Positions 1 through 64,000 of a DNA stretch of 64,000 nucleotides are shown here, in pieces. The stretch covers positions 2,170,001 through 2,234,000 of the forward strand of contig CM065887.1 of assembly GCA_033439255.1 (NCBI GenBank). Direction: 5' to 3'. Numbering within the stretch: the stretch's first letter is position 1; every line of letters starts with the position of its first letter. A program made the position numbers and the translations under genes. The notes under the pieces were generated by a model. It saw only the letters and a program-made list of their open reading frames with translations. It did no database searches and was not told the DNA's origin. The stretch comes from Hericium rajendrae. Its lineage: Eukaryota > Basidiomycota > Agaricomycetes > Russulales > Hericiaceae.

Positions 1-3000
1 TCGGGTGCCGGTGTCTTCTTCTTCTCTACAGCAGTTGTCTTGAATGATATCGATATTGTCTGTGGATCATCGACATTGTAAACCAACAGTTCCTCAGAGC
101 GACGGGACCGACACTGCTCTGACAAAGCCTGTCTGCTTGGACACGAAGGCTTTGAACCTGATGCCTGACGCGAGCTGCCTGCGCGGTTTGGAGAAAAAGG
201 TGAGATGTCCTGGCTTGCAGAGGTGGGTGCCATAGCGTCATTGGTTGCATTGCCAGTTCGGGGCAGCATTGACAAACCCATGGCCCTTGGACCACTAGTT
301 GAAGCCGGGCCACCACAAAGACGCCTAGACATTCGTACAGGACCAGTTGACGCTGGCTTGCGCGCACCCAGAGGCCTTCCGCGAGGACGCACTGGCAAGG
401 ACACGGCTGCTTCTATAAAATCGTCAGGTCCATGCTGCAGTGACTCAGCATCATCCTCCTGGCCATCCATGTCTGCTGAACCGGGCGTCGCAAAGACACC
501 AGGGCTGCTCACTGGGAGTCCTCCTTCCTCCCTTCCCCCAAGACGTGGGATGCTTGGCTGGAGGAGATCAATGTCTTGGTCCATGTCAGTTTGTAGGCTC
601 GCCAGTAGAAGATCACTCATGTCACTGCTTAGGCTGGGCTGTGGGTGATCTGTGTCATCCATGGGGTGGCTTTCCTTGTCCTCTGTCAGACCATTGTCAC
701 TGTATGCATTCTCCGGCTGCTGCCTGAGTTCATCCTTCTCCATTGCTGGAGTGTAAGCCCTTCATGAGAAGCTTCCTGGCCCCGACATGGTTTCCAGAGC
801 CGTTGGGTTTGGTATGCTTTGCCTGGCTGAGGGTGAGATGGTTCTCTCCTTATGTGGACCAAAAAATGTGAAAGCACCGCTGTGCCACAGGTTCAACTCA
901 CTACGCTTGCATGGTTGAGACAGAATAGGGACCTACCTTTCTTTGACAACCAGCCTAGGGGCTTTGATTGTATCAGATCGCTGTTGTTGTGCCCATACAA
1001 CGGTAGGACGTTGGCTTTTTGTGTCTGTGCTTGTGTCCTCTGCTGGTGTCGATACCGACGGCGGCCATTCTGACCCAGAAGCTTGGTAGTCTTCTGAGCC
1101 AAGAGAGGGAGATCGCGTGCCTTTGAAACATGTGCCAGCAATGTCAGATCGTGTCGTTGCTGTGGCATGTGATTGATGCGTACTGCTGTCTGGCATCGGC
1201 GGAGCTACCAAAGCAAGAGACAAGGTATGTCTTGCCACCCATTCTTCCGTGCGAGGGCTGCTTAGCAGCCCCATCTACGTCAACAAAACCAATCAATATA
1301 TGGAGGCCAACGGCATCTCCATGCCAGGATCATGGCCACATACGTGAGTGGTTGTGTCTTTGTCTTTCGACTCCAATACTCTGGTTGCCTCCCACGTCAG
1401 TTGTTGTTGCTCTCCGCTGCTTCTCTCGTTATCTGCATCTCAAAGTCAACACTATGTCATGTTTCCTTGGAGCTAATTTTATTATACAGCCCGTCGTACA
1501 ACAAGACCTTCGCTACAGCCGGGCCATGTGAAACCATTCAACTAACCTCTTGGTGACGACTGACGTGACTTATGTTTTGTCCTCAAAAATCAGCTTGTGA
1601 CCAGGTGGTCCTAGAAATTGAGGCTTACATCCATCCGGCGTCGTTTGCTCTCTGCACCCTGACCCAAGTGCTTCATGTCAGATCCCTGAACCAAATGAAA
1701 ACCATCAGCTGGCTGTGAGTTGATTTAGATCCCATGCGCTTACCTCCCGCTTATGTTTTTTGGCAGCGGATGCATCTGATGTCTATTGCGACATGGCACC
1801 TCTCAGTGGGTGTGGAGGCAAAATAGCATGAAAAAAACACACCGGCATGCTATACCTAGCCTCGGCTTCGTCTATTTCCATTTCATTCCCTAATGGCACT
1901 GGGTTGGCATCTTGGCTAACCATCCTGGCTTCGTTTTGCTGCTGGTGATGATGAGCATTTCCCAGCGGCAGGAGTGGTGGCACTGACCTGCGCAAATATC
2001 TCCTCCATATCCTCTCTCGTGGCAGCGGTGATCGCCAACACAGCGTTCTTCACGCTCTCCCCTGTGGCAGAGGTAATCTCTAACGCTGCCTTGTCCATGG
2101 CCTGGGGTAATGCTCAGATATCTCAAACTAATCTACTCAGCAAGTGACATAAGAACGCACCTGGATTTCTTCGTCTGAATCCTCGATCCATGACTTGGAC
2201 TGGATCCCGTCAGAAACAAACAAAATACAGGAAACAGTGCATATCGCAGACCTTTTTCATTTTTGGCCTGATATTTGCCTTAATTTCTTTCCTCTCGGTG
2301 TGCTTGTTGCTCTCTGGTCGTCGCCTCAGGACTGGCGGGCCCTCTTCGCTACCATCTTCATCTGTGCTGTACACTTTTTTCTCCTTGCCCTTTCTTCCCA
2401 TCGTCTCCGCACTGTCATTGCCCTTTTCGGATTCCCTCACCCATTGTGCCTCTTCCTAAGCAGATGGTGAGCATAAACTTCACACCTCGAGCCTCACTGG
2501 TAACGTACTTTTGCAATCTAAGTGGAACAAGACACCCCTGCTGTGAGCTTTATGTGTTGCAGGATATAGGAGACATTCTTACGGCCATCAGGCTGTCGCT
2601 CGGATGCCTGGCTCCTTCCAGCGTTAGCATGACAAAAGCTGACCATTTTTTCGTCGACTTCAGCATTCCCACATCGCATGGCCCCACCCTGATCCCGCAT
2701 CTTTCTAGCATTTTCTGATCTTTTGCTGTCACCACCCAACCCTTGCTGTTGAACTTCCCTGCCGTGTAAACCCCCAAGCGTTTCGTGGAGCTCTTGTCCT
2801 CGGCTTGGCCAAACCCTACCCACGCCAGCCAGTTGTGGCTATTCTTCGTGTCGTCTGCTAGAAGCATTAGAGGCAGTATTCTGAATCAAGTGCCACTCTT
2901 ACCGAAGCACAGGGGGTCACCGAGCTTTGACAACGCCGCCAAATCTGGCCATTTCCTATCATTGACACAAGCGGTGCTCCCCCAATACTGCACCAAAGCC

Positions 3001-3456
3001 CACGTATCTAACAGTGCCGATCTTCCCTTGTTTTTTTTTTGTTTTCAACTGTCGTAGCCCCAACGTCATTACCTCATACTGGTATTTGAAAATGGCATTG
3101 GTGGCACCAAGGAATGTGTTGCCAATCCCGTGGTCCAAGTTGTTGTCCATTTCGGCCAGCAGAGCTACTCGAAGCCAGGCGCACTCATTGAGTATCTTTA
3201 TAACAAAGCGAATGATGTGGAAGTACGCAGGGCTGCACGTCCCGATCGTCGTAGGCTCTTCATAGATGACTTGTTTTGACTGGAAATCGATGCTCCACTT
3301 GCTCTCCGTGATTGCGATCCCAGTTCGCGTCGTAGGCACCACAAACCCGTAGCACTTGCAGGGCACATCCTCACAGTCCACCTCTGGGACTGGGAAACAT
3401 GCCTTGAGGGCTTCGATGTTCTCTTGTCGGAGGTAGATCTTCTTAGATGATGCCAT
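1..3456 (-). CDS. Unrecognised multi-exon gene with AT-hook-like tail, partial at left edge
   Basis: I do not recognise this protein. The first exon (3456 to about 3015) starts MASSKKIYLRQ and runs open for more than 140 codons. It contains a small Cys cluster (DCEDVPCKCYG) and a hydrophobic stretch near residues 80-100. A second coding block at 2867-2550 (motifs NSHNWLAWVGFGQ and KGWVVTAKDQK) is separated from it by introns. Further left the frame becomes low-complexity, with a charged lysine-rich exon near 2440-2210 and an AT-hook-like RGRPLGARKP close to positions 365-390; the reading frame is still open at base 1. The start is the first ATG of the open exon and lies about 200 bp from the divergent zinc-finger gene on the other strand, suggesting a shared promoter. 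A chromatin or DNA-binding role is only a guess from the AT-hook. Exon boundaries left of 2500 are uncertain. Confidence 0.5.
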
Positions 3457-3652
3457 GCTGGGTTGGGTTGGCTAGTGCTAGCAGCGTACACTCATCACGC
3501 TTCATTGACTATATATACGCACAGCCTCGTTTTTGCCGTGTGGCGGTGCAGCCTCATGTTAGCCTCCAATGGAACTCCGACATCGCCAGCCTTTGCCACT
3601 GCAAGCGCTGCTTGGCGCTGCCTCTTCTCTCAAACCTCCATCCTCGTCCATC
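3457..3652. promoter_or_regulatory. Divergent intergenic promoter region
   Basis: This 196-bp gap separates the start codons of two divergently transcribed genes (ATG at 3456 on minus, ATG at 3653 on plus). It includes a TATATATA-like stretch near 3510. The second zinc-finger copy at 9321 has a comparable minus-strand neighbour upstream. That it drives both genes is inferred from position only. Confidence 0.35.
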
Positions 3653-5622
3653 ATGGACATTGAAAGTCCACGCAAGCGCCATCCCGCCTCCGCCGCCGCG
3701 ATCGCCCTCAAACATACAAGCAAAAAAAAAAACAAAAAAAAAAAGCGATCAAGAGCGATGGCAACTGGGCAGGATGGCCTTTGGCCTGACGACGACCAAC
3801 CCACCTCCACAACAGGGCACATGGCCTCGTCAGCCAGCACTGCATCGGGTAAGTCAAACACATTATGCGTGGTGCTCTCAATATTTGCCAATCTCGTTTT
3901 GTAAATGTAGCCCCTGCTTCGACCGCGCTGGCATCCCCCACAGGCCCTGGCGGTGCCGTGGATGAATCTCCTGGCATGGTGCGTTCCGGCCTCCTGCACA
4001 TGTGGTACAACCCCACCCAATCCAGCGGGGCTTTCTTATTTCTTTGCAGTGCTGCGTTTCTTGTGGGGATATGTCAAACCTGTACTGCTGCATCCGATGC
4101 AACCGTCCCTTCTGCACGTCAGAGCACCAAGGCGCGGCCTGCATCACCCTGCCCGAACTGGCCCAAAGCCCGGCTGTATTCCGCTGCCCAGTCTGCTGGG
4201 CTGAGGAGCGTACGATCCCACCAGTGAGAACGCCTGCCCCTTCTTATGCAAAGCATCTCACCACCTCGTTGCAGTATTTCACGGTAGGGGCCCCGTGGTG
4301 GATCCATTTCCCTGCAGTCCGACAGCCATGCTTGATACTTTCGCTGCATGCCAGTGAACCAGACGCATCTCACCTCTCTGAGATGGTTCTCCCCCACTTC
4401 AACTACGTGTCCGGCCAGAAATCCATGCCGCAGGTAAGCGCTGTGTCTTTGTATGTTTCTCGTCAACGACTTGGTCCTTTCACAGTTTTTCATCCTGGAC
4501 ATCAAAATGAACCCCACGCAATCGCGGCCCTCGTGTGTCGATCGACGCTGCAAGCAGCAACAATCCTGGCAGGCAATGCAGATTGAGCCTCCGCGTGTGT
4601 GCGTCATGCTTTGTGCTCCGAGCGATCGTTCGGGGCGCTTGAAAACTATGAACAACGTGGTGGCAGTTCAAAGCGTAAGGACGCTTTTTGTTGAATGTTT
4701 TTGCAGACATTTGAATCACACCCTGCAGGAGATAGATCTTTATCTTGGCGACCACATGGTCGCCCGACTCAAACAGCCAGGTTTTGCACACAAGTTGCTC
4801 ATCCTTCTGCCTTGCGGTCCTGCCGTGGACAACCCAGACTCGTTTTGTCACCTGCAAGGCCTGGTTTCCAGGTGAGGTATATTGCGCATGCCTCAACGCA
4901 ACCCGCCGTTAAACATGTCCCTCTCATTCAGCGGTCTCTTCGACACCGTGATCAGCTTCGGCTCTGCATTTGTCGTGCACGAAAATGTCAGCCTCAGGTT
5001 GCTGAAGGTCGTGGCCAATTTTTCGACGGCCATGTCGATGCTCGACTTGCAAAAAAATGTTTTTGCAGAGTTTTCCCTCCAGACCAGCCTTCAGTCCACA
5101 TCGGTCAACGTCTTGCAGCGCGGCGCAGCCGGGAAGGTGGAGGGTACTGCGATGCTCATGTCGCAGCCCGAAGTGAGGCCCTGGGGTCTCGACATCCACT
5201 GCCCCTTCTGTGGCGCTGAACAGCCCCTCGTCCGCTGGTTGTCCCACCCAGCGGACAAGCGGGACAAACACACATGGATGCGCGTTGACTGCGCGCAGTG
5301 CCTCTTCAAGGTACCCTCGCTTTACCTCACCCCCCCTTCGTGGGTGACTCGATTCTGTGGCCTCTTTTTCTGCATTCCCATGGTCCTGCCTGAGGACCCT
5401 GCAGCCTGGGCAAAGCAGACGATCGAGGGCTGGAAGACTACGGACAGGGGGAAGGCAGTCTGGCCCCTGTGGTGCAGCACTCGGCGATACCAGCTGCATG
5501 TGCAGATTCTCGAGGCGATCAAGGCGGGAACTGCACTGCCAGCCAAAGAGGACCTTACAGCCTGCGATGAACAGCTGGGTCACGACGTTTCACAAATCCA
5601 GAGGCTGTGGAACTGGAACTAA
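3653..5622 (+). CDS. Zinc-finger protein, copy 1 of a tandem pair
   Basis: This multi-exon gene has a paralog at 9321-11277. Exon 1 (from ATG 3653) encodes a basic, lysine-rich leader (KHTSKKKNKKKKRSR, a likely nuclear localisation signal) followed by the acidic shared motif GQDGLWPDDDQ. After two introns comes a PHD/RING-like cysteine module (about 4055-4225) with pattern CxxCG, CxxC, FCxxxH, C, CPVCW. Middle exons contain TVGAPWWIHFP and a hydrophobic strand KLLILLPCG. The C-terminal exon (4932-5622) carries a zinc-ribbon-like CPFCG ... CAQC pair and the conserved WPLWCSTRRYQLH. GTAAGT donors and pyrimidine-rich acceptors support at least seven introns. The start agrees with the matching ATGGAC start of copy 2. 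The combination suggests a nuclear, possibly chromatin-reading protein, but no family name is certain. Confidence 0.7.
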
Positions 5623-6500
5623 GAGCTCTGTCGTACTACTCTATGATCTCGTCGTCATCTGTGGCCGCAGCCAATATAATATAATATGATCTCCCCTTTT
5701 ATGCACCTTGTTTCTCACCCATTCCCCTCCATCTTGACCCCATCTTTCTGCTGTGCTATCTTCTTTTCATTTTGTATCTCATCCTTATTATCCTATTGCC
5801 AGCTCCATTTTGCCGCCCCACCATATCCAATGCGCTGCTATTTCTCGAAGAACTTCCTACGCCAAGTGCGCCTCATAGCCAACGAGTCTGCATGTGCTTC
5901 GCATGCTATCGTGTCCAACTTCTCAGGGCCACTGCCCCATCCTCTGCCCCACGCAGCGCAGTCACTCATGCCGTTCCCCTCTGCCTGTCTGGAATATGGT
6001 TCGGCGCCGGTGAGGACTGATATCACCATACTCGGTTCAGTTTATATGCCCAGCTCACACAGGGGTTTAACCAGCACACAGTCGAAGGGTTTTGCACCAT
6101 GGGCCTGGCCGAAGGCGATGTGTGAAGGAAGCTGCACACGCTCACCCACGACAATGTCAACCTGCAGAATGTTGTCCTTGGAGATGACGGCAGGGCAGGG
6201 GTCGCTGGTTGGAGATTGTCAGGCTTTTATCCCCCTTGGTCTCAACACATGCCATGAATGCTTGCACTGCCAATGACACGAGCCCAAGGACATGGGGCAG
6301 CGCGGAATGGCGGCTTTGGTCAGTCTTGGGATTGGGCCGTGCTATTCATTTGCAGGCCTTGTTTGAGCATGAGGTGTTGGTACGCAGTCCCTAATAACAT
6401 AACGATGCTTGTTCGCCAATGAATTCACATACCCTCCCTCTCTGTCCTACCTACTACTCCATATCATGCCCCCTTTCTATCTAAACAAACGTACGTCAAT
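5623..6500. other. Intergenic, no gene seen
   Basis: This 880-bp interval lies between the 3' ends of two convergent genes. Its open frames are short or compositionally unconvincing. The stretch AATATAATATAATATG near 5672-5687 would fit a polyadenylation region of the upstream gene. Confidence 0.4.
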
Positions 6501-8757
6501 TTAAAGCACCGCCACCTCGTCCTGACCCCCCTCACCATATCTCCTGGTGGTTAGGCCTCGTTCGTTTCCTTGTGCCTTCCCAGCTGTTTTTCTTGCCCAC
6601 ATCCGAACTGTTTTCCGTGCACACATCTTAAGCGGCCTGTAGCCAGTGCTGCAGCTGCCATTGTCGTCGTCCTTGCGCCCATCCTTGTCCTTGTCTGACT
6701 GCGTGCTGTCAACCTCCTCGCGTGGACCGAGGCCTGGTCGGGTTTTGAGCACCTTCTGTACCACCCAACCTGCTTCCTCTGCACCCATCTTCAGGCCATC
6801 TGACCTGACCTCGTCCTCGTCCTCATCCTCCTCCATATCGCTGCAAAAATACAGCGGTCCATAATCCATCAATAGCTTGGAACCCTTTGCAATAGTCCGC
6901 CCTTATCCAAAGTCAGCAACACAACTATCAGAACAAAGCCGGCACAGCACCTGCTGTGATGGAAATGTGGTGCGTGTTGCCAAACAGTAGCACTGGATGC
7001 TCCATCAGTCCTGGCACAATAAAGAAACAGCAGAACCCTTGCCTTTGGCAAAGCAGTTGGCCTCACTTGCTGACGCGTGGTTGATGAACCGTGCCAAATT
7101 TCCCCGGAACGTTGCGTCAACAGCCTGTGTTGCGTTGAGTTCGAAGATGTAGTTGCGGTCGATGAGCCAACCCAGCCTTCTACTCCCGCGCCCATTCAGT
7201 GGTGTCCAGTGGTAGAAACACAAACGTACGCTCGCTCCTCAAGCAGCGGTCTTGAGATGACCTCGCCTACGTACTCTGCGCCATCTGTCAGCGTACACCT
7301 GTTACGAGGCCATCTCAGCCACTAAACTCACTGATGACGAAAGCTCCCTTCGCGATGGCCTGCTGGGCAAACAGCCCATGCCCAAACCCAGAGTCAGAAA
7401 GCTCCACTGCCACGTCCTTCTCACCATTTTGTGCCAGCATATAATTTGTGCAGCCCTGACCTGCTAACAAGACAGCCTGCCATGTAGCAAGTCAGCGCAA
7501 AAGATAACTAGGGCTTACCTGCCTGTCCACTAGCACGGAAAAAGTCAGCGATGCAGCCGAGTGCACTTCTATGCCCACTCACTCTCCACTCAACCCTCTA
7601 CAGGCATTTGGTTCGCACTGTCACCCTTGGGCGACACACACGCACCGCGTGCAGTGCTCCGTCCTGTTGACGTGATCGCACTTACACCCTCGCCACTTGC
7701 GCCTGCCTGCTAGGTTATGTGCTTCAGCTCCCATTTCGCTTGCAAAGCTGAGTGGGGCTTACATCCGCCCTTAGATTCACCACACACGCATTCGGGCTTG
7801 CAGTGGAGCTTGCGTTCAAAACAGACGCACTCTGCAGTGGTACACCCCCCGTCGTGCTTGCATGGGGCCATTCTATTATGCTGCTGGGTAAGATTCTTCG
7901 TCAACATCCAAACTGCCCTCTTGTGCCTTACGGTGTGTAGTGGCCTGCATCACCGCTGTCATCTTGGGAAGCAACCTCAGCCTCGCTTGTCTCCTTCATC
8001 TCTCCAACAACATACGCACCAAATTGCACTGCTTTGTGGCCTGGCGGCTTTGGCCTGCTCACCTCCAAGCCCATAATTCTTGGGGCACTCGGGCTATCCT
8101 GATATGATGCGATAAACTCACGAAGCTTGGCAAAGTTGATCACTCCAGCCAGCCCTAGGGCAAACTCGCGGTCTGAAAGCTGAGGAGGGAGGAGGCAGCT
8201 GAGTGGGGATTGCAGAAGTTAAGAATGAGTTTGCCACAAGCACTCGATGCCGGGCACGTTACCTGCGTAGCGCCAGAGAGAAAAGACCTGGACGGTGTCC
8301 TTTGGTCTCGAGGGCCTTGGGCAAAATCTCTGCCTCATCAATCTGCTTCACGGTCACTTTGTTGTCCCTCCCACAATTCATGGCCAGCACTACCCGTGCT
8401 GCCTCCAGCGTGATGGTATCCACTGCCACAGGTGAACGACATGGGACGATGACCGTTTCATATCATCCACTGACCTTCCATCTCCAGGCGCGATGGGTGG
8501 TCCGTTACGGGACAGCACGCGTTGGCATCCCTGCTCCACGTAAGCAAAAACGCACTATGTAGCATATCAACCTACATATCGACATCCGACTTCAACCATG
8601 TATTCTCGTTTATAGCAATAAACTCATGGAATGCCCGGCTGTCTTTGGCACTGCGCTCCTTCTTCCAGTTCTGGTATTTGTCCCAAATCTGTCGAAAAGC
8701 CTGGGCCAAGTCGACTTCGAGCGAAGACAGATGCGCCAATGAGTTTACAGGAAGCAT
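6501..8757 (-). pseudogene. E(z)/EZH2-type CXC-SET histone H3K27 methyltransferase-like gene with in-frame stop
   Basis: Exons read on minus show a CXC pre-SET domain followed by a SET domain in the order of Enhancer-of-zeste, the PRC2 catalytic subunit. The CXC part spans about 7860-7590 (motifs APCKHDGGC, ECVCFERKLHC, then GCKCDHVN and CTRCVCVAQG across a 56-nt intron). The SET part spans about 7440-6850: FGHGLFAQQAIAKGAFVIS, EYVGEVISRPLLEE, LARFINHA (the family's RFxNHS site), NCFAK, and C-terminal LLMDYGPLYF. An in-frame TGA at 7621-7623 replaces the residue before QCEPNAC, interrupting the CXC domain. It differs from an arginine CGA codon by one C-to-T change at a CpG. Upstream exons (8757-7930, with DREFALGLAGVINFAKL) are coding-like but not recognisable. 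The acidic tail follows the SET domain. If the stop is real the gene is broken; sequence error is the alternative. The start is tentative. Confidence 0.7.
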
Positions 8758-9320
8758 TGTGACACGGTCGGGAGGGGGGATGGAAGTGTTTTGGCCTGAG
8801 GCATGCGTCAGGCGATGGCCAGAACCATATTGTTGCCATCATTTTCACTTACCATGCTAATCTGACTAAGCGAGCGGCTATGTTGCCGACGACCATGCCC
8901 GGCCGACAAAGAACCAGCGCAAGCCAATCTTCCTGCAGGTCGATTCCCGACCGAGGCGCAGTTCTGAGTTTGGTACTGCGTTTTGGCCTGGCCAAAGTTC
9001 GGCACCCTATTCATGTGCAGCATGCACAAAATTGGCAATGTCGTTTTCAACCTGGTGCAAACTCCAACTCAGTCGAAGCTCGCACAACTCACATCACAAA
9101 CTCACGCGCTTGGTAATGAGGCACCCAACCCCCGAGTCCCAGCAGTGCCCCCACTCAGCCGTATCTATGCGCGGACCCTCCTCTTTGCCGACACTGCAGC
9201 CCACGCCACTAATCAATCAAATTAGACAGCCGACCCGACTTCGGAGCACGTGATGCTGCTGTTGACAACGCGGCGAACTCGCCAAGGCACCTCTCGTCCT
9301 GACCTCCATCCTCATCCAAC
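8758..9320. other. Upstream region between divergent genes
   Basis: This 560-bp stretch separates the tentative start of the SET gene from the ATG of the second zinc-finger gene. A minus-strand open frame at 9050-8808 could be a 5' exon of the SET gene, since it is followed by a GTAAGT donor, but I see no recognisable domain in it. Confidence 0.3.
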
Positions 9321-11277
9321 ATGGACGTCCAGGACGCACGCAAGCCCCGTCCCGCCTCCGCCGCGGCGATCCCCCTGAAACGTACGAGCAAAAAGAAAAA
9401 CAAGAACAAAAAGCGATCAAGAGGGATGGCAACTGGGCAGGATGGCCTTTGGCCTGACGACGACCAATCCACCTCCACAACGGGCCACGTGGCTGACTTC
9501 ACCAACAGCACATCGCGTGAGTCAAACACCTCACGTGCAGCGCCCTCAATTTGCCCACCTGGGTCTTTCATATGCTAGCTGCTGTCTCGACGATGTTGGC
9601 CGTGCCCAGGCCGTTGCCCTTGTCTACAGGCCTGGTGACTCCACGCGTTTGTAACATTTCGCACATTCTTGAAAGCAGGTTCTAAAAATTCATTTCCAGC
9701 GTTGTGCTGCCTGCGGCGATCACAACAATCTCTTATCCTGCACCAAATGTGAGCACATGTTCTGTGCCTCAGACCACTCAGGCGAGTGCTGCGTTGGCCC
9801 CTTTGAACTCGGCCACGACCCCACGACGTTCGAGTGTCCGCTCTGCTACAAGCGCCAGCGCAAGATAACACCAGTAACAACACTCGTCCTTCCTATGAAA
9901 ACTTTCTCACTGCCCATCTGTAGTATACAACATCAGGCAACCCGTGGCAGGTCCATTTTCCACCTCTCCCACGTCCTTTGGCCATCTATTCCCTCCGTGC
10001 CAACGAAGTGAACTGCTCCCACTTTGCCAGGATGCTCACAACATATTATGGGCATCTTTCCACTCAGAACACCACGCCACACGTAAGCTTTGCGCTTGGT
10101 TTTGATTTCATATCTCGTCGATGCGACGCGCCGCTTTCAGCATTTGGTTGTAGACCTCAAGTTGACCAAAGTCGAAGTGACGAATGCCTTTGTCCAAAAC
10201 CGTGGCAACCAGTTTGAGCACTGGGTTAGCCAGCAGATGGCGCAGCCCCGCTTTTGCGTGGCGCTCGCCGCGCACAGTACCCCCACGGGGCTCTTGAACT
10301 TCAACGGCTCCTTCATGTCTGCCAGTGACGTAAACACTTTCTTGTTTCTTTTTTGTTGTGGTGTGAATCCTGGCTGACCTCTTGTAGGTGATAAGCTGCT
10401 ACCTTGGTGAGCACATCATCGCCCAGCTCAAAGCCCCACGTTTTTTGCAAAAGGTCTTGTTTGTTCTGTCTTGCGGGTATGCAATAGACGATGTGCGCTC
10501 GTTACGCTCTCTCCAACTTCTCATATCGAAGTAAGTGAAGCTGCGTATACCTCGATGCAGCCCAGCCTGAGAGATAACCTTGTCACACAGCGGTGTCTTT
10601 GATGCTGTGGTCGGTTTTGGAGCTGGCTTCATCCTGCAAGAGAAAGTCGGCTCGAAGGTGCTCAACCTGGTGGCCGAGTTTGGGTCGGCGACATCCACCT
10701 TCGACGTGCAAAAAAAGTTTTTGCCGAATTCTCCCTGGCAAAAGACCTTGGCTGTCTCTCCATCAACGTCATTCAGCGGGGGACAGGCGGGAAGGTGGAG
10801 GGTATGGCCATGCTTGCCTCGCAGGCCGGAGGGAGGCCCTGGGGTCTCAACATCTGCTGCCCTCTCTGCGGTGCCAAATCGCCCATGGTCCATTGGGTCG
10901 CCCACCCAGATGACAAGCGCATGCACAAGCGCATGCGCGTCGACTGCCAGGAGTGCCTATTCAGGGTACCCTCGCTGTACCTCAACGCCCCTTCATGGGT
11001 GGCCCCGTACGCCGAGCTCTTTTTCACCGTACCCATAGTCCCACCTGAGGATCCTACGGAGTGGGCGAAGCAGGCGATCGAGGGCTGGAGGGCTACGGGC
11101 AAGGGGAAGACAATCTGGGCGCTATGGTGCGGCACTCGGCAATACCAGCTGCATAGGCAGATTCTCGAGGCGATCAAGGCTGGGACTGCGCTGCCGGCCA
11201 AAGAGGACCTTACGGCCTGCGATGAACAGCTCCTTCGTGACGTTCAAAACAGCCAATGTCTGGGGGGCCTCTCCTAG
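9321..11277 (+). pseudogene. Zinc-finger protein, copy 2, with one-base frameshift
   Basis: This is a paralog of the gene at 3653-5622 with the same exon order. The leader (LKRTSKKKNKNKKRSR then GQDGLWPDDDQ), the PHD/RING-like module (CAACGDHNNLLSC, CEHMFC, FECPLCY, about 9695-9850) and the C-terminal zinc ribbon (CPLCGAK ... CQECLF) all align. In the last exon both copies have a run of seven A; copy 1 then reads TGTTTTTGC and copy 2 reads GTTTTTGC, so one T is missing near 10717. The downstream homologous peptide (GKVEGMAMLASQ onward) lies in a shifted frame. This may be a true inactivating deletion or a sequencing indel beside homopolymers. The remaining homology is good, so duplication is not ancient. 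Function is unknown, presumably as for copy 1. Confidence 0.65.
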
Positions 11278-11860
11278 TGTCTGCACGTGTCGTAGTGTAG
11301 TTTTGTCACCATTTCTCGTCCCTGTAGGCTTTCGGCTACAACCCTTGTTATGCATTTTTTGGGGGGCCCCACTTACAGCCACCTGGAAAGATGACAATGC
11401 ATCCTGCCCCATGAGGAACTCTCGTGCCGTCATCGGAATCCTGTCATTGTAGCCAAATATTAGGCACCGCATGTGCGTGGGGCATGGCACACCGCAGCCC
11501 CATCCAGTACACCTACCTCTGACTGAGCTCATAGCTAGGTTTTCCCGGTTGACTCTGTGTATTAATAAACTACACAGAGGAGTAACGCATATATGATGTA
11601 CAGCACAGAGGTACAAATAGCTACTCAGAGGCGTGGCACACCCTCAATTCAGCAGAAGGAATGGCGACGATGGCGGTCTATGCTACGAAGGTCTCTGCTA
11701 CCCCAGCGCTGGCCAACACATGCCAACCAACATGTCCGACTCAGACCTCTGAAGATGGCTGATCATTTATCTTGCCACCAAATTAGCCTGCAACCAGTGG
11801 CGGAGAAAATTATGGCACTCACATCTCTCCGGCGCCGCTTGCCGTCCGTGTCATGACCGG
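11278..11860. other. Intergenic, no gene seen
   Basis: About 580 bp between the zinc-finger copy and the repeat-containing minus-strand gene. A G run (TTTTTTGGGGGGCCCC near 11356) and short frames are present, but nothing supports a gene. Confidence 0.35.
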
Positions 11861-12850
11861 AGGTGTCAGGGTCAGATGGCTGGAGGCAGGTGGTAAGCCA
11901 GTGCTCTCAATCAATTAGGAATAGCATGGACGCGATGACACACCTGTCGCTCGTGTTTGTCACCGACCGCCGTGCTGGGTCCGGCCTGGTCGTCCCCCCC
12001 TTGCTCCACCCTTCTTCTTTCCAGCTTCTTCGCCTTTTTGTTTTCCCTTTTCAGCCTGTTCTTCATCTGACTGCGCGTGAGTCGAGGACCATTGCTTGGA
12101 CCCTTTTCGATTTCCATCTGAGCCTGTCTATCAGTTGCAGGCGTGCCGGCGGCAAACGACAGAGGGGCAGGGCTCCGCCCAACTCCACTTTTCTGCAGAG
12201 GATGATGAGAAGCAAGAACAAGTTTAAAGTACGTTCGTGTGACCGTACCTTCCCCTCCTGCCCCGTTTCTGCCATCTCCACGTCGGTCGCTTCAATGGCA
12301 GTGCCGCTGGACTCTGCAACCGCTGACGCGCGCCCCGGGACATCTCCAGCAGCCGCAGACACACTAGCTGCGAGGGACAGGGGGACAGAGCTCTGAGCAA
12401 CTCCGCTCGGCTCCTTTTCCTGCAGAGAATGATGAGAAGCAAGAACAAGTTTAAAGCGCATTCGTGTGACCGTACCTTGCTCTCCAGCCCCGTTTCTGCC
12501 ATCTCCACGTCGGTCGCTTCAACGGCAGTGCCGCTGGACTCTGCAACCGCTGACGCGCGCCCCGGGACATCTCCAGCAGCCGCATCTCCAGCAGCCGCAG
12601 ACACACTAGCTGCGAGGGACAGGGGGATAGAGCTCTGAGCGACTCCGCTCGGCTCCTTTTCCTGCAGAGAATGATGAGAAGCAAGAACAAGTTTTAAGTG
12701 CGTTCATACGACCATACCTTGCCTTCCTGTCCTGCTTCAACCATTTCCACGTCGATCACTTCAACGGCAGCACCGCTGGACTCTGCGAGCGCTGATGCAC
12801 GCCCCGGGACATCTCCAGCAGCCGCATCTCCAGCACTGCGGGCATAGCCC
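11860..12850 (-). CDS. Hypothetical protein built from tandemly duplicated exons
   Basis: On minus, three copies of a unit of about 235-250 bp each contain one coding segment and one intron-like segment. The coding part reads EKEPSGVAQSSVPLSLA, then GDVPGRASAVAESSG, then ATDVEMAETG. The intron part begins GTACGGTCACACG and ends TTCTCTGCAG, so the splice sites were copied with the exon. After the last unit the frame continues into a basic segment, LTRSQMKNRLKRENKKAKKL (about 12070-12015), which looks like a nuclear or nucleic-acid binding tail. The 5' end is lost in AT-rich DNA beyond 12850 and no start could be chosen. No known family is recognised; the acidic DVEM core is low-complexity. Confidence 0.45.
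12185..12840 (-). repeat. Tandem exon-intron repeat, three units
   Basis: Units begin near 12198, 12427 and 12665 on the plus strand with the recurring ATGATGAGAAGCAAGAACAA. They are nearly identical over the stretch from TCTCCACGTCGGTC to CGCCCCGGGACATC. A smaller CATCTCCAGCAGCCG duplication occurs within two of them. High identity implies recent amplification. Confidence 0.8.
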
Positions 12851-13480
12851 AATTTTATGCCCAAGAATATGTGAATAATATCAGAGTAAAGACGTCAAAA
12901 CAGCGATAGATGTAACGTCGGAGAAAGTCGGGGGAAGATTTGAAATTATCTGGGGAATCTTCGTTGCTTGTTCTGGCACGGAAATTATTGAGCCTCCTTC
13001 CGATATTCTTCAAGATCTTCTCTGCAGGAAGACTTCCAATACTCCTTCGTTCTTTTGATGTGTTTGTTGTTATGGAGATCTATCAATGTCGCAGCACTTT
13101 CTTCGTCACTTAATCCAAGATATGCCACTGATCTACGAAACATAAGCTGGCACCTGAAATCTCAAATTAGAGTGTCCTGAAAAGTCGTAGCAAATATCTC
13201 GTTGTATCGTAAATCTTCCTCCAAACATGCTCCTCATACTATCAGGAAATTATTTTTGACTCTCAATACACAATAGCTCGAAGAGAATACACAGAGAACA
13301 TAAAATCTGCCGTCAATATGCTCAACTTTTTTTCTCACCTGAGAATTGAAGTTTATTGTCAGCGCAAATCCATGGAAAACATACCGCAATTTTCAAATCT
13401 ACCTTACACTCTATTAAGCGGAATATTGGACGTACTATTCAAATTTTCCAAGGATCTTCCGCTTAAGTGTTTCAAAAAAA
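12850..13480. other. AT-rich block without genes
   Basis: The base composition drops sharply relative to both sides and no long open frame is present. It may be a decayed transposon or an intergenic island; I see no terminal repeats that would define it. Confidence 0.4.
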
Positions 13481-13492
13481 TATCTTGACTGG

Positions 13493-13520
13493 CCATTGTC
13501 CATTGTCCATTGTCCATTGT
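13493..13520 (+). repeat. CCATTGT heptamer microsatellite
   Basis: Four uninterrupted copies of CCATTGT. They are followed within 70-110 bp by inverted relatives (TGGACAATGG near 13571 and TGGACAATC near 13596), so transcripts could fold locally. Confidence 0.8.
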
Positions 13521-15504
13521 CCACTACGACAGTCCACAGTGCCACTGTGGTTCGACTCATCTGTGGTTTTGGACAATGGCAGTCGACAGTGGCTATGGAC
13601 AATCACTGTTGACAATCGCCATCAGCAATCGCCGTCGACACTCACCTGCTCGCCAATCGACGCGAATGGAAGCCCCGTAAGTCGACAGCAATGGCGATCA
13701 TTCGCATGCCATGCCGTTGAGGGCACTAACAACCCTGTCGAGGCCTCCACAATTGCCCTCATGAATCGGCGTGAATTGAAGTCAAGCCTGTCGATAGCAA
13801 TTGTGACTTTTTGTGAGACCTGACGGGCGACATGGGGGACTGGAGCATACGCAGGGTCTGATACGGTATGGAAATCGCCGTATTCCCTAGTGCCGAGGCC
13901 CCCTCCTTAGAAGATCCTCTGTTAGCTCCAATTCCAATTCTAACTCCTCATAAGTTACCTTTATAGTGTCCTCGTCTGGCTCTTCCTTATCCTGTGCATG
14001 TTTAACTCGTCATCCTCGTCGTGCATCTCATCCCAATCCCAGATCATCGCCGAGGCACCGCTAGAGCGGCTTTGCAATGGGCCGTTTCTGCTCATGTCCA
14101 AGTGCGGCATCTCGAGGATTGTTCCGAAGGTTCAATGATGGAATCAAGACGATGCTCCGTCCCCTTTTCTCCCCTTTTGCCTCCCACCGCGGTCGCTGCC
14201 GCTTCCGGACATGTACTTGGCTATATTAGCATCGGTGTCACGCAAAAAGCAAAAGAAATGCACGTACGCCACCGTCATCTACTCAGCCATGACTGTCTTC
14301 ACCATCTCATTGGCCAGTGCATACAGCTGCGACGCTGCGTCTCTTCATGCCGCACCTTGTCCTACTTCACAGCGAAATTCTCCCAGTAGCCTCGTCCTGT
14401 GGGCGGAGCAATTGGGCGGTAAGTAACTTGTCAAAGCGCGAAGGGCAGACGGAGGATAAGGCAGATTGTGAAAGCGAGCGGAGAACGTGGGTCTGATTTT
14501 GGCGGGACAGGAGAGATAGACCGAGATCCATCGACTAGAGACGCACGGAATTGTCCTGGTAATCCCAAATGCCATCGCGCTACACCGGCCGCTCTCTTAA
14601 CCACCTCAAATTCTCTGCCTTGATCACAACATGCACTATAGTTACTTGCCTCTACGCCAGTGGTACTGTGAGCCTTTCCGAGGGGGCATGACCGCGCTCG
14701 GTTCACATTGGTCTATAATCAGTCAATCTCGGCGAATAGCGAACAGTTCGGGCTGTTTCTTGGCTCTGCAGTCGCATCGGGGGGAGGGGGAAATGAACAT
14801 GTGCGGGCAGTGCGAAGTATGTGCATGCGCCGTTCATCATCGGTGGTGAATGGTTAGAGGGGCTATCTTGCACGACGCTGAGAGCGGGCACGTCAGGAGC
14901 CCGAGCTCGAGATGTGCCCACGTTCAAAGTTCCGACAAGTGAGCAGATCGGATGTGCAGGCGGTGCAGGTTGCATGTTGCGTACCTTGGCCAGCATCTTA
15001 CGCTCCTCCCCACGGTAGATCACGCTATGGTGATGGCACAGGAGTCGACATCAGAGGGCGCATGACCCAGACCGGAGTCCTTTTAGTAACATAGAAAAGA
15101 TTAGACAAGATTTTCAACAACACAGTATTGAATCAATGATCTTCGTAGTACGTACCTGGTCTGGGAGGGGAAGACGTGTAGAGCAGAATCCGTGCGACGC
15201 CGTGGGGAGAGGAAGACTTGAGACTATGACAGGCGGAGGGCGGCGAGGATGAGATCGATCAGATCTAATCCACCGGCACCGATGCAGTTCCGACACTGCT
15301 ATTAACAGGCAGAAGAAATAAGTTGGTTTGGTGCCATAGTACACAAAATAATGATACATTGACTATTGTTAGTACAGGCATTATGTTCTGCTCCATGTAA
15401 GAAATAATCGTCTATGCAAAATCTTCTTTCAGACTCAAAACGTAAGCGACAACGTACTGAATCTTTCTCTCAAAATGACAACTTCTGCGTGCCCCCCGCA
15501 CTCG
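13521..15504. other. Anonymous DNA, no supported gene
   Basis: Several open frames of 60-120 codons exist on both strands, but none shows a recognisable domain or a coherent exon chain. Repeated GTCGACA/GACAATCG words near 13560-13700 look like decayed repeat DNA. Confidence 0.35.
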
Positions 15505-16851
15505 TCATAAACATACTGACGACATCCCCCTTATACACAACCTGCACAGTGCACAGGCCGCTGCCTCACTGCCTGGCCCCTCGTAATCCAGCGTCATCCC
15601 GCCACGCAGCCGCGTGCCCGTGATAGCGCCGGAAGCCCATTCTTCGGGAGCGTGGGCAGGAGCGTGATCATGAGTGGCAATGTCATATGCTGCGACATCG
15701 GGCACCTGCACGAGGGCGTTCTTGAACGAATCCAATGTTCAGCCTGACCCGCGATATGGAAGCTAGAAAGGGCACTCACCAGCAGCACGGCCGGATATGC
15801 CAGGCTCGCGTCGATCTGGAACGGCGTCGAGATCGGCGGATACGTGCTGAACAAATTCGGCTCAAAGCTCCACACAATCGCGTACTGCAGCCTTATGAGC
15901 CCTCGTCTTCTGATGTGTGCGCACCGGACTCACCGACAGCTCGTGGTAAAATTCGCTCGCGTTGCCCAGCTGCGCCCATTGCGCCGCGCCACACCTTCTC
16001 CCAGCCGGTATCGCCGTCTGGACCCGTTACGTTCCCGCGGTGGATGAGGCTGATGTGCGCCGGGACGTGCACTTCCGCATTGATGTAGTTCTGCAGATCC
16101 CGTCCGGCTGCAGGATCGGGCCCTGCACGGCAGAGTCGAAGTTCGAGAGGACGTAGCATGGGAAGGGCCCGGTGCCGGTGTGTGTCCGTGAAGCTGTCCA
16201 TATCGAATTTCCATTCTGTCTAAATGTCAGATCAGTGTGCACTAGAAGTGGAAAGAGCACGGCAGGATAAACCTCGCAGCTGACCCCCCAACCGATGTAC
16301 ACGCCCTTGTCCATGAGCACACGCTTCGTCCTGATCTCTACAAAACGATGTTAGGAAGCATAGCATACTGTGGATATGGGACGCGTACCTTCCAAGAATG
16401 CGGCATCCCAATTTCCAGCCGCCTCATAGTCCTTCTCTGCCGCATTTTACAGCTGCCAAATGAGCTGCTGCGCATGTGCACATCCTACATCAAAGCATTG
16501 ACGTTCTTCAAATGCATACACGAGCTGAAGGCGACTCACCAAAAGTGATGGGCACTTGCTCCGGTGAATTGCATGGCGCTGTGACGAGCGTCACGTCGTT
16601 GAAGTGCAGGTCTGGGATGAGCTTATCCATGTGGAATTCAGCCATGCCCTGTGCGCCGTCGTCAGGTAAGCGAAGGGCAGGATATTAATGAAGGACGCAC
16701 CTTCAGCAGAGGCCAGCCCTACGCTTTCCACCAGACGGTGTCGCTAGTGTAGTCTAAATGGTCCCAGACGTGGATTATCTGTCAAAGCTCAGATAGTAAC
16801 GAAATAAGATGCATACCATCCATGCGTTGGACTCTGCAACATGGTGTGAGC
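15505..16851 (-). pseudogene. GH95 alpha-L-fucosidase, 3' part, separated from its 5' part by the giant element
   Basis: Read on minus from the element edge, spliced segments give the C-terminal half of a glycoside hydrolase family 95 enzyme (secreted 1,2-alpha-L-fucosidase in fungi): ESNAWM, HVWDHLDYTSDTVWWKA, GWPLLK, TLVTAPCNSPEQVPITFG, AHAQQLIWQL, AAGNWDAAFLE, MDKGVYIGWG, DMDSFTDTHRHR, SLIHRGNVTGPDGDTGWEK, NLFSTYPP, FQIDASLAYPA, NALVQVPDVAAYD and GARLRGGMTLD-like TRLRGGMTLD. In-frame stops occur at 16719-16721 (TAG, in KA*GWPLL) and 16447-16449 (TAA, in LIWQL*NA), with further frame breaks toward 15600. The order and intron sites follow the family. The 5' part lies at 48938-49750, on the other side of the 32-kb insertion. 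The gene is non-functional. Confidence 0.85.
16842..16851 (+). repeat. Left copy of candidate 10-bp target-site duplication
   Basis: TGGTGTGAGC here matches 48928-48937 exactly. Removing the element and one copy restores a continuous intron end of the GH95 gene (on minus: GCTCACACCA then TGTTGCAG before the exon ESNAWM), which is what a target duplication should do. Confidence 0.7.
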
Positions 16852-16862
16852 AGTCAATGGTG

Positions 16863-17185
16863 TGACTTTCGCCGCAACCTACGGGCCAGACAAAAGTGGC
16901 CTAAGGCTGTAAGTTACGGGCTGGTCAAAGCCAGCTGGAATCACCGTTTTTGGTCCGTAAGCCACGAACCAGCTGGATTTGGGAATAGACCGTAGGTTAC
17001 GGGTCGGCTTGCATAGATATGTACCGCAGTCTACGGTGCAGCTCGGTCACCCATATTTAATGCCTCGCAAACTACGGCCCAGCTCAACTGGCCTCGTCCC
17101 TGTCCGGATTCACCAGCCCGGTCTCGGACCACTGCATGCACATTCGGACTCGGATTCGGACTCGGATTCGGACTTGTATTATTCG
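16863..17185 (+). repeat. Left inverted terminal repeat of the giant element
   Basis: Begins TGACTTTCGCCGCAAC and is the reverse complement of 48595-48917, with roughly six mismatches that I can count, all transitions. An outer CAAT followed by four variable bases precedes TGACTTTC on both ends. Inside are repeated dyads of the form CCGTAxxTTACGG, and at the inner edge TTCGGACTCGGA iterations. Confidence 0.9.
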
Positions 17186-17439
17186 GACTCGGATTCTCAC
17201 TTTACCGGACTCTTAGTTCACCGGATGACTGGATTACCGGTAATCCGGACTACCGGACTACCAGAGGGCTGAAACATCGGATTATTGGAGTACCGGATTC
17301 AAATTCCAATGCTTCAGCTCTTGACAAATTTCCGGACTGGGAATGAAAAAATAGATTCGGACTGGTACAGAAATTTGGAATACAGCAGATTCGGACTCAT
17401 GGACAGACACAAAAAGAATGCACAGATCAATGATATGAA
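17186..17439. repeat. Subterminal CCGGA/TCGGACTCGGA-rich region
   Basis: Short words CGGACTCGGATT, CCGGACT and ACCGGAT recur about every 10-20 bp from 17140 to 17300. The opposite end (48520-48640) shows ATCCGAGTCCGA words. Such subterminal arrays commonly serve as transposase contact sites; this role is inferred. Confidence 0.5.
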
Positions 17440-19060
17440 CTACTTATCTCCAACGTTGCTATCAGAGGATTCTCCCAATTCTGAGTCCGTCGAAAACTCG
17501 TCAGTAGGAAGGGGCATATGAGTGTTGACCCAGCTGAATTGGTCTGCGACTGTGTCAAACCGATGTTGGACCTCTTCAGACAGGTCATCATGGTCCTGCC
17601 GAAGAGTCGAGAGAGCGTCGGACAAACCAGGGACTTCACACTCTAAGTCGGCAACCTGTCGAGAGACATCGTCGAGCTTGTCCTCCAAATCCTTCATACC
17701 CTCCTTCAGCTCCTGTCTCATCACCGTCACACTCTGCTCCAGAGAAGCTATGCGATTGAGGATGACGTTGCCCTGCTCTGCAGCTAGGGAATACCGCTGA
17801 AGGCCTTTCTCCAATTGCATGGACACATGATCAACATTCTTATGCAGCCCTTTGATGTGCTGGTCAATGTCATGCAGCATATTCATGTTAACCAAGCCGG
17901 TTTGGCCATAAGAAGCTGCGACGTTGCCTCTTTCGTACCGGCTGAGCTCCGGAGTGGTCGTCCCTACGCTAGATGGACCAGGTGCCGACTGGCACTCCTG
18001 AGAAGCTCGGCTACCCGCACCAGTTCGGTCTTTGTCGGTCCGCGTCTGAAGTTGTACTAAAGATTGGGCCTTGGCCTGGATCCACACCATAGGTACATCT
18101 GAAACCGATGAGATCATGCAACGGAAATGATACATGAACTAACCTTTTCCCGGGGCGGTCTTCGGATCGATGTTGTCGTGCGGCAGAGAGCTCGGACTGC
18201 TAGCCCGGAGATAACGACTCTGGACGATTGGCCCGTGGAATGCTCTGCCAGTGATCGCACTGGGCGGCGGCGGTCGTTGGAGTGCAGGTTCACAATTCCG
18301 CCTCTTTGCCGGTACTATAGGCATCGTCGGCATTAACACGTCTCCACTCCCGATGACCTGCGGACTTCCTACACAACAGCTGTTAATGTGCAATACAAGA
18401 TTACTATGAGACAACACACCTTTGCGAGTTGATCCATTATCCTCATTGCCCAGCTTATCCTCCACTGCAATTAGGCCCTCCTTATCCCCATGCTGACGCT
18501 TGTCTGGAGCTGCAGGGCCTAAATCTGAAATCAGTGCAGAACAAGGAACATACAACAAAGTCATTACCTTGTCCTCCCTCCAACATTGTCGTCGGTCTGA
18601 TCCCTCCCCTCGACATCCGGAACCTCTCCATTGCCCGTAGGAGTGACTCTACAATGGTTCCATCAGGTGCTAGCATCACCCCACTGCCTCCACCATAACA
18701 AGTCTTGTACCACTCCGCAACCTTGATGAGCAAAGGGGGGAAACTCTCCAAGATGCATTTCCCACCTGAGGGACGGTCAATCCGAGTGCTAGCTTCGAGG
18801 CGCTTGACTTCTGCAATCGCCTTTTCGATGACGACCTGCGATGCGCGTCAGGGTGTACGTAGCTGGAAGATAGCATAGACACTTACTGCGTCACTGCAAA
18901 TGCGAGCGAGGCACCACGGCCTGTCTACCATCCCCGCATCTGCCACGTCGTCAAGATCTCTTCCAATCCGATATTCCATACTCTCAACAGTGGCCCAGAG
19001 AGTCGTCCAGTTGAACGTTACGCTTGTGGAAGAGCGAGAAGCGGTAGTGTGGCAGGGCAT
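17440..19060 (-). CDS. Cargo protein with long C-terminal coiled coil
   Basis: Five exons can be chained by clear GT-AG introns. Exon 1 (ATG tentatively at 19060) ends WCLARICSDA. Exon 2 carries VVIEKAIAEVKRLEAS and FPPLLIKVAEWYKT. Short exons follow, with GPAAPDKRQHGDKEG and a proline-rich PALQRPPPPS. The last exon, to the stop at 17440, starts VPMVWIQAKAQSL and ends in about 130 residues of heptad pattern (LEKGLQRYSLAAEQ, IASLEQSVTVMRQELKEGMK, LEDKLDDVSRQVADLE). It is divergent from the Zn-cluster family gene at 19474. The function is unknown; a coiled coil implies self-association or partner binding. No stop or frameshift was found in the chosen chain. Confidence 0.6.
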
Positions 19061-19473
19061 TGGACAAGGACATTCCGCACGATGGGCCTCCCTAACACTC
19101 ACAGACGACAGACCATGCATCGCAAAGTCATTCCATCTCCGACCGGGAGTTGCCGCATGCCACGGAATGCCTGCCCTTTGATTCGGGTTTGAGACAAAGT
19201 CAGTTTTGAGTCAGGTTAAGGTTAGATGACATAAGATCCAGATAACCGGGCTGGTCCGGCCGGACCGACTTGACTAGGACCGGACGGTCAGAACCGGATT
19301 ACATCAGCACGATGTGACATCATTTTTGTGACGATGAAACGCGCAACACGTGACAAACAAAGCAGCATCAAAGTCCGCGCTCGGTCTCCTTCCCTCCCCC
19401 CACATCATTGCCTTCCTCAGTCACTATTAACCTGCGGTCTCTGTTTTCAATCATCGCTCATCCTAGCTTTATC
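19061..19473. promoter_or_regulatory. Divergent promoter region with CCGG motifs
   Basis: This 413-bp gap separates two start codons. It holds GGTCCGGCCGGACCG and GACCGGACGGTC (19253-19290), both near-palindromic, plus TGTGACATCA and CACGTGAC. CCGGA words also occur in the subterminal regions of the element, so common binding by an element-encoded factor is possible but untested. Confidence 0.35.
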
Positions 19474-20511
19474 ATGTCTTCCATTGCGGACCTCAATGCA
19501 GCGTACTCCGCTGCTTGTGACTCGGTCGGTCTTGGTCTTGTTGCTGCAAGGGCAACATCCCCGTTGATGCCTCCGGGCATGCGTGTCGCCTGGGTGCATG
19601 GCTTCATCCAGTGTTTGGTGTGTCACCCTCGGCTACCATCTCCGCTTCTATTCAGTGCTTTGTAGAAGCATGCCGACGCCATTCGAGCGAGCACGGCCAA
19701 CGTGTCCGAGGAGACCGCACTAGTCCCCGTCCCCTCGTTCATGCGCAACACCATGCGAGTCCTCTCGTCCATGCGGCCCGAGAACGTCGATCTCCACGCG
19801 CTCTCCGATTACGCGTATATCGATGGTCTCAGTCCGTCATACTGGATGGCAAGGTCGGAGCAGTTCTGTGGTCATCGCTGGTGGGAGGATGGTGCGTTCC
19901 TGATTGTCATGAACAAATGCGTCAGCTGATGTCCATCACAGTACAGATCTCTGACGCATCTTTCCCCATCTTTTACCTTCCAGAAGACCTGGTCCATCCA
20001 ATATATGATCCCACCCCCTCCGCCTATACCCTCCCTCCTCGGAGCTCACGCTCGCAGGCCCCATCAATGCTGACGCCTGGCGCGGGTTGTTTGCAGAGTC
20101 GCCGGAGTCTCTGCAATATGAAGGGCATCGCGCTACCAGTAGTACGTATCCCTCCTCAACTCTTCTGTCATTGCTTTTATACTGACATCGCACCGCTCAG
20201 ACCAGCCGGACCAGCCTGCTGTGGGTCGCACGCCTCCGGATGTCGACATGGGACATCAATCTCATGCCTCCGCGCGGCGGCAGCGACCCGCAATGATGAG
20301 TTCCGGAGGGCGGCTGCCCCAGCCTTTGCGCGTTGTTCCGGCACCGCGCGGAGTCTCCGCGCGCACGCCGGACAACACGCCGGTCGACCGCTCATTGGTC
20401 CGAGAGGGTCTTCGACCGCTTGCTGCACTGCGGAGGCCAGCCCCGCCCCCCGTGTTCGGTATACCGAAGCGGCCGATGCGCAAAGCCGCCGGTCGCTCCA
20501 GGGTTGATTAA
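19474..20511 (+). CDS. Element-specific family protein, member 1 (RWW and PPPxFG motifs)
   Basis: Exon 1 starts MSSIADLNAAYSAACDSVGL and matches the N-termini at 28531 and 46454 (LN, spacing, VG-AL-A, then a W near residue 40). After an intron (donor GTGTGTCACC at 19618) the frame continues through VSEETALVPVPSFMRNTMRV to HRWWEDG, the shared RWW site. The C-terminal exon (about 20205-20511) contains DQPAVGRTPPDVDMG, VREGLRPLAALRRPAPPPVF and a basic end. It lacks the Zn2Cys6-like exon of members at 28531 and 46454, so it may be truncated or have lost that exon. Middle exon boundaries (19925-20140) are uncertain. No known domain is recognised; I regard it as a probable nuclear cargo protein. 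Confidence 0.55.
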
Positions 20512-23100
20512 TTTCTTGCATGTAATAGTAGCTAGGCATTTATCATAATTCACCCATATCCTGCACCCCGCACGACCTATCCCGCGTCCAAAACCTCTCC
20601 CCCGACCCAACGACTCGTGCACATTATGCTGTCATGCAACATATCCCATCGCCGTGGAGAACGAGTCGCAGAGCGGCCTTGGGCCACGTACGGAGGTGAG
20701 CACACCGCGAGCAACATGCAGGGAGGACACGTACCTCGGGTAAGCACCCCACCCCTCTTGCATCGCATACGCATGCCGAGACATTGAACAACATGCCCGC
20801 CCCGCTCCGCCCCATCACACGCCCATATATGCCCGCCAACGAGCCCGGGGACCACCGTGGAGTCCGCGCAGATGACATGACCAGTGCTAATCAGCACCAC
20901 GCCCCCAGTCCCGTCCCTTCGCAAGTCCCCGCAACTCTACCCACCAGTCTGGTGGTCCGGTGAAGACCGGCGCGTTTTGGACCCCCGCAAACGCATCGCG
21001 TGCCCACGAAGACAGCGCTCGCCAGTCTCCCCCCTCCAGTCCGCTTTGAACCGCGAGAGCGAGCGCACACAAACGACCCCCGAACACGTCCAACACCCGT
21101 GTGGGAAAGGACGCGATGCCCGGCGGTTGCATGGCAAGCAAGGCGCGGCCTCTCGAACTTGACGATGACGCCCTTGGCATGCCATGGAGCTGTGCGCGAG
21201 ACTGGCAGACGGCGCTCGAGGACGCGGGCGCAGGGGCAGAGTCGGTGGATGAGCGAGATCGGCAGGCTATGTGCACGAGAAATGGTAAGCAAGATCCCAT
21301 TCCGTGAAGCAAAGTACAACTCACTCATGGTGTCGAATCCAGCCGAACTCCGAACCGGCTCATCCGGGAAAGGCGTCAGCGCATGGGAGATCGAAAAGCG
21401 CAACGAAAGCAGCCAGAAACTGAATGCCAGATGAGATCCGCGCATCTAACTTGACGATGACGCCTTCGGTTTGGAACTGGCGGACGGCACTCCAGACTGG
21501 TCCTGCGGAAGGGTATGCGATCAGGCGCAGAGTCTGTAGGCGAGCGAGATCAGTAGGGTACGCAAAGGGGAAATGGTAAACAAGACCGCCTTCTCAGAAT
21601 GAAGCACGCGGCACTCACCGCATTCTCCAGTCCGATTCGAACACATGCACACCGTGAGCAGCGTCATCGAGAGGATAGAACGTGATGTCGAAGGATTCAA
21701 GAATGCGAGAGTGTGCAGGGCATGCAACGGACGCTGGGAAACCACATCGCGCTCGATGTCCAGCTGGAGCGCGTGACGCCCGAATCGCAGACATGACCCG
21801 TACTCAGCACGCCCGGGCATCGCAGAGCGCCCACAATGGTGCCATTCTGGTGCACGCGCTAACAGCGGAGAGCGGGCGCCACGAGCGAAGACGCGTCCCG
21901 CCTCCACATACTTGACGATGACGCCCTCGACATGTCTAGCTCAAGGTGCTCAGGCGGACAGCAATGCGACGGCACAGCGGATGTATGGATTTCGAAAGTG
22001 CCGCGCAAGAGGGGACTGGCAGAGCGGGAATACGAGGTGAGTACCACATTATCCCCGTGCGCAAAGGCCTCCTCCCCCAATCTTTACTTCTAACTCCATG
22101 ACGTGCCCTGCGAGCACGTGCGAACATACGCCCAGTGTCGCCACCGCTCACCACGACGATGAGCACTTCATCTTCGGAGTGTGACTGCTGCTCGCCGCGG
22201 GGCCTGAAAGCCACATGTCCGGGCAACGAAAATTTGTTTTTCGAGCTCCTGGTCTGTCCACCTTCCCCTCGGTTCATTTCGATGAAAGAGACTGACCGCG
22301 TCACATAGCGAGTCAGTGCACGCGCTGGGCTACGCCCAGCGCTCGGATCAGTGTGAACGGAAGTCCATTCGCATTGCCAACGAATATCTTCCGTCTACCA
22401 CGTCCAACTGCCGCAAGCCTCGGGAGCCTGGACCTCAAAACTCCGAGGCGACAAACGCCTTCCACGAAGACATCAAGTCAATAACTGAAACGTCGTCAAA
22501 ACTGCGCGCTCGGAACACTCACCAGCATCAAGCATGCGCGGGGCTGCGCCCCACGCCCGTGCCGTTGCTGACAGCGCGTGAACTTTTGCGGAATACGAAC
22601 ATTTGCTCTAATGATAGCGGTCCCCGCTCGCCGCAGGGCCTCTGGGCCCGATTTTTGAAACCAAAATAACTGTTATTGGCGACCTCAAGGTGAGCTCCAA
22701 TTCACCTCGGCTAATAATGAAAAAGAACTCACGAGAATGACACCACAGATCACACTGGGCTCCACCCAGAGCTCGCGCGACTGTAAATGTTGACGTTCAC
22801 GGACATCGACTCCGACTATTTGGCCTAATGACGGTGCTCGCCGCTCGCCGTGGGGAATCTGGCGTTGAATTTTGGGCCGAAAAAAGCTGCTTGTTGCGAG
22901 CTTCTTGTGAGTTTCAGTTTCTCTCAGCTAATTACCACGACAAACTCACCAGAACAGCGTCATAATGGTGCTAGGCTGCGTCAATCTTCGCATGTGCCGT
23001 CCCTGCTCGGGGTATCAACGGACACCTGTTGAATCGGACCTCGAAAGGTCATCTCTCCAGCCCGAGAACTCGCTCCCTGTAGGGGCCTGGACTGCGTCTA
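20512..23100. repeat. Degenerate tandem exon-like repeats
   Basis: No complete gene can be assembled. The phrase ACTTGACGATGACGCC recurs at about 21157, 21449 and 21909, each opening a block of 290-460 bp with partly conserved downstream sequence (GAGCGAGATC, then AATGGTAA). A second, distinct series (about 22180-23020) repeats GCTCGCCG-C-GGGG followed by TTTTTGAA/TTTTGGGCC and CTGGGCT-C-CCCAG hairpins. Translation on plus gives LDDDA at the start of each first-series block. These look like amplified exons of a cargo gene in decay, or minisatellite-like expansion. Confidence 0.5.
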
Positions 23101-23128
23101 ACAATGCCCCGCACCCACGCACAACGAC

Positions 23129-23940
23129 GTGAAACCGCCGACGACTGGCATCGAACTGGGTGAGCCCCATACGGCTGCCACTTACGAATCACCAGAGTCT
23201 GAGCCGGACTTCGTCGATCGCACGCTCCACAACGACATCGTCACCACCGCGATCCAGAACGGCTACGAGGCAGGTCTGATGGCTGGGCGAAAGTCAGGTT
23301 TCGCGAGGGCATGAGGGGTTGGTGGGAAGCACGAAGGCAGGACGGAGCGCGCGTCATGAGGAGGGTCCGAGCGAGTGCACTAAGCAGGGTAGCCTTGAGG
23401 TAAGCACCCCCGCATCACTCGCCATGTCAATCGATGAGATCGACACTGACTTCCTCATGCACATATGCAAAGAGGCAGAGTATGGGGTCTGGGAGGAAGG
23501 ACTAGAAGCAGGGATAACGATGGGGAGGAAAGAAGGCAGAAATGACACATACCGGGAGGGATACAAAGCCGCGAAACGCGAGGCGAGTACCGCAACCAGC
23601 GCCCCAGATGAAGCTCCTGCAATCGACACATTCCCGCATCTCATGATGTCTTCGACACCCCGCACCAACTCGACACCCCCTATTCCATGCCTCGCACCAC
23701 AGAGCTATTGCTTGCTCCTGGACTGTAACACCCTCGGCCTGCACCCATTGTCCCGATACCGTGCAGAGTCTCTGACCGTGCACGGGACAGCACACCGGTT
23801 GACCACGCATTGGTCCGAGATGGCCTTCGTCCTCATGCTACCCTGCGGAGGCCAGCCCCGCCACCGGTGTTTGGTATACCAAAGCGAAAGGCTCGCAAAG
23901 CTGCCCGTCGCTCCAGGATTGATTACTTACTTTCATGTAT
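23129..23940 (+). pseudogene. Element-specific family fragment, member 2 (PPPxFG C-terminus)
   Basis: The last 120 bp encode LVRDGLRPHATLRRPAPPPV followed by FGIPKRKARKAARRSRID, clearly homologous to the C-terminus of the gene at 19474. Upstream exons differ: they encode glycine-spaced repeats, NGYEAGLMAGRKSGF and WEEGLEAGITMGRKEGRND, reminiscent of GxxxG-repeat (deca-GX3-like) sequences. No ATG with a good exon chain was found, and the region directly upstream is a field of decayed repeats, so I treat it as a partial or chimeric copy. Function unknown. Confidence 0.45.
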
Positions 23941-24136
23941 TGAACTGGTCACCCCGCTGGCACTATGCGGGGGTCACCGGCAAGGCAACAGGGGTGAGCT
24001 CTTACTTGGAGGAATGCTCAATGTTTACATCATAAGTGAGAAGGGAGTTCCTTTCGGCGATGCGTGAATTAAAAATACATGTGGTAACCAAATTTCGTAA
24101 TTCGAGCCAGGCTCCCCCACAGGTTCCGCGCACCCT

Positions 24137-26120
24137 TCAATCCTCTCCTGTCAACGGAGACTGCAGATAGTCCCATTCTACATCTGCAAGGCTTCGCAGC
24201 TCCTCCACCTGGTTGATCGTGATTGTGCAATGCTTGATGACGAGAGTGAGCCGTGTCCCAAATGCCGCATAGCGATGGGACAGGGATTGCTTGAGAATGT
24301 AGCCAATGGCATAGGAAGGACGAGAAACCTCATATATGGACCACGGACTATCCCGAGGCCTGGGGTAACTTGTATTAAAATCGACTTCCATGAACTCGAT
24401 ACGTAATAGATTTCTGAAGAGGTGCGGGAACGAGTCTGGCATTGGGACCTCGTCGACTTCATCTGAGTCCAGGATTGTGATCGGCTCGACTTCATCTTCC
24501 TCCGGAGGAGGGGGCATAAAGGAGCGGGGTGCGGCTAAAGCCATACAGAGCGTACGGCCACTGTCGCCCTTCACCGCGATGGTTTCAATGCCGGTGTAGG
24601 CATGGAAACCAGAGAGCCAGTCGCGAAAAGTGATCTTCTCGATGATGTAATTGTCCCAGTGTTCCAAACCGTGGTCCTCTCCAAAGTCCAGAACAAGATG
24701 CCGTATCTGACGTTTGGTCTCTGTGCTTGGGACATGATTGAGGTCCTCTATCATGGGGCGCCTCTCTGGAGGTCTCTCATCGTCATACCCATCGGTATTG
24801 GCGTACACGACAACCGAGATGTTCGGGAGATCTGGGTCAAAGGTGGGATGGCCGGTGTGATCGGAGAAGGGAGGATATCCTGATAAGTAGATGTCCCAGG
24901 CTAGGTTATAAGAGATAAAACCGATGCGCATGCTCAGGGGATGGGGTGAGATGTGGCTATCAATGAATGTTGTGAGTGGGGCAAATTCGCCGGCCTGAGG
25001 GTGATCGCCGAGGATGAGGATATTGCAAGAGGGAGGTACAGTGATGTGCTTGATGACATGCGCCATGTGCAGGAATGATTTGTCCTGACATGTGAATTTT
25101 TGTAGAGAACCGAATGTGACCACAGGCACGACGGGAGGGGGGAGGGGAGAGGAGGGAAGCAGTGGGAGAGAAACAGCATTTGAAGGTTGGACATCTGACC
25201 GAGAGCTTCGAGCATCTCTCTAAAAGCGTTGACGCTGGGTGGAGCAACAGGAGGTGCCTCTTCAGATGCTACATAGTCCGATGGATGGTCGAAAATAATC
25301 TTGTGGTCAGGATCAATATTTAGCAGATCTGATCGGGTGGATTTATTATTAATGTGGAGATTGGTGAGACCACGTAGAATACTCCCGGACCACACCGGGA
25401 CGACGCAACGAAGCGTCATCTTACGTAGCAATGGAGCATGATTGTCGAAGAGGTCAGCGGGGAGCATATCGATACCTTGATAGGAGGACCATCTAGGGAG
25501 CGCATAAATCACCGATTCAATCATCGGGGCTGGATGGGCCATGGATGGCCAGAGGTTTTGCATGCTGCTGACAAAAAAGTTTTGGAGGGAAAGGTCGCGG
25601 ATGCGATGGATTGTTCTGGAGAGCAGCTCGACAGTATCCAAGGTAGGGGGGTTCCATCTGGTGTAGGTGATAGAATAAGAGAGGGGCAGAGACCGGGACC
25701 GGATGACCATTGCATTTCGCAATGGCGTACAGAGTCCGTCGCTGATGGTAGTCCAGAGGCTTGGATCCTCGAGTGCCCTGGATCTCAAAGTGCGGCAGAC
25801 ATGGGTGACATTGACCCACCCTAGGTCTTTGGGACCCGGCCGCTGGTTGGCAGCGAGAAAATGGACTATGCGCGTGCACACTTCGGTGGGGATGCAGATC
25901 AGGGGTGATAATCTGTTTCGCCGGGCACGAGCATCGAGGGTGAGGAGGAGTAGCTGGTTTAGCTCCTCGTCAATGGCAGCTCGCTGCTGTTCTATATCAA
26001 CTGGGTCAGGGTGTACAGGAATCCTGGAAGGGGATGCGAGTAGTCAGTAATCCAAACATTGATGGATGAAAGATCCCGCCGGACTTGCCTCAAGATCTGG
26101 AAACTTGATCCGGTCGACAT
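24137..26120 (-). CDS. F-box protein, copy 1, with frame break in a C-run
   Basis: Exon 1 (26120-26089) is tiny and ends at a GC-AG intron (donor GCAAGT, 26025-26088). Exon 2 encodes an N-terminal coil and an F-box-like segment, LSPLICIPTEVCTRIVHFLA, followed by DLGWVNVTHVCRTLRSRAL and WTTI, typical of basidiomycete F-box/LRR-type proteins that recruit substrates to SCF ubiquitin ligases. The body continues with HLHIN-like LTNLHINNKS, then a -1 shift is needed at the C6 run (25137-25142 on plus) to join SHCFPPLP to VVTFGSLQKFTCQ. The second half (to stop 24137) contains DSGRTLCMALAAP, FPHLFRNLLRIEF and SYAIGYILKQSL, all shared with the paralog at 42941-44902. The paralog needs the same shift at the same site. 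Confidence 0.7.
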
Positions 26121-27132
26121 GATGTATTTTCGGGTGACGGATACAGCAACAATAAGTAAGGGTAGTCGTCGAGGCAGAGAAAAACTAACAAACGTGGACT
26201 ATGGATGAGCAGTTTATAAACAGCTGGCCAGGGTGACAGGTGTGTGGCGTTATGACTACATTTGACCGGATTGACAGTTGCATGATGCGGCGGTGCATGA
26301 GAAGACCCCATATAATTGGTATGGACTGGTATACAACCGGGGTCAATTTTTTTAAAGCCCGTGTCCGGACAGCCCAGTCGGAAGGCCCCGAATCCGTGCC
26401 GATAAAGCTTTGGTTCCAGCCTGATGTTGTACAATTTCGTCGGGATTGTGTACCTGATCCGCTGAAATTCAGATTTTCTCCCAATTTTTTCTCCTTGGCG
26501 GGAACCCTGCAGGCCCCCATGTCCGGACAGTAACCCAGCTTCCGGCAAGCTTGGGCCAATTTGTCTTCACTCTAACCTAGCTGATGTGGAGCACGCGCGG
26601 CTATAGCTTAACCTTACAAGACATCGACAGTGTTGGGGGTCTCTGGCAAATCCGCTGCATCGTCGTGGGCTCGGTTAGAAAGGATGTCGCACTGGATATC
26701 TAGACAGAGCCAATGCGAAGGTCCCATGGTGGGCATCATCATGTACCCGCTGAGAGATATCGAGATGGTGGTTCTTTCCGCCACGCCTTTTCAGTTTCAT
26801 TCTCTCTAAATTGCAAGGTTAGGGTCGTGTATGGACCAGGTGCGCTCTGTGGAAGTGGACATGATACGCTCGCATATACATGGGAATACCTGGGTATCAT
26901 AATCTGAGAAGACAGCACTATATCGAGGGAATGAGGCCGGAGTATGAACACGGTTTTACTCAGTACCCCCGCCAACCCATTGTGTCCCATTGACCTACCG
27001 CGAACCTAACTTTGTCTCACCTTCGTGTCCCCATTGGAAATTTCTTACAATTTCCTAGTTCCTATTCTAAGATCCATACTTCCATACTGATATTCAATCG
27101 TTGGCGCTTAGCTGAACTCAGCACCAAAGCTA
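26121..27132. other. Spacer with GTCCGGACA motifs
   Basis: About 1 kb without a gene. GTCCGGACAG occurs at about 26365 and again at about 26521, the first sitting near a T run. These CCGGA palindromes resemble the subterminal words of the element, so this spacer could be an internal regulatory or former terminal region. Confidence 0.35.
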
Positions 27133-28047
27133 TCATACATTTGACGAGCCTTCGCTTGCGTTTCTCTCACCCTGGGCATCCGGAGGGATGGTATATGAGG
27201 CACTCAATAACTCTAATTGAGCTGCCCGAGATTCCAAGTCCCGCAACTCCCGGAGCAGGGACTCTCTCCGATCCGTTATCCACCTGATATGAGCTAGATA
27301 GCAAATGAATATGGTTCCGAAAAAAAGTGAGAAAGAACCATACCACGAAGTGCACCTTTGATCCAGATAATCCGGGATTTCTCATCGACCGGTGCTCTCG
27401 GAGGCGGGGGTAGGAATTCGCTATCGGGAAGATCCTACGAAGAACATCAGCGAGATGTCTCTCAAATCTTCACCTGGCTCAACTCACCTGGCCGAGGGCC
27501 GCCAACACCGATGCAGAATGTGGAACCGGGGTGCGTAAGCCATCCTCCATTTCAACATCCTGAGACGTCGGAACCTGCTCTTGAGAGGGCGGCACATCTC
27601 CGACATTGGACTCCGCATTGGCCAGGTCGGCAAGGGGGCGTCCGTCAGTATGCCCTGGCATTCCCCTGTCAGTTAACTCGGTGCGGACTGGAGGTAATGA
27701 ATCGATGGTGCCATCTGTTTTACTACAATATGGTCAAACGTCAAATGTCACACCGAAAACCTGATCTACATACGGTAAATTGTCCTGGCTCCCCTCCACT
27801 TCGGAGAACTGATCACCCAACTCCATCATCAGGTTCTGAAGATTGTCAGTTGCCTCTCGCTGATGTCCAATGTGATCCCACGTACCATGCCTTCCTTCAA
27901 CTGCCAGTCCGACTCCTGACTAAGCGGTGGCACACTGCTCGGCGCTGCATCCTGGCCACTCATGTCTCCGGCCACATTCTTCTCACCAACAAGCTCTGTG
28001 TCATGCGCCAAAGCTTGAAATCCTCGATGTGTGTTGATAGGCATCAC
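27133..28047 (-). CDS. Small cargo protein with C-terminal heptad segment
   Basis: Exons can be chained from about 28000 to the stop at 27133: TELVGEKNVAGDMSGQ and SDWQLKEGM; NLMMELGDQFSEVEG; an acidic exon DVPPSQEQVPTSQDVEMEDG; DLPDSEFLPPPPRAP ending IIWIKG; and a last exon WITDRRESLLRELRDLESRA, followed by AQLELLS, which has a clear heptad pattern. Introns have good GT-AG sites (for example 27282-27352). The 5' end is not certain. It is divergent from the Zn-cluster family gene at 28531, and its position and C-terminal helix match the small gene at 45682-46154, so I place both in one family. Function unknown. Confidence 0.5.
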
Positions 28048-28530
28048 CGCAAGGATTGTACGATTTATTCAACAATCGTCAGAAAGACACAAAGACCTAT
28101 GTAATATGCGGCATACCCATATTACTTCCGGAGCTCACGACCAGAGTTGAGCAAAGGACGGTAGGCTGCAGGACGTGAGGACGAGGGGCGGAAGGGGAGA
28201 TGGAAGCTGTGATAATGCGGAACCTCTTAACACCGCGTGTAACGGGCATGCACAAGGTAGGTCCGATCGGATTAGGGGCGTGGGGTTCCGGTCCGAAAAT
28301 GACAACACAAACACGAATGATCCAGACCCACCGGACTACGCAACATCAGTCATCTGATCAATGGTGGCTTGAAACAAAATTTCAAACCTCTTGCGGTCCA
28401 CGCCTGCGATGACGTAACACATGACAATCACTGCATGGGTGACACGTTGGCAGTCCAATTGTGCATCTTGATCCCCTTCTGCGTCACTCTCTCTCTCTCA
28501 GACTTTCATTCTTTCTTACCTCTGGCTGCT

Positions 28531-30091
28531 ATGGACAGTGTCAACGTTCTGAATGCCAGCTACTTGATCTTGTCGGTGCGTGTTGGGCTCGCACTTCATG
28601 CTGCTAGCAGAGCACCTGTTCGGTTGTCAGAGCATGCACGGCGTGCCTGGCAGACAGAATTCACAAAAGAAATGGTATGCTCTTTTCAATTCACTGGTCT
28701 CCACGTTGCTAAACTATGTTCAGGTCTCAGCAAAGAGGATCAGGGAGTCGGCCATGGAGGCAGGTGTCAGGGAAATGATGATGCTGACCCCCGGGTATAT
28801 GCGCCACACAGCCCGCTACCTCAACTTCTTGCAGAGCCAGACGGACCCGGAAGGCTTATTCGATCTACGCCAGCTCGCAAGCTTTCTTGATCCTCAGGAT
28901 CGCGATTTGAACGTCAAGGCGCAAAATATGGATTTGGGCCTGCGCTGGTGGGAGAACCGTAAGCTCGCTATTGTAATCTGCAAGGATGTAGCCTGACATT
29001 GTCCCTGATAGCGGAATTACTTGTCCCTGCACATGATGCCGTCCGCTATTCGACTCCGGACTCCCTCGTCGATTGGTTTGTCAATTCGTGGTGCAGCAAT
29101 GGGGATGAGACAAATCAGGGAATGACTCCCCCACCAGACCAGCCTGTGACGCTCCAGCAATGCAGTCATTGTCCGACCTGGGTATGCTCCCTGCCCGCAT
29201 GTATCCCTTACAGTTTCCCCATATAATCAGTCTACTGACGATGTGCTTGTTCAGGCGAAGAGAGCGAGGAAACCGAGGAAAGCCAGTCAGGCCTCCCCCG
29301 GTGCCAAGATTGGCCCTCCTCGGTCACGCATGGTTCACAAGCTGCCCTATCATTCATTGGCCAGTTCCACGGAAAGTCAGGTTCTGCATCCCGATGTTGT
29401 TCCCGCATCACAATCTGCATCGACATTCGCATCTAGGGCGGTCGCGGTGGGTCGTTCAATGCAGCGGTCTGGTCTTCGGCCACGCGAAGTACTCCGAAAA
29501 CCGTCTCCGCCGCCCAAATTTGGCCTGTATAATCGGCGGCGCCAGCCCAGTAAGAAATCTTGGTACAACCCGTACCTAACCGAGATTCCTTTTGTGGGTG
29601 GATCTCCTTGTCCGATGATCCCCCCTCCTGACAGTTGAGTTCTGGATAGCCATTTCGATGCAATGGCTGCGTGAAACACGGTGACCGCTGTGCCACCCAA
29701 GAGGGCCATCCAAATATCTGTATCGGTTGTGACATCCGTCGGGAGCGTTGCAGCCACAACACACCTCAGAATCGTAGGGCCCGGAATGCAGCACAACACC
29801 GGGGGAGGCATTCAGGATCCATATCCAAATCACAGCATCCGGCTGCCTCCCGCTCCTCGAGCGTTGCCGGCCCATCCCGTCCCAGGAAGCCTGCGGCTAA
29901 CAAGGTCATTGTCGGTATGTGTGTACATATCATTCCCCTTCCTTCTAACATTGCTTGTAGAGATCCTGAAAGAACCCACACAAGGGCGCATTCAGGCCGC
30001 CAAACCCCGTCAGAGGTTGATCTGCAAGCACTACTTGCGGAGATGTCTCGGGCGAGTTCAGCAGACCTGGAATTTGTGTGACGGTTTGTAG
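28531..30091 (+). CDS. Element-specific family protein, member 3, with Zn2Cys6-like cluster
   Basis: Six exons can be joined. Exon 1: MDSVNVLNASYLILSVRVGL, homologous to the starts at 19474 and 46454. Exon 2: KRIRESAMEAGVREMM to GLRWWEN, the shared RWW site. Exon 3: VPAHDAVRYSTPDSLVDWF and PPPDQPVTLQQ. Exon 4: basic, with MQRSGLRPREVLRKPSPPPK then FG. A phase-0 intron (29595-29651) leads to exon 5 with CNGCVKHGDRC ... CIGCDIRRERC, spacing C-x2-C-x6-C-x9-C-x2-C-x6-C, a Zn2Cys6-like binuclear cluster as in fungal transcription factors. The final exon after an intron at about 29913 is short; two frames are possible there (stop near 30080 or 30091). A DNA-binding regulatory role is likely but inferred from the cluster. 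Confidence 0.65.
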
Positions 30092-30376
30092 AGGGGGAGG
30101 CGCACCAGCAACTGCAGTGAGATGTACCCAAGGACAGCAAAAAGGGAAGTCATGCTGCAACTAAACGTACACACAGTAGGACCGGGACTGGCTTGAGATA
30201 CTGTGTTGTTCCTGATTCAATCCGACCTTCCGTGAGGCGTGCTCCATTTTTGGTCCAGCCATCTGCCTGAGAATAATATTACTTGTACAGTCATTCTTTT
30301 GTGATGTTTTTAATGCACATTCTTCGTCTCCGGGTTTGATACCACAAATCAAAAAGGCATGAACATTGTTGAAGTA
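30092..30376. terminator. Convergent 3' region
   Basis: The Zn-cluster gene (plus) and the KDZ transposase (minus) end tail to tail here with 285 bp between stops. No further gene is supported; polyadenylation signals for both presumably lie in it. Confidence 0.3.
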
Positions 30377-33300
30377 CTATTGTGCCAATGCCTCTGCAAA
30401 TGCACTCTCTGCCTGATTGGCCATGCTAATCCAGAGTGCCATCTGTCTGGAGGCATAGCTTTGGTGCCCTGGATCTGTGTTGTTGGCCTTCCATTTTCCC
30501 CACCGTTCTGCCCTCTTGGTGAAGTAATTGATCGTTCGTGCCATCTCCCTTGGAAGGGCTTCCCGCTCCGCACGCCATTGCTTCATCTGGGCCCGAGACC
30601 GTAGCCAGTGAACACGATAAACTACAATTCTCCATCAGTGACAGGGATCATGTTGAATGCAGCAGACCGGACCCACATTCCATTGTCCATTTACTGTCAT
30701 TCTCGCCTTTCCGTCCCAGTCTCCAGAACCATGAAAGAGGTTCATTACGAGATCCCCGCATGCTTGAGTCAATGACAAATGTCTGCGCCCGTAAGTCCGA
30801 CCGGTGCAAGACCTTATAAGTCTTCAATGTGTCAGAATCTGCAAGCCCAAGGCTGTTTAGAGCACATCGTGCTCGGTTGTAGACACGGCACTGCTGTTGG
30901 ACAACCTTGTCCGTAGTCTCAATATCTGCCCAAGCCCTTGTCCGCTTTCGTTGTGATCCGCGGGCCGCCCGCACCTTCGTCCGGAACTGGAATGCCTTCT
31001 CGCTGAGAGCTATACGGAGCTGACTAAGCGCATCGTTCATTGCCCGATCCGAAGGTCAATTTCCTGTTCCAACACGCCGTGAAGTCCATGAGTAGTGGCC
31101 AGTGCCTTTCCCACAGTGGAGGGCAATGGAAGGGCAACGCGCTCTGGCGGAATTGCTGCATCGTCGTCGATGAGAGGTCTCGAATATTCAGTGCGGACGT
31201 CCTCCCATAGTTCATCGTATTCGGCGCCGTCATCGATCATCCGTCCGATAGTGAATCCGGGGATCCAATCCTCGCCTTCGGACATGTAAGGCAGACTCCG
31301 CCGTTCAAACTGATCAATTTGGGTCTGCAGCCGTCGTCGTCGTTCTGCGATGGTGTTCTGCTGGTTTAATGTAGCAGTTTTACCAACGCTTCGGACGTAT
31401 GCTGCCAGCTGTAGCCTAGCATGACCATTGGCTCCGTCAGAATAAAGGAATGGTAAATCGGACAACGCACTGAGCCTCTTCTATCTTGAGTCCCGAGTGA
31501 ATCCATGCAGCGCAACCACGAAGCCTGTCAGACTCCACTGCAGCCACAAGTCGGTTTTCCATTTCCGCTTTTCCTGGTACTGTCTATGACATTAGCAATT
31601 GTTCTCCAGGCTGAGGATGGCTGGGAGCATACGTCCGTCGATCTGCAGATCATATACGTCCATTGCTTTTATATCCCGTAAGCGGTTCTTCTGTGCAGTC
31701 TCTTCTATCTTCTTCCATCCATCATGGACGTCGTCAGGCACTGTGTGATCAAAATCTGCGAATGCTGTCTCAGCAATCTCGAGACCTGTTGCTGACTTCT
31801 TCCACTTCTTGCACAATGACTTCACTGCTCCCGACTTTCAGTACTGGTCAGGGAGCTCATACAATGATCGAAACATGCATACCGCTGTGTACAAGCTTCT
31901 TCCAATTTGAGTCATTCATGTGATCATCCAAAATCTCCCTCCTGTGAGAGATAGACATCCCTCTCGTACTTCGTGAGATCTCGTTCAAAGGAGCCCACAA
32001 TGTCTCCAATATCTCCCCATCCACCTGGCGTGCGCCCGGAATGAACGTTGGTGAAAACCGAGCGAGGCATTCTTGCCGGTGACCGTGGATGTGGAAAAGA
32101 CCAATACCGGATATAATTTCCATGTCCGGAGGTAGTTCCAAAAATTCGCTCCGGTCCACACGTGAGTAGAAATTGACAAACCACTGGCAAGCGATGTCAT
32201 ACAAGAGTCTCGCTGTAGTCAGACCTTGCGACTTGTACCCCAACCCTTGGCAGACGGAGTAATCCATATTGACTTGACTGCAGACTATCTGTCAGCACAA
32301 CATTATCTTTGTGGACTGACAGAGAGATACACCTACCGTTCACCCTTTTGAAAGTCCACTGTCGTGTGTGGTATAAATGCCCCATGCATGCAGGCAGCGG
32401 ACCCCAAACCGGATGAGTATAAATTACTCTTCCGGGCATTGGCTTGATTCACCGCGCGGTGGTCATTGCATGTGGATCGCTGTTGCAGGCAAAACGGTTA
32501 CCGACCACATAATGCAATATGCTACTTAGTTGCACCTCTTGCCTGACCTCCCGATTGCTGCGGAGATGTTGATGGTATCTTTTGCTCTCGACCATGAACC
32601 CGGTGCCATCGCTCAAAGCGAAATCGTTGTCCGGTCTTCTCATCTTCTCCAGCTGGGCAGTAAAGTTGCCATCCTGCATTTGTATACGTGCATCGAGGTC
32701 ACTGAAAACCAGCAGTCAACGAAGAGAACTGGATGGGAAATAATGGACTCACAGTCGGTCTTCAGGCAGCATGTTTTCTCCTGGTTGAGGACATGTGGGA
32801 CAGAATAATGCCAAGTCTCCATTTCCTGGCATGTCAGTGCGATGACCGAAACCATGCCATCGCATATACTGCAGGTGCCTCCATACCCGCAGAGACCGCA
32901 TAAGTTCCCGATAACGGTCCTATGAGAATGTGTTAGTGCCAATGAGAGAACTGTTAAGGCATGCAACGCAACAGGAACCGAATCCGGAAAGGCAGGGTTG
33001 GTTAGTCGACGGAGCTTTCCGAAGAACTGGAAAAATGAGGTTTTGCATTCAAGATTGTCCAAACGACAGTCTTCTAACACCTGGAATGTGAACGCAGTCT
33101 GGGGCCGACGGAATGATGCTGGAAATAGATTGCTCCGAAGGAGTTGACGGTGCAGTGGTTCATCAGTAGAGCAATAGCAGTTCACCACTCCTAATTCGTG
33201 CACTCCGGACCGATCAACAATGGTCAGGATATGATCCGGTGTATCTTCGCTAGCATGGAGCCTCTGACTCCGGGCCTGACGTTCAGCCTCCGCCAAGGTA

Positions 33301-34888
33301 TCTTCCTCGTTGACATGCTCCCAATCGGTGTCTCCATCATCCTCATGGACATAATCATCGTCATCAAGGAGGCTCGCAGCTAGCGTACATGGCCGGTCCT
33401 TCTGGAAGACACCACATTCTATGGCTTCCTGTTCAGTCTTCGCCATGTAGGCAGAAGCACGTTGGAACTCGTCAAAGTGGATGGTAGGCACCGGACTTGG
33501 TGTCCTACAATTGGGCCCCGGTCCTCGGTGGTCGTCGTTGGACTGAGCTCCATTATGTGAGCGTGTAGTCATCCTTCGGGTTGATGATAAGGGTGTGGGT
33601 GGTGATGGGGATGGTTGTCGGCTGTGATGAGGTCGTGTGATGAGGCGGCCGCGCATGGATTTGGAGGCAGCTGGTAGTGACTCAGCCTCAGATTCTGAAA
33701 GTACATCGGACACCAGCCCGGCTGATCGTCCAATATCCCCTGTGTCTCCATGAGTACTAGTGATGCGACGATTGGGGAGTAAATGCATGGATGTGGCTGG
33801 AGTATCAGTGTCAGAGTCATCAATGTGGGGTTCCTGGGAAGTCACAGTAGAAATGGTCCCTTCTTTCTCCTTCCGGTGGCCTCTACCAACATGGACGGTC
33901 TCTAAGACTGACCGGATATGTGACCTGCTGGTGTTGCTGGTGGTAGTCGATTCACTTGGAGACGGCGGACAAGTCGTAGCAGCCCGTGACACAACTTCTG
34001 AATTACCGATCTCTGAGTACCCATCCTCTGAACCTGATAGGATGTCATTCGTGGCAGGGGGTGAAGGGCCTCGGGAGGAAGAACTTGATGGTGAACGGAA
34101 TGCTGTGAATGAATGGTTCGGGTCTTGAATAGAATGGCTGGATGGTCGAGGAGTCATCCCGGAAGAAACAGTCGTCCTGGATTCTGCGCTATCTGAATCA
34201 TGGCCATTCCCAGCAATAGACGGACAGCGTGAGCCAGCATGTCCCAGATATATGAGAACGCCGAGTTCACTGAGCCAAGCCGGCTCATAATGCGTACCGG
34301 TCCATTTTTGAACACGGTGGAATGGCAAATGACTGTGGCACCTTTTACAACACTTTGCGCAGAATTGCGGACTGGAGAAGCAGTCCTTGCACCGCCATTC
34401 GGGTTTCCGTTTGCATTGCACTGTGGCGCATGTGTCCTCTCGGGCCTCACCCTGGAGAATCGTGTGAATGTAGTCATCTTCGGTGTCTGTCCATTCGGTC
34501 AGCCATGTTCGGTCTGTCTACATGAATGATATTAGGACAGAAATGAATTCCAAAGCTGGAGACGTACACGGGGTTTCCGCGGTTTAAGTGACTGGGCATG
34601 ATACAGCTCCCAGTCTTGCTCGGTCATGACCGGAGCTTCTGGGGAGACGTGTGCAGCTCCATCGGCCTTGGCTGTAGATCCTTGGCGGGTAGTCCGTGAC
34701 GAATCACCCTTTCTGTCAGCACGGGCACACTTTCCGCTTCCATTCCGGTCTGATGAGGCATCATCGGCCTCCTTGGTTTGCTTGGGTTGAGCCGCTGGCC
34801 GACTGACTTTCCGTGTTCCACGCCCAGTCTCAAGTTCTTCTTGCACGACGATCCGTATGCCACGGCCTTTCTTCACTCTGGGTGGCAT
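30377..34888 (-). CDS. CxC2-KDZ transposase
   Basis: This is the catalytic gene of the element. Exon 1 (34888-34570) is a basic N-terminus from MPPRVKKGRG. The next, very long exon opens with the CxC2 cysteine cluster typical of fungal KDZ transposases (CKDCFSSPQFCAKCCKRCH, LPFHRVQKWTG, LSELGVLIYLGH). A serine-rich, low-complexity insertion of about 200 residues follows before the conserved core. Core motifs in order: LRVWRHLQYMRWHGFGH, CPTCPQPGEN, the first catalytic Asp in QMQDGNFTAQL, NDHRAVNQAN, DFQKGER-NMDYS, the second Asp in LLYDIACQWF, IHGHRQEC, and the Glu in DGEILETLWAPLNEISR. Downstream exons carry the helical C-terminus (VRAARGSQRKRTRAW, SQTFVID-like AQTFVIDSSMRGS) to the stop. 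The DDE-like triad is present and I found no premature stop, so it may be active. Confidence 0.9.
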
Positions 34889-35044
34889 CTATTAAAGCGG
34901 TAAAGAGGATATTGGGAAGGGGGAGCAAAGTCAGGCCAGCAACTGAAGAAAATGGTACTGAAGAACTGCAGACGGAGGAACAGCAGAGGAAGGGGATTGT
35001 GGGGACACAAGGAATCTCACAGCATCGGGGATAAGAATATGCTA

Positions 35045-36643
35045 TTACAATGAAAAAGGTAATGATGCGTGAGTCTGCGATGACTCGTCCGTTACGTCGG
35101 GTTCGGATGGGATGTTGAACTGACTGTCATTGCACCAGTCCGGTGCTTTGACGATCATGCGCTCGTGCACTGCATCTCTCATCCAAAATGCATAACACAC
35201 CCTGTCCGGTTCACATTCTGGGACTGCATGGATTACCATTTTTGAGCAGACCGCAGCTAGTGTCCCGGACCTGTATGCAAACCTCAGGTTGAGATTCTGG
35301 AGGTGCAGTTCTGCATCAGGATATGTGCCGATCGTCGCCAGGAGATCTGGCCATTCGGCGCGACCTCCCATATCTCTATGCGGCATGGTGGCCCGGTTAG
35401 AGATGATCGAGACACCACTAAATGCAGATGTCCAGTGGCACATCACTTCACGAAACTCCGGCATATCTCTGAGCCGTTCCAACGTGCATATGCCAGCCTC
35501 GTGTAATTCTGGGTATATGACCCCAAGAATTGCACTCATGATCGCGCCTGATTCCTGGAATGCTAGCAGCCATTCTTTTGCCCGCTGGGTCTTGAGGGAG
35601 ACAGACGTGTAGAGGGGAAAGTGAGTGTCCTACAGCGAAATCCAGGTACACACTGAATTCTACATCGACGATAGAAGGAAGGGTCTCATACCTCATGGCC
35701 GAGTGCAAACCATGCTGGGGACAAATCTACAAAGCCAGGATGCAAGGTGCAGACTACCGGATTATGATAAAGGTTTTGAGCATGACGAGTCAGAGACTTC
35801 ATGGCTTCGGACCTCGTTCCCTTGGACCTCGAGCCTGCTGCTTGCTTCGCGGACTTGACAATGCCCGATCCTGCTGGTCCTGGATTCGTCGGCCCATTCT
35901 TTCTGTAAATTTCAGTCCAGCTCCTTTGGAAGAGGGGCTCGAGGATCTTTGCAGCATTGAACATGATGGCCTGCACAAGCAATTGATCAACACAATGACG
36001 GGTGATGTCAAATGCGAGTTGCCACCTGTCGTTCCAGGGACAGCACACCTGGTAGGTACCACACCAGGTGATTGGTGTGTGTATCCGAGACCGTCATTGG
36101 GACATCAATCAGAGGCCACGAGGTATTGTTGGTACCCCAGGTTAGGCCCGGGTAACGCCGGTGTAGGGATGCTTCTGTCGGTGAGTTGAGTCCGGTGTAT
36201 TTCTTCGGAATGCGGCTGGCGTAACGCTGTGCATCCCAAGTCATCCGGACTGAAGTTACATCAGTTTTCAATCATCTCATTTTCAAATTGATACACATAC
36301 TACGGTTTAGAAAAGCAGCAACCAACTCCCGGGCAATATAATCCAGCTCGCAGCGCAGGCTGGATGACAGCATCCAGTATGGGATCGGGGCAGGATTGGC
36401 AAAGTCGACCTTCTGGTGGTTAGCCAAATAGCAATGAAACATGTGTTTCAGATAGATTGAGATTGCTTCGACTTCGGACATCTCACTTGGGGAATGAGCG
36501 GAAATGAGGATCAGCGCAGAAAGTAAGGCTGGTTGGTCGCGGTCTTTGATGTGGCAGAGGTTTGTCACCAAGCATTCGGCTATCCACATGTGCTTCGGCA
36601 GGAGATTGCCGGTGATGGATTCCTCATTCGGCCTGTACAGCAT
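35045..36643 (-). CDS. TET/JBP-family 5-methylcytosine dioxygenase
   Basis: A 2-oxoglutarate/Fe(II) dioxygenase of the TET/JBP family, which oxidises 5-methylcytosine or thymine in DNA. Four exons chain with good introns. The N-terminal part (from ATG 36643) is helical and conserved in the fungal branch. The middle carries MFNAAKILEPLFQRSW. The last exon contains SWTSAFSG-like HWTSAFSGVSIISNR, then the iron ligands in MPHRDMGG (HxD), the strand LLATIGTYPDAEL, LRFAYRSGTLAAV, the distal His in VIHAVPE, and the 2OG-binding Arg in DRVCYAFWMRDAVHER. All key residues are present. It lies just upstream of the KDZ gene on the same strand (157 bp between its stop and the KDZ start). This linkage is known for basidiomycete KDZ elements and suggests a role in relieving methylation-based silencing of the element. 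Confidence 0.85.
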
Positions 36644-36815
36644 TGGACAAAGATCGGATCATATTGGTTACCTTTGAAGACCGTATGTCTGAGGACGTAC
36701 ATGAAAAAAAAAAAAAAAGTCAGTCCATGTCGTTCCGCTGCACTATAATCCATTTGCTGATCAGTTTGCCTTCTTCCGCCCCTTCCCTCAGTTCGCCCCT
36801 CCTACTTTCAATTTA
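36644..36815. promoter_or_regulatory. Divergent promoter with poly-A tract
   Basis: The TET/JBP gene (minus) and the gene at 36816 (plus) start 172 bp apart. The interval contains an uninterrupted poly-A run (36703-36718), a nucleosome-excluding feature common in fungal promoters, and a pyrimidine-rich stretch before the plus-strand ATG. Co-regulation of the two genes is likely by position. Confidence 0.5.
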
Positions 36816-39649
36816 ATGCCGAGAGGTCCCCTTCCACAGAAAAAGTCCAAGTCTGTCAAGACTGATCTGTCGGAGGACGAGATTGACTTTCTCAAAACAC
36901 AGTTGAAGGCCTTTAAGGAGACCGGGAAGGCTGGACGACGTCGTATCATTACGGACCTCAAGGCACCTGGTGGTCAATTCTTTGGCCGTTTTTCATACAG
37001 GGGTCTTGAGTTGACCAGGGTCCAGCGGGTATGCCTGCATCTGTTGATGAGCTGTTGCTGCTAACTCACTTTCGCTATATAGTTGATACACGAGTGGCTG
37101 CTAAAACATGGCAGGCACCGGCTTCGGAAGGCGGACTCATTTAAGTATGTCCGAACATGGACACTCAAGGCCGTAGTCCAGCACATGGAACGCGATGCCA
37201 TCATGGAGCATGCCAAAGTACTATCTGGTGGTGCGCAGCCTGGAAGCAAAGCCCACATTGCGATCTACTCCCGGGCAGTGAGTCAGGTGATGAACAACCT
37301 TACTCCGGACAAGATGACCCAATATGAGGAGTATGCTGCATTGTGGACAAAGACGGAGGCTCCTCCTGATGTGCAGGCCAGGTCCGTACTGTTGCTGTAT
37401 GTCCAGTATCTGTCCTCATGTCGTCTCTATGCAGACAAGCATCTAAGCATGCTGGCGAGTACACCAAGTCGTTCGCCACACAAATGCGGTCACATCTTGG
37501 GATGTCCGTAGTGGTCCTGGGGACATGGCTAGACGAAGAGGGGACGGCGGTGGTCCGGAAGTATGATCTAACCTTTTCCATAGTCGAGTGATATTGAATG
37601 AATCCAGGTTCGATTACAACGGTGACCTCGGACGGCCAACCCTCGCAGAAGCAGTGAAGGACTGGGATGAGCAGCCAATGATGTCGGCCTGGACATCCTA
37701 TGCCGAAGCTCTATATGGTATGCAGAATTTCATGCTTTGGTCTGCGGTGCTGACTCCAGAAGGTCCCGGGGATGATTCCAATGAACCGGGCCACGCAGTC
37801 AAGAAGTCCAGGAAACCAACTCTACAGTTGATCTACAATCCAGACGGAGGTGTTACAATACCTGCGGATTTCGAAGAATACACGCCAGATTTGTTGATAT
37901 CGCTGATAAGGGAGTTTCTAACCTTTCATTACGGTGTGTATTTTCTGTGATGAACATGCTTGGCCCGGCTAATGCATTAATTCATCAGCACGCGCCAATC
38001 CGAAGGCATCGGCAATTCCCTGGGCGAAGATAAAAGCTGACGGCTTCGAGAACTACATTGACCCGATGTACCTTCCTACGGGATACGTTTGGGAAGATCC
38101 ATCACGCATTAATAGGCAGGAACTCAAACCCATCATCGAATTCTGGCAGAACCGGGAGTCCGATGGCCTCACTGTATTAGAGTTCAAGGCGGTCGTCGTG
38201 AAGGGCGAGTGGACCCCTGTGATGGAGATTCCATCCGACAGCGAGGGCAACACCGGGGGAGGAAAGACTGTCCGGATTCGTCGACGGAAGGAAATTCAAG
38301 CGCGGTTTGCAGACCGGGATGTGCCCAACCCTCAGGATGTCTCGGACGCGGAAGCTGAGAAGGATGTCGAGATGGTTGGCATTCCCTCGGGTCGCAAAAA
38401 TGCTCGGACAAAGGATCATAATGGTTACGACGAACATGGAGAGTTTTTCGACCTGGGCTCTTTCGGATCTGAAGAGGAGGATGTGGATGATGTCGAAGAC
38501 GTTACGCCATTGGAAACCAGTCTACGAGTGACAAATGCTGGGAAAGCTAAGGCTTTGCAACAGCTTAGGGAACGGCGTGCGGGGACCATGCCTTCGAACA
38601 ATAAGTCCAAAAACAAGGCTCGGATTGATCCACAAGTCGGTCTGGACTCAGATGGCAGTCCGCTGAAAACACCAGGAAACTCGGCAAAAAATGAAAAAGC
38701 CAAGTTTGCCTTCCTCAGCGGTCTTTCTGGACTGCAGTTGTATCAAGACCTCGTGCTGGAGATCTCATTGTGCAGGGTACGCTGTCCCAAAATATATGTC
38801 ATGTTGGTTATTTGATCATACCTTCAGCAGGGACATCGCACTACAGCAGACCCAGACCATCCTGACTGGGCTACATTTGACTATCCAAGGCCATGGTTGC
38901 CGCGCCGTGTTCATGCCAATGTGAATCCCAAGTCTGAGATACAGTGGCTATTGGACCCCAAGACGCCTTGGCGTAATTGCGATGGAGACATCTTGAGCAA
39001 ACCAGCACTGATGGAGGTGGCCTTGGCGTATGGGCAACTGCTCCGGGATCTTGAAACTGCACAGATGGGTGCATCGGACTCTGATGATGAAAGTCGGCCT
39101 GATGCAGGGGTCCCGGACTATGTTCAGAACTCTACAATTCCGTTCCGTTACCTCGGAAAGTATGTTGAACCGCAATGCATTACCATGAAGGAGGATCTAG
39201 AGAATGCTCGCACAGCATACTCTGAAACCACTGGAAAGAATATGTTGCCTGCAGCTGCACCATCTGCTGGTCCCAGCAAGAGAATTCGCAAACAGGCTCT
39301 GCCTGCTCGGGCTCAGATCGAGAAGAGGGGAAAGGTACAATCACCATCGGATGCCCCAGCTGCACCTGAGAAGCAAAAGTCACAGCATCAGTCGTCCCGG
39401 GCTGCACCCCCTCCAGCCGCCTTGTCTGAAGCCCTGCTTGGCTCTCCCAGCAAGCGGAGCGGCCGCACACGGGTGCCCACTAAGAAGATGGCAATGTGAG
39501 TATGCCATGTCATTGACTGGTGGAAATTCGAAAATCATTGTTGTCGTAGGATCATTCCAGAGCAGACGGCCCAACGGGAAAAGAATGCCGCTGCTTACAA
39601 GAAGAGACAGGAGACTGCGGAGAAAAAGAAGGCTGCTGCACGTCGGTGA
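36816..39649 (+). CDS. Large unknown protein divergent from TET/JBP
   Basis: ATG 36816 opens MPRGPLPQKKSKSVKTDLSE, then DEIDFLKTQLKAFKETGKAG. Further exons: LIHEWLLKHGRHRLRK, AIYSRAVSQVMNNLTPDKM, FDYNGDLGRPTLAEAV, LQLIYNPDGGVTIPADF, and a long exon with IPWAKIKADGFENYIDPMY, LPTGYVWEDPSRINRQEL and an acidic low-complexity region around 38420-38510. The last parts hold IPFRYLGKYVEPQ, a basic serine/proline linker and a lysine-rich end (TAQREKNAAAYKKRQETAEK) after an intron at 39499-39549. The protein would be about 850 residues. I know of no characterised domain. Its conserved place opposite TET/JBP and near KDZ suggests an element-linked accessory function. No stop or frame break was seen in the chain. 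Confidence 0.65.
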
Positions 39650-39919
39650 GCCTTCTGATCCAAGAGCCAGGTTTTGGTGCCCTTGGACAATGTCTGCTGC
39701 ATTTCTGTGAACTGCATGGGCAACCGGTCTGCGATGATGTGCTATTTGTTCCTACGGCATAGGCTTAGAGTACTTTTGAATAACACAGTCATGAGAGTAC
39801 AATGCACTGGTATTGATTCGCTTGCTCCGCATCACTCTGCTCTGAGTTCCAGGACATGTCAGTGTTCATGACAATGAGATGGTCGATGGCCATACCAAAG
39901 CCGCAGCCCGCGGCTTGAG

Positions 39920-41350
39920 TGATGAAGGAAGGAAGAAAGGAAGGTTTATTCCGCAGTGGTCCCATTCCGGAACAGAGCGGTGTTCATACTACATAGTCAG
40001 GCACAAACTACGCTATGTACACTCAAGTCATGTAACTACGATCGCTGTCGAGGATGACGCACATAGACGACAAAGTAGAAAAGACAAACACACAGAATTG
40101 AACAGAGAGAGCAGTGTAGCGGGTGAACTGATGAAAAACCCACACCAGGAAAATCTCTTTTTGAGGGAAAAACCTGTGTGTGGGTAAACCAGGCTGCCAC
40201 AAGACACATGAATCACGACCCGATGAAAGATCCATGCAAAGGAAAACCTCAGATGAGACCAAAACCGACGCCATGGCAAAACCGGGTCAGTACCGAGCGG
40301 GGATGAGCCCGCGGCAGGAAAACCTCCCGCGAGGGTAAACCCATGCACGCGAGAACCTCGTGGCTATGAGACCGGGTCAATCCTAGACAACGTCCCATAG
40401 AGACACGACAAGAGTGTGAGGGACCGGCCAGCGCACGAGCAAACAGAGACATACCACATGCGAAACTTGTGCAGAAGCATGAATGAACACGGCCGAGGCA
40501 GCAAAGACCTCGAGCACATCGAAGGTGAACTTCGCAAGCATGTCGAGGATGCCCCGCTCGCGCACAAGGCTCTTTGTGATCGAGCGTGTATCGTGAGACC
40601 CGAACAGCGTACGAGAGCGCGTTGGACCCAGGAACTGAGAGGCACGTTCGAGGAAGGAAGTGCGGAGGGAGCAAAGTGACGGGTGAGCACAGCATTCCAA
40701 CAAGGCATGTTCGGGGGATTCTACAGCTGCTTTACAGAAGCGACAAAGGCATCAGCATCGCAGGATGCGAGGCTGATGTGCAGAAGGACGGCGCAGGTCC
40801 TTGCAAGCCAGATGGTGGTCGGTGAAGAGGAGGCGTGTGAGGGCTAGTCGGTGAGGTGGGATTCGGACCTGGAGATAAGGCCTGAAATGGAAAACCGGCT
40901 GGCTGGGCAACTCACCGTGATGTACAATCTCCGTCCGTCCATTCAAAAGCGTCGCACGAGGGGAAGCGTTGATGACAGCAGACCAATGTGTGCGCATGGA
41001 AGCGGTAACACGTGCGAGAATGTCTGGTATTTGCTTTGCTGTCAATAACGGACAGCATGACGTGTACCGGGAGAGGCAGAGTGTGCAGGACATAAATAAC
41101 GTCTGAAGCCCATCCGGGCACGCCATCAGCCGCCAAGTGGAGAAATGCGCGGAATGCATGGCATACGAGGCGGTCCGGCGGCTGCAGCGAGGCGTAGTGA
41201 ACGAATGGGAGGAGGAGGAGTTGCACGCGGCGATAGCGCAGCGGTTCCAAACTTGTCTCGGTATAGAGGAAGGCGAGCGTCGACCGGGCGGAGAGACCTA
41301 ATAAGCGGCGAAAAAATGCATGCTGAACATGCTCCAAAGATGCGAGCAAG
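39920..41350 (-). mobile_element. Tad-like LINE retrotransposon 3' fragment
   Basis: On minus, broken frames encode the region after the reverse transcriptase of a basidiomycete non-LTR element: VQHAFFRRLLGLSARSTLAF, LYTETSLEPLRYRRVQLLLL (41340-41200) and PDDH-type continuation, then near 40700-40500 CCAHPSLCSLRTSFLERA and AKFTFDVLEVF, as in the C-terminus of these polyproteins. No catalytic RT motif is present, so it is 5' truncated at about 41350. The 3' end lies close to a TTCC-type microsatellite (GGAAGGAAG on plus, about 39926-39945), as expected for a LINE tail. Frames are disrupted; the copy is dead. It is nested in the giant element. Confidence 0.65.
39926..39945 (+). repeat. GGAA-type microsatellite at LINE tail
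   Basis: GAAGGAAGGAAGAAAGGAAG followed by TTTATTCCGCA. A similar junction, (GGAA)n then TATATTCCGCA, occurs at 55374-55412, pointing to the same LINE family tail in both places. Confidence 0.6.
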
Positions 41351-41408
41351 GTTGTCTGCCTCGTGTCGTCTACGTCATGCTTATTCGCCGTGTATAGGCT
41401 AGAATTGG

Positions 41409-41530
41409 TCTATGTGGCGCTTGTTCGCCGTGCATTTAGGCGACAACTGTTCTATGTGGCGCTTGTTCGCCGTGTATAGGCGACAACTGTTCTATGTGGC
41501 GCTTGTTCGCCGTGTGTAGGCGACAACTGT
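41409..41530 (+). repeat. Tandem repeat of about 40-42 bp, three units
   Basis: The unit starts TCTATGTGGCGCTTGTTCGC and ends GGCGACAACTGT. Copies begin at 41409, 41451 and 41491, and a diverged partial unit precedes them. It lies just beyond the truncated end of the LINE fragment. Confidence 0.8.
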
Positions 41531-41806
41531 TCATGTGTTCTCGCTCAGGACAACTGGTCCCATGTAGACGTTTCACGTTGAAGATCATTGCCGTCTGGGC
41601 TGTTGGTCCGGGCGGATTTCCAACACCTTTGCACCCTTCTTCCTGCAAGCTGCAGACGGACATTCCGGGTGTCGACCTCAAGTCATTTCGCAGTCGCCTG
41701 CTCGTGAGTAGTATAAATATGTCCCTGTTCCTCCTCTTTCTCTTCACTGCTATCTCTTCCACCCGCTGCTTCCCGTCTCCCAACCCACTCGCTCTTCGTG
41801 CTGATC

Positions 41807-42662
41807 ATGCCATCTCTTTCTCCCTTTTCCTCGCCATCTGCAACTGCCCACACTGCTCACACCGGGATCCGACGTTCACCTTCATTCGAGCGGATGCGCG
41901 AGCAACTTTCTCAGATGGAACAAGCAGTTGCCATCGCCTCTCGCCAAGTACACCGTCTTCGCGAACAGTGTGGCAAAATGAAAGAAATCCTTGGCACTGT
42001 CATCCACAACTTCTACGACGCGCAAGACAGGATTGACATCCTCCATCTTCTCATCCGTGACCGACGTCATGGCCTAGCTCAGAATTCCGGTCAGTCTCTC
42101 CTCTGCATTTCCCTTCCCTTACCATGTTCAACCACCCCCTCCAGACCTCCCTCGTCACAACATGCCTCCGGGAACCCCGTCCGCCCGATCCTTTCCACCA
42201 CAAGACCGCGTGGAATATTGGTTATACCTCTACACAACGTATCCGCATCTCGCACCGGCTGGCATTTCCGGTCTCGATAATACCGTAACACCGCATCTCG
42301 TTCGCGCATGGCGATTCGGCATAGAGACGGGGCCGGATGAGGGGGACGAAGGGGATGGGGTGCTCGAGATGATTTGGATGATGGAGCTGGCCAGCATTTT
42401 CTCGGTCGCTGGGTTATTCGCCCAGATCGAAGTTGCGATGACTCGTCCGCGACCGCGGTCTGACTTTGGCTTTCCCCGTCCTTATCCCGGGGACTGTGGT
42501 CACATCACCCCTCCCCAAGTCGTCGACCACCTACTTCGATGTGGCATCAACGACAACCTCATTGCCGGTCTCGAGGAGATATTCATTTCCCGAGCGAGAT
42601 CCTTTCCAACTGAGCCCACGACGATCCCGCCGGATGCACCGGATGCCGAGGATGTCATGTAG
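41807..42662 (+). CDS. Hypothetical cargo protein with N-terminal coiled coil
   Basis: Exon 1 (41807-42089) starts MPSLSPFSSPSATAHTA and contains a heptad-rich helix, MREQLSQMEQAVAIASRQVH to IHNFYDAQDRIDIL. The intron (42090-42144) has donor GTCAGT and acceptor CCTCCAG. Exon 2 runs to TAG at 42660-42662 with DRVEYWLYLYTTYPHLAP, RAWRFGIETG, EMIWMMELASIFSVAGLFA and CGHITPPQVVDHLLRCGIN. Similar two-exon proteins (short coil plus a Trp/Tyr-rich domain) are typical of mushroom accessory regions, but I cannot name the family. No defects seen. Confidence 0.6.
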
Positions 42663-42940
42663 GGTCCATCCATCGCGGCGCAGGCTCCACGTGGCTTTCA
42701 GAGGATCCTCATTATTAGATACGCATCGTGTTTTGATGCACGCCTTGTTTTGATGCCCGCCTGTTTGCTTGTTATTGATTCTCTAGGTCCGCAACTGTCA
42801 GCCCTGTCATGTCGATGTAACGTAGTGTGACTGTTATTCTCCCTTGTGTGTAAGCCGGACACTTCGTGTACTTAGTCCTCCTCCACTCAATTCCCATTTC
42901 TCTCTTCGTTACCAAATATCTGTGCGTTGAAAAGAACACC

Positions 42941-44902
42941 ATGTCTGACGGTACAATGCAAGTCTGCTCTCGATCCATTGTCCATGAATGGTAGTGTCTC
43001 ACATCCCTGTTACAGGATCCCCACGCACACCGACCCGCATGATATCGAGCGAGAGCGACGTCGGCTGGACAAATTAATAAAAAATGTAGATGGAGAGCTC
43101 GTTGCTGTCCGCGCCTGTGGCAACGACCCGCATGGCATGGGGGACGTCATCCGAAGACTGAGGACGGACCGCACTGCCATCTGCACCAAGCGAAATACAC
43201 TATCACCTCTTGCCTGCATCCCCATTGAATTGCAAAATCGTATCTTGCACTTCTGCGCTGCTAACGAGCCAGCATCCATGAAAGGCCTGGGGTGGCTTCA
43301 CATCACGCATACCTGCACCTTTCTCCGAGTCGCCGCATTACAGGATGGCAGCCTGTGGACAAATATTTGCACGGGATTATCTCAGCCCTGGAGAGAAGCC
43401 CTGGTGGAACGCTCCCACTCACTGCCCCTGTCCTACAGGGATGTATATTGGAGGCATAACATCCCCACCCCGCATACCGTTGCACTCCTGGCGCAATGCA
43501 TGCGTCGCATCCGCCATCTTTCCCTTGTCAACTTTATCTCAGGTTCCTTCAACCTGATTCGATCCCTGGTCCATCCGGCGCCGATCTTGGAATCGGTATT
43601 TCTTGCAGTCCGGTTACGGAGCGGCCGTGTGGGTATCCTCCCCGCAGACCTCTTTGAAGAGCAAGCGCCTTCGCTCTGCATGATGACGCTACATTACCTT
43701 GTCCCGACATGGTCCGCATCATTCATGCGCAACCTCACCAAATTGCACATAAATAATCACTTCACGTCAATTTCCGACGTTATGAACATTGATTCTGAAC
43801 ATGATGGCATTCCCTACGCTGAATCCGAGCATGAGCCACCCCCTGCTGCTGGTCCATCCCCCGAGAAGGCCTTTCTCGATCTCATCCTTGCTTTATCGCA
43901 AATGTATGCACTAGAGACATTGTTCATGTCTCACTGCTTCCCTTCCCAGCCTGACCCCCTCCGGACGTGCCCATGGTCCAACTGACTCGTCTCCGTCACT
44001 TCACATGTGAATCAAACTCATTCCTCCACATCGGCAATGTCATCCAGCATGTCCACATACCTCCCTTATGCGATGTCTTCATCCTAGGCTATGCCCCTGA
44101 GGTGGACGATTTTTCCACCGTGACCCATTTTCTCAATAACCATGTTGCACCTTATCCTATGACGATGCGAGTCAAGCCTGTCTCGTCATCTGAGTCCTGG
44201 GACCTGTCTTTCTGGGCCGATGTCCCTCTCCCTCAAGACACGGACTATCCCCCTGGCAGTGCAGATATCCCGTGCGCACGTGTGGTCGCCCATGTCGCCC
44301 ACGGGAGGTCTGAGGGAGTATTGCACAGGCACCTCCTCGAGCCCTTGGACCATTGTCCAAGCCCAGAGACTAAGGTCTCCATCCGACACCTGATCGTGGA
44401 GTCCGGCAAGGATCACGGTTTAAACTGGGCCCGCAAGTCCGGCCACGAGAACCTGCAGTCGAGCAACTGGATCTCCCATTTTGCCAGTTACACCAATATT
44501 CACACTGTATCCGTCAAGGGCGACGTTGGCCGCACATTATGCATGGCACTTGCTGCCCCCTGCTCGTACATGCCGAAGCTAGAGCACGATGAAGTCCAAG
44601 AAACGATACCCCCGGACTTCCCGCATCTCTTCAGAAATGTCACCCAAATCCATTTTTCAGAAGTGGATTTTGACACTGAGCATCCGAGGATTGAAAACCG
44701 TGAATTCTTTGCCCCTCGTCCTTCTTACGCTGTTGGCTACATTCTCAAGCAATCCCTGGCCTATCGCCATGCAGCGCTTGGGACACGGCTCACTCTCGTT
44801 ATGCAGAACTGTGCAATCACAGTCAGCCAGGTGGAGGCCTTGCGAACCCTTGCGGATGTGGAATGGGACTCTGTGCAGTCTCCGTTGACAGCAGAGGATT
44901 AG
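42941..44902 (+). CDS. F-box protein, copy 2, with frame break in a C-run
   Basis: Exon 1 is only 17 nt (42941-42957, M-S-D-G-T-) and joins by a GC-AG intron (42958-43015, donor GCAAGT) to IPTHTDPHDIERERRR, as in the paralog at 24137-26120. The F-box-like segment is LSPLACIPIELQNRILHFCA, followed by LGWLHITHTCTFLRV and WTNI. Leucine-rich strands follow (HLSLVNFISGSFN, LTKLHINNH). At the C5 run (43955-43959) the frame must slip -1 to link SHCFPSQPDP to VPMVQLTRLRHFTC. The second half shares DVGRTLCMALAAP, FPHLFRNVTQIHF and SYAVGYILKQSL with copy 1 and ends QSPLTAED. SCF substrate adaptors are the known role of F-box proteins. A frame starting at 42927 would need a TTG start, so I used the ATG at 42941. 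Confidence 0.7.
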
Positions 44903-45681
44903 GGGGGATGAGGAAGTTGTAGGGGAGCCCGGCTTGCATTATGCAATTCCGTGACCGCATATACCTGTACCTCATGTGTCGTCTTGTCATTTTGCTGGAT
45001 CGAATGTCATCTGTGATTATTCACCCTGTTACCAAAAGGACCTCCATTCTGGCTTATGATGCAAATGATGATATACACCTCCCTCGGACCCGACGGTTGA
45101 CGCTATCCTATCATTTGAATCCGAAATCGTACATGGTCCGGTTATTGTCCCCCAGCGATTGCAATGTCCATTACCACTTCCCAGGTACGCCCTTACCGGA
45201 CTGAAACATCCAGTGCGACGGAGCTATATCATCCCCAGTCATACCAGTACCGCACCGGGGTATGATTCCCTAGCTATGCCAATCTCTATAACCAATTCTC
45301 TGGCATCAATTTCTACGGTTCCACTGGGTCATTATGGTGGATGCGACACCGTGGCAGATCGAAGGACTCGGGCGATGTTCTAGATGGTGACTGAGTCAGT
45401 GGGATCCTGTCCGGAAAGCCGGAATGGTCTGCCGGATCTGGCCATGCTTCCGAAAGAATGGTTCTCTGGGACAAGCCGCTTACCGAGCGTCGTTCTAGAC
45501 ATGATGCTGGGGTGGCCTACATCCGAAGACAGTTGCCGTCCGGAGGAGTGTTTGCATGTCGGATCAGCTCTGGCTAGGACTAGGACCCTGACATAAGATG
45601 ACCCGCAGCATGTCCCATTGCAATCTAAGGATAGCGTCCAAGCCTTCTAATAAGTTGACTGAGTCTACCAGAATATTTTAG
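44903..45681. other. Spacer, no gene seen
   Basis: About 780 bp without a convincing coding chain. CCGGA words (GTCCGGTTATTG, GTCCGGAAAGCCGGAATG) are again frequent. Confidence 0.35.
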
Positions 45682-46154
45682 CTACTGCTCTTCATAGAAA
45701 AGCTCCGAGGTTTTCTGTAATTGAATATGGAGCTCGATGAGCTCCCGCAATTCCTCCGTCTTCCACGCAATCAAGCGACGCAAAACGCCAATTTCTTCTA
45801 ATCGGCTCGGTCTGCTCAGTTGAGTCCGGTGTGAAGGGTAGGCGCTCACCGGTCAGGACCTGGTGCTGCCAGGCCTTCCTGTCCGGTTCTGACGGAAGGG
45901 TCAATGTCGACGTAATACGGAGCCACTGTACCAATGATGAAGATGCGGCTCTATAGCGTAATGATGAAACTTGCCTCAGGTGGGGTGATATCAGAATCAT
46001 TCCGGCTCGAGGACAGAAAAGATGAATTCTGTCCAGGCTGATGGGACTCGGTTGAGACATGGTTCCGGCGGTTTGGCGACTGGCGCGAAGCAAGGGTGGA
46101 GTCCTGTACATGCAACACAAGGAGGCAGGAGCAATGGAGTCCAAAAAGAGACAT
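45682..46154 (-). CDS. Small cargo protein with C-terminal heptad segment
   Basis: Three exons: ATG 46154 with QPGQNSSFLSSSRNDSDITP, a middle exon WLRITSTLTLPSEPDRKAWQ, and a last exon EIGVLRRLIAWKTEELREL followed by IELHIQLQK ending at TAG 45682-45684. The first intron is again of GC-AG type (donor GCAAGT at about 45978) and the second has GTGAGC-AG. It is divergent from the Zn-cluster gene at 46454 and resembles in size, place and C-terminal helix the gene at 27133-28047. Function unknown; the helix suggests dimerisation with itself or with the divergent partner. Confidence 0.5.
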
Positions 46155-46453
46155 GTTTAAGTGGACTAATAGTGACAGGTTTACAAGTGCATTCTAACCT
46201 TGTTCAGGACTGTTTGTTTTGTGGTATTGTCAGACATATTGTTTTGAGAGGACAAGAACAGGACAAGCAGACGGGACCCAGTAAAGGCGTTCTCGGTCTG
46301 CATGGAGGTGTCGCCAATATGTTGTCACAGTCACGCATCACGGTCACCTCGGATCGCCCATCCAGCGGCTATTGCCGGATGCTGTGTCTGCCAGCACAGT
46401 TGTACTGTTCCCCCTCCCACGCTCACTTCGTTGACATTGTTCGCCCACCCGGT

Positions 46454-48312
46454 ATGACTACTACTTCAGAACTCCTCGGCAACCTTCAATTGCACGAGGC
46501 CCGTGTGGGGTGTGCCCTGGTCGCTTTGAAGAAGGCCATTGAGATTCAGCCGATGTCGAACAAGCGCCGGGAGTGGTGGCACCGCCGATTGTTGAAAGAA
46601 TGTGTAAGTTCTGTTCTAGCTTTTAGCTTGTACATTTAGCTTACTGGGGTCATGTTGTTAGGACACAGCGTCTTGCATCATTCAAATGCTCAAAGGGATG
46701 GACAAGAACAAGACATTTGCATTACCCCCGCTGATCCAGAGTGTTGGCAGGAATTTGGTTGGTCTCATAAGGGCGAAGAGATTGTTGGATCCGAAGACCT
46801 TCGCGGGCACGGTGGACTCCTTTTCGGAGGGGAGGGATGATTGGTCGAAGTGTGTGGGGAGAATTCCATTGTCAGAGCGTTGGTGGGTTTCAGAAGATTT
46901 GGATCACAACACAACCGTGCCCTCCCCCTCCCCCCCAGTCCCGGGAACATCACGTGGGGCCACAGAACGCCTTCCTACCGAGTCTGTGCGGTCTGCTGAG
47001 TCCGTTGACGGTGGAAAGACACCTGCTGCGTCAACCAGCAGACCGATCCGACCCCCTGCTGTACAATCCGCGGGACATGCCATCTTAGCAACGACTGAAA
47101 TGGCCGTTAAGCCTGTCGGTTTCACATCTGCACCCCATCCGGCACCACTAAGCACTACTCAGAGCGCAACAACTGATGATCCTCTGGAGAGAAACGAGCA
47201 GAGGCCATCCGGATCTTCGATCACATTTACAGAAGACCGCCGCATCCCAGCCCAGATTCCCTCTGGAGCTCCAACGACCCTGGCCCTGACTGCGCCGGCT
47301 CCACCAGTCCAGTCCGGCCTCCAAGTCGCACATAATGAACAGCTCGATGTGGTTATGGCAGGCAGTCCGGGGGATCAGGAACTGGACCGACCCCATCACG
47401 CCGAAGCGGAGAGCTCTCCGGACGTGCAGGATCCTCCTGCAGGTAACGGAGCGGGAAAGAAGGGTAAAGGGAGTCCTATGCCCGATGGGCCCCCAGACGA
47501 CCTACCTGTAGTGGTAAGCATATCTGCCTTTCTCTTGTTTGTTCCTGCATGCTAAAGTCTTCATTCAGTCCCCACCTTGTTCCCCCTGTAGTCGAAAGGG
47601 TACTCGATGCGTACGGTCTGAAAATTCGAATGGAGCATGCTGGTGGTGTTGGAAACGCCGGGCTAAGTGTCCCTTGGCAGGTGGGCGGGGCAAGACCCGT
47701 AGAACAGGCAAGAGAGGTTCCGACGGAGAAGGCGGGGAGCGGGAAGCCGGGGAGCAAGCGGCAGAACGAGCTACCAACGTCTCGGGACGGAAACGTAAAG
47801 GTAATCCACTCCATCGCTGAGAGTATGGGGGCTCATTAACCATATTTCTAGGCCCTCCGAAGTCTGCGGAATATGTTGTCACGGACGACGATGGAGCAGA
47901 ACCAATTCCTGCTGCACCTCCTGTGGGGAAGAAACCCCGCACGCTGCCCCCACATCACCCGGACCGAGAGGGTAGTCCGTCTGCAGCTAGAGGATTGCCA
48001 GGCGCCAAGAACAGCTCTAATAGTCGTGTCACTCTGACCAGTGATGTGAGCTTGCACTCAATTCGGGACCTCGCACAACGCTCATGGTCAACGGCGCAGT
48101 CTCTCCAAAGCCAGGTTGATGACCTCAAGGAGGAAGTGTGCAAGCTCCGAGGGCTCATCAAGACTCACGCACGTGACAACAGTTTGGGGCAGCAGCGCCT
48201 GGAGGAGGACTACGTTGTGCTGCAGGGCCAGATGCGAAACCTCCAGGTGGACCAGAACACGTTGAAGGACCAGGTGGCACACGTCACAAGGATCCAGGTC
48301 GAGAGTGCGTAG
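46454..48312 (+). CDS. Element-specific family protein, member 4, Zn2Cys6-like cluster and coiled coil
   Basis: Exon 1 starts MTTTSELLGNLQLHEARVG and ends RRLLKEC at a GTAAGT donor (46603). Exon 2 (about 46663-47514) contains DKNKTFALPPLIQSVGRNL, PLSERWWVSED (the RWW site shared with 19474 and 28531) and a long Ser/Pro-rich disordered stretch. Exon 3 holds CSPCSRKGTRC ... CWWCWKRRAKC, a C-x2-C-x6-C-x9-C-x2-C-x6-C cluster identical in spacing to that at 28531. The last exon has an acidic linker and a C-terminal coiled coil (LQSQVDDLKEEVCKLRGLIK onward). The layout Zn cluster plus coil is that of fungal Zn2Cys6 transcription factors, though the cluster lies centrally here. It sits next to the right terminal repeat. 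No defects seen. Confidence 0.7.
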
Positions 48313-48519
48313 TCACAGTCAGTTCCTCATTATTTACATTTTATTTAGTCAGGCATGGATTCTCGTGCGCGTTTATCAGTAGTTCCCTTCATCGTGTGGA
48401 TAGTCCGGCTGAGAAAGTAGTAGTCCGCAGACAATACAATTGTATTCTGATTCTCGTATACCGGTCCATTGCACGCTGAAACCGGTTGGCCCAAGTCCGT
48501 TGAGTGAATCCGAATCTGC

Positions 48520-48594
48520 CGCCAGATTTGAGCATAATCCGAGGCCTAAGGATCTGAGAATCTGAAATTCCGAGTCCGAATCCGAACCCTAGTC
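48520..48594. repeat. Right subterminal CCGAGTCCGAAT array
   Basis: Words CCGAGTCCGAATCCGAA recur here and into the terminal repeat, in inverted orientation to the array at 17140-17300. Confidence 0.5.
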
Positions 48595-48917
48595 CGAATA
48601 ATATAAGTCCGAATCCGAGTCCGAGTCCGAGTCCGAATGTGCATGCAGTGGTCCGAGACCGGGCTGGTGAATCCGGACAGGGACGAGGCCAGTTGAGCTG
48701 GGCCGTAGTTTGCGAGGCATTAAATATGGGTGACCGAGCTGCACCGTAAACTGCGGTACATATCTATGCAAGCCGACCCGTAACCTACGGTCTATTCCCA
48801 AATCCAGCTGGTTCGTGGCTTACGGACCAAAAACGGTGATTCCAGCTGGCTTTGACCAGTCCGTAACTTACGGCCTTAGGCCACTTTTGTCTGGCCCGTA
48901 AGTTGCGGCGAAAGTCA
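48595..48917 (-). repeat. Right inverted terminal repeat of the giant element
   Basis: Reverse complement of 16863-17185 with only about six visible substitutions and no indel over most of its length. It ends GGCGAAAGTCA, then ATGTATTG, then the flanking repeat. Confidence 0.9.
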
Positions 48918-48927
48918 ATGTATTGTG

Positions 48928-48937
48928 TGGTGTGAGC
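48928..48937 (+). repeat. Right copy of candidate 10-bp target-site duplication
   Basis: TGGTGTGAGC, identical to 16842-16851. On the minus strand it lies in what would be the intron of the GH95 gene upstream of the exon ESNAWM. Confidence 0.7.
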
Positions 48938-49750
48938 GAATGATCTATAACAAAACGGTGAGCAGAAAACAGACCAGGGTAGTCAGCCCATTACGCCGAA
49001 TTTCCATCTAGCTTTATTCCTGTATGTCCGAAGATCTGTAGTCACGTCCAATTAGCACACCAGACCTTCTATCCGGTCGTGTGCAAGAACCTGGTTCGTA
49101 CATTCATCTAGATGACATATCAACACAAGTCCGAGAGAGAGAGAGAATCACGCAGACGCACCTCATTATGGGTATTCTCTAGAGATATTATAAACAGCCT
49201 GCGCCGTCTCAGTGCCACGACGAACCCATGTCTTCTACTCGACAGTAGGGTGAGTCACAGAAATGACGGATTATGAGGGGCGCCCACCTCCACGTAATCC
49301 CATAAGCTCTGTGTGACGTTCAGACCAGTCATCTCTGCCATCCAGTAGTTCATCTGCGTATTGATGTTGGCATCTAACAAATCCCGATCAGCTATGCTCT
49401 GAACTCCTCTCCAACTTACGATAGTCTGCACAGACCAGTCAGCACATCGTTTCAAATCCCATAGAATAAAAGAATACGCACCTGCGCTCCACATGTTAAT
49501 CAACGCATTCGGGGAGATTAAGGCTAAGTCGAATAAGACGGACACTGCTAAATATGATAGCAGCGGGAGCTCTATGGCATCATCCAAATAGACGTAGATG
49601 TGGCAAGTAGACAAGCTGGAATAACTTACATGCAGAGGAAGTTCGATCAATTGGATGAACTTCAATTGGAGCAGACGCGACGCCATGACAGTAGCACGTG
49701 AGAGAGAAAATATAACGAGAAGACTGCTAACAGGACACCAAGACAAAACC
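48938..49750 (-). pseudogene. GH95 alpha-L-fucosidase, 5' part, right of the element
   Basis: On minus, exon fragments give the catalytic-domain entry of GH95: NMWSADYHANINTQMNYWM (joined through a 6-nt microexon at 49420-49425), AEMTGLNVTQSLWDYVE, then after an intron WVRRGTETAQAVYNISR, a frame break (49170-49180) and THNE, and a decayed exon reading FLHTTG then K after a stop. The family has THNEMN, HTGMK at these places. The N-terminal beta-sandwich domain expected upstream of 49560 is not recognisable, so the 5' end is lost or strongly decayed. Stops and frame breaks show the gene is dead on this side as well. Confidence 0.8.
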
Positions 49751-49873
49751 TAGTATATCCAAGACAACGATTTGACAGCGATAGCAATTCTACAGCATGC
49801 GAAAACAATTCAACAAGAAAGACCACAGCAAAGATAATGAGAGATCGAGCCTTCCAAATCACAGACATCTCCT

Positions 49874-50214
49874 CTACTGCTCGCGTTGCTCCTCCTCGTC
49901 GGCTAGATCTCCCTCCGCTTCTTCCTGGATGACCTCCAGTCCGAACGGTGTCAGGGCCATGACAACACCCTGCTCGTTCTCGTCCCACTCGATGCCCTCT
50001 GCACCCTGCCCAGTCTCCTCGCCGTCACCGCCGCTCTCTCTGCCGTCAGACAAGTCACCTTCCTGATGTTCCTGAATAACCTCCAAACCGAACGGCGTGA
50101 TGGCCATGGGAGCAGCCGGAGCGTCAGCCCTGCAATCGTGAGTGCTAGCTCCTGCATGCACTGGAAATAAACTCACCCGAGTTCATACATGCCCGGAACA
50201 CTTGCCATGCTCAT
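49874..50214 (-). CDS. Small hypothetical protein with duplicated TPFGLEVIQE motif
   Basis: A two-exon reading (ATG 50214, MSMASVPGMYEL, intron with donor GTGAGT near 50177) leads to AITPFGLEVIQEHQEGDLSD and, 40 residues on, ALTPFGLEVIQEEAEGDLAD with an acidic end. The internal duplication and the acidic spacer are clear in the sequence. No domain is known to me. Whether it is expressed is uncertain. Confidence 0.35.
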
Positions 50215-52116
50215 CACCTCCCCGCTGTCGCCATTCGGGCGAGCCCAAAGCACACGAAGACGCCGCCAAAAGGAGATAAGAGAGCGGAACGAAAATAGGC
50301 ACATGAGTAGTAGACTTGGGAGGATATGTGTGGGGTGCTGTAGAGTCGTCCTGGTGGATGGTGGTCGTTGTGTTAGTCGTGCAAAGCGCCCAAAGCAGCC
50401 TTTTGAAAGCGACTAAGCAAACGAAGCCAAATGCAGGGGTTAGAAAACCACCAACGCTTGACCAGCTAGCCACATGGATTCAGGACCACTGTCCGATCTA
50501 ACTACTCGCTCACATTCGTCACCGTCTCGCTGGGGCATGATCGCAGCGGGCCTCTGCCAGCCGATGAAGTCGACTAGCTCTCGTTGGGCCTCGCACCTGA
50601 GTTCCTGCTTGGCATTGAGTACCTCGTCCAGTGGACGGGGCTGTCCTTCATGAACGCTAGTCTGCTTGATCTCTCTTCTTGTTTGATTGCTGGCTGACGA
50701 TGCTGGGCGGGAGTGTCTAGGTGATGAATTTTTGGTTTTCGCGGCCGTCCTGCGTCCTGCGTCCCGCTCGTCTCGTCTTCTTTGGCGACTCGACATCATG
50801 CGCCTGCGAGGTCTTGCGTTCGGACACTAACAAGTCATTGTTCGATTCCGACCAAGCAGATCTCCTACGTCATCGCACGAGGAACTATTCGCGTTCGCGT
50901 CCGTGCAGGCGACTGCACTGGGAAGACCGGAATAAAACGCACCCAGTGCAAACATGTGAGGGGATGCAATGTCGGCAGTCCGCACTGGTGCGTGTGATTT
51001 GTTGTGCATGGACGGATGGTGCCCATGTTGATGGTGGTGATAACGGCTACAGAACAGAAAGATGTGCTCGAGCTGAAGAAGAGCGAGGGGGACGTGGACC
51101 ATCAGTCGTGGTTCTGTAGCGTGTACGTGCCAATCCTCGTACCAGTTCTCTGTTCTTAATATCCAGGAATGAAGAGCGGCCATGACACATTGCAATGCGG
51201 TGCTCGCGCATCCCTAGCTCGCTCATGCGCCTCAGCCCGTCCGGCGTGAAGGGTCTTGCTACGGATCAACTTGAACCTCGCCAGGAACCTGGTGAGTGAT
51301 TTTTGGGATTTCCTGCTCCTTCGACTCTTGCTCTGGAGACGTGCAGGCATCGGCATCAGGGTTAATGTGCGGCAGGCGGCCCCTCTATGCGTCGCATCGC
51401 AAGCTCGCCTTCGCCTTGACGCCGATAAAGTTGGGGATTGTTCAAGGCCAATGGGGCATAGTCTTACTCCCAAATTTCTTCTGGAAGGATGTAAGTATGC
51501 TCGTGCGTGCAAAATTGAGCTCAAACTCACTTACGACACCATCGCCCTCGTCAGCATCATCACGAGCAGGACATCTTAACGTGCGAAGGAGATGCCCTGG
51601 GCTTTTTTGTGCGATCCGTAGGAGAAAGATGGCAGGGCGGAAGGGCGCTGCTCGCTACTCACACTGCTCTCGTGCATCGAGTTGGACTCAGGACGATGTC
51701 GTCGATATCAGTTGCCACACCGTCAGGCTTAGTAAAGGTAAAAAATCGACCACACCAGCATCCTGGCTTCCCACGTGGGCCGATCGATCTCGATCTTGCG
51801 ATACCGCTCGACTACCACCATAATCACGCGACATCGACTCGAAGGTATCCAGCTTTGTGAGCGACTACAGTGGGTGACGGTAGAAGGACATTCAGAAAAG
51901 CATGCGGCACCGTAACATAGAGATTGACATCACTGTATGATATACCAAGACATCGAACTATCCTCTAAAGTTACAGTACATTGTGGTCTGTTCGGCACGC
52001 GGATGTCACGCAGATGTAGGCATTACTTACAATACCGAGCATATCACAAGGAATCGTACAAAGACGCGATGATGCGAGTTAGGGAAGACCATGGTGGAGG
52101 GATAGCCCGACTCGAC
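50215..52116. other. Gene-poor region
   Basis: Open frames exist (for example minus 50799-50440 with LDEVLNAKQELRCEAQREL), which might be an exon of a decayed or unrecognised gene, but no chain could be supported. The rest looks non-coding. Confidence 0.3.
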
Positions 52117-52830
52117 CTACATGTCCTTCAATTCCGCGGTGATGGACAGAATTTCCAGACGTGTAAAACCAAACTGAATAAGATGCTCTCGAAATACTGA
52201 CTCATTTCGAGAGAAAATACGCTTGAGAAAATGCACATCATGATACGTTCTGATTTCAAAATCGGCGAATCGCTCGGTATTGTCGGAGCTATTCATGCCG
52301 ACGACGGTCAGGAAATTCTGTAGAGCATCGGATTCAGAAGCGATGGGCACTGATTGGATATTCAGTAAGTAAGACTGACTGAAGAAGTAATCGGACAGTC
52401 ACCTTGCTTCTGTCTCTTCCTTTCAACACGGTTCGGGGAAGACGGTACAGTCATGGAATATATGAGCCCTCCTGATGCATTCTCATGAGGTGTGTTGTCG
52501 TGTACGTGCAGCCGATGACTTGAAGATGTGTGGTTGTCTTTGCGAGAACCAGAAGATCTTCGGGCGTTACGATCATGATGAGCCCGTGCTGGCTTCAGGA
52601 ATTTCTCGTCGTCATCTAATACATCTTTCTGCTCATTGTTGATGGCTTTCCAGACAGTTCGCAATGAGCACTGGTGATTTTTAGCCACGTCGGGTGCCTT
52701 CATGCCATTGCTGAACTGACGACGGATCATGGCACGTTCAGGACGTTTGATGATGCGATAAGGGGGACTATTGAGAGAAGTCAGTTGCTGGAGAGCAGTG
52801 CATTTACTGACAATTTTTAGCTTACGACAT
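52117..52830 (-). CDS. Small helix-turn-helix protein of transposase-like type
   Basis: The start ATG (52830) is followed after only five bases by an intron, then PPYRIIKRPERAMIRRQFSN and GMKAPDVAKNHQCSLRTVWK, a homeodomain-like helix-turn-helix as found in Tc1/IS630 N-termini. A basic, serine-rich linker follows. After an intron (about 52351-52401) the last exon reads SDALQNFLTVVGMNSS to IQFGFTRLEILSITAELKDM. The two-part plan (HTH plus a short leucine-rich tail) recurs in many small Agaricomycete genes. DNA binding is likely; the target is unknown. The gene stands alone between non-coding stretches. Confidence 0.5.
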
Positions 52831-55373
52831 TGATGAGCTCCGAGCGCATATGGCAATGCTCGAAGTCGCGGGATCGAAACACTGAATCTGTGAATCGTGA
52901 TACAGTCAAAAGAGATGTTGTTTGAGGACATGAACAGACACTCACGTTTAGCTGCAGGCAATGTCAAAAAGCGAGAAGAAAGCACGGATACAAGACGAAA
53001 GGCGTACAGTATTAACCAGTTCCTCTGGCGCTGAGGGAGATTCCCGTCGGCCAACACTGCGCCTCGTGCCCAGCCATCAGACAATTGTCTGAGATAACTG
53101 TTGTGGACAACTGTGCAGGATTGAATTGATCAGAATGCCACATCTAAGGACATTTGTCAGTATTTCGGCCTTCTCTTGACTACGTACTGTACTTTCATCT
53201 CTGAGGTCATCGTTCCTCGTGTTGTCCGCATTTGGTAGCGATAAGAAGTCTGGCATGATCGTCAGACATTCATAATACGGAGCGCCTGTACACCCTAGAT
53301 ATGTCGCAAGATAATGCCACGCACTAGGGACATAGGGACGGAGTGCTTTCCGAAGGAAGGAATATGCGTATCCCGACTTCAGGCGACGTTACTGGACCAT
53401 GGGAACGAAAGCGGAGCTAGTCCCATCGCTGCCCAAAACAATTCACTGGGAAGGAACTCGTCGCATCGCACGATTCTTGATTATGATTGCATCTGGGGCC
53501 GGAACACTTGTCTGCCTATCGTAACGTTTTCCAGCAACTTAGGAGTGCGCAGAATCAGGTCCGCGCAGCCACTCCTGCAGCTCCGTGTTGACCCAGCTGG
53601 ATAAGTGCCTCTATGAACTTCTAGGACGACCTGAGGGATACACATGTGAACTGGCATCGCACGAATCATACACGAGACATGGAGTATGCCGGCGGAGGAC
53701 TGCAGGTAAGGAGGAATGACGGCGATATTCAGAGAATTCAAAAAAAGGGATTTTTAGTTTGTTTACCTTGTGCCGTACGACTACCCTAGCGAGCCTCATT
53801 GGCATTCGAATAGCCCCGCTTTGACGTGATGTGTCATCGAGGACGATCACTTCGGGCGCGGCGCTGCCATCCTCTGTCGCGAGTGCAAAGGCGATGGAGC
53901 AATAGGGACGAAGCCGGGCGTGCGGACGGTGGCGATGGCATTGCCTGCATAGAAAGCGTGCATGCTCTACGAAGCTGCACCGTGTTCCAGGCCAGGGATG
54001 TCGGAGACGGCAGGGTCGCCAAGGTCTTGGGTGATCCTATCAACGGATGGGAATCAATATGGCTGGCCGGTGGTCGCTCCGGCCCTCCAGAGCCCCATGG
54101 CGCGATCATCCAGAGTATTGTCGCAGGTCGGGGGCGCCTCATATCAACGTTTTCAAAAGAGAGTGCGTGAGGAGCCCTCGCGCATCAGATCGTGATGGTG
54201 CCGCAGTGCTGCCCAATTTTGATGTCTTGATAGGTGACCCGATCGCGCGAACAGGCGGGGTGGGCTGTGTGCTGTGTATCTTGTATCTTCTCACGGTAGA
54301 TCAAGCTGTAGTGACGGCACCGCAATGAATGGCCACTAAACGGCACATAGATGACCTTCGATTATCATGAAATGTATCAGATGCATTTGTGGACAACTTT
54401 TGCAGTGCTAAAAATGTGGGGGTTAGACGATTACGCTGGCTCGGACGGCAGCTGGGAGAGGGATAGTTCGAAAGCCCATTCTCGCATGGCGTTGCATAAT
54501 GCGCGCGCGTTCAGCGCACGCGCAGCCTGTCGTACAGCCGCCCGTCCGCCCACATCCCGCCTGCCGCTCAACCGCCTTGACCACGGTCATCGCATCCGGT
54601 GCTTGCCCTTGCCCCTGAGCTAGAAACATCAGTCATCTCAAATCCCAAGGCGTTGGGAAAGGTGCCATTCCCAACCCAACAGCCCGGATGGTCGCCTAGC
54701 AAACATCAGACTTACACGTACGACGGGAGTCCCATTCGCGTCGATGAACTTTAGTTCAGGACTTGTAAGAGATAGCAGATAATTCAGGCACCATTGGAAA
54801 GCAGCATGATAGAGACTCACGCGGCAAAGTGCGAAGCAATACGATTGAAGGCCGTCATCATTTGGCTAGAGGTAGGAAGATAAAGCGACAGTGATACGCC
54901 GACGGAGGTTACAGCGTGGTGCAGTTCATGGTGTTAGGACTCTGATATTAACAGGAAGGTCGTAAACAAACCATGATCGAGTGGGATTGCAGGCTATGTC
55001 GAGAGCGATATGCTCAGCCTAAGATGAGTAGACGATACTTCCTGAAGTCTCGATAGTTGTCACCTGAGGATGTTTGTCAATTCAGAGTCACGGGTGGTTT
55101 GGAAGACCTAGGATAGACAGTTCAGATGCTTTGAAACGCTACTGTGCGCCGGCGAAAGGTGTATGTCGGCGTCAGGTCAGAAGAGTAAGCAACTGCAGGC
55201 AGCTGCGTGTAGTCGTAGGCAGTCCTGGTTGGCAGTCGGGGGTACTCCAGGGTAATCGTCGGCAGTCGTCTGTCACACGTCACGCAAGTGCGAGCGAGCG
55301 CGTACGCGAGGATAAGTAGGTCCATCTAGTCCATGTTTGGTTCGGAAGTCCAGACCTGGCTTTGCAAGACCAG
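52831..55373. other. Gene-poor region
   Basis: No supported gene in about 2.5 kb. Scattered frames below 120 codons on both strands lack domains or coherent splice sites. It is probably old repeat DNA. Confidence 0.35.
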
Positions 55374-55402
55374 GAAGGAAGGAAGGAAGGAAGGAAGGAA
55401 GT
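55374..55402 (+). repeat. (GGAA)n microsatellite
   Basis: About seven GGAA units followed by TATATTCCGCA, as at the LINE tail near 39926. Probably the 3' junction of another degraded LINE copy. Confidence 0.75.
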
Positions 55403-55427
55403 ATATTCCGCAATACTCTGCAACAAC

Positions 55428-55435
55428 GTCCATGT
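55428..55435 (+). repeat. Left 8-bp target-site duplication
   Basis: GTCCATGT, identical to 57016-57023 and directly abutting inverted termini. Confidence 0.75.
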
Positions 55436-55786
55436 TAGGGTTCGACACGATTCAGAGTCACCCGTGGGTCAATGCGGGTATACCCGTGAAATTTACCCGC
55501 AGGTATCTGACTCGCAGATCCGGATCACTCGGTGGCTGAAACCTGTGCGGATCCAGGTCAAGGTCTTACTGAAATTCGCTGACCCGCAAGTAACCTGCAG
55601 GTGATTTGCCACCCAGACATTTGTTATTGGTCAAGACATATATGTCTCGTAAAATCTCTACCTAATGTACATATGTCGTGTTCACTAAATAACTACACAA
55701 TGCACTCTCCCTCTGTGCTCGGGTCGCAGATGAAAAGTAATGGTCAGTGCGCGCGGCCCCGGGACGATGATCAACAAACACCAATC

Positions 55787-55832
55787 GAGCCTCGTTGCAA
55801 TAGCAACGAGGCTCCCTATTGCAACGAGGCTC
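55787..55832. repeat. Three copies of GAGCCTCGTTGC forming hairpins
   Basis: GAGCCTCGTTGC, a 4-nt loop and the perfect complement (55787-55814), then a third copy in the second orientation (55821-55832). It lies within the hAT-like element and could give alternative stems. Confidence 0.75.
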
Positions 55833-56072
55833 GACGGCTCATCGTGGCTTTCCTCCTGCACCCGGGGCAGTGTGCTCTGCAAGGCGTGGTGGGATGAATA
55901 CCTCTCGCGCATATAAGCAAAGGTCGTGCACGACGGGTTGAATTGTTGATGGGGGTGCAGTTAGGCACTGCCAGGGATCATCGTCAACACGGGTGAGGAG
56001 GACGAGCGCGGACAGTGACGATAGGTAGGCGTCATGTTGGAGAGTTGTGGAATGTCAAAGAATAACGAAAAA

Positions 56073-56102
56073 CGAGTCTCGCTCGAAACCGAGCGAGACT
56101 CG
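56073..56102. repeat. Perfect 13-bp hairpin, with diverged copy at 56692-56719
   Basis: CGAGTCTCGCTCG, loop AAAC, CGAGCGAGACTCG. A related, less perfect stem occurs 619 bp downstream with the same AACGAAAAACGAG lead, showing duplication inside the element. Confidence 0.75.
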
Positions 56103-57015
56103 CGAGATCAGTATAGTTACAATTAAGCTTGTTTGAAGACTCTCACCTTAAAAGCCCCACTCAATGTCCTCAGCAGGCTGTATGACATCCTAGAGTGCGA
56201 GTGCGTACGAAACTGTGCGCGCAATTGCATAGTGTCCGGGGAGAGGCGTGGGCATGGGCGCAGTGCTGAAGCCGTTGCATGGGTGATAACCCGCTAACTG
56301 GGGTTGTGAGGGTGTGGGTGGTAAGGTAGAATCCTTGCACGTGAGCGCGGGTCGTGGGAGATGGGCGGAGGCCGAGCTAGGAGACGCATGGGAGCGTGGA
56401 TGGAGTAACAAGTCTTGAGAGTGGGGCGAGAAGGACACAGGCGTCGGTGCAGTGTTGAAATCACCGCATGCAGTCCCGCGCAGGTGACGAACATTGAATG
56501 GACGCGAGCCTCACAACGAGACTTGAGACTGGTCGTTGCTGGTTTTCTGCATGCTACGCCGGTCCTATGCACTCTTGGGGGGCAGGTGGGAGACAAAATC
56601 TCTCGCGCATGCGAGCGCGGGTCGTGTGTGATGCGTGGAGGCCGATGCATGGAATTGAGTTGATACGTACTGTAGATCCACAACGAAAAACGAGTCTCGC
56701 CCGATAACGAGTGAGACTCCAAAGGTTAGTATCGTACGATGCTACGAAAGATCTTGAGACTCACCTTGAGCTCCTAAAACCCCCTCCAAACCCATCCCTA
56801 CCGTCGAGTTGAGGAAAATGGCGAAGAGAATGGTGTCGCAATCGAAAAAAGCAAACTGACCTGTGAGTGACCCGTGATGTCACAGGTACTTGACCCGCGG
56901 CTCCGGATCACTCGGTGGCTGAAACCCGTGCAGATCCAGGTCAGCCACTGCAGCATGTTGAATACCCGCAGGTTTGGATCCGGGTCACCCACGGGTGCAC
57001 TCGTGTCGAACCCTA

Positions 57016-57023
57016 GTCCATGT
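57016..57023 (+). repeat. Right 8-bp target-site duplication
   Basis: GTCCATGT, matching 55428-55435. Confidence 0.75.
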
Positions 57024-57192
57024 TCAACGTTCAACGTCCAGCTTCCAGTTTCATCCCTCAACATATCGATTTAGTTCAAGTCGCGGCGTAAGCGCAGTCG
57101 TACAACCTAGTGTGAAATGCAATTATAATTTATGATACATTTTCTGTTTCTCGGCGCCCTTTTGAAACAGTTCTCTCTGTTTGAATGACGTC

Positions 57193-60100
57193 CTACTCCA
57201 AAATATCATTCAACTCCTTATCGACTTCAGCAGCTTGATCTCCTGAGATACCTTCCTGCTCGGCGTCGGCGTCGATAAAATCGGGAAGAAGTGCAGACGT
57301 GACCATCTTTATACGCAGTCTGTGGGTGAGCGGTCTAAAACGACACAAGATACTGAACGTACCATGTCGAGCGGCAGAACATGCACACATTCTGTGGAAA
57401 TATTGGGGAAGTCGAGCACTGTCTTCGCGAAGTGGCAGACCACATCTGAGGGTCGAACAACTACCTGTCCATCATACTGATTGTAATAGAGACGTCCTGT
57501 ACCGAATTCGAACCGCCGGTATGAGTCGTGCACCGCATCGTCTTTGGACAATCCGCGCAGAGCTCGGACGATAAGCAAAGTCTCGTTCTTGAGGGGCCCG
57601 CTTTTCTGAAAGAAGATACTCTCGATACGACCTGCTGTCTCTGTTCTGTCCGGCATTCTGTATATGATGTTGCTGTCTTTGGAGGATTTCGTGTACGGCT
57701 TGTACATGACTCCTCGGATAAAAACCGTCGGGAAAAAGAGACAAGTCCTTGAGAGGAATCGCTGTCCCTGCATCTTCTTAGCACCTTCCATATAGATAGA
57801 TCCCGGGCGCGTTGCTTCAGCAGCTTTGAAGAAAGCTTCATATGTCTCATCATCCAGGTTGTTCTCCTTTGCCGCCTTAGGAGGTAGTGACGTAGGCGAC
57901 AGTGAAATTGAAGATGTTTTCCTGACGTCAATTGTATCTTGTACACGAGTTCGCGGCGATCTTCTGTGGCCCATGCATTGTAAGCGTCAACAAGTTCAAC
58001 GACAGTCTCTTTGACAACAGGATCTTGCATAAGCGGTCGGAAATTGGCACTCCGGCATGACTGCTTAAGAAAGGTAGTTTCCAGCTCGCTTAATAAATGA
58101 TGATGGTAAGCATGAGCAGTACTAGGCTGCATACAACGCTCACCGAATTTTTTGTTGGTATTCTCTTGCTGAAGAAGATAATTATAACGCTCGAACGCAA
58201 AAGCGCGCCATGCATGTACAGAGCCAAATGAGCGCAAAAAATCTCCAAGATGTAGGGCTACGTGATGGTTGGGGACAACTTTTGCATCCCTATATAGCTC
58301 TTTCATCGAGTTGAGATAACGCAACATCAGCTTATCGTAGAGCTCAGCATGCTTCTCCGAAACTACCCGCATAGTTCCAATCTCGACAGCAACAATGAGG
58401 TCAATGAAGTTGGACAGCATCTTCCCGGAAAGGCCTTTGTCGTCCCCCCATAGTCTGACAAGAGTGATCGGCAGATGAATCGTGCACAGAGTCCTCCATT
58501 GATCGGCGGTTGGTTTCCCAAAGCTAGTGGATCCAATGCTACTCAGCACATGACTCACCCACATCGGAAGCTCCGTTTTCGCCATGTCCGAACGCATTTC
58601 GGTGAGGATTTTGCGACCAAGTACAGCTTTCTTTTGTTTTCTGGAAGCCTTATTCGGGGTGGAAGATCTGCTTAATCCGGGCCCAAGGGGTTCGGCCTCT
58701 TGTGCGATCGTAGGCTGAATACCCTCGGTTGCCGCACTGTTCGCATGCTCCCCACTGACGTCCACAGAATTTTTCTACAGGAACAATGGTCAGGATACGT
58801 TCAAGAAATAGAAAAAAAAATACGCACCCAATGAAGAAGCTGCACAACAAGATCTGGCTTCTTCCCAGTCGTGACAAGCTTACGCTTCTTACATAGAGCA
58901 GACAGGATGGGTACCGTCCAGCACTGGAGGTCGCTCTCTTGAATTCCCGGAAGCGTACCGGTCAACCAATTATCAACTTTCGCGATATCCTCGTTCTTCT
59001 TGCGCTCCTTCTCTTCTTCACTGAGACCTTTAACATTTTGAAGGACGGGCAATGGTGGCGTGACGGGAAGGTTCTCTTCAACTCTCTTTACCATTACATC
59101 AGCGACATGACAATGGCACGAAGCAGCGGACTTACCCACGACAGCAGATTTAGTGTGAGGTCTATTTTCTTCCCTCGTGTGTTGACTCTTACTATCTTGC
59201 AGAGCTCCATCAGTACGGCTTGGGTATAGAACAACATTCCCTGGAGGTGGACAGGTGCCTGAGAGCGCAATTTTGTCTCTGCATGCGTCTTGTCTGCCTG
59301 CAATGATGCCTGTTGTTGTTTGTCGACCCTCTGAGGCAATGATACCTCATCGTTGGGCGAGATGATCGGAGTTGGACCCAAATGCGGATGTGGATCAGCT
59401 TCAATTGGCTCGGGCGCTGGTGAAGCCCCAAGCGGCGTGTTCTGGACGGACAAAGGATTTATCGCCGGTTGGTCTTCGCACTGATCCCGCAGACGAGCCA
59501 GGTCGTCAGGAGTGGCACGTCGTCTCTGCATATGAATAAGATAACATCTCAGACAGTTTATAAGAATGGTAGACTTACCCAATTGTTCAAATGGCTATAC
59601 AGCACAGCCCTCGTGCTCGCCCTCCTGAGATTCAGGTCATTGCAGAGATGCCAAAGTGTAGCCTTGTTGAGTGCTTGAATAGCGGTCATCTTGTCGTCAT
59701 AGAGGTTCATCTTGGCTTTCCTCATTCGAGATGAATGAGGTAGGTCGGGCATGGAGCGTGGAGGGTTATTGCTGGGGTCGTCGCCATCATCGGCAGCTAT
59801 GTCCATTCCCCACAGCGTTCGGCAATGGTACTTGAGTACTCCCAAATACAGGTTGTGCATTGAGTCTATCACCATAAACAAGAGGGGGTTCCAGTATGGC
59901 AAGCGAAGCAGCTCTGACCACCGCACACCATATGTCGTGTAGATAGCCTTTTGTACTGCCGGGTCCGACGCATCCTTCCATGCTTTGGCATGCTTCAGGT
60001 GTTCCTCCAAACTTCGGGTCGGCCACTTATCGCGGTCGAGGTTTTCAATCTCTTCGAGCGGCAATAGGCAATATGAACAGAACAAGTTCGCTGAATGTGC

Positions 60101-62057
60101 CGGAAATCCTGCGGCTTGCTTTGCGCCCACCATATCAGACACCAGCGGTATGAGGACGGCTTTGACCAGGCGTCTGTCAGGGAACTTATTGGTGCGAGAA
60201 AGGAACGTGCCGGGGTCCCAAAACGGTAGAAGATCATCGACTAGGAGAGCCAAGAAATGATTAAGTTCGCTCTGCGAGGGCTTTGACGGGCCAGGAACCA
60301 CTCCGACAAGGTACATATTTTCGGGAAGATAGCGGAGGTGAGGTGGCAAGTTGAGACAGACCATGTATATGCCAGTAACAGTCACGCTCTGCTTGGCCGC
60401 CTTGTTCCCGAAGGGGTTGAATCCATCAACATTGAGGCTAAAGACCAACCTGGTCTCGCTTCCCGAGCTCGAGCGAAGAAAAGATTTCCCGTCAAGGCCC
60501 GGAAAAGATGTGAACGTCCTGGCATCCCAGATATCTTCGCCTTCATCTCCGGTGTGGGTGTAGTCTGCATGCAAAGGAGCGTCCAAAAGATCCTCAATGC
60601 CTGGGCGAGAAAACAACCTAGCGATCCACTCCTTCATTTCCTGGTGTACGTACTTGCGCACAGGGTATGTGAAGGCATTGCCGTTGACATTTCGCGTGCG
60701 CACTAAGCTAGCTCCGCAGGTTGTTGACCCTGGTGTCAACTTATACGGGCAGTGTGTGAGTCGTGCGGAATCGTCGTAAAGAGCGAAACATTTCGGGCAA
60801 CAGATATAGCTCCTCGTCCGTGGTTCTAGATCGAAAGCAATAACGATAGTCCTAGGATCCTTGGGAATTGCATTCGAGATCCTAGAAAGTTCTGGGTCGG
60901 TCTTGCCCATCGTCAAGATTCGAGTGATGCAGCGCATTCCCATGATCAAGAGCCCACTGGCTCTACGTGACAAGCCGCAGAGAAGATGCATCAATAAAAC
61001 CGTCAAAAATACGGTGAGAATTGCCGGATGCCATCGATGATGCTCGTTCCTGTAGTAAGGACCTGTGAAAAGTCAATCTATGGAAATAAATCCAAACCGG
61101 AACACGATACTTACTACAGTTGACAAAATCCACCAACCCGTGTTTTGAATGGCGTATGGTCTTGCCCGCAGCGTCATTGCTCATTTGCCATGTCCACTCC
61201 GCCTCCTTCATCTGGTCAAGGCGATCAAGCTCGCGTAGAATAACGCGGACAACAACGTCTCGTCGAATTGTAGCCAGCGAATCTTCATAGCATGCCACTC
61301 CCTTCGCAGCAGAGAAAAGCATGACCAGCTCATTCTCAATGGCTAGGATGTAGGTGTTCGTCTTTTCCTTAGGAGCCAGCATATTGGGACCCGCGTTGAC
61401 TGTGAGCAGGTCGTTTTCATCGCGCCGAACATAGGGCTTCCCAAAGGAAGGGCTGTGTGCAAAAATCAAGCGGCGTTGCGGTGGGGATATGCGGGCGATG
61501 ATTTTCGATAGTGCTGCTTGTAGGTGGTCTAGATCGTGAAGAGACTGCTCTAGTTTTGGCTTTACGTCCTTCTCTGAAAGAAGAAACGATCGACGGTAAG
61601 AATGGAAACAGCCAACTTGTTCCGTTCAATATCACTGACCGGATCGGACGGGCTTCTTGCGAGAGCCTTCCTCGAACTTCCTTGCTGTCATTGACTGTAG
61701 CACGGGTTCTGCAGATTCTTCATAAAGAGCTAGATCTCGCATAAAAGGCCTGGACGAACCTAAGTCGACACCACCGCCTGTCGTCGACTGAGTCGACGAA
61801 GGATGACGTCTGTCCCTCGCGATACCGATGGTGCGCTGTGTTATTGTCTGTGCAAGTAATGTAATACCCTGGGCCTCCGATTCCTCTTCTCTAAGTTCCC
61901 TAGCATGCGCATGCTCGCTGTATTGCTTTCTGTCCAGCCACATGCCTCTTTCTTGATATCCGGCTTCGACGGCTTCTTCTATACATGAAGAACAGTTGCA
62001 AAGCCGCAAGTTAGAGCCTTTGCCCTGCTCGGCGACGGAAGAGCGGTCTGCAGGCAT
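57193..62057 (-). CDS. CACTA-superfamily (Plavaka-type) transposase
   Basis: A multi-exon gene typical of basidiomycete CACTA/Tnp2-like elements. The N-terminal exon (62057-61632) has the zinc-binding start CNCSSCIEEAVEAG. Next come conserved coil exons and a central exon (61006-59558) with CPKCFALYDD, GSETRLVFSLNVDGFNPFG, NLPPHLRYLPENMYLVGVVP, NHFLALLVDDLLPFWDPG, AGFPAHSANLFCSYC, LLRLPYWNPLLFMVIDSMHN and LYLGVLKYHCRTLWGMD. A variable linker contains three SAP-like motifs. The distal exon (58765 on) has LPMWVSHVLSSIGSTSFGKP, LPITLVRLWG, PNHHVALHLGDFLRSFG and WRAFAFERYNYLLQ. An intron near 57900-57970 leads to the C-terminal exons ending at 57193. The chain appears intact, so the element may be recent. 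I could not define CACTA termini. Confidence 0.85.
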
Positions 62058-62467
62058 GAAATTGAGTACAGTTGGTGTGGGGCGTCAAGGAGGGATGCAA
62101 AGGAGCAATTCAGCAGCTCGATGGCTTAGGCGATGGCAATCTATCGCTCGCGCGCGGTCCGATCATCTCCGATACAGATAGGCCATAGATCAGAATACAT
62201 GATGCACTCTGACGCACTCCATAGAGGCATAGATCAAGCTTGTTTGATTGCGAATTCAGATAGTGTTCGTGATCCCGGAGCAATAGGTTGAAAATCAGCA
62301 ACTATCAGCATCTGACCAAGGCGTGTTCAGCATACAACGCATGAAAGGGGATCTAAGAAGCATGTAATGCAACTACGTAGCCAATGCAGCTCGTCAAAGT
62401 TATTAGATATTTATGAAGATGTTAAGTACTGATTCTCATGACGCTCATGCTAGACTCACAGGTGGTG
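62058..62467. other. Intergenic between transposase and protease
   Basis: About 410 bp; on minus it separates the stop of the protease from the start of the transposase. No gene seen. Confidence 0.4.
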
Positions 62468-64000
62468 TCATTCAAGGCACTTCCTGAGGATATCCTCACG
62501 TATTTTCGACATGAGCACGATACGCGACAGCAGCTCCTCGCGATAATCGTGAATAGCGGCCTTTTTCCAGAACGTATGGCGTGCATCCCAGTCTGACAGC
62601 GAAGTGTTCTATTTCATCTTTCTAGGGTCCGTTTCATTGAGCGAGGGCGTACTCACTGCAATCATTTCCTCCGTCTTATCAGGGTCTTCCATGAACACAC
62701 GCACAAAATGCAGGAGATACAGGCCGCAATCATACGAATTTGACTGGTGAGGGACCTGTTAAAGACAAATTAAAGGCATCGTTTGTACAGAGCCATCCAC
62801 AGTCAATACCTGAACATGCACACCATTCGCCGGATTAAGATGTCGTACATTCTTCTTGTCTGCAGCCTCGGCCTGTAAGTATGAGTTAAGCCGAGAAATG
62901 ACTTCATAGTGTTCGTCCCCGATTGAATCAAGGATATATATGGAAGATCTGTACAAACTCGAAGTATTAACCCACTACGTGAAGCATATACTGATATGAT
63001 TACCTGGATTCTTTTGACACCTTGCATCCTCCCTGGTGTTCGACCCTTGAAGATCGTACGAGCTAAGGATAAGGAATTGGTGCAATTAGATCAAATCGAC
63101 GAAGCGGTCCAAATTTCCAGGTGGACTGCCCGACAAACACGCATCACGAGACATCTTACATACAGAAACCAGCGTTTCAGATATGACGTCTTGCGAGTAC
63201 GAGGACAGCATGTAAGAAGGATGGGATATAACTGCCAAGTACCAGTGAGTCCTGTAAGGTGAAGGATCTTGTGGGAAAATGAGGATTGGGCGAACTTGCA
63301 TCGACATACGCTTCGTTGATAGGGACGATTATGTACTTTTTGTCAAATATATCGACATTCGATGTCCACTTCCGGACTTTGGCAAAAGCTGCCTCGGGGC
63401 TTCATAACTCAACGTGAGTGGGCCGGGTCTATATCGGTGGCACGGGCAAACGTACCTAGATGCTCCCGCGAGCTGATGATTAAAGAAAGAGTTGAACGTG
63501 TACACAGTTTGAGCAAGCTGCGGTAGCGTCTCTTCGAGGTTGTTATACCATAGCCTGGATATGCGAAATGCGTGATGCATGATGCGTGAGTCTTGATAGA
63601 GAAAATCTGAATGAAAGCGGGAACTGACTTCAGTCCAAACTCGATCAAACTGTCGTTCATATACTGCCCGGGCTTTAGACGCTGGACATCCCGCAAGCGA
63701 ATCACAACAGCGCCTTTCTTTCCTTTAGGATACTCCAGGACCCTGCAGAAAAAGGTCATCGTGAATGTCTAGGATGAAACAGATAAGAGCGACTTGCAAA
63801 AGCCCTTCATGAACGTCATGCTGTCGACCAGAAGTTATGTAACTACTGAAATGAGTTACTCTACTTGTCGAAGAGAATAGATGTTTTGCATACCTATGGT
63901 GGCCGTCTCGTGCGTCTGGGAGTACGGGATGCATATTCGTCGGGCACAGATAGCTAGCCTCTTCTCCCTGCGATAAACCAATTGCAGATATTGAGGATAC
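62468..64000 (-). CDS. Ulp1-like (C48) SUMO protease, partial at right edge
   Basis: Minus-strand exons encode the catalytic domain of an Ulp1/SENP cysteine protease, which removes SUMO-type modifiers. An exon begins after a TTCTGCAG acceptor near 63744 with VLEYPKGKKGAVVIRL and RLKPGQYMNDSLIEFGLK, the family's substrate-side motif. Next are FNSFFNHQLA, the catalytic His in THWYLAVISHPSYM (about 63230), the Asp in YILDSIGDEHYEVI (about 62935), and the Gln and Cys in VPHQSNSYDCGLYLLHF (about 62750-62700). The C-terminal exon ends REELLSRIVL, then KCLE, stop 62468-62470. All four active-site residues are present. Upstream exons continue to the window edge, so the start is not seen. Its position beside a CACTA transposase on the same strand fits the known capture of Ulp1 genes by DNA transposons. 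Confidence 0.8.

Follow-up and report, generated by a model that had tools for sequence, protein, structure and literature searches.

The three KDZ transposons of Cryptococcus neoformans, KDZ1, KDZ2 and KDZ3, have experimentally shown mobility and measure about 11, 9.2 and 10 kb, with terminal inverted repeats (TIRs) of 241, 139 and 169 bp and target-site duplications of 8 bp (KDZ1) or 4–8 bp (KDZ2 and KDZ3), according to the sections of PMC12810828 considered here. In the portions of Kojima 2025 (PMC12730594) covered, TET-bearing Kyakuja elements of Agaricomycotina combine a KDZ transposase with 7-bp duplications, 5'-CA..TG-3' termini and an AG-type TET/JBP dioxygenase (with the positions equivalent to CcTET H326, D328, G331 and D337); two Laccaria Kyakuja families are described there without TIRs, a descriptive trait, the Kyakuja clade being defined by its transposase. 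Among giant elements, Starships carry a tyrosine recombinase captain (DUF3435) and variable cargo, and eight of 42–606 kb are reported from the basidiomycete Tremella fuciformis (PMC13066641, in part). Polintons/Mavericks and Teratorn are giant TIR-bearing eukaryotic DNA elements, and the terms KDZ and Zisupton are absent from the main text of a review of them (PMC6431247). No giant KDZ element was found in the open-licence PMC literature; an earlier mention is possible in Iyer et al. 2014.

The window analysed here is a stretch of 64,000 nucleotides from Hericium rajendrae contig CM065887.1. Positions 16851–48929 (32,079 bp) are very probably a single copy of a cut-and-paste KDZ transposon of 32 kb that was active recently, is closest to Kyakuja and is about three times as long as the KDZ relatives with a published size (9–11 kb in the source sections cited). 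The sequence itself shows the ends with their duplications and empty sites, the many copies with a core common to those compared, the protein domains and the CpG-type decay.

Ends, target-site duplications and empty sites

An inverted-repeat search gave arms at 16863–17196 and 48584–48917 (334 nt each, 98% complementary, spacing 31,387 nt), and the tips were shifted 12 bp outward per side by copy-to-copy comparison (Table 1). The long inverted ends of ~323 bp described in the initial annotation are real and were extended to 346 bp. Left and right TIRs were identical at 332/346 positions (6/12 in the outermost 12 bp and 326/334 in the remainder). This asymmetry of the tips was the same in all ends read (15 left and 17 right), all of which had sharp boundaries and 5'-CA..TG-3' termini. 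Every ACG on the + strand of the TIR was taken with its context as a 14-mer; all six contexts were alike, the third least so (starts 16878, 16913, 16961, 16996, 17030 and 17071), and these are candidate transposase-binding sites. CGGACT hexamers occurred 10 times in the first kb of the element versus 0.09–0.16 times per kb of the window outside it, with a maximum of 2 across 1000 mononucleotide shuffles of that kb; on the reverse strand, ten fell in the 1-kb bin 47851–48850.

Exact 7-bp duplications flanked 12 of 14 left-right pairs; one further pair agreed at 6/7 positions (E8) and one had none (E12). Mismatched left-right combinations never shared a duplication (0/241). Flanks joined across a single duplication matched unoccupied paralogous sites for the window copy and three others, and a clean empty site (continuous match, one duplication) was obtained for at least 4 of 11 joined flanks; among the others, three matched their own flanks only and one gave a broken match. 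Empty sites were located at C15:857838 (87%) and C11:1165279 (84%) for the window copy, at three places (80–81%) for E2, and, among the matches listed, at 12 places (93–95%) for E10 and 28 places (93–100%) for E11. Five were checked base by base; GTGTGAG was single in one (L049) and single with one mismatch in another (L050). Missing from these sites are precisely the 32 kb and one of the two duplication copies; they are paralogous places in one genome, as distinct from orthologous sites of another strain. The initial annotation had proposed a single giant KDZ transposon whose ends can be defined and which has a target duplication, to be checked by an empty site; both ends and duplication were confirmed, and the empty sites were of this paralogous kind. 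Misassembly was rejected, since flanks and duplication are particular to each copy and unoccupied sites are present.

The reported insertion into a host GH95 gene also holds: two parts of the gene lie on the same strand in the expected order on either side of the element, the left half being a weak match, below the cut-off.

Table 1. Coordinates of the element and its surroundings in the window.
Feature	Position	Strand	Basis or detail
Host GH95 gene, later part	15893..16219	-	left of element; PF22124 positions 293-356, 15.8 bits, E 0.007, below cut-off
Left target-site duplication	16844..16850		GTGTGAG, 7 bp; identical to 48930-48936
Left TIR	16851..17196	+	346 bp, tip CAGTCAATGGTG; inverted-repeat search, tip by copy comparison
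Six related 14-mers	16878..17084	+	like CTACGGGCCAGC; inside left TIR
Left subterminal array	17145..17397	+	ten CGGACT hexamers; motif count
Left coiled-coil-like ORF	17443..18138	-	232 aa, reads outward; coiled-coil matches sub-cut-off only
F-box gene A	24140..26043	-	two overlapping ORFs; F-box-like domain in 5' ORF
Transposase C-terminal exon(s), probable	to 31046	-	coding score only
Transposase gene	31046..34517	-	CxC2 exon 32643-34517, KDZ catalytic exon 31860-32291; limits approximate
TET/JBP dioxygenase	35048..36658	-	domain 35048-35629; possible N-terminal exon 36275-36658 (coding score only)
ORF3	36705..39496	+	pieces 36705-37061, 37973-38812, 38816-39496, joining inferred; divergent from TET/JBP
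ORF4	41717..42659	+	overlapping frames 41717-42277, 42078-42659; coding score
Gene B, inverted paralogue of gene A	42876..44899	+	protein alignment with gene A
Right ORFs	46662..48309	+	46662-47552 and coiled-coil-like 47821-48309; read outward
Right subterminal array	48402..48635	-	nine CGGACT sites, mirrors left; motif count
Right TIR	48584..48929	-	346 bp, tip CACACAATACAT (inward reading); same basis as left
Right target-site duplication	48930..48936		GTGTGAG; identical to left one
Host GH95 gene, earlier part	49255..49749	-	right of element; PF22124 positions 94-122, 27.0 bits, at cut-off

Copies, shared core and decay

Across the genome (46.77 Mb) there are 16 occurrences of the left end and 17 of the right, a copy number far above chance expectation. 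The initial annotation had suggested a search for further copies sharing both ends, and this same genome holds 14 left-right pairs. The core was compared among the window copy, E2, E3, E4 and the fetched portion of E5. Alignments with the window copy covered 32,079 bp (E2 and E4), 32,008 bp (E3) and 19,325 bp (E5, in part), with the shared core in blocks of 99.2–99.8% identity. Extra length in the compared copies was made up of nine nested insertions, mostly other transposons. By its coordinates, copy E6 (C8:678803–710886) spans 32,084 bp. The central 9 kb was present at no fewer than 18 loci (20 of 42 candidates scored). With a common core in the compared copies and nested insertions as the source of their extra length, the genes of the element look like a fixed complement and not like cargo swapped in the manner of Starships.

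Single-copy changes were C>T or G>A in 249 of 271 cases, 212 of those 249 at CpG; since most differences between copies are C>T changes at CpG, methylation is suggested. In three older relic pieces, CpG transitions made up 177/245, 93/173 and 284/440 of the differences, and the remaining differences in these three pieces had no clear codon-position bias and gave no sign of purifying selection.

Genes of the element

Of 330 stop-to-stop ORFs (≥55 aa), 49 were scanned against Pfam, a set from which short exons could escape. Four families were above the cut-off: CxC2 (PF18803; 4.5e-24, 85.1 bits against a cut-off of 27), the KDZ catalytic domain (PF18758; 1.4e-26, 94 bits against 26.6), Tet_JBP (1.8e-18) and F-box-like (in gene A; 2e-05, 24.7 bits against 24.3). 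The TET/JBP protein also matched CcTET in the PDB (7vpn, 1.1e-18) and is of the AG type, with the positions of CcTET H326, D328, G331 and D337 kept. PDB searches with F-box gene A and the CxC2 ORF gave no matches. The initial annotation was right on the CxC2-KDZ transposase and TET/JBP; its "roughly ten other genes" are plausible and unproven, F-box-like alone having passed the Pfam cut-off besides these three domains, and for several ORFs the evidence of coding is weak.

Genes A and B share 53% and 49% amino acid identity in two parts. Their differences are fewest at codon position 2 and most at position 3, with position 1 also below 3; among the comparisons made, only this pair had a codon-position bias. 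No Pfam match was obtained for gene B (F-box included), ORF3 or ORF4. The 280-aa piece of ORF3 had no PDB match and gave 19 matches at 17 loci in the genome, all of them copies of the 32-kb element. The right ORF at 47821–48309 had only sub-cut-off Pfam matches, mostly coiled-coil. The left and right coiled-coil ORFs were considered as a duplicated pair and rejected, their alignment scores lying inside the shuffled range.

Related short elements

Relatives of 2.1–2.3 kb share a 193-bp tip at 89–90% and have a 7-bp duplication; they are too short for the transposase gene of the 32-kb element, yet have moved. A 27.3-kb unit with an exact 7-bp duplication (C9:540451–567743) was considered as a second giant family and interpreted instead as a short element enlarged by nested insertions. 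Comparison of 10 kb of it with the window gave no similarity at E 1e-5, or at E 1e-4 for protein, and its TET match was below the cut-off. Some of the ORFs in those 10 kb look like a transposase of the Plavaka type and a Gypsy retrotransposon.

Classification and alternative explanations

The element is a giant variant of the known KDZ superfamily, its transposase having both the KDZ catalytic domain and a Zn-chelating CxC domain (CxC2). It appears closest to Kyakuja, a placement made by termini, duplication length and TET type as distinct from a transposase tree. It shares the duplication length, termini, KDZ transposase and TET/JBP positions of TET-bearing Kyakuja (PMC12730594, in part), and is filed as Kyakuja-type, not as proven Kyakuja. 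The "new class" of the initial annotation was too strong a term, since transposase domain, TET type, duplication and termini agree with Kyakuja-type elements. Unusual are its size, its long inverted repeats (346 bp, in contrast to the two Laccaria families), its 2.1–2.3-kb tip-sharing relatives and its paired F-box-type genes; the covered portions of PMC12730594 gave neither a mention of F-box genes nor element lengths for Kyakuja. KDZ1–3 of C. neoformans are alike in their long TIRs and in a KDZ transposase that includes a cysteine cluster, but carry CxC1, whereas the H. rajendrae element has CxC2, a 7-bp duplication and a larger size (sections of PMC12810828).

A genuine 32-kb unit mobilised in trans by a different KDZ transposase of the genome, the internal one being a passenger or inactive, is the strongest of the alternatives and still unlikely. 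The genome holds at least 172 KDZ domain matches (150 of 223 candidates scored), the short relatives moved though too short for this transposase gene, and two differences among E2–E5 introduce a stop into the CxC2 ORF. Against this, the KDZ domain was found by position in 17 copies and also in an older one, the central region that includes it recurs at 18 or more loci, and none of the 49 scanned ORFs had another transposase domain.

A Starship-like carrier, that is, a giant element swapping host genes, is very improbable. Size and gene number fit, the paired F-box-type genes are possibly host-captured, and Starships are reported from one basidiomycete (T. fuciformis; parts of PMC13066641). Such elements, though likewise giant, mobile, fungal and rich in genes, carry a DUF3435 captain; no copy of the present element has a DUF3435 match, both matches in the genome lying at C1:2.71–2.74 Mb, and a KDZ transposase and long inverted ends are found instead. 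The likeness to Starship cargo drawn in the initial annotation was not upheld, the core being the same in four compared copies (one partial), with extra length from nested insertions.

Size and the presence of several genes would also suit a virus-derived giant of the Polinton or Teratorn type, which we regard as hardly credible: the 49 of 330 ORFs scanned contained no viral polymerase (protein-primed PolB), capsid, packaging ATPase or integrase above the cut-off, in difference from the elements reviewed in PMC6431247 (as covered), and the 7-bp duplication and KDZ/TET pair fit KDZ transposons (PMC12730594, in part). Two separate small elements, raised in the initial annotation as what might undo its reading and taken here to flank a duplicated 32-kb host segment, are the least probable of all: there are indeed short elements whose tips are related (such as the 2.1–2.3-kb family), but distant left and right ends are joined by exact duplications in 12 of 14 pairs, the left-right tip asymmetry is constant, and the empty sites match the joined flanks.

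Proposed mechanism and significance

Under the preferred reading, a single 32-kb KDZ transposon, the KDZ/CxC2 transposase is presumed active and would bind the motifs repeated within the long inverted ends, together with the mirrored arrays of CGGACT, excise the whole 32 kb and reinsert it through a cut staggered by 7 bp. The TET/JBP protein may oxidise 5-methylcytosine on the element's own DNA and so counter silencing by CpG methylation. The two F-box-type genes and the ORFs without assigned role would travel as a fixed complement, and the F-box-type proteins might, as a guess, target host silencing factors; these accessory roles, like the transposase activity, are predicted from sequence. 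A broader proposal, offered as doubtful, is that mushroom-forming fungi harbour a lineage of giant KDZ transposons whose accessory genes together act as a fixed module against silencing, TET/JBP erasing CpG methylation and two F-box adaptors degrading silencing proteins. If true, such a module would allow an element as large as 32 kb to multiply to more than a dozen near-identical copies.

The exact ends, duplications and empty sites provide boundaries usable for searching other genomes. The short relatives suggest that the cis-acting part is the outer 193 bp, and with them a two-component assay is practical. Since the element encodes a TET/JBP enzyme and its own copies nevertheless show CpG decay, it offers a natural test of whether enzymes of this kind shield transposons from methylation. 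A 32-kb KDZ element with a dozen exact duplications suggests that units of very large size can be moved by a KDZ transposase system, with neither viral genes nor a tyrosine recombinase.

Ends and boundaries of the element

The window corresponds to C10:2170001-2234000, and probes from the element were searched against the 46.77-Mb genome (19 contigs, C-numbers). The inverted repeat of the initial annotation was re-found independently, with 334-nt arms of 98% complementarity. A left-end probe gave at least 41 matches (40 of 64 candidates scored). End counts were taken from probes private to each side, yielding 16 full left ends (18/18 candidates scored) and, on the right, 17 full ends (19/19); two older-form right ends at ~92% and some fragments came in addition. 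Tips were placed where similarity stopped among lined-up ends. Fifteen of the 16 left ends were read, including those of copies E6 and E7 and of C5, and all 15 started CAGTCAATGGTG; right ends, read inward, started CACACAATACAT in 17/17. The long inverted repeat started inward of 12-bp tips at both ends. Because the copies' ends share these sharp tips, the element was delimited to 32,079 bp. Left and right ends of the window copy were identical at 332/346 terminal positions. The left ends of E2-E4 agreed with the window left end at 343-344/346 positions, and left and right ends within one copy (E1-E4) agreed at 326-328/334; left/right differences are thus a family trait.

Coordinates of the element, its genes and related loci (window positions unless a contig is named; L-numbers, loci)
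Feature	Position	Remark
Element	16851-48929
Inverted repeat arms	16863-17196 / 48584-48917
Gene A	24140-26043	F-box match
Gene B	42876-44899	inverted paralogue of gene A
ORF3	36705-39496	divergent from TET/JBP gene
Internal ORF, minus strand	40915-41409
ORFs outside element, minus strand	57309-61072
Repeat families left of element	3634-5568 and 9302-11223	77-82% identical
Relic L072	30588-37073	96%
Relic L073	46742-48659	89-92%
Relic L074	43193-48885	91-94%
C16 pair, right end (L047)	C16:833523	same strand as left end
C16 pair, left end (L045)	C16:923448
E12	C3:2331932-2374324
Unoccupied sites, window copy	C15:857838-858154; C11:1165279-1165585	87%; 84%
Short relatives (examples)	C6:2230651-2232863; C5:1679474-1681619
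C9 pair (L054, L063, L070, L071)	C9:540451-567743	27.3 kb
DUF3435 matches	C1:2713819-2714385; C1:2737506-2738063	23 kb apart

Target duplications and unoccupied sites

Ends were combined into 14 left-right pairs (E1-E14): in 13 the two ends face each other at distances of 32-84 kb, and in the remaining pair, on C16, they lie on the same strand. An exact 7-bp target duplication was present in 12/14 (GTGTGAG at the window copy); E8 matched at 6/7 (one C/T difference), and E12, the sole pair without a duplication (2/7 positions agreeing), may have arisen when two copies recombined. Among 241 mismatched left-right combinations, none matched exactly over 7 bp and none at 6/7. Since both C16 ends share GTATATT, they appear to be a single element divided by a large inversion, with the breakpoint between window positions 33522 and 34199, within the CxC2 ORF. 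Right ends without a full partner lay on C1, C2 and C14, each 15-40 kb from a contig end, and on C14 a left-end fragment ran up to the contig end; the other partnerless ends were both left ends, one on C5 and an older one on C10.

Empty-site queries (150 bp from each flank, one duplication kept) were built for 14 pairs and 11 were searched; in a second search 40 of 111 candidates were scored, and E7, E8 and E9 fell outside the scored set. Joined flanks matched an unoccupied place continuously for at least 4/11: the window copy, E2 (three places, 80-81%), E10 (at least 12, 93-95%) and E11 (at least 28, 93-100%). For E3, E5 and E6 the genome search returned their own flanks only and no unoccupied site, and the E4 query matched C15 in two pieces ~10 kb apart, with the break 32-38 bp off the junction, as well as a third place at 73%. 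For five empty sites the sequence spanning the junction was fetched and read, with identities of 279/321 and 258/309 (window copy), 243/301 (E2), 284/298 (E10) and 299/300 (E11); one base of the duplication differed at the E2 site and at the second of the window copy's sites. The empty site that the initial annotation proposed to seek in other strains and related species was found in paralogous places within this genome, not in another strain.

The GH95 catalytic profile was matched at positions 94-122 by the right flank of the window copy (at cut-off) and at positions 293-356 by its left flank (below cut-off), on the same strand and in the right order; from these matches the target appears to be a GH95 gene. 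Left of the element, three repeat families recur at nearly equal spacing (5655-5668 bp), which suggests an old duplication.

Genes inside the element

Stop-to-stop ORFs of at least 55 aa numbered 330, and 49 were scanned against Pfam; four families exceeded the curated cut-off among these, namely CxC2 and KDZ (transposase gene), Tet_JBP, and F-box-like (24.7 bits, cut-off 24.3). Genes A and B could be compared in two parts, at 53% and 49% identity; differences at codon positions 1/2/3 numbered 112/89/159 and 127/81/151, and this bias argues that both encode proteins once under constraint. A 280-aa part of ORF3 matched 19 times, at 17 loci that are without exception copies of the element (31/31 candidates scored). 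Coiled-coil-like ORFs lay near both element ends. A codon-usage scan, whose training set was partly these same regions, supported the listed gene regions. The internal minus-strand ORF gave no Pfam match; it probably resembles a LINE-type reverse transcriptase tail and may stem from an old insertion that became fixed here. The ORFs outside the element presumably resemble another Plavaka or KDZ-type transposase.

The TET/JBP domain matched the solved Coprinopsis enzyme CcTET (7vpn, 1.1e-18), and counterparts of H326, D328, G331 and D337 were kept in the alignment. In Kojima 2025 (PMC12730594), H326 and D328 are ion-binding, G331 and D337 are linked with substrate recognition, and the D337 position is conserved in AG-type enzymes of Kyakuja. 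The genome held 46 Tet_JBP matches, 38 above cut-off; by position, 17 are assigned to the family's own gene and two to older copies. From its TET type the host would be a mushroom-forming fungus.

Shared core and insertions

E2 and E4 aligned with the window copy along all 32,079 bp, E3 along 32,008 bp (it lacks 71 bp) and E5, in the part fetched, along 19,325 bp, in blocks of 99.2-99.8% identity. All nine interruptions in the compared copies were insertions. Four carried 423-821-bp direct terminal repeats (99.5-100% identity), like LTR retrotransposons; three had CATC..GATG-like termini, resembling the CATCA..TGATG given for PlavakaB in Kojima 2025 (PMC12730594); one was a 574-bp MITE-like insertion with inverted ends and one (2.7 kb) was unclassified. 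E6, 32,084 bp long by coordinates, is therefore probably free of such insertions. A 9-kb central probe matched at least 18 loci (20 of 42 candidates scored), and the older relic pieces L072-L074 keep parts of the layout. Given the common core and the relic layout, the gene load seems to be a stable feature of the family, as judged from E2-E4, part of E5 and the relics. In place of the Starship-like cargo of the initial annotation, the compared copies have a common core, and extra length consists of insertions.

End motifs and short relatives

The inverted repeat holds six related 14-mers, 34-48 bp apart. Ten copies of CGGACT stand on one strand within the element's first kb, and another ten on the opposite strand within the 1-kb bin 47851-48850. 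Outside the element the hexamer occurred at 0.09-0.16 per kb, and when the first kb was shuffled by mononucleotide 1000 times, no shuffle held more than 2. These repeated motifs are candidate transposase-binding sites. A second element set has a tip 89-90% identical to the giant's initial 193 bp (40 of 66 candidates scored), including at least 10 pairs 2.1-2.3 kb long by coordinates (short relatives, L055-L062 and L064-L069). Eight second-set pairs (seven short and the C9 pair) were read at both ends; tips were the same as the giant's, with its left/right asymmetry, and the 7-bp duplication was exact in 6/8 and matched at 6/7 in 2/8. The 2.1-2.3-kb elements are probably non-autonomous relatives of the giant and point to the outer 193 bp as the region that likely acts in cis. 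The C9 pair has the tips of this set and an exact duplication; judged from 10 kb of its interior, it looks like a short element into which other transposons have inserted, and it gave a TET match below cut-off.

Copy divergence

Single-copy differences among five copies (E1-E5, E5 in part) were polarised by majority. C>T or G>A changes made up 249 of 271, 212 of the 249 at CpG (3.7-fold enrichment), with 27-97 changes per copy. Such a pattern is consistent with deamination at methylated CpG and with a recent spread. CpG C>T decay predominates among copy differences even in an element that has its own TET/JBP gene.

Classification and proposed mechanism

The element agrees with TET+ Kyakuja transposons in its KDZ domain, CxC2, CcTET-like TET, 7-bp duplications and CA..TG termini. 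It has long inverted repeats, whereas two Laccaria Kyakuja families are described without TIRs in Kojima 2025 (PMC12730594), and it is unlike Cryptococcus KDZ1-3 in size and duplication length, these being given as about 9-11 kb with 139-241-bp inverted repeats and 8-bp or 4-8-bp duplications (PMC12810828). Starship identity was rejected because both genome matches to DUF3435, the captain family, sit at C1:2.71-2.74 Mb. Giant elements as such are already known in basidiomycetes, from Starships reported in Tremella fuciformis (PMC13066641). The element is a variant of known KDZ transposons; no giant KDZ element was found in the open-licence literature searched, the founding KDZ paper and the supplementary tables of Kojima 2025 (which possibly hold lengths) aside.

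At least 172 KDZ matches were found in the genome, any of which might supply a transposase moving the element in trans; we regard this, the chief competing reading, as improbable. A giant KDZ element moved by its own transposase is, taken as a whole, very probably the correct explanation, with interiors judged from the window copy, E2-E4 and part of E5. The encoded transposase would most likely bind the repeated end motifs, excise the whole 32 kb and insert it at a 7-bp staggered cut. Cut-and-paste elements gain copies by transposing during replication or by donor repair, and copy number here would rise in the same way. TET/JBP would probably counter methylation and, as a guess, the F-box-type genes may act against host silencing.
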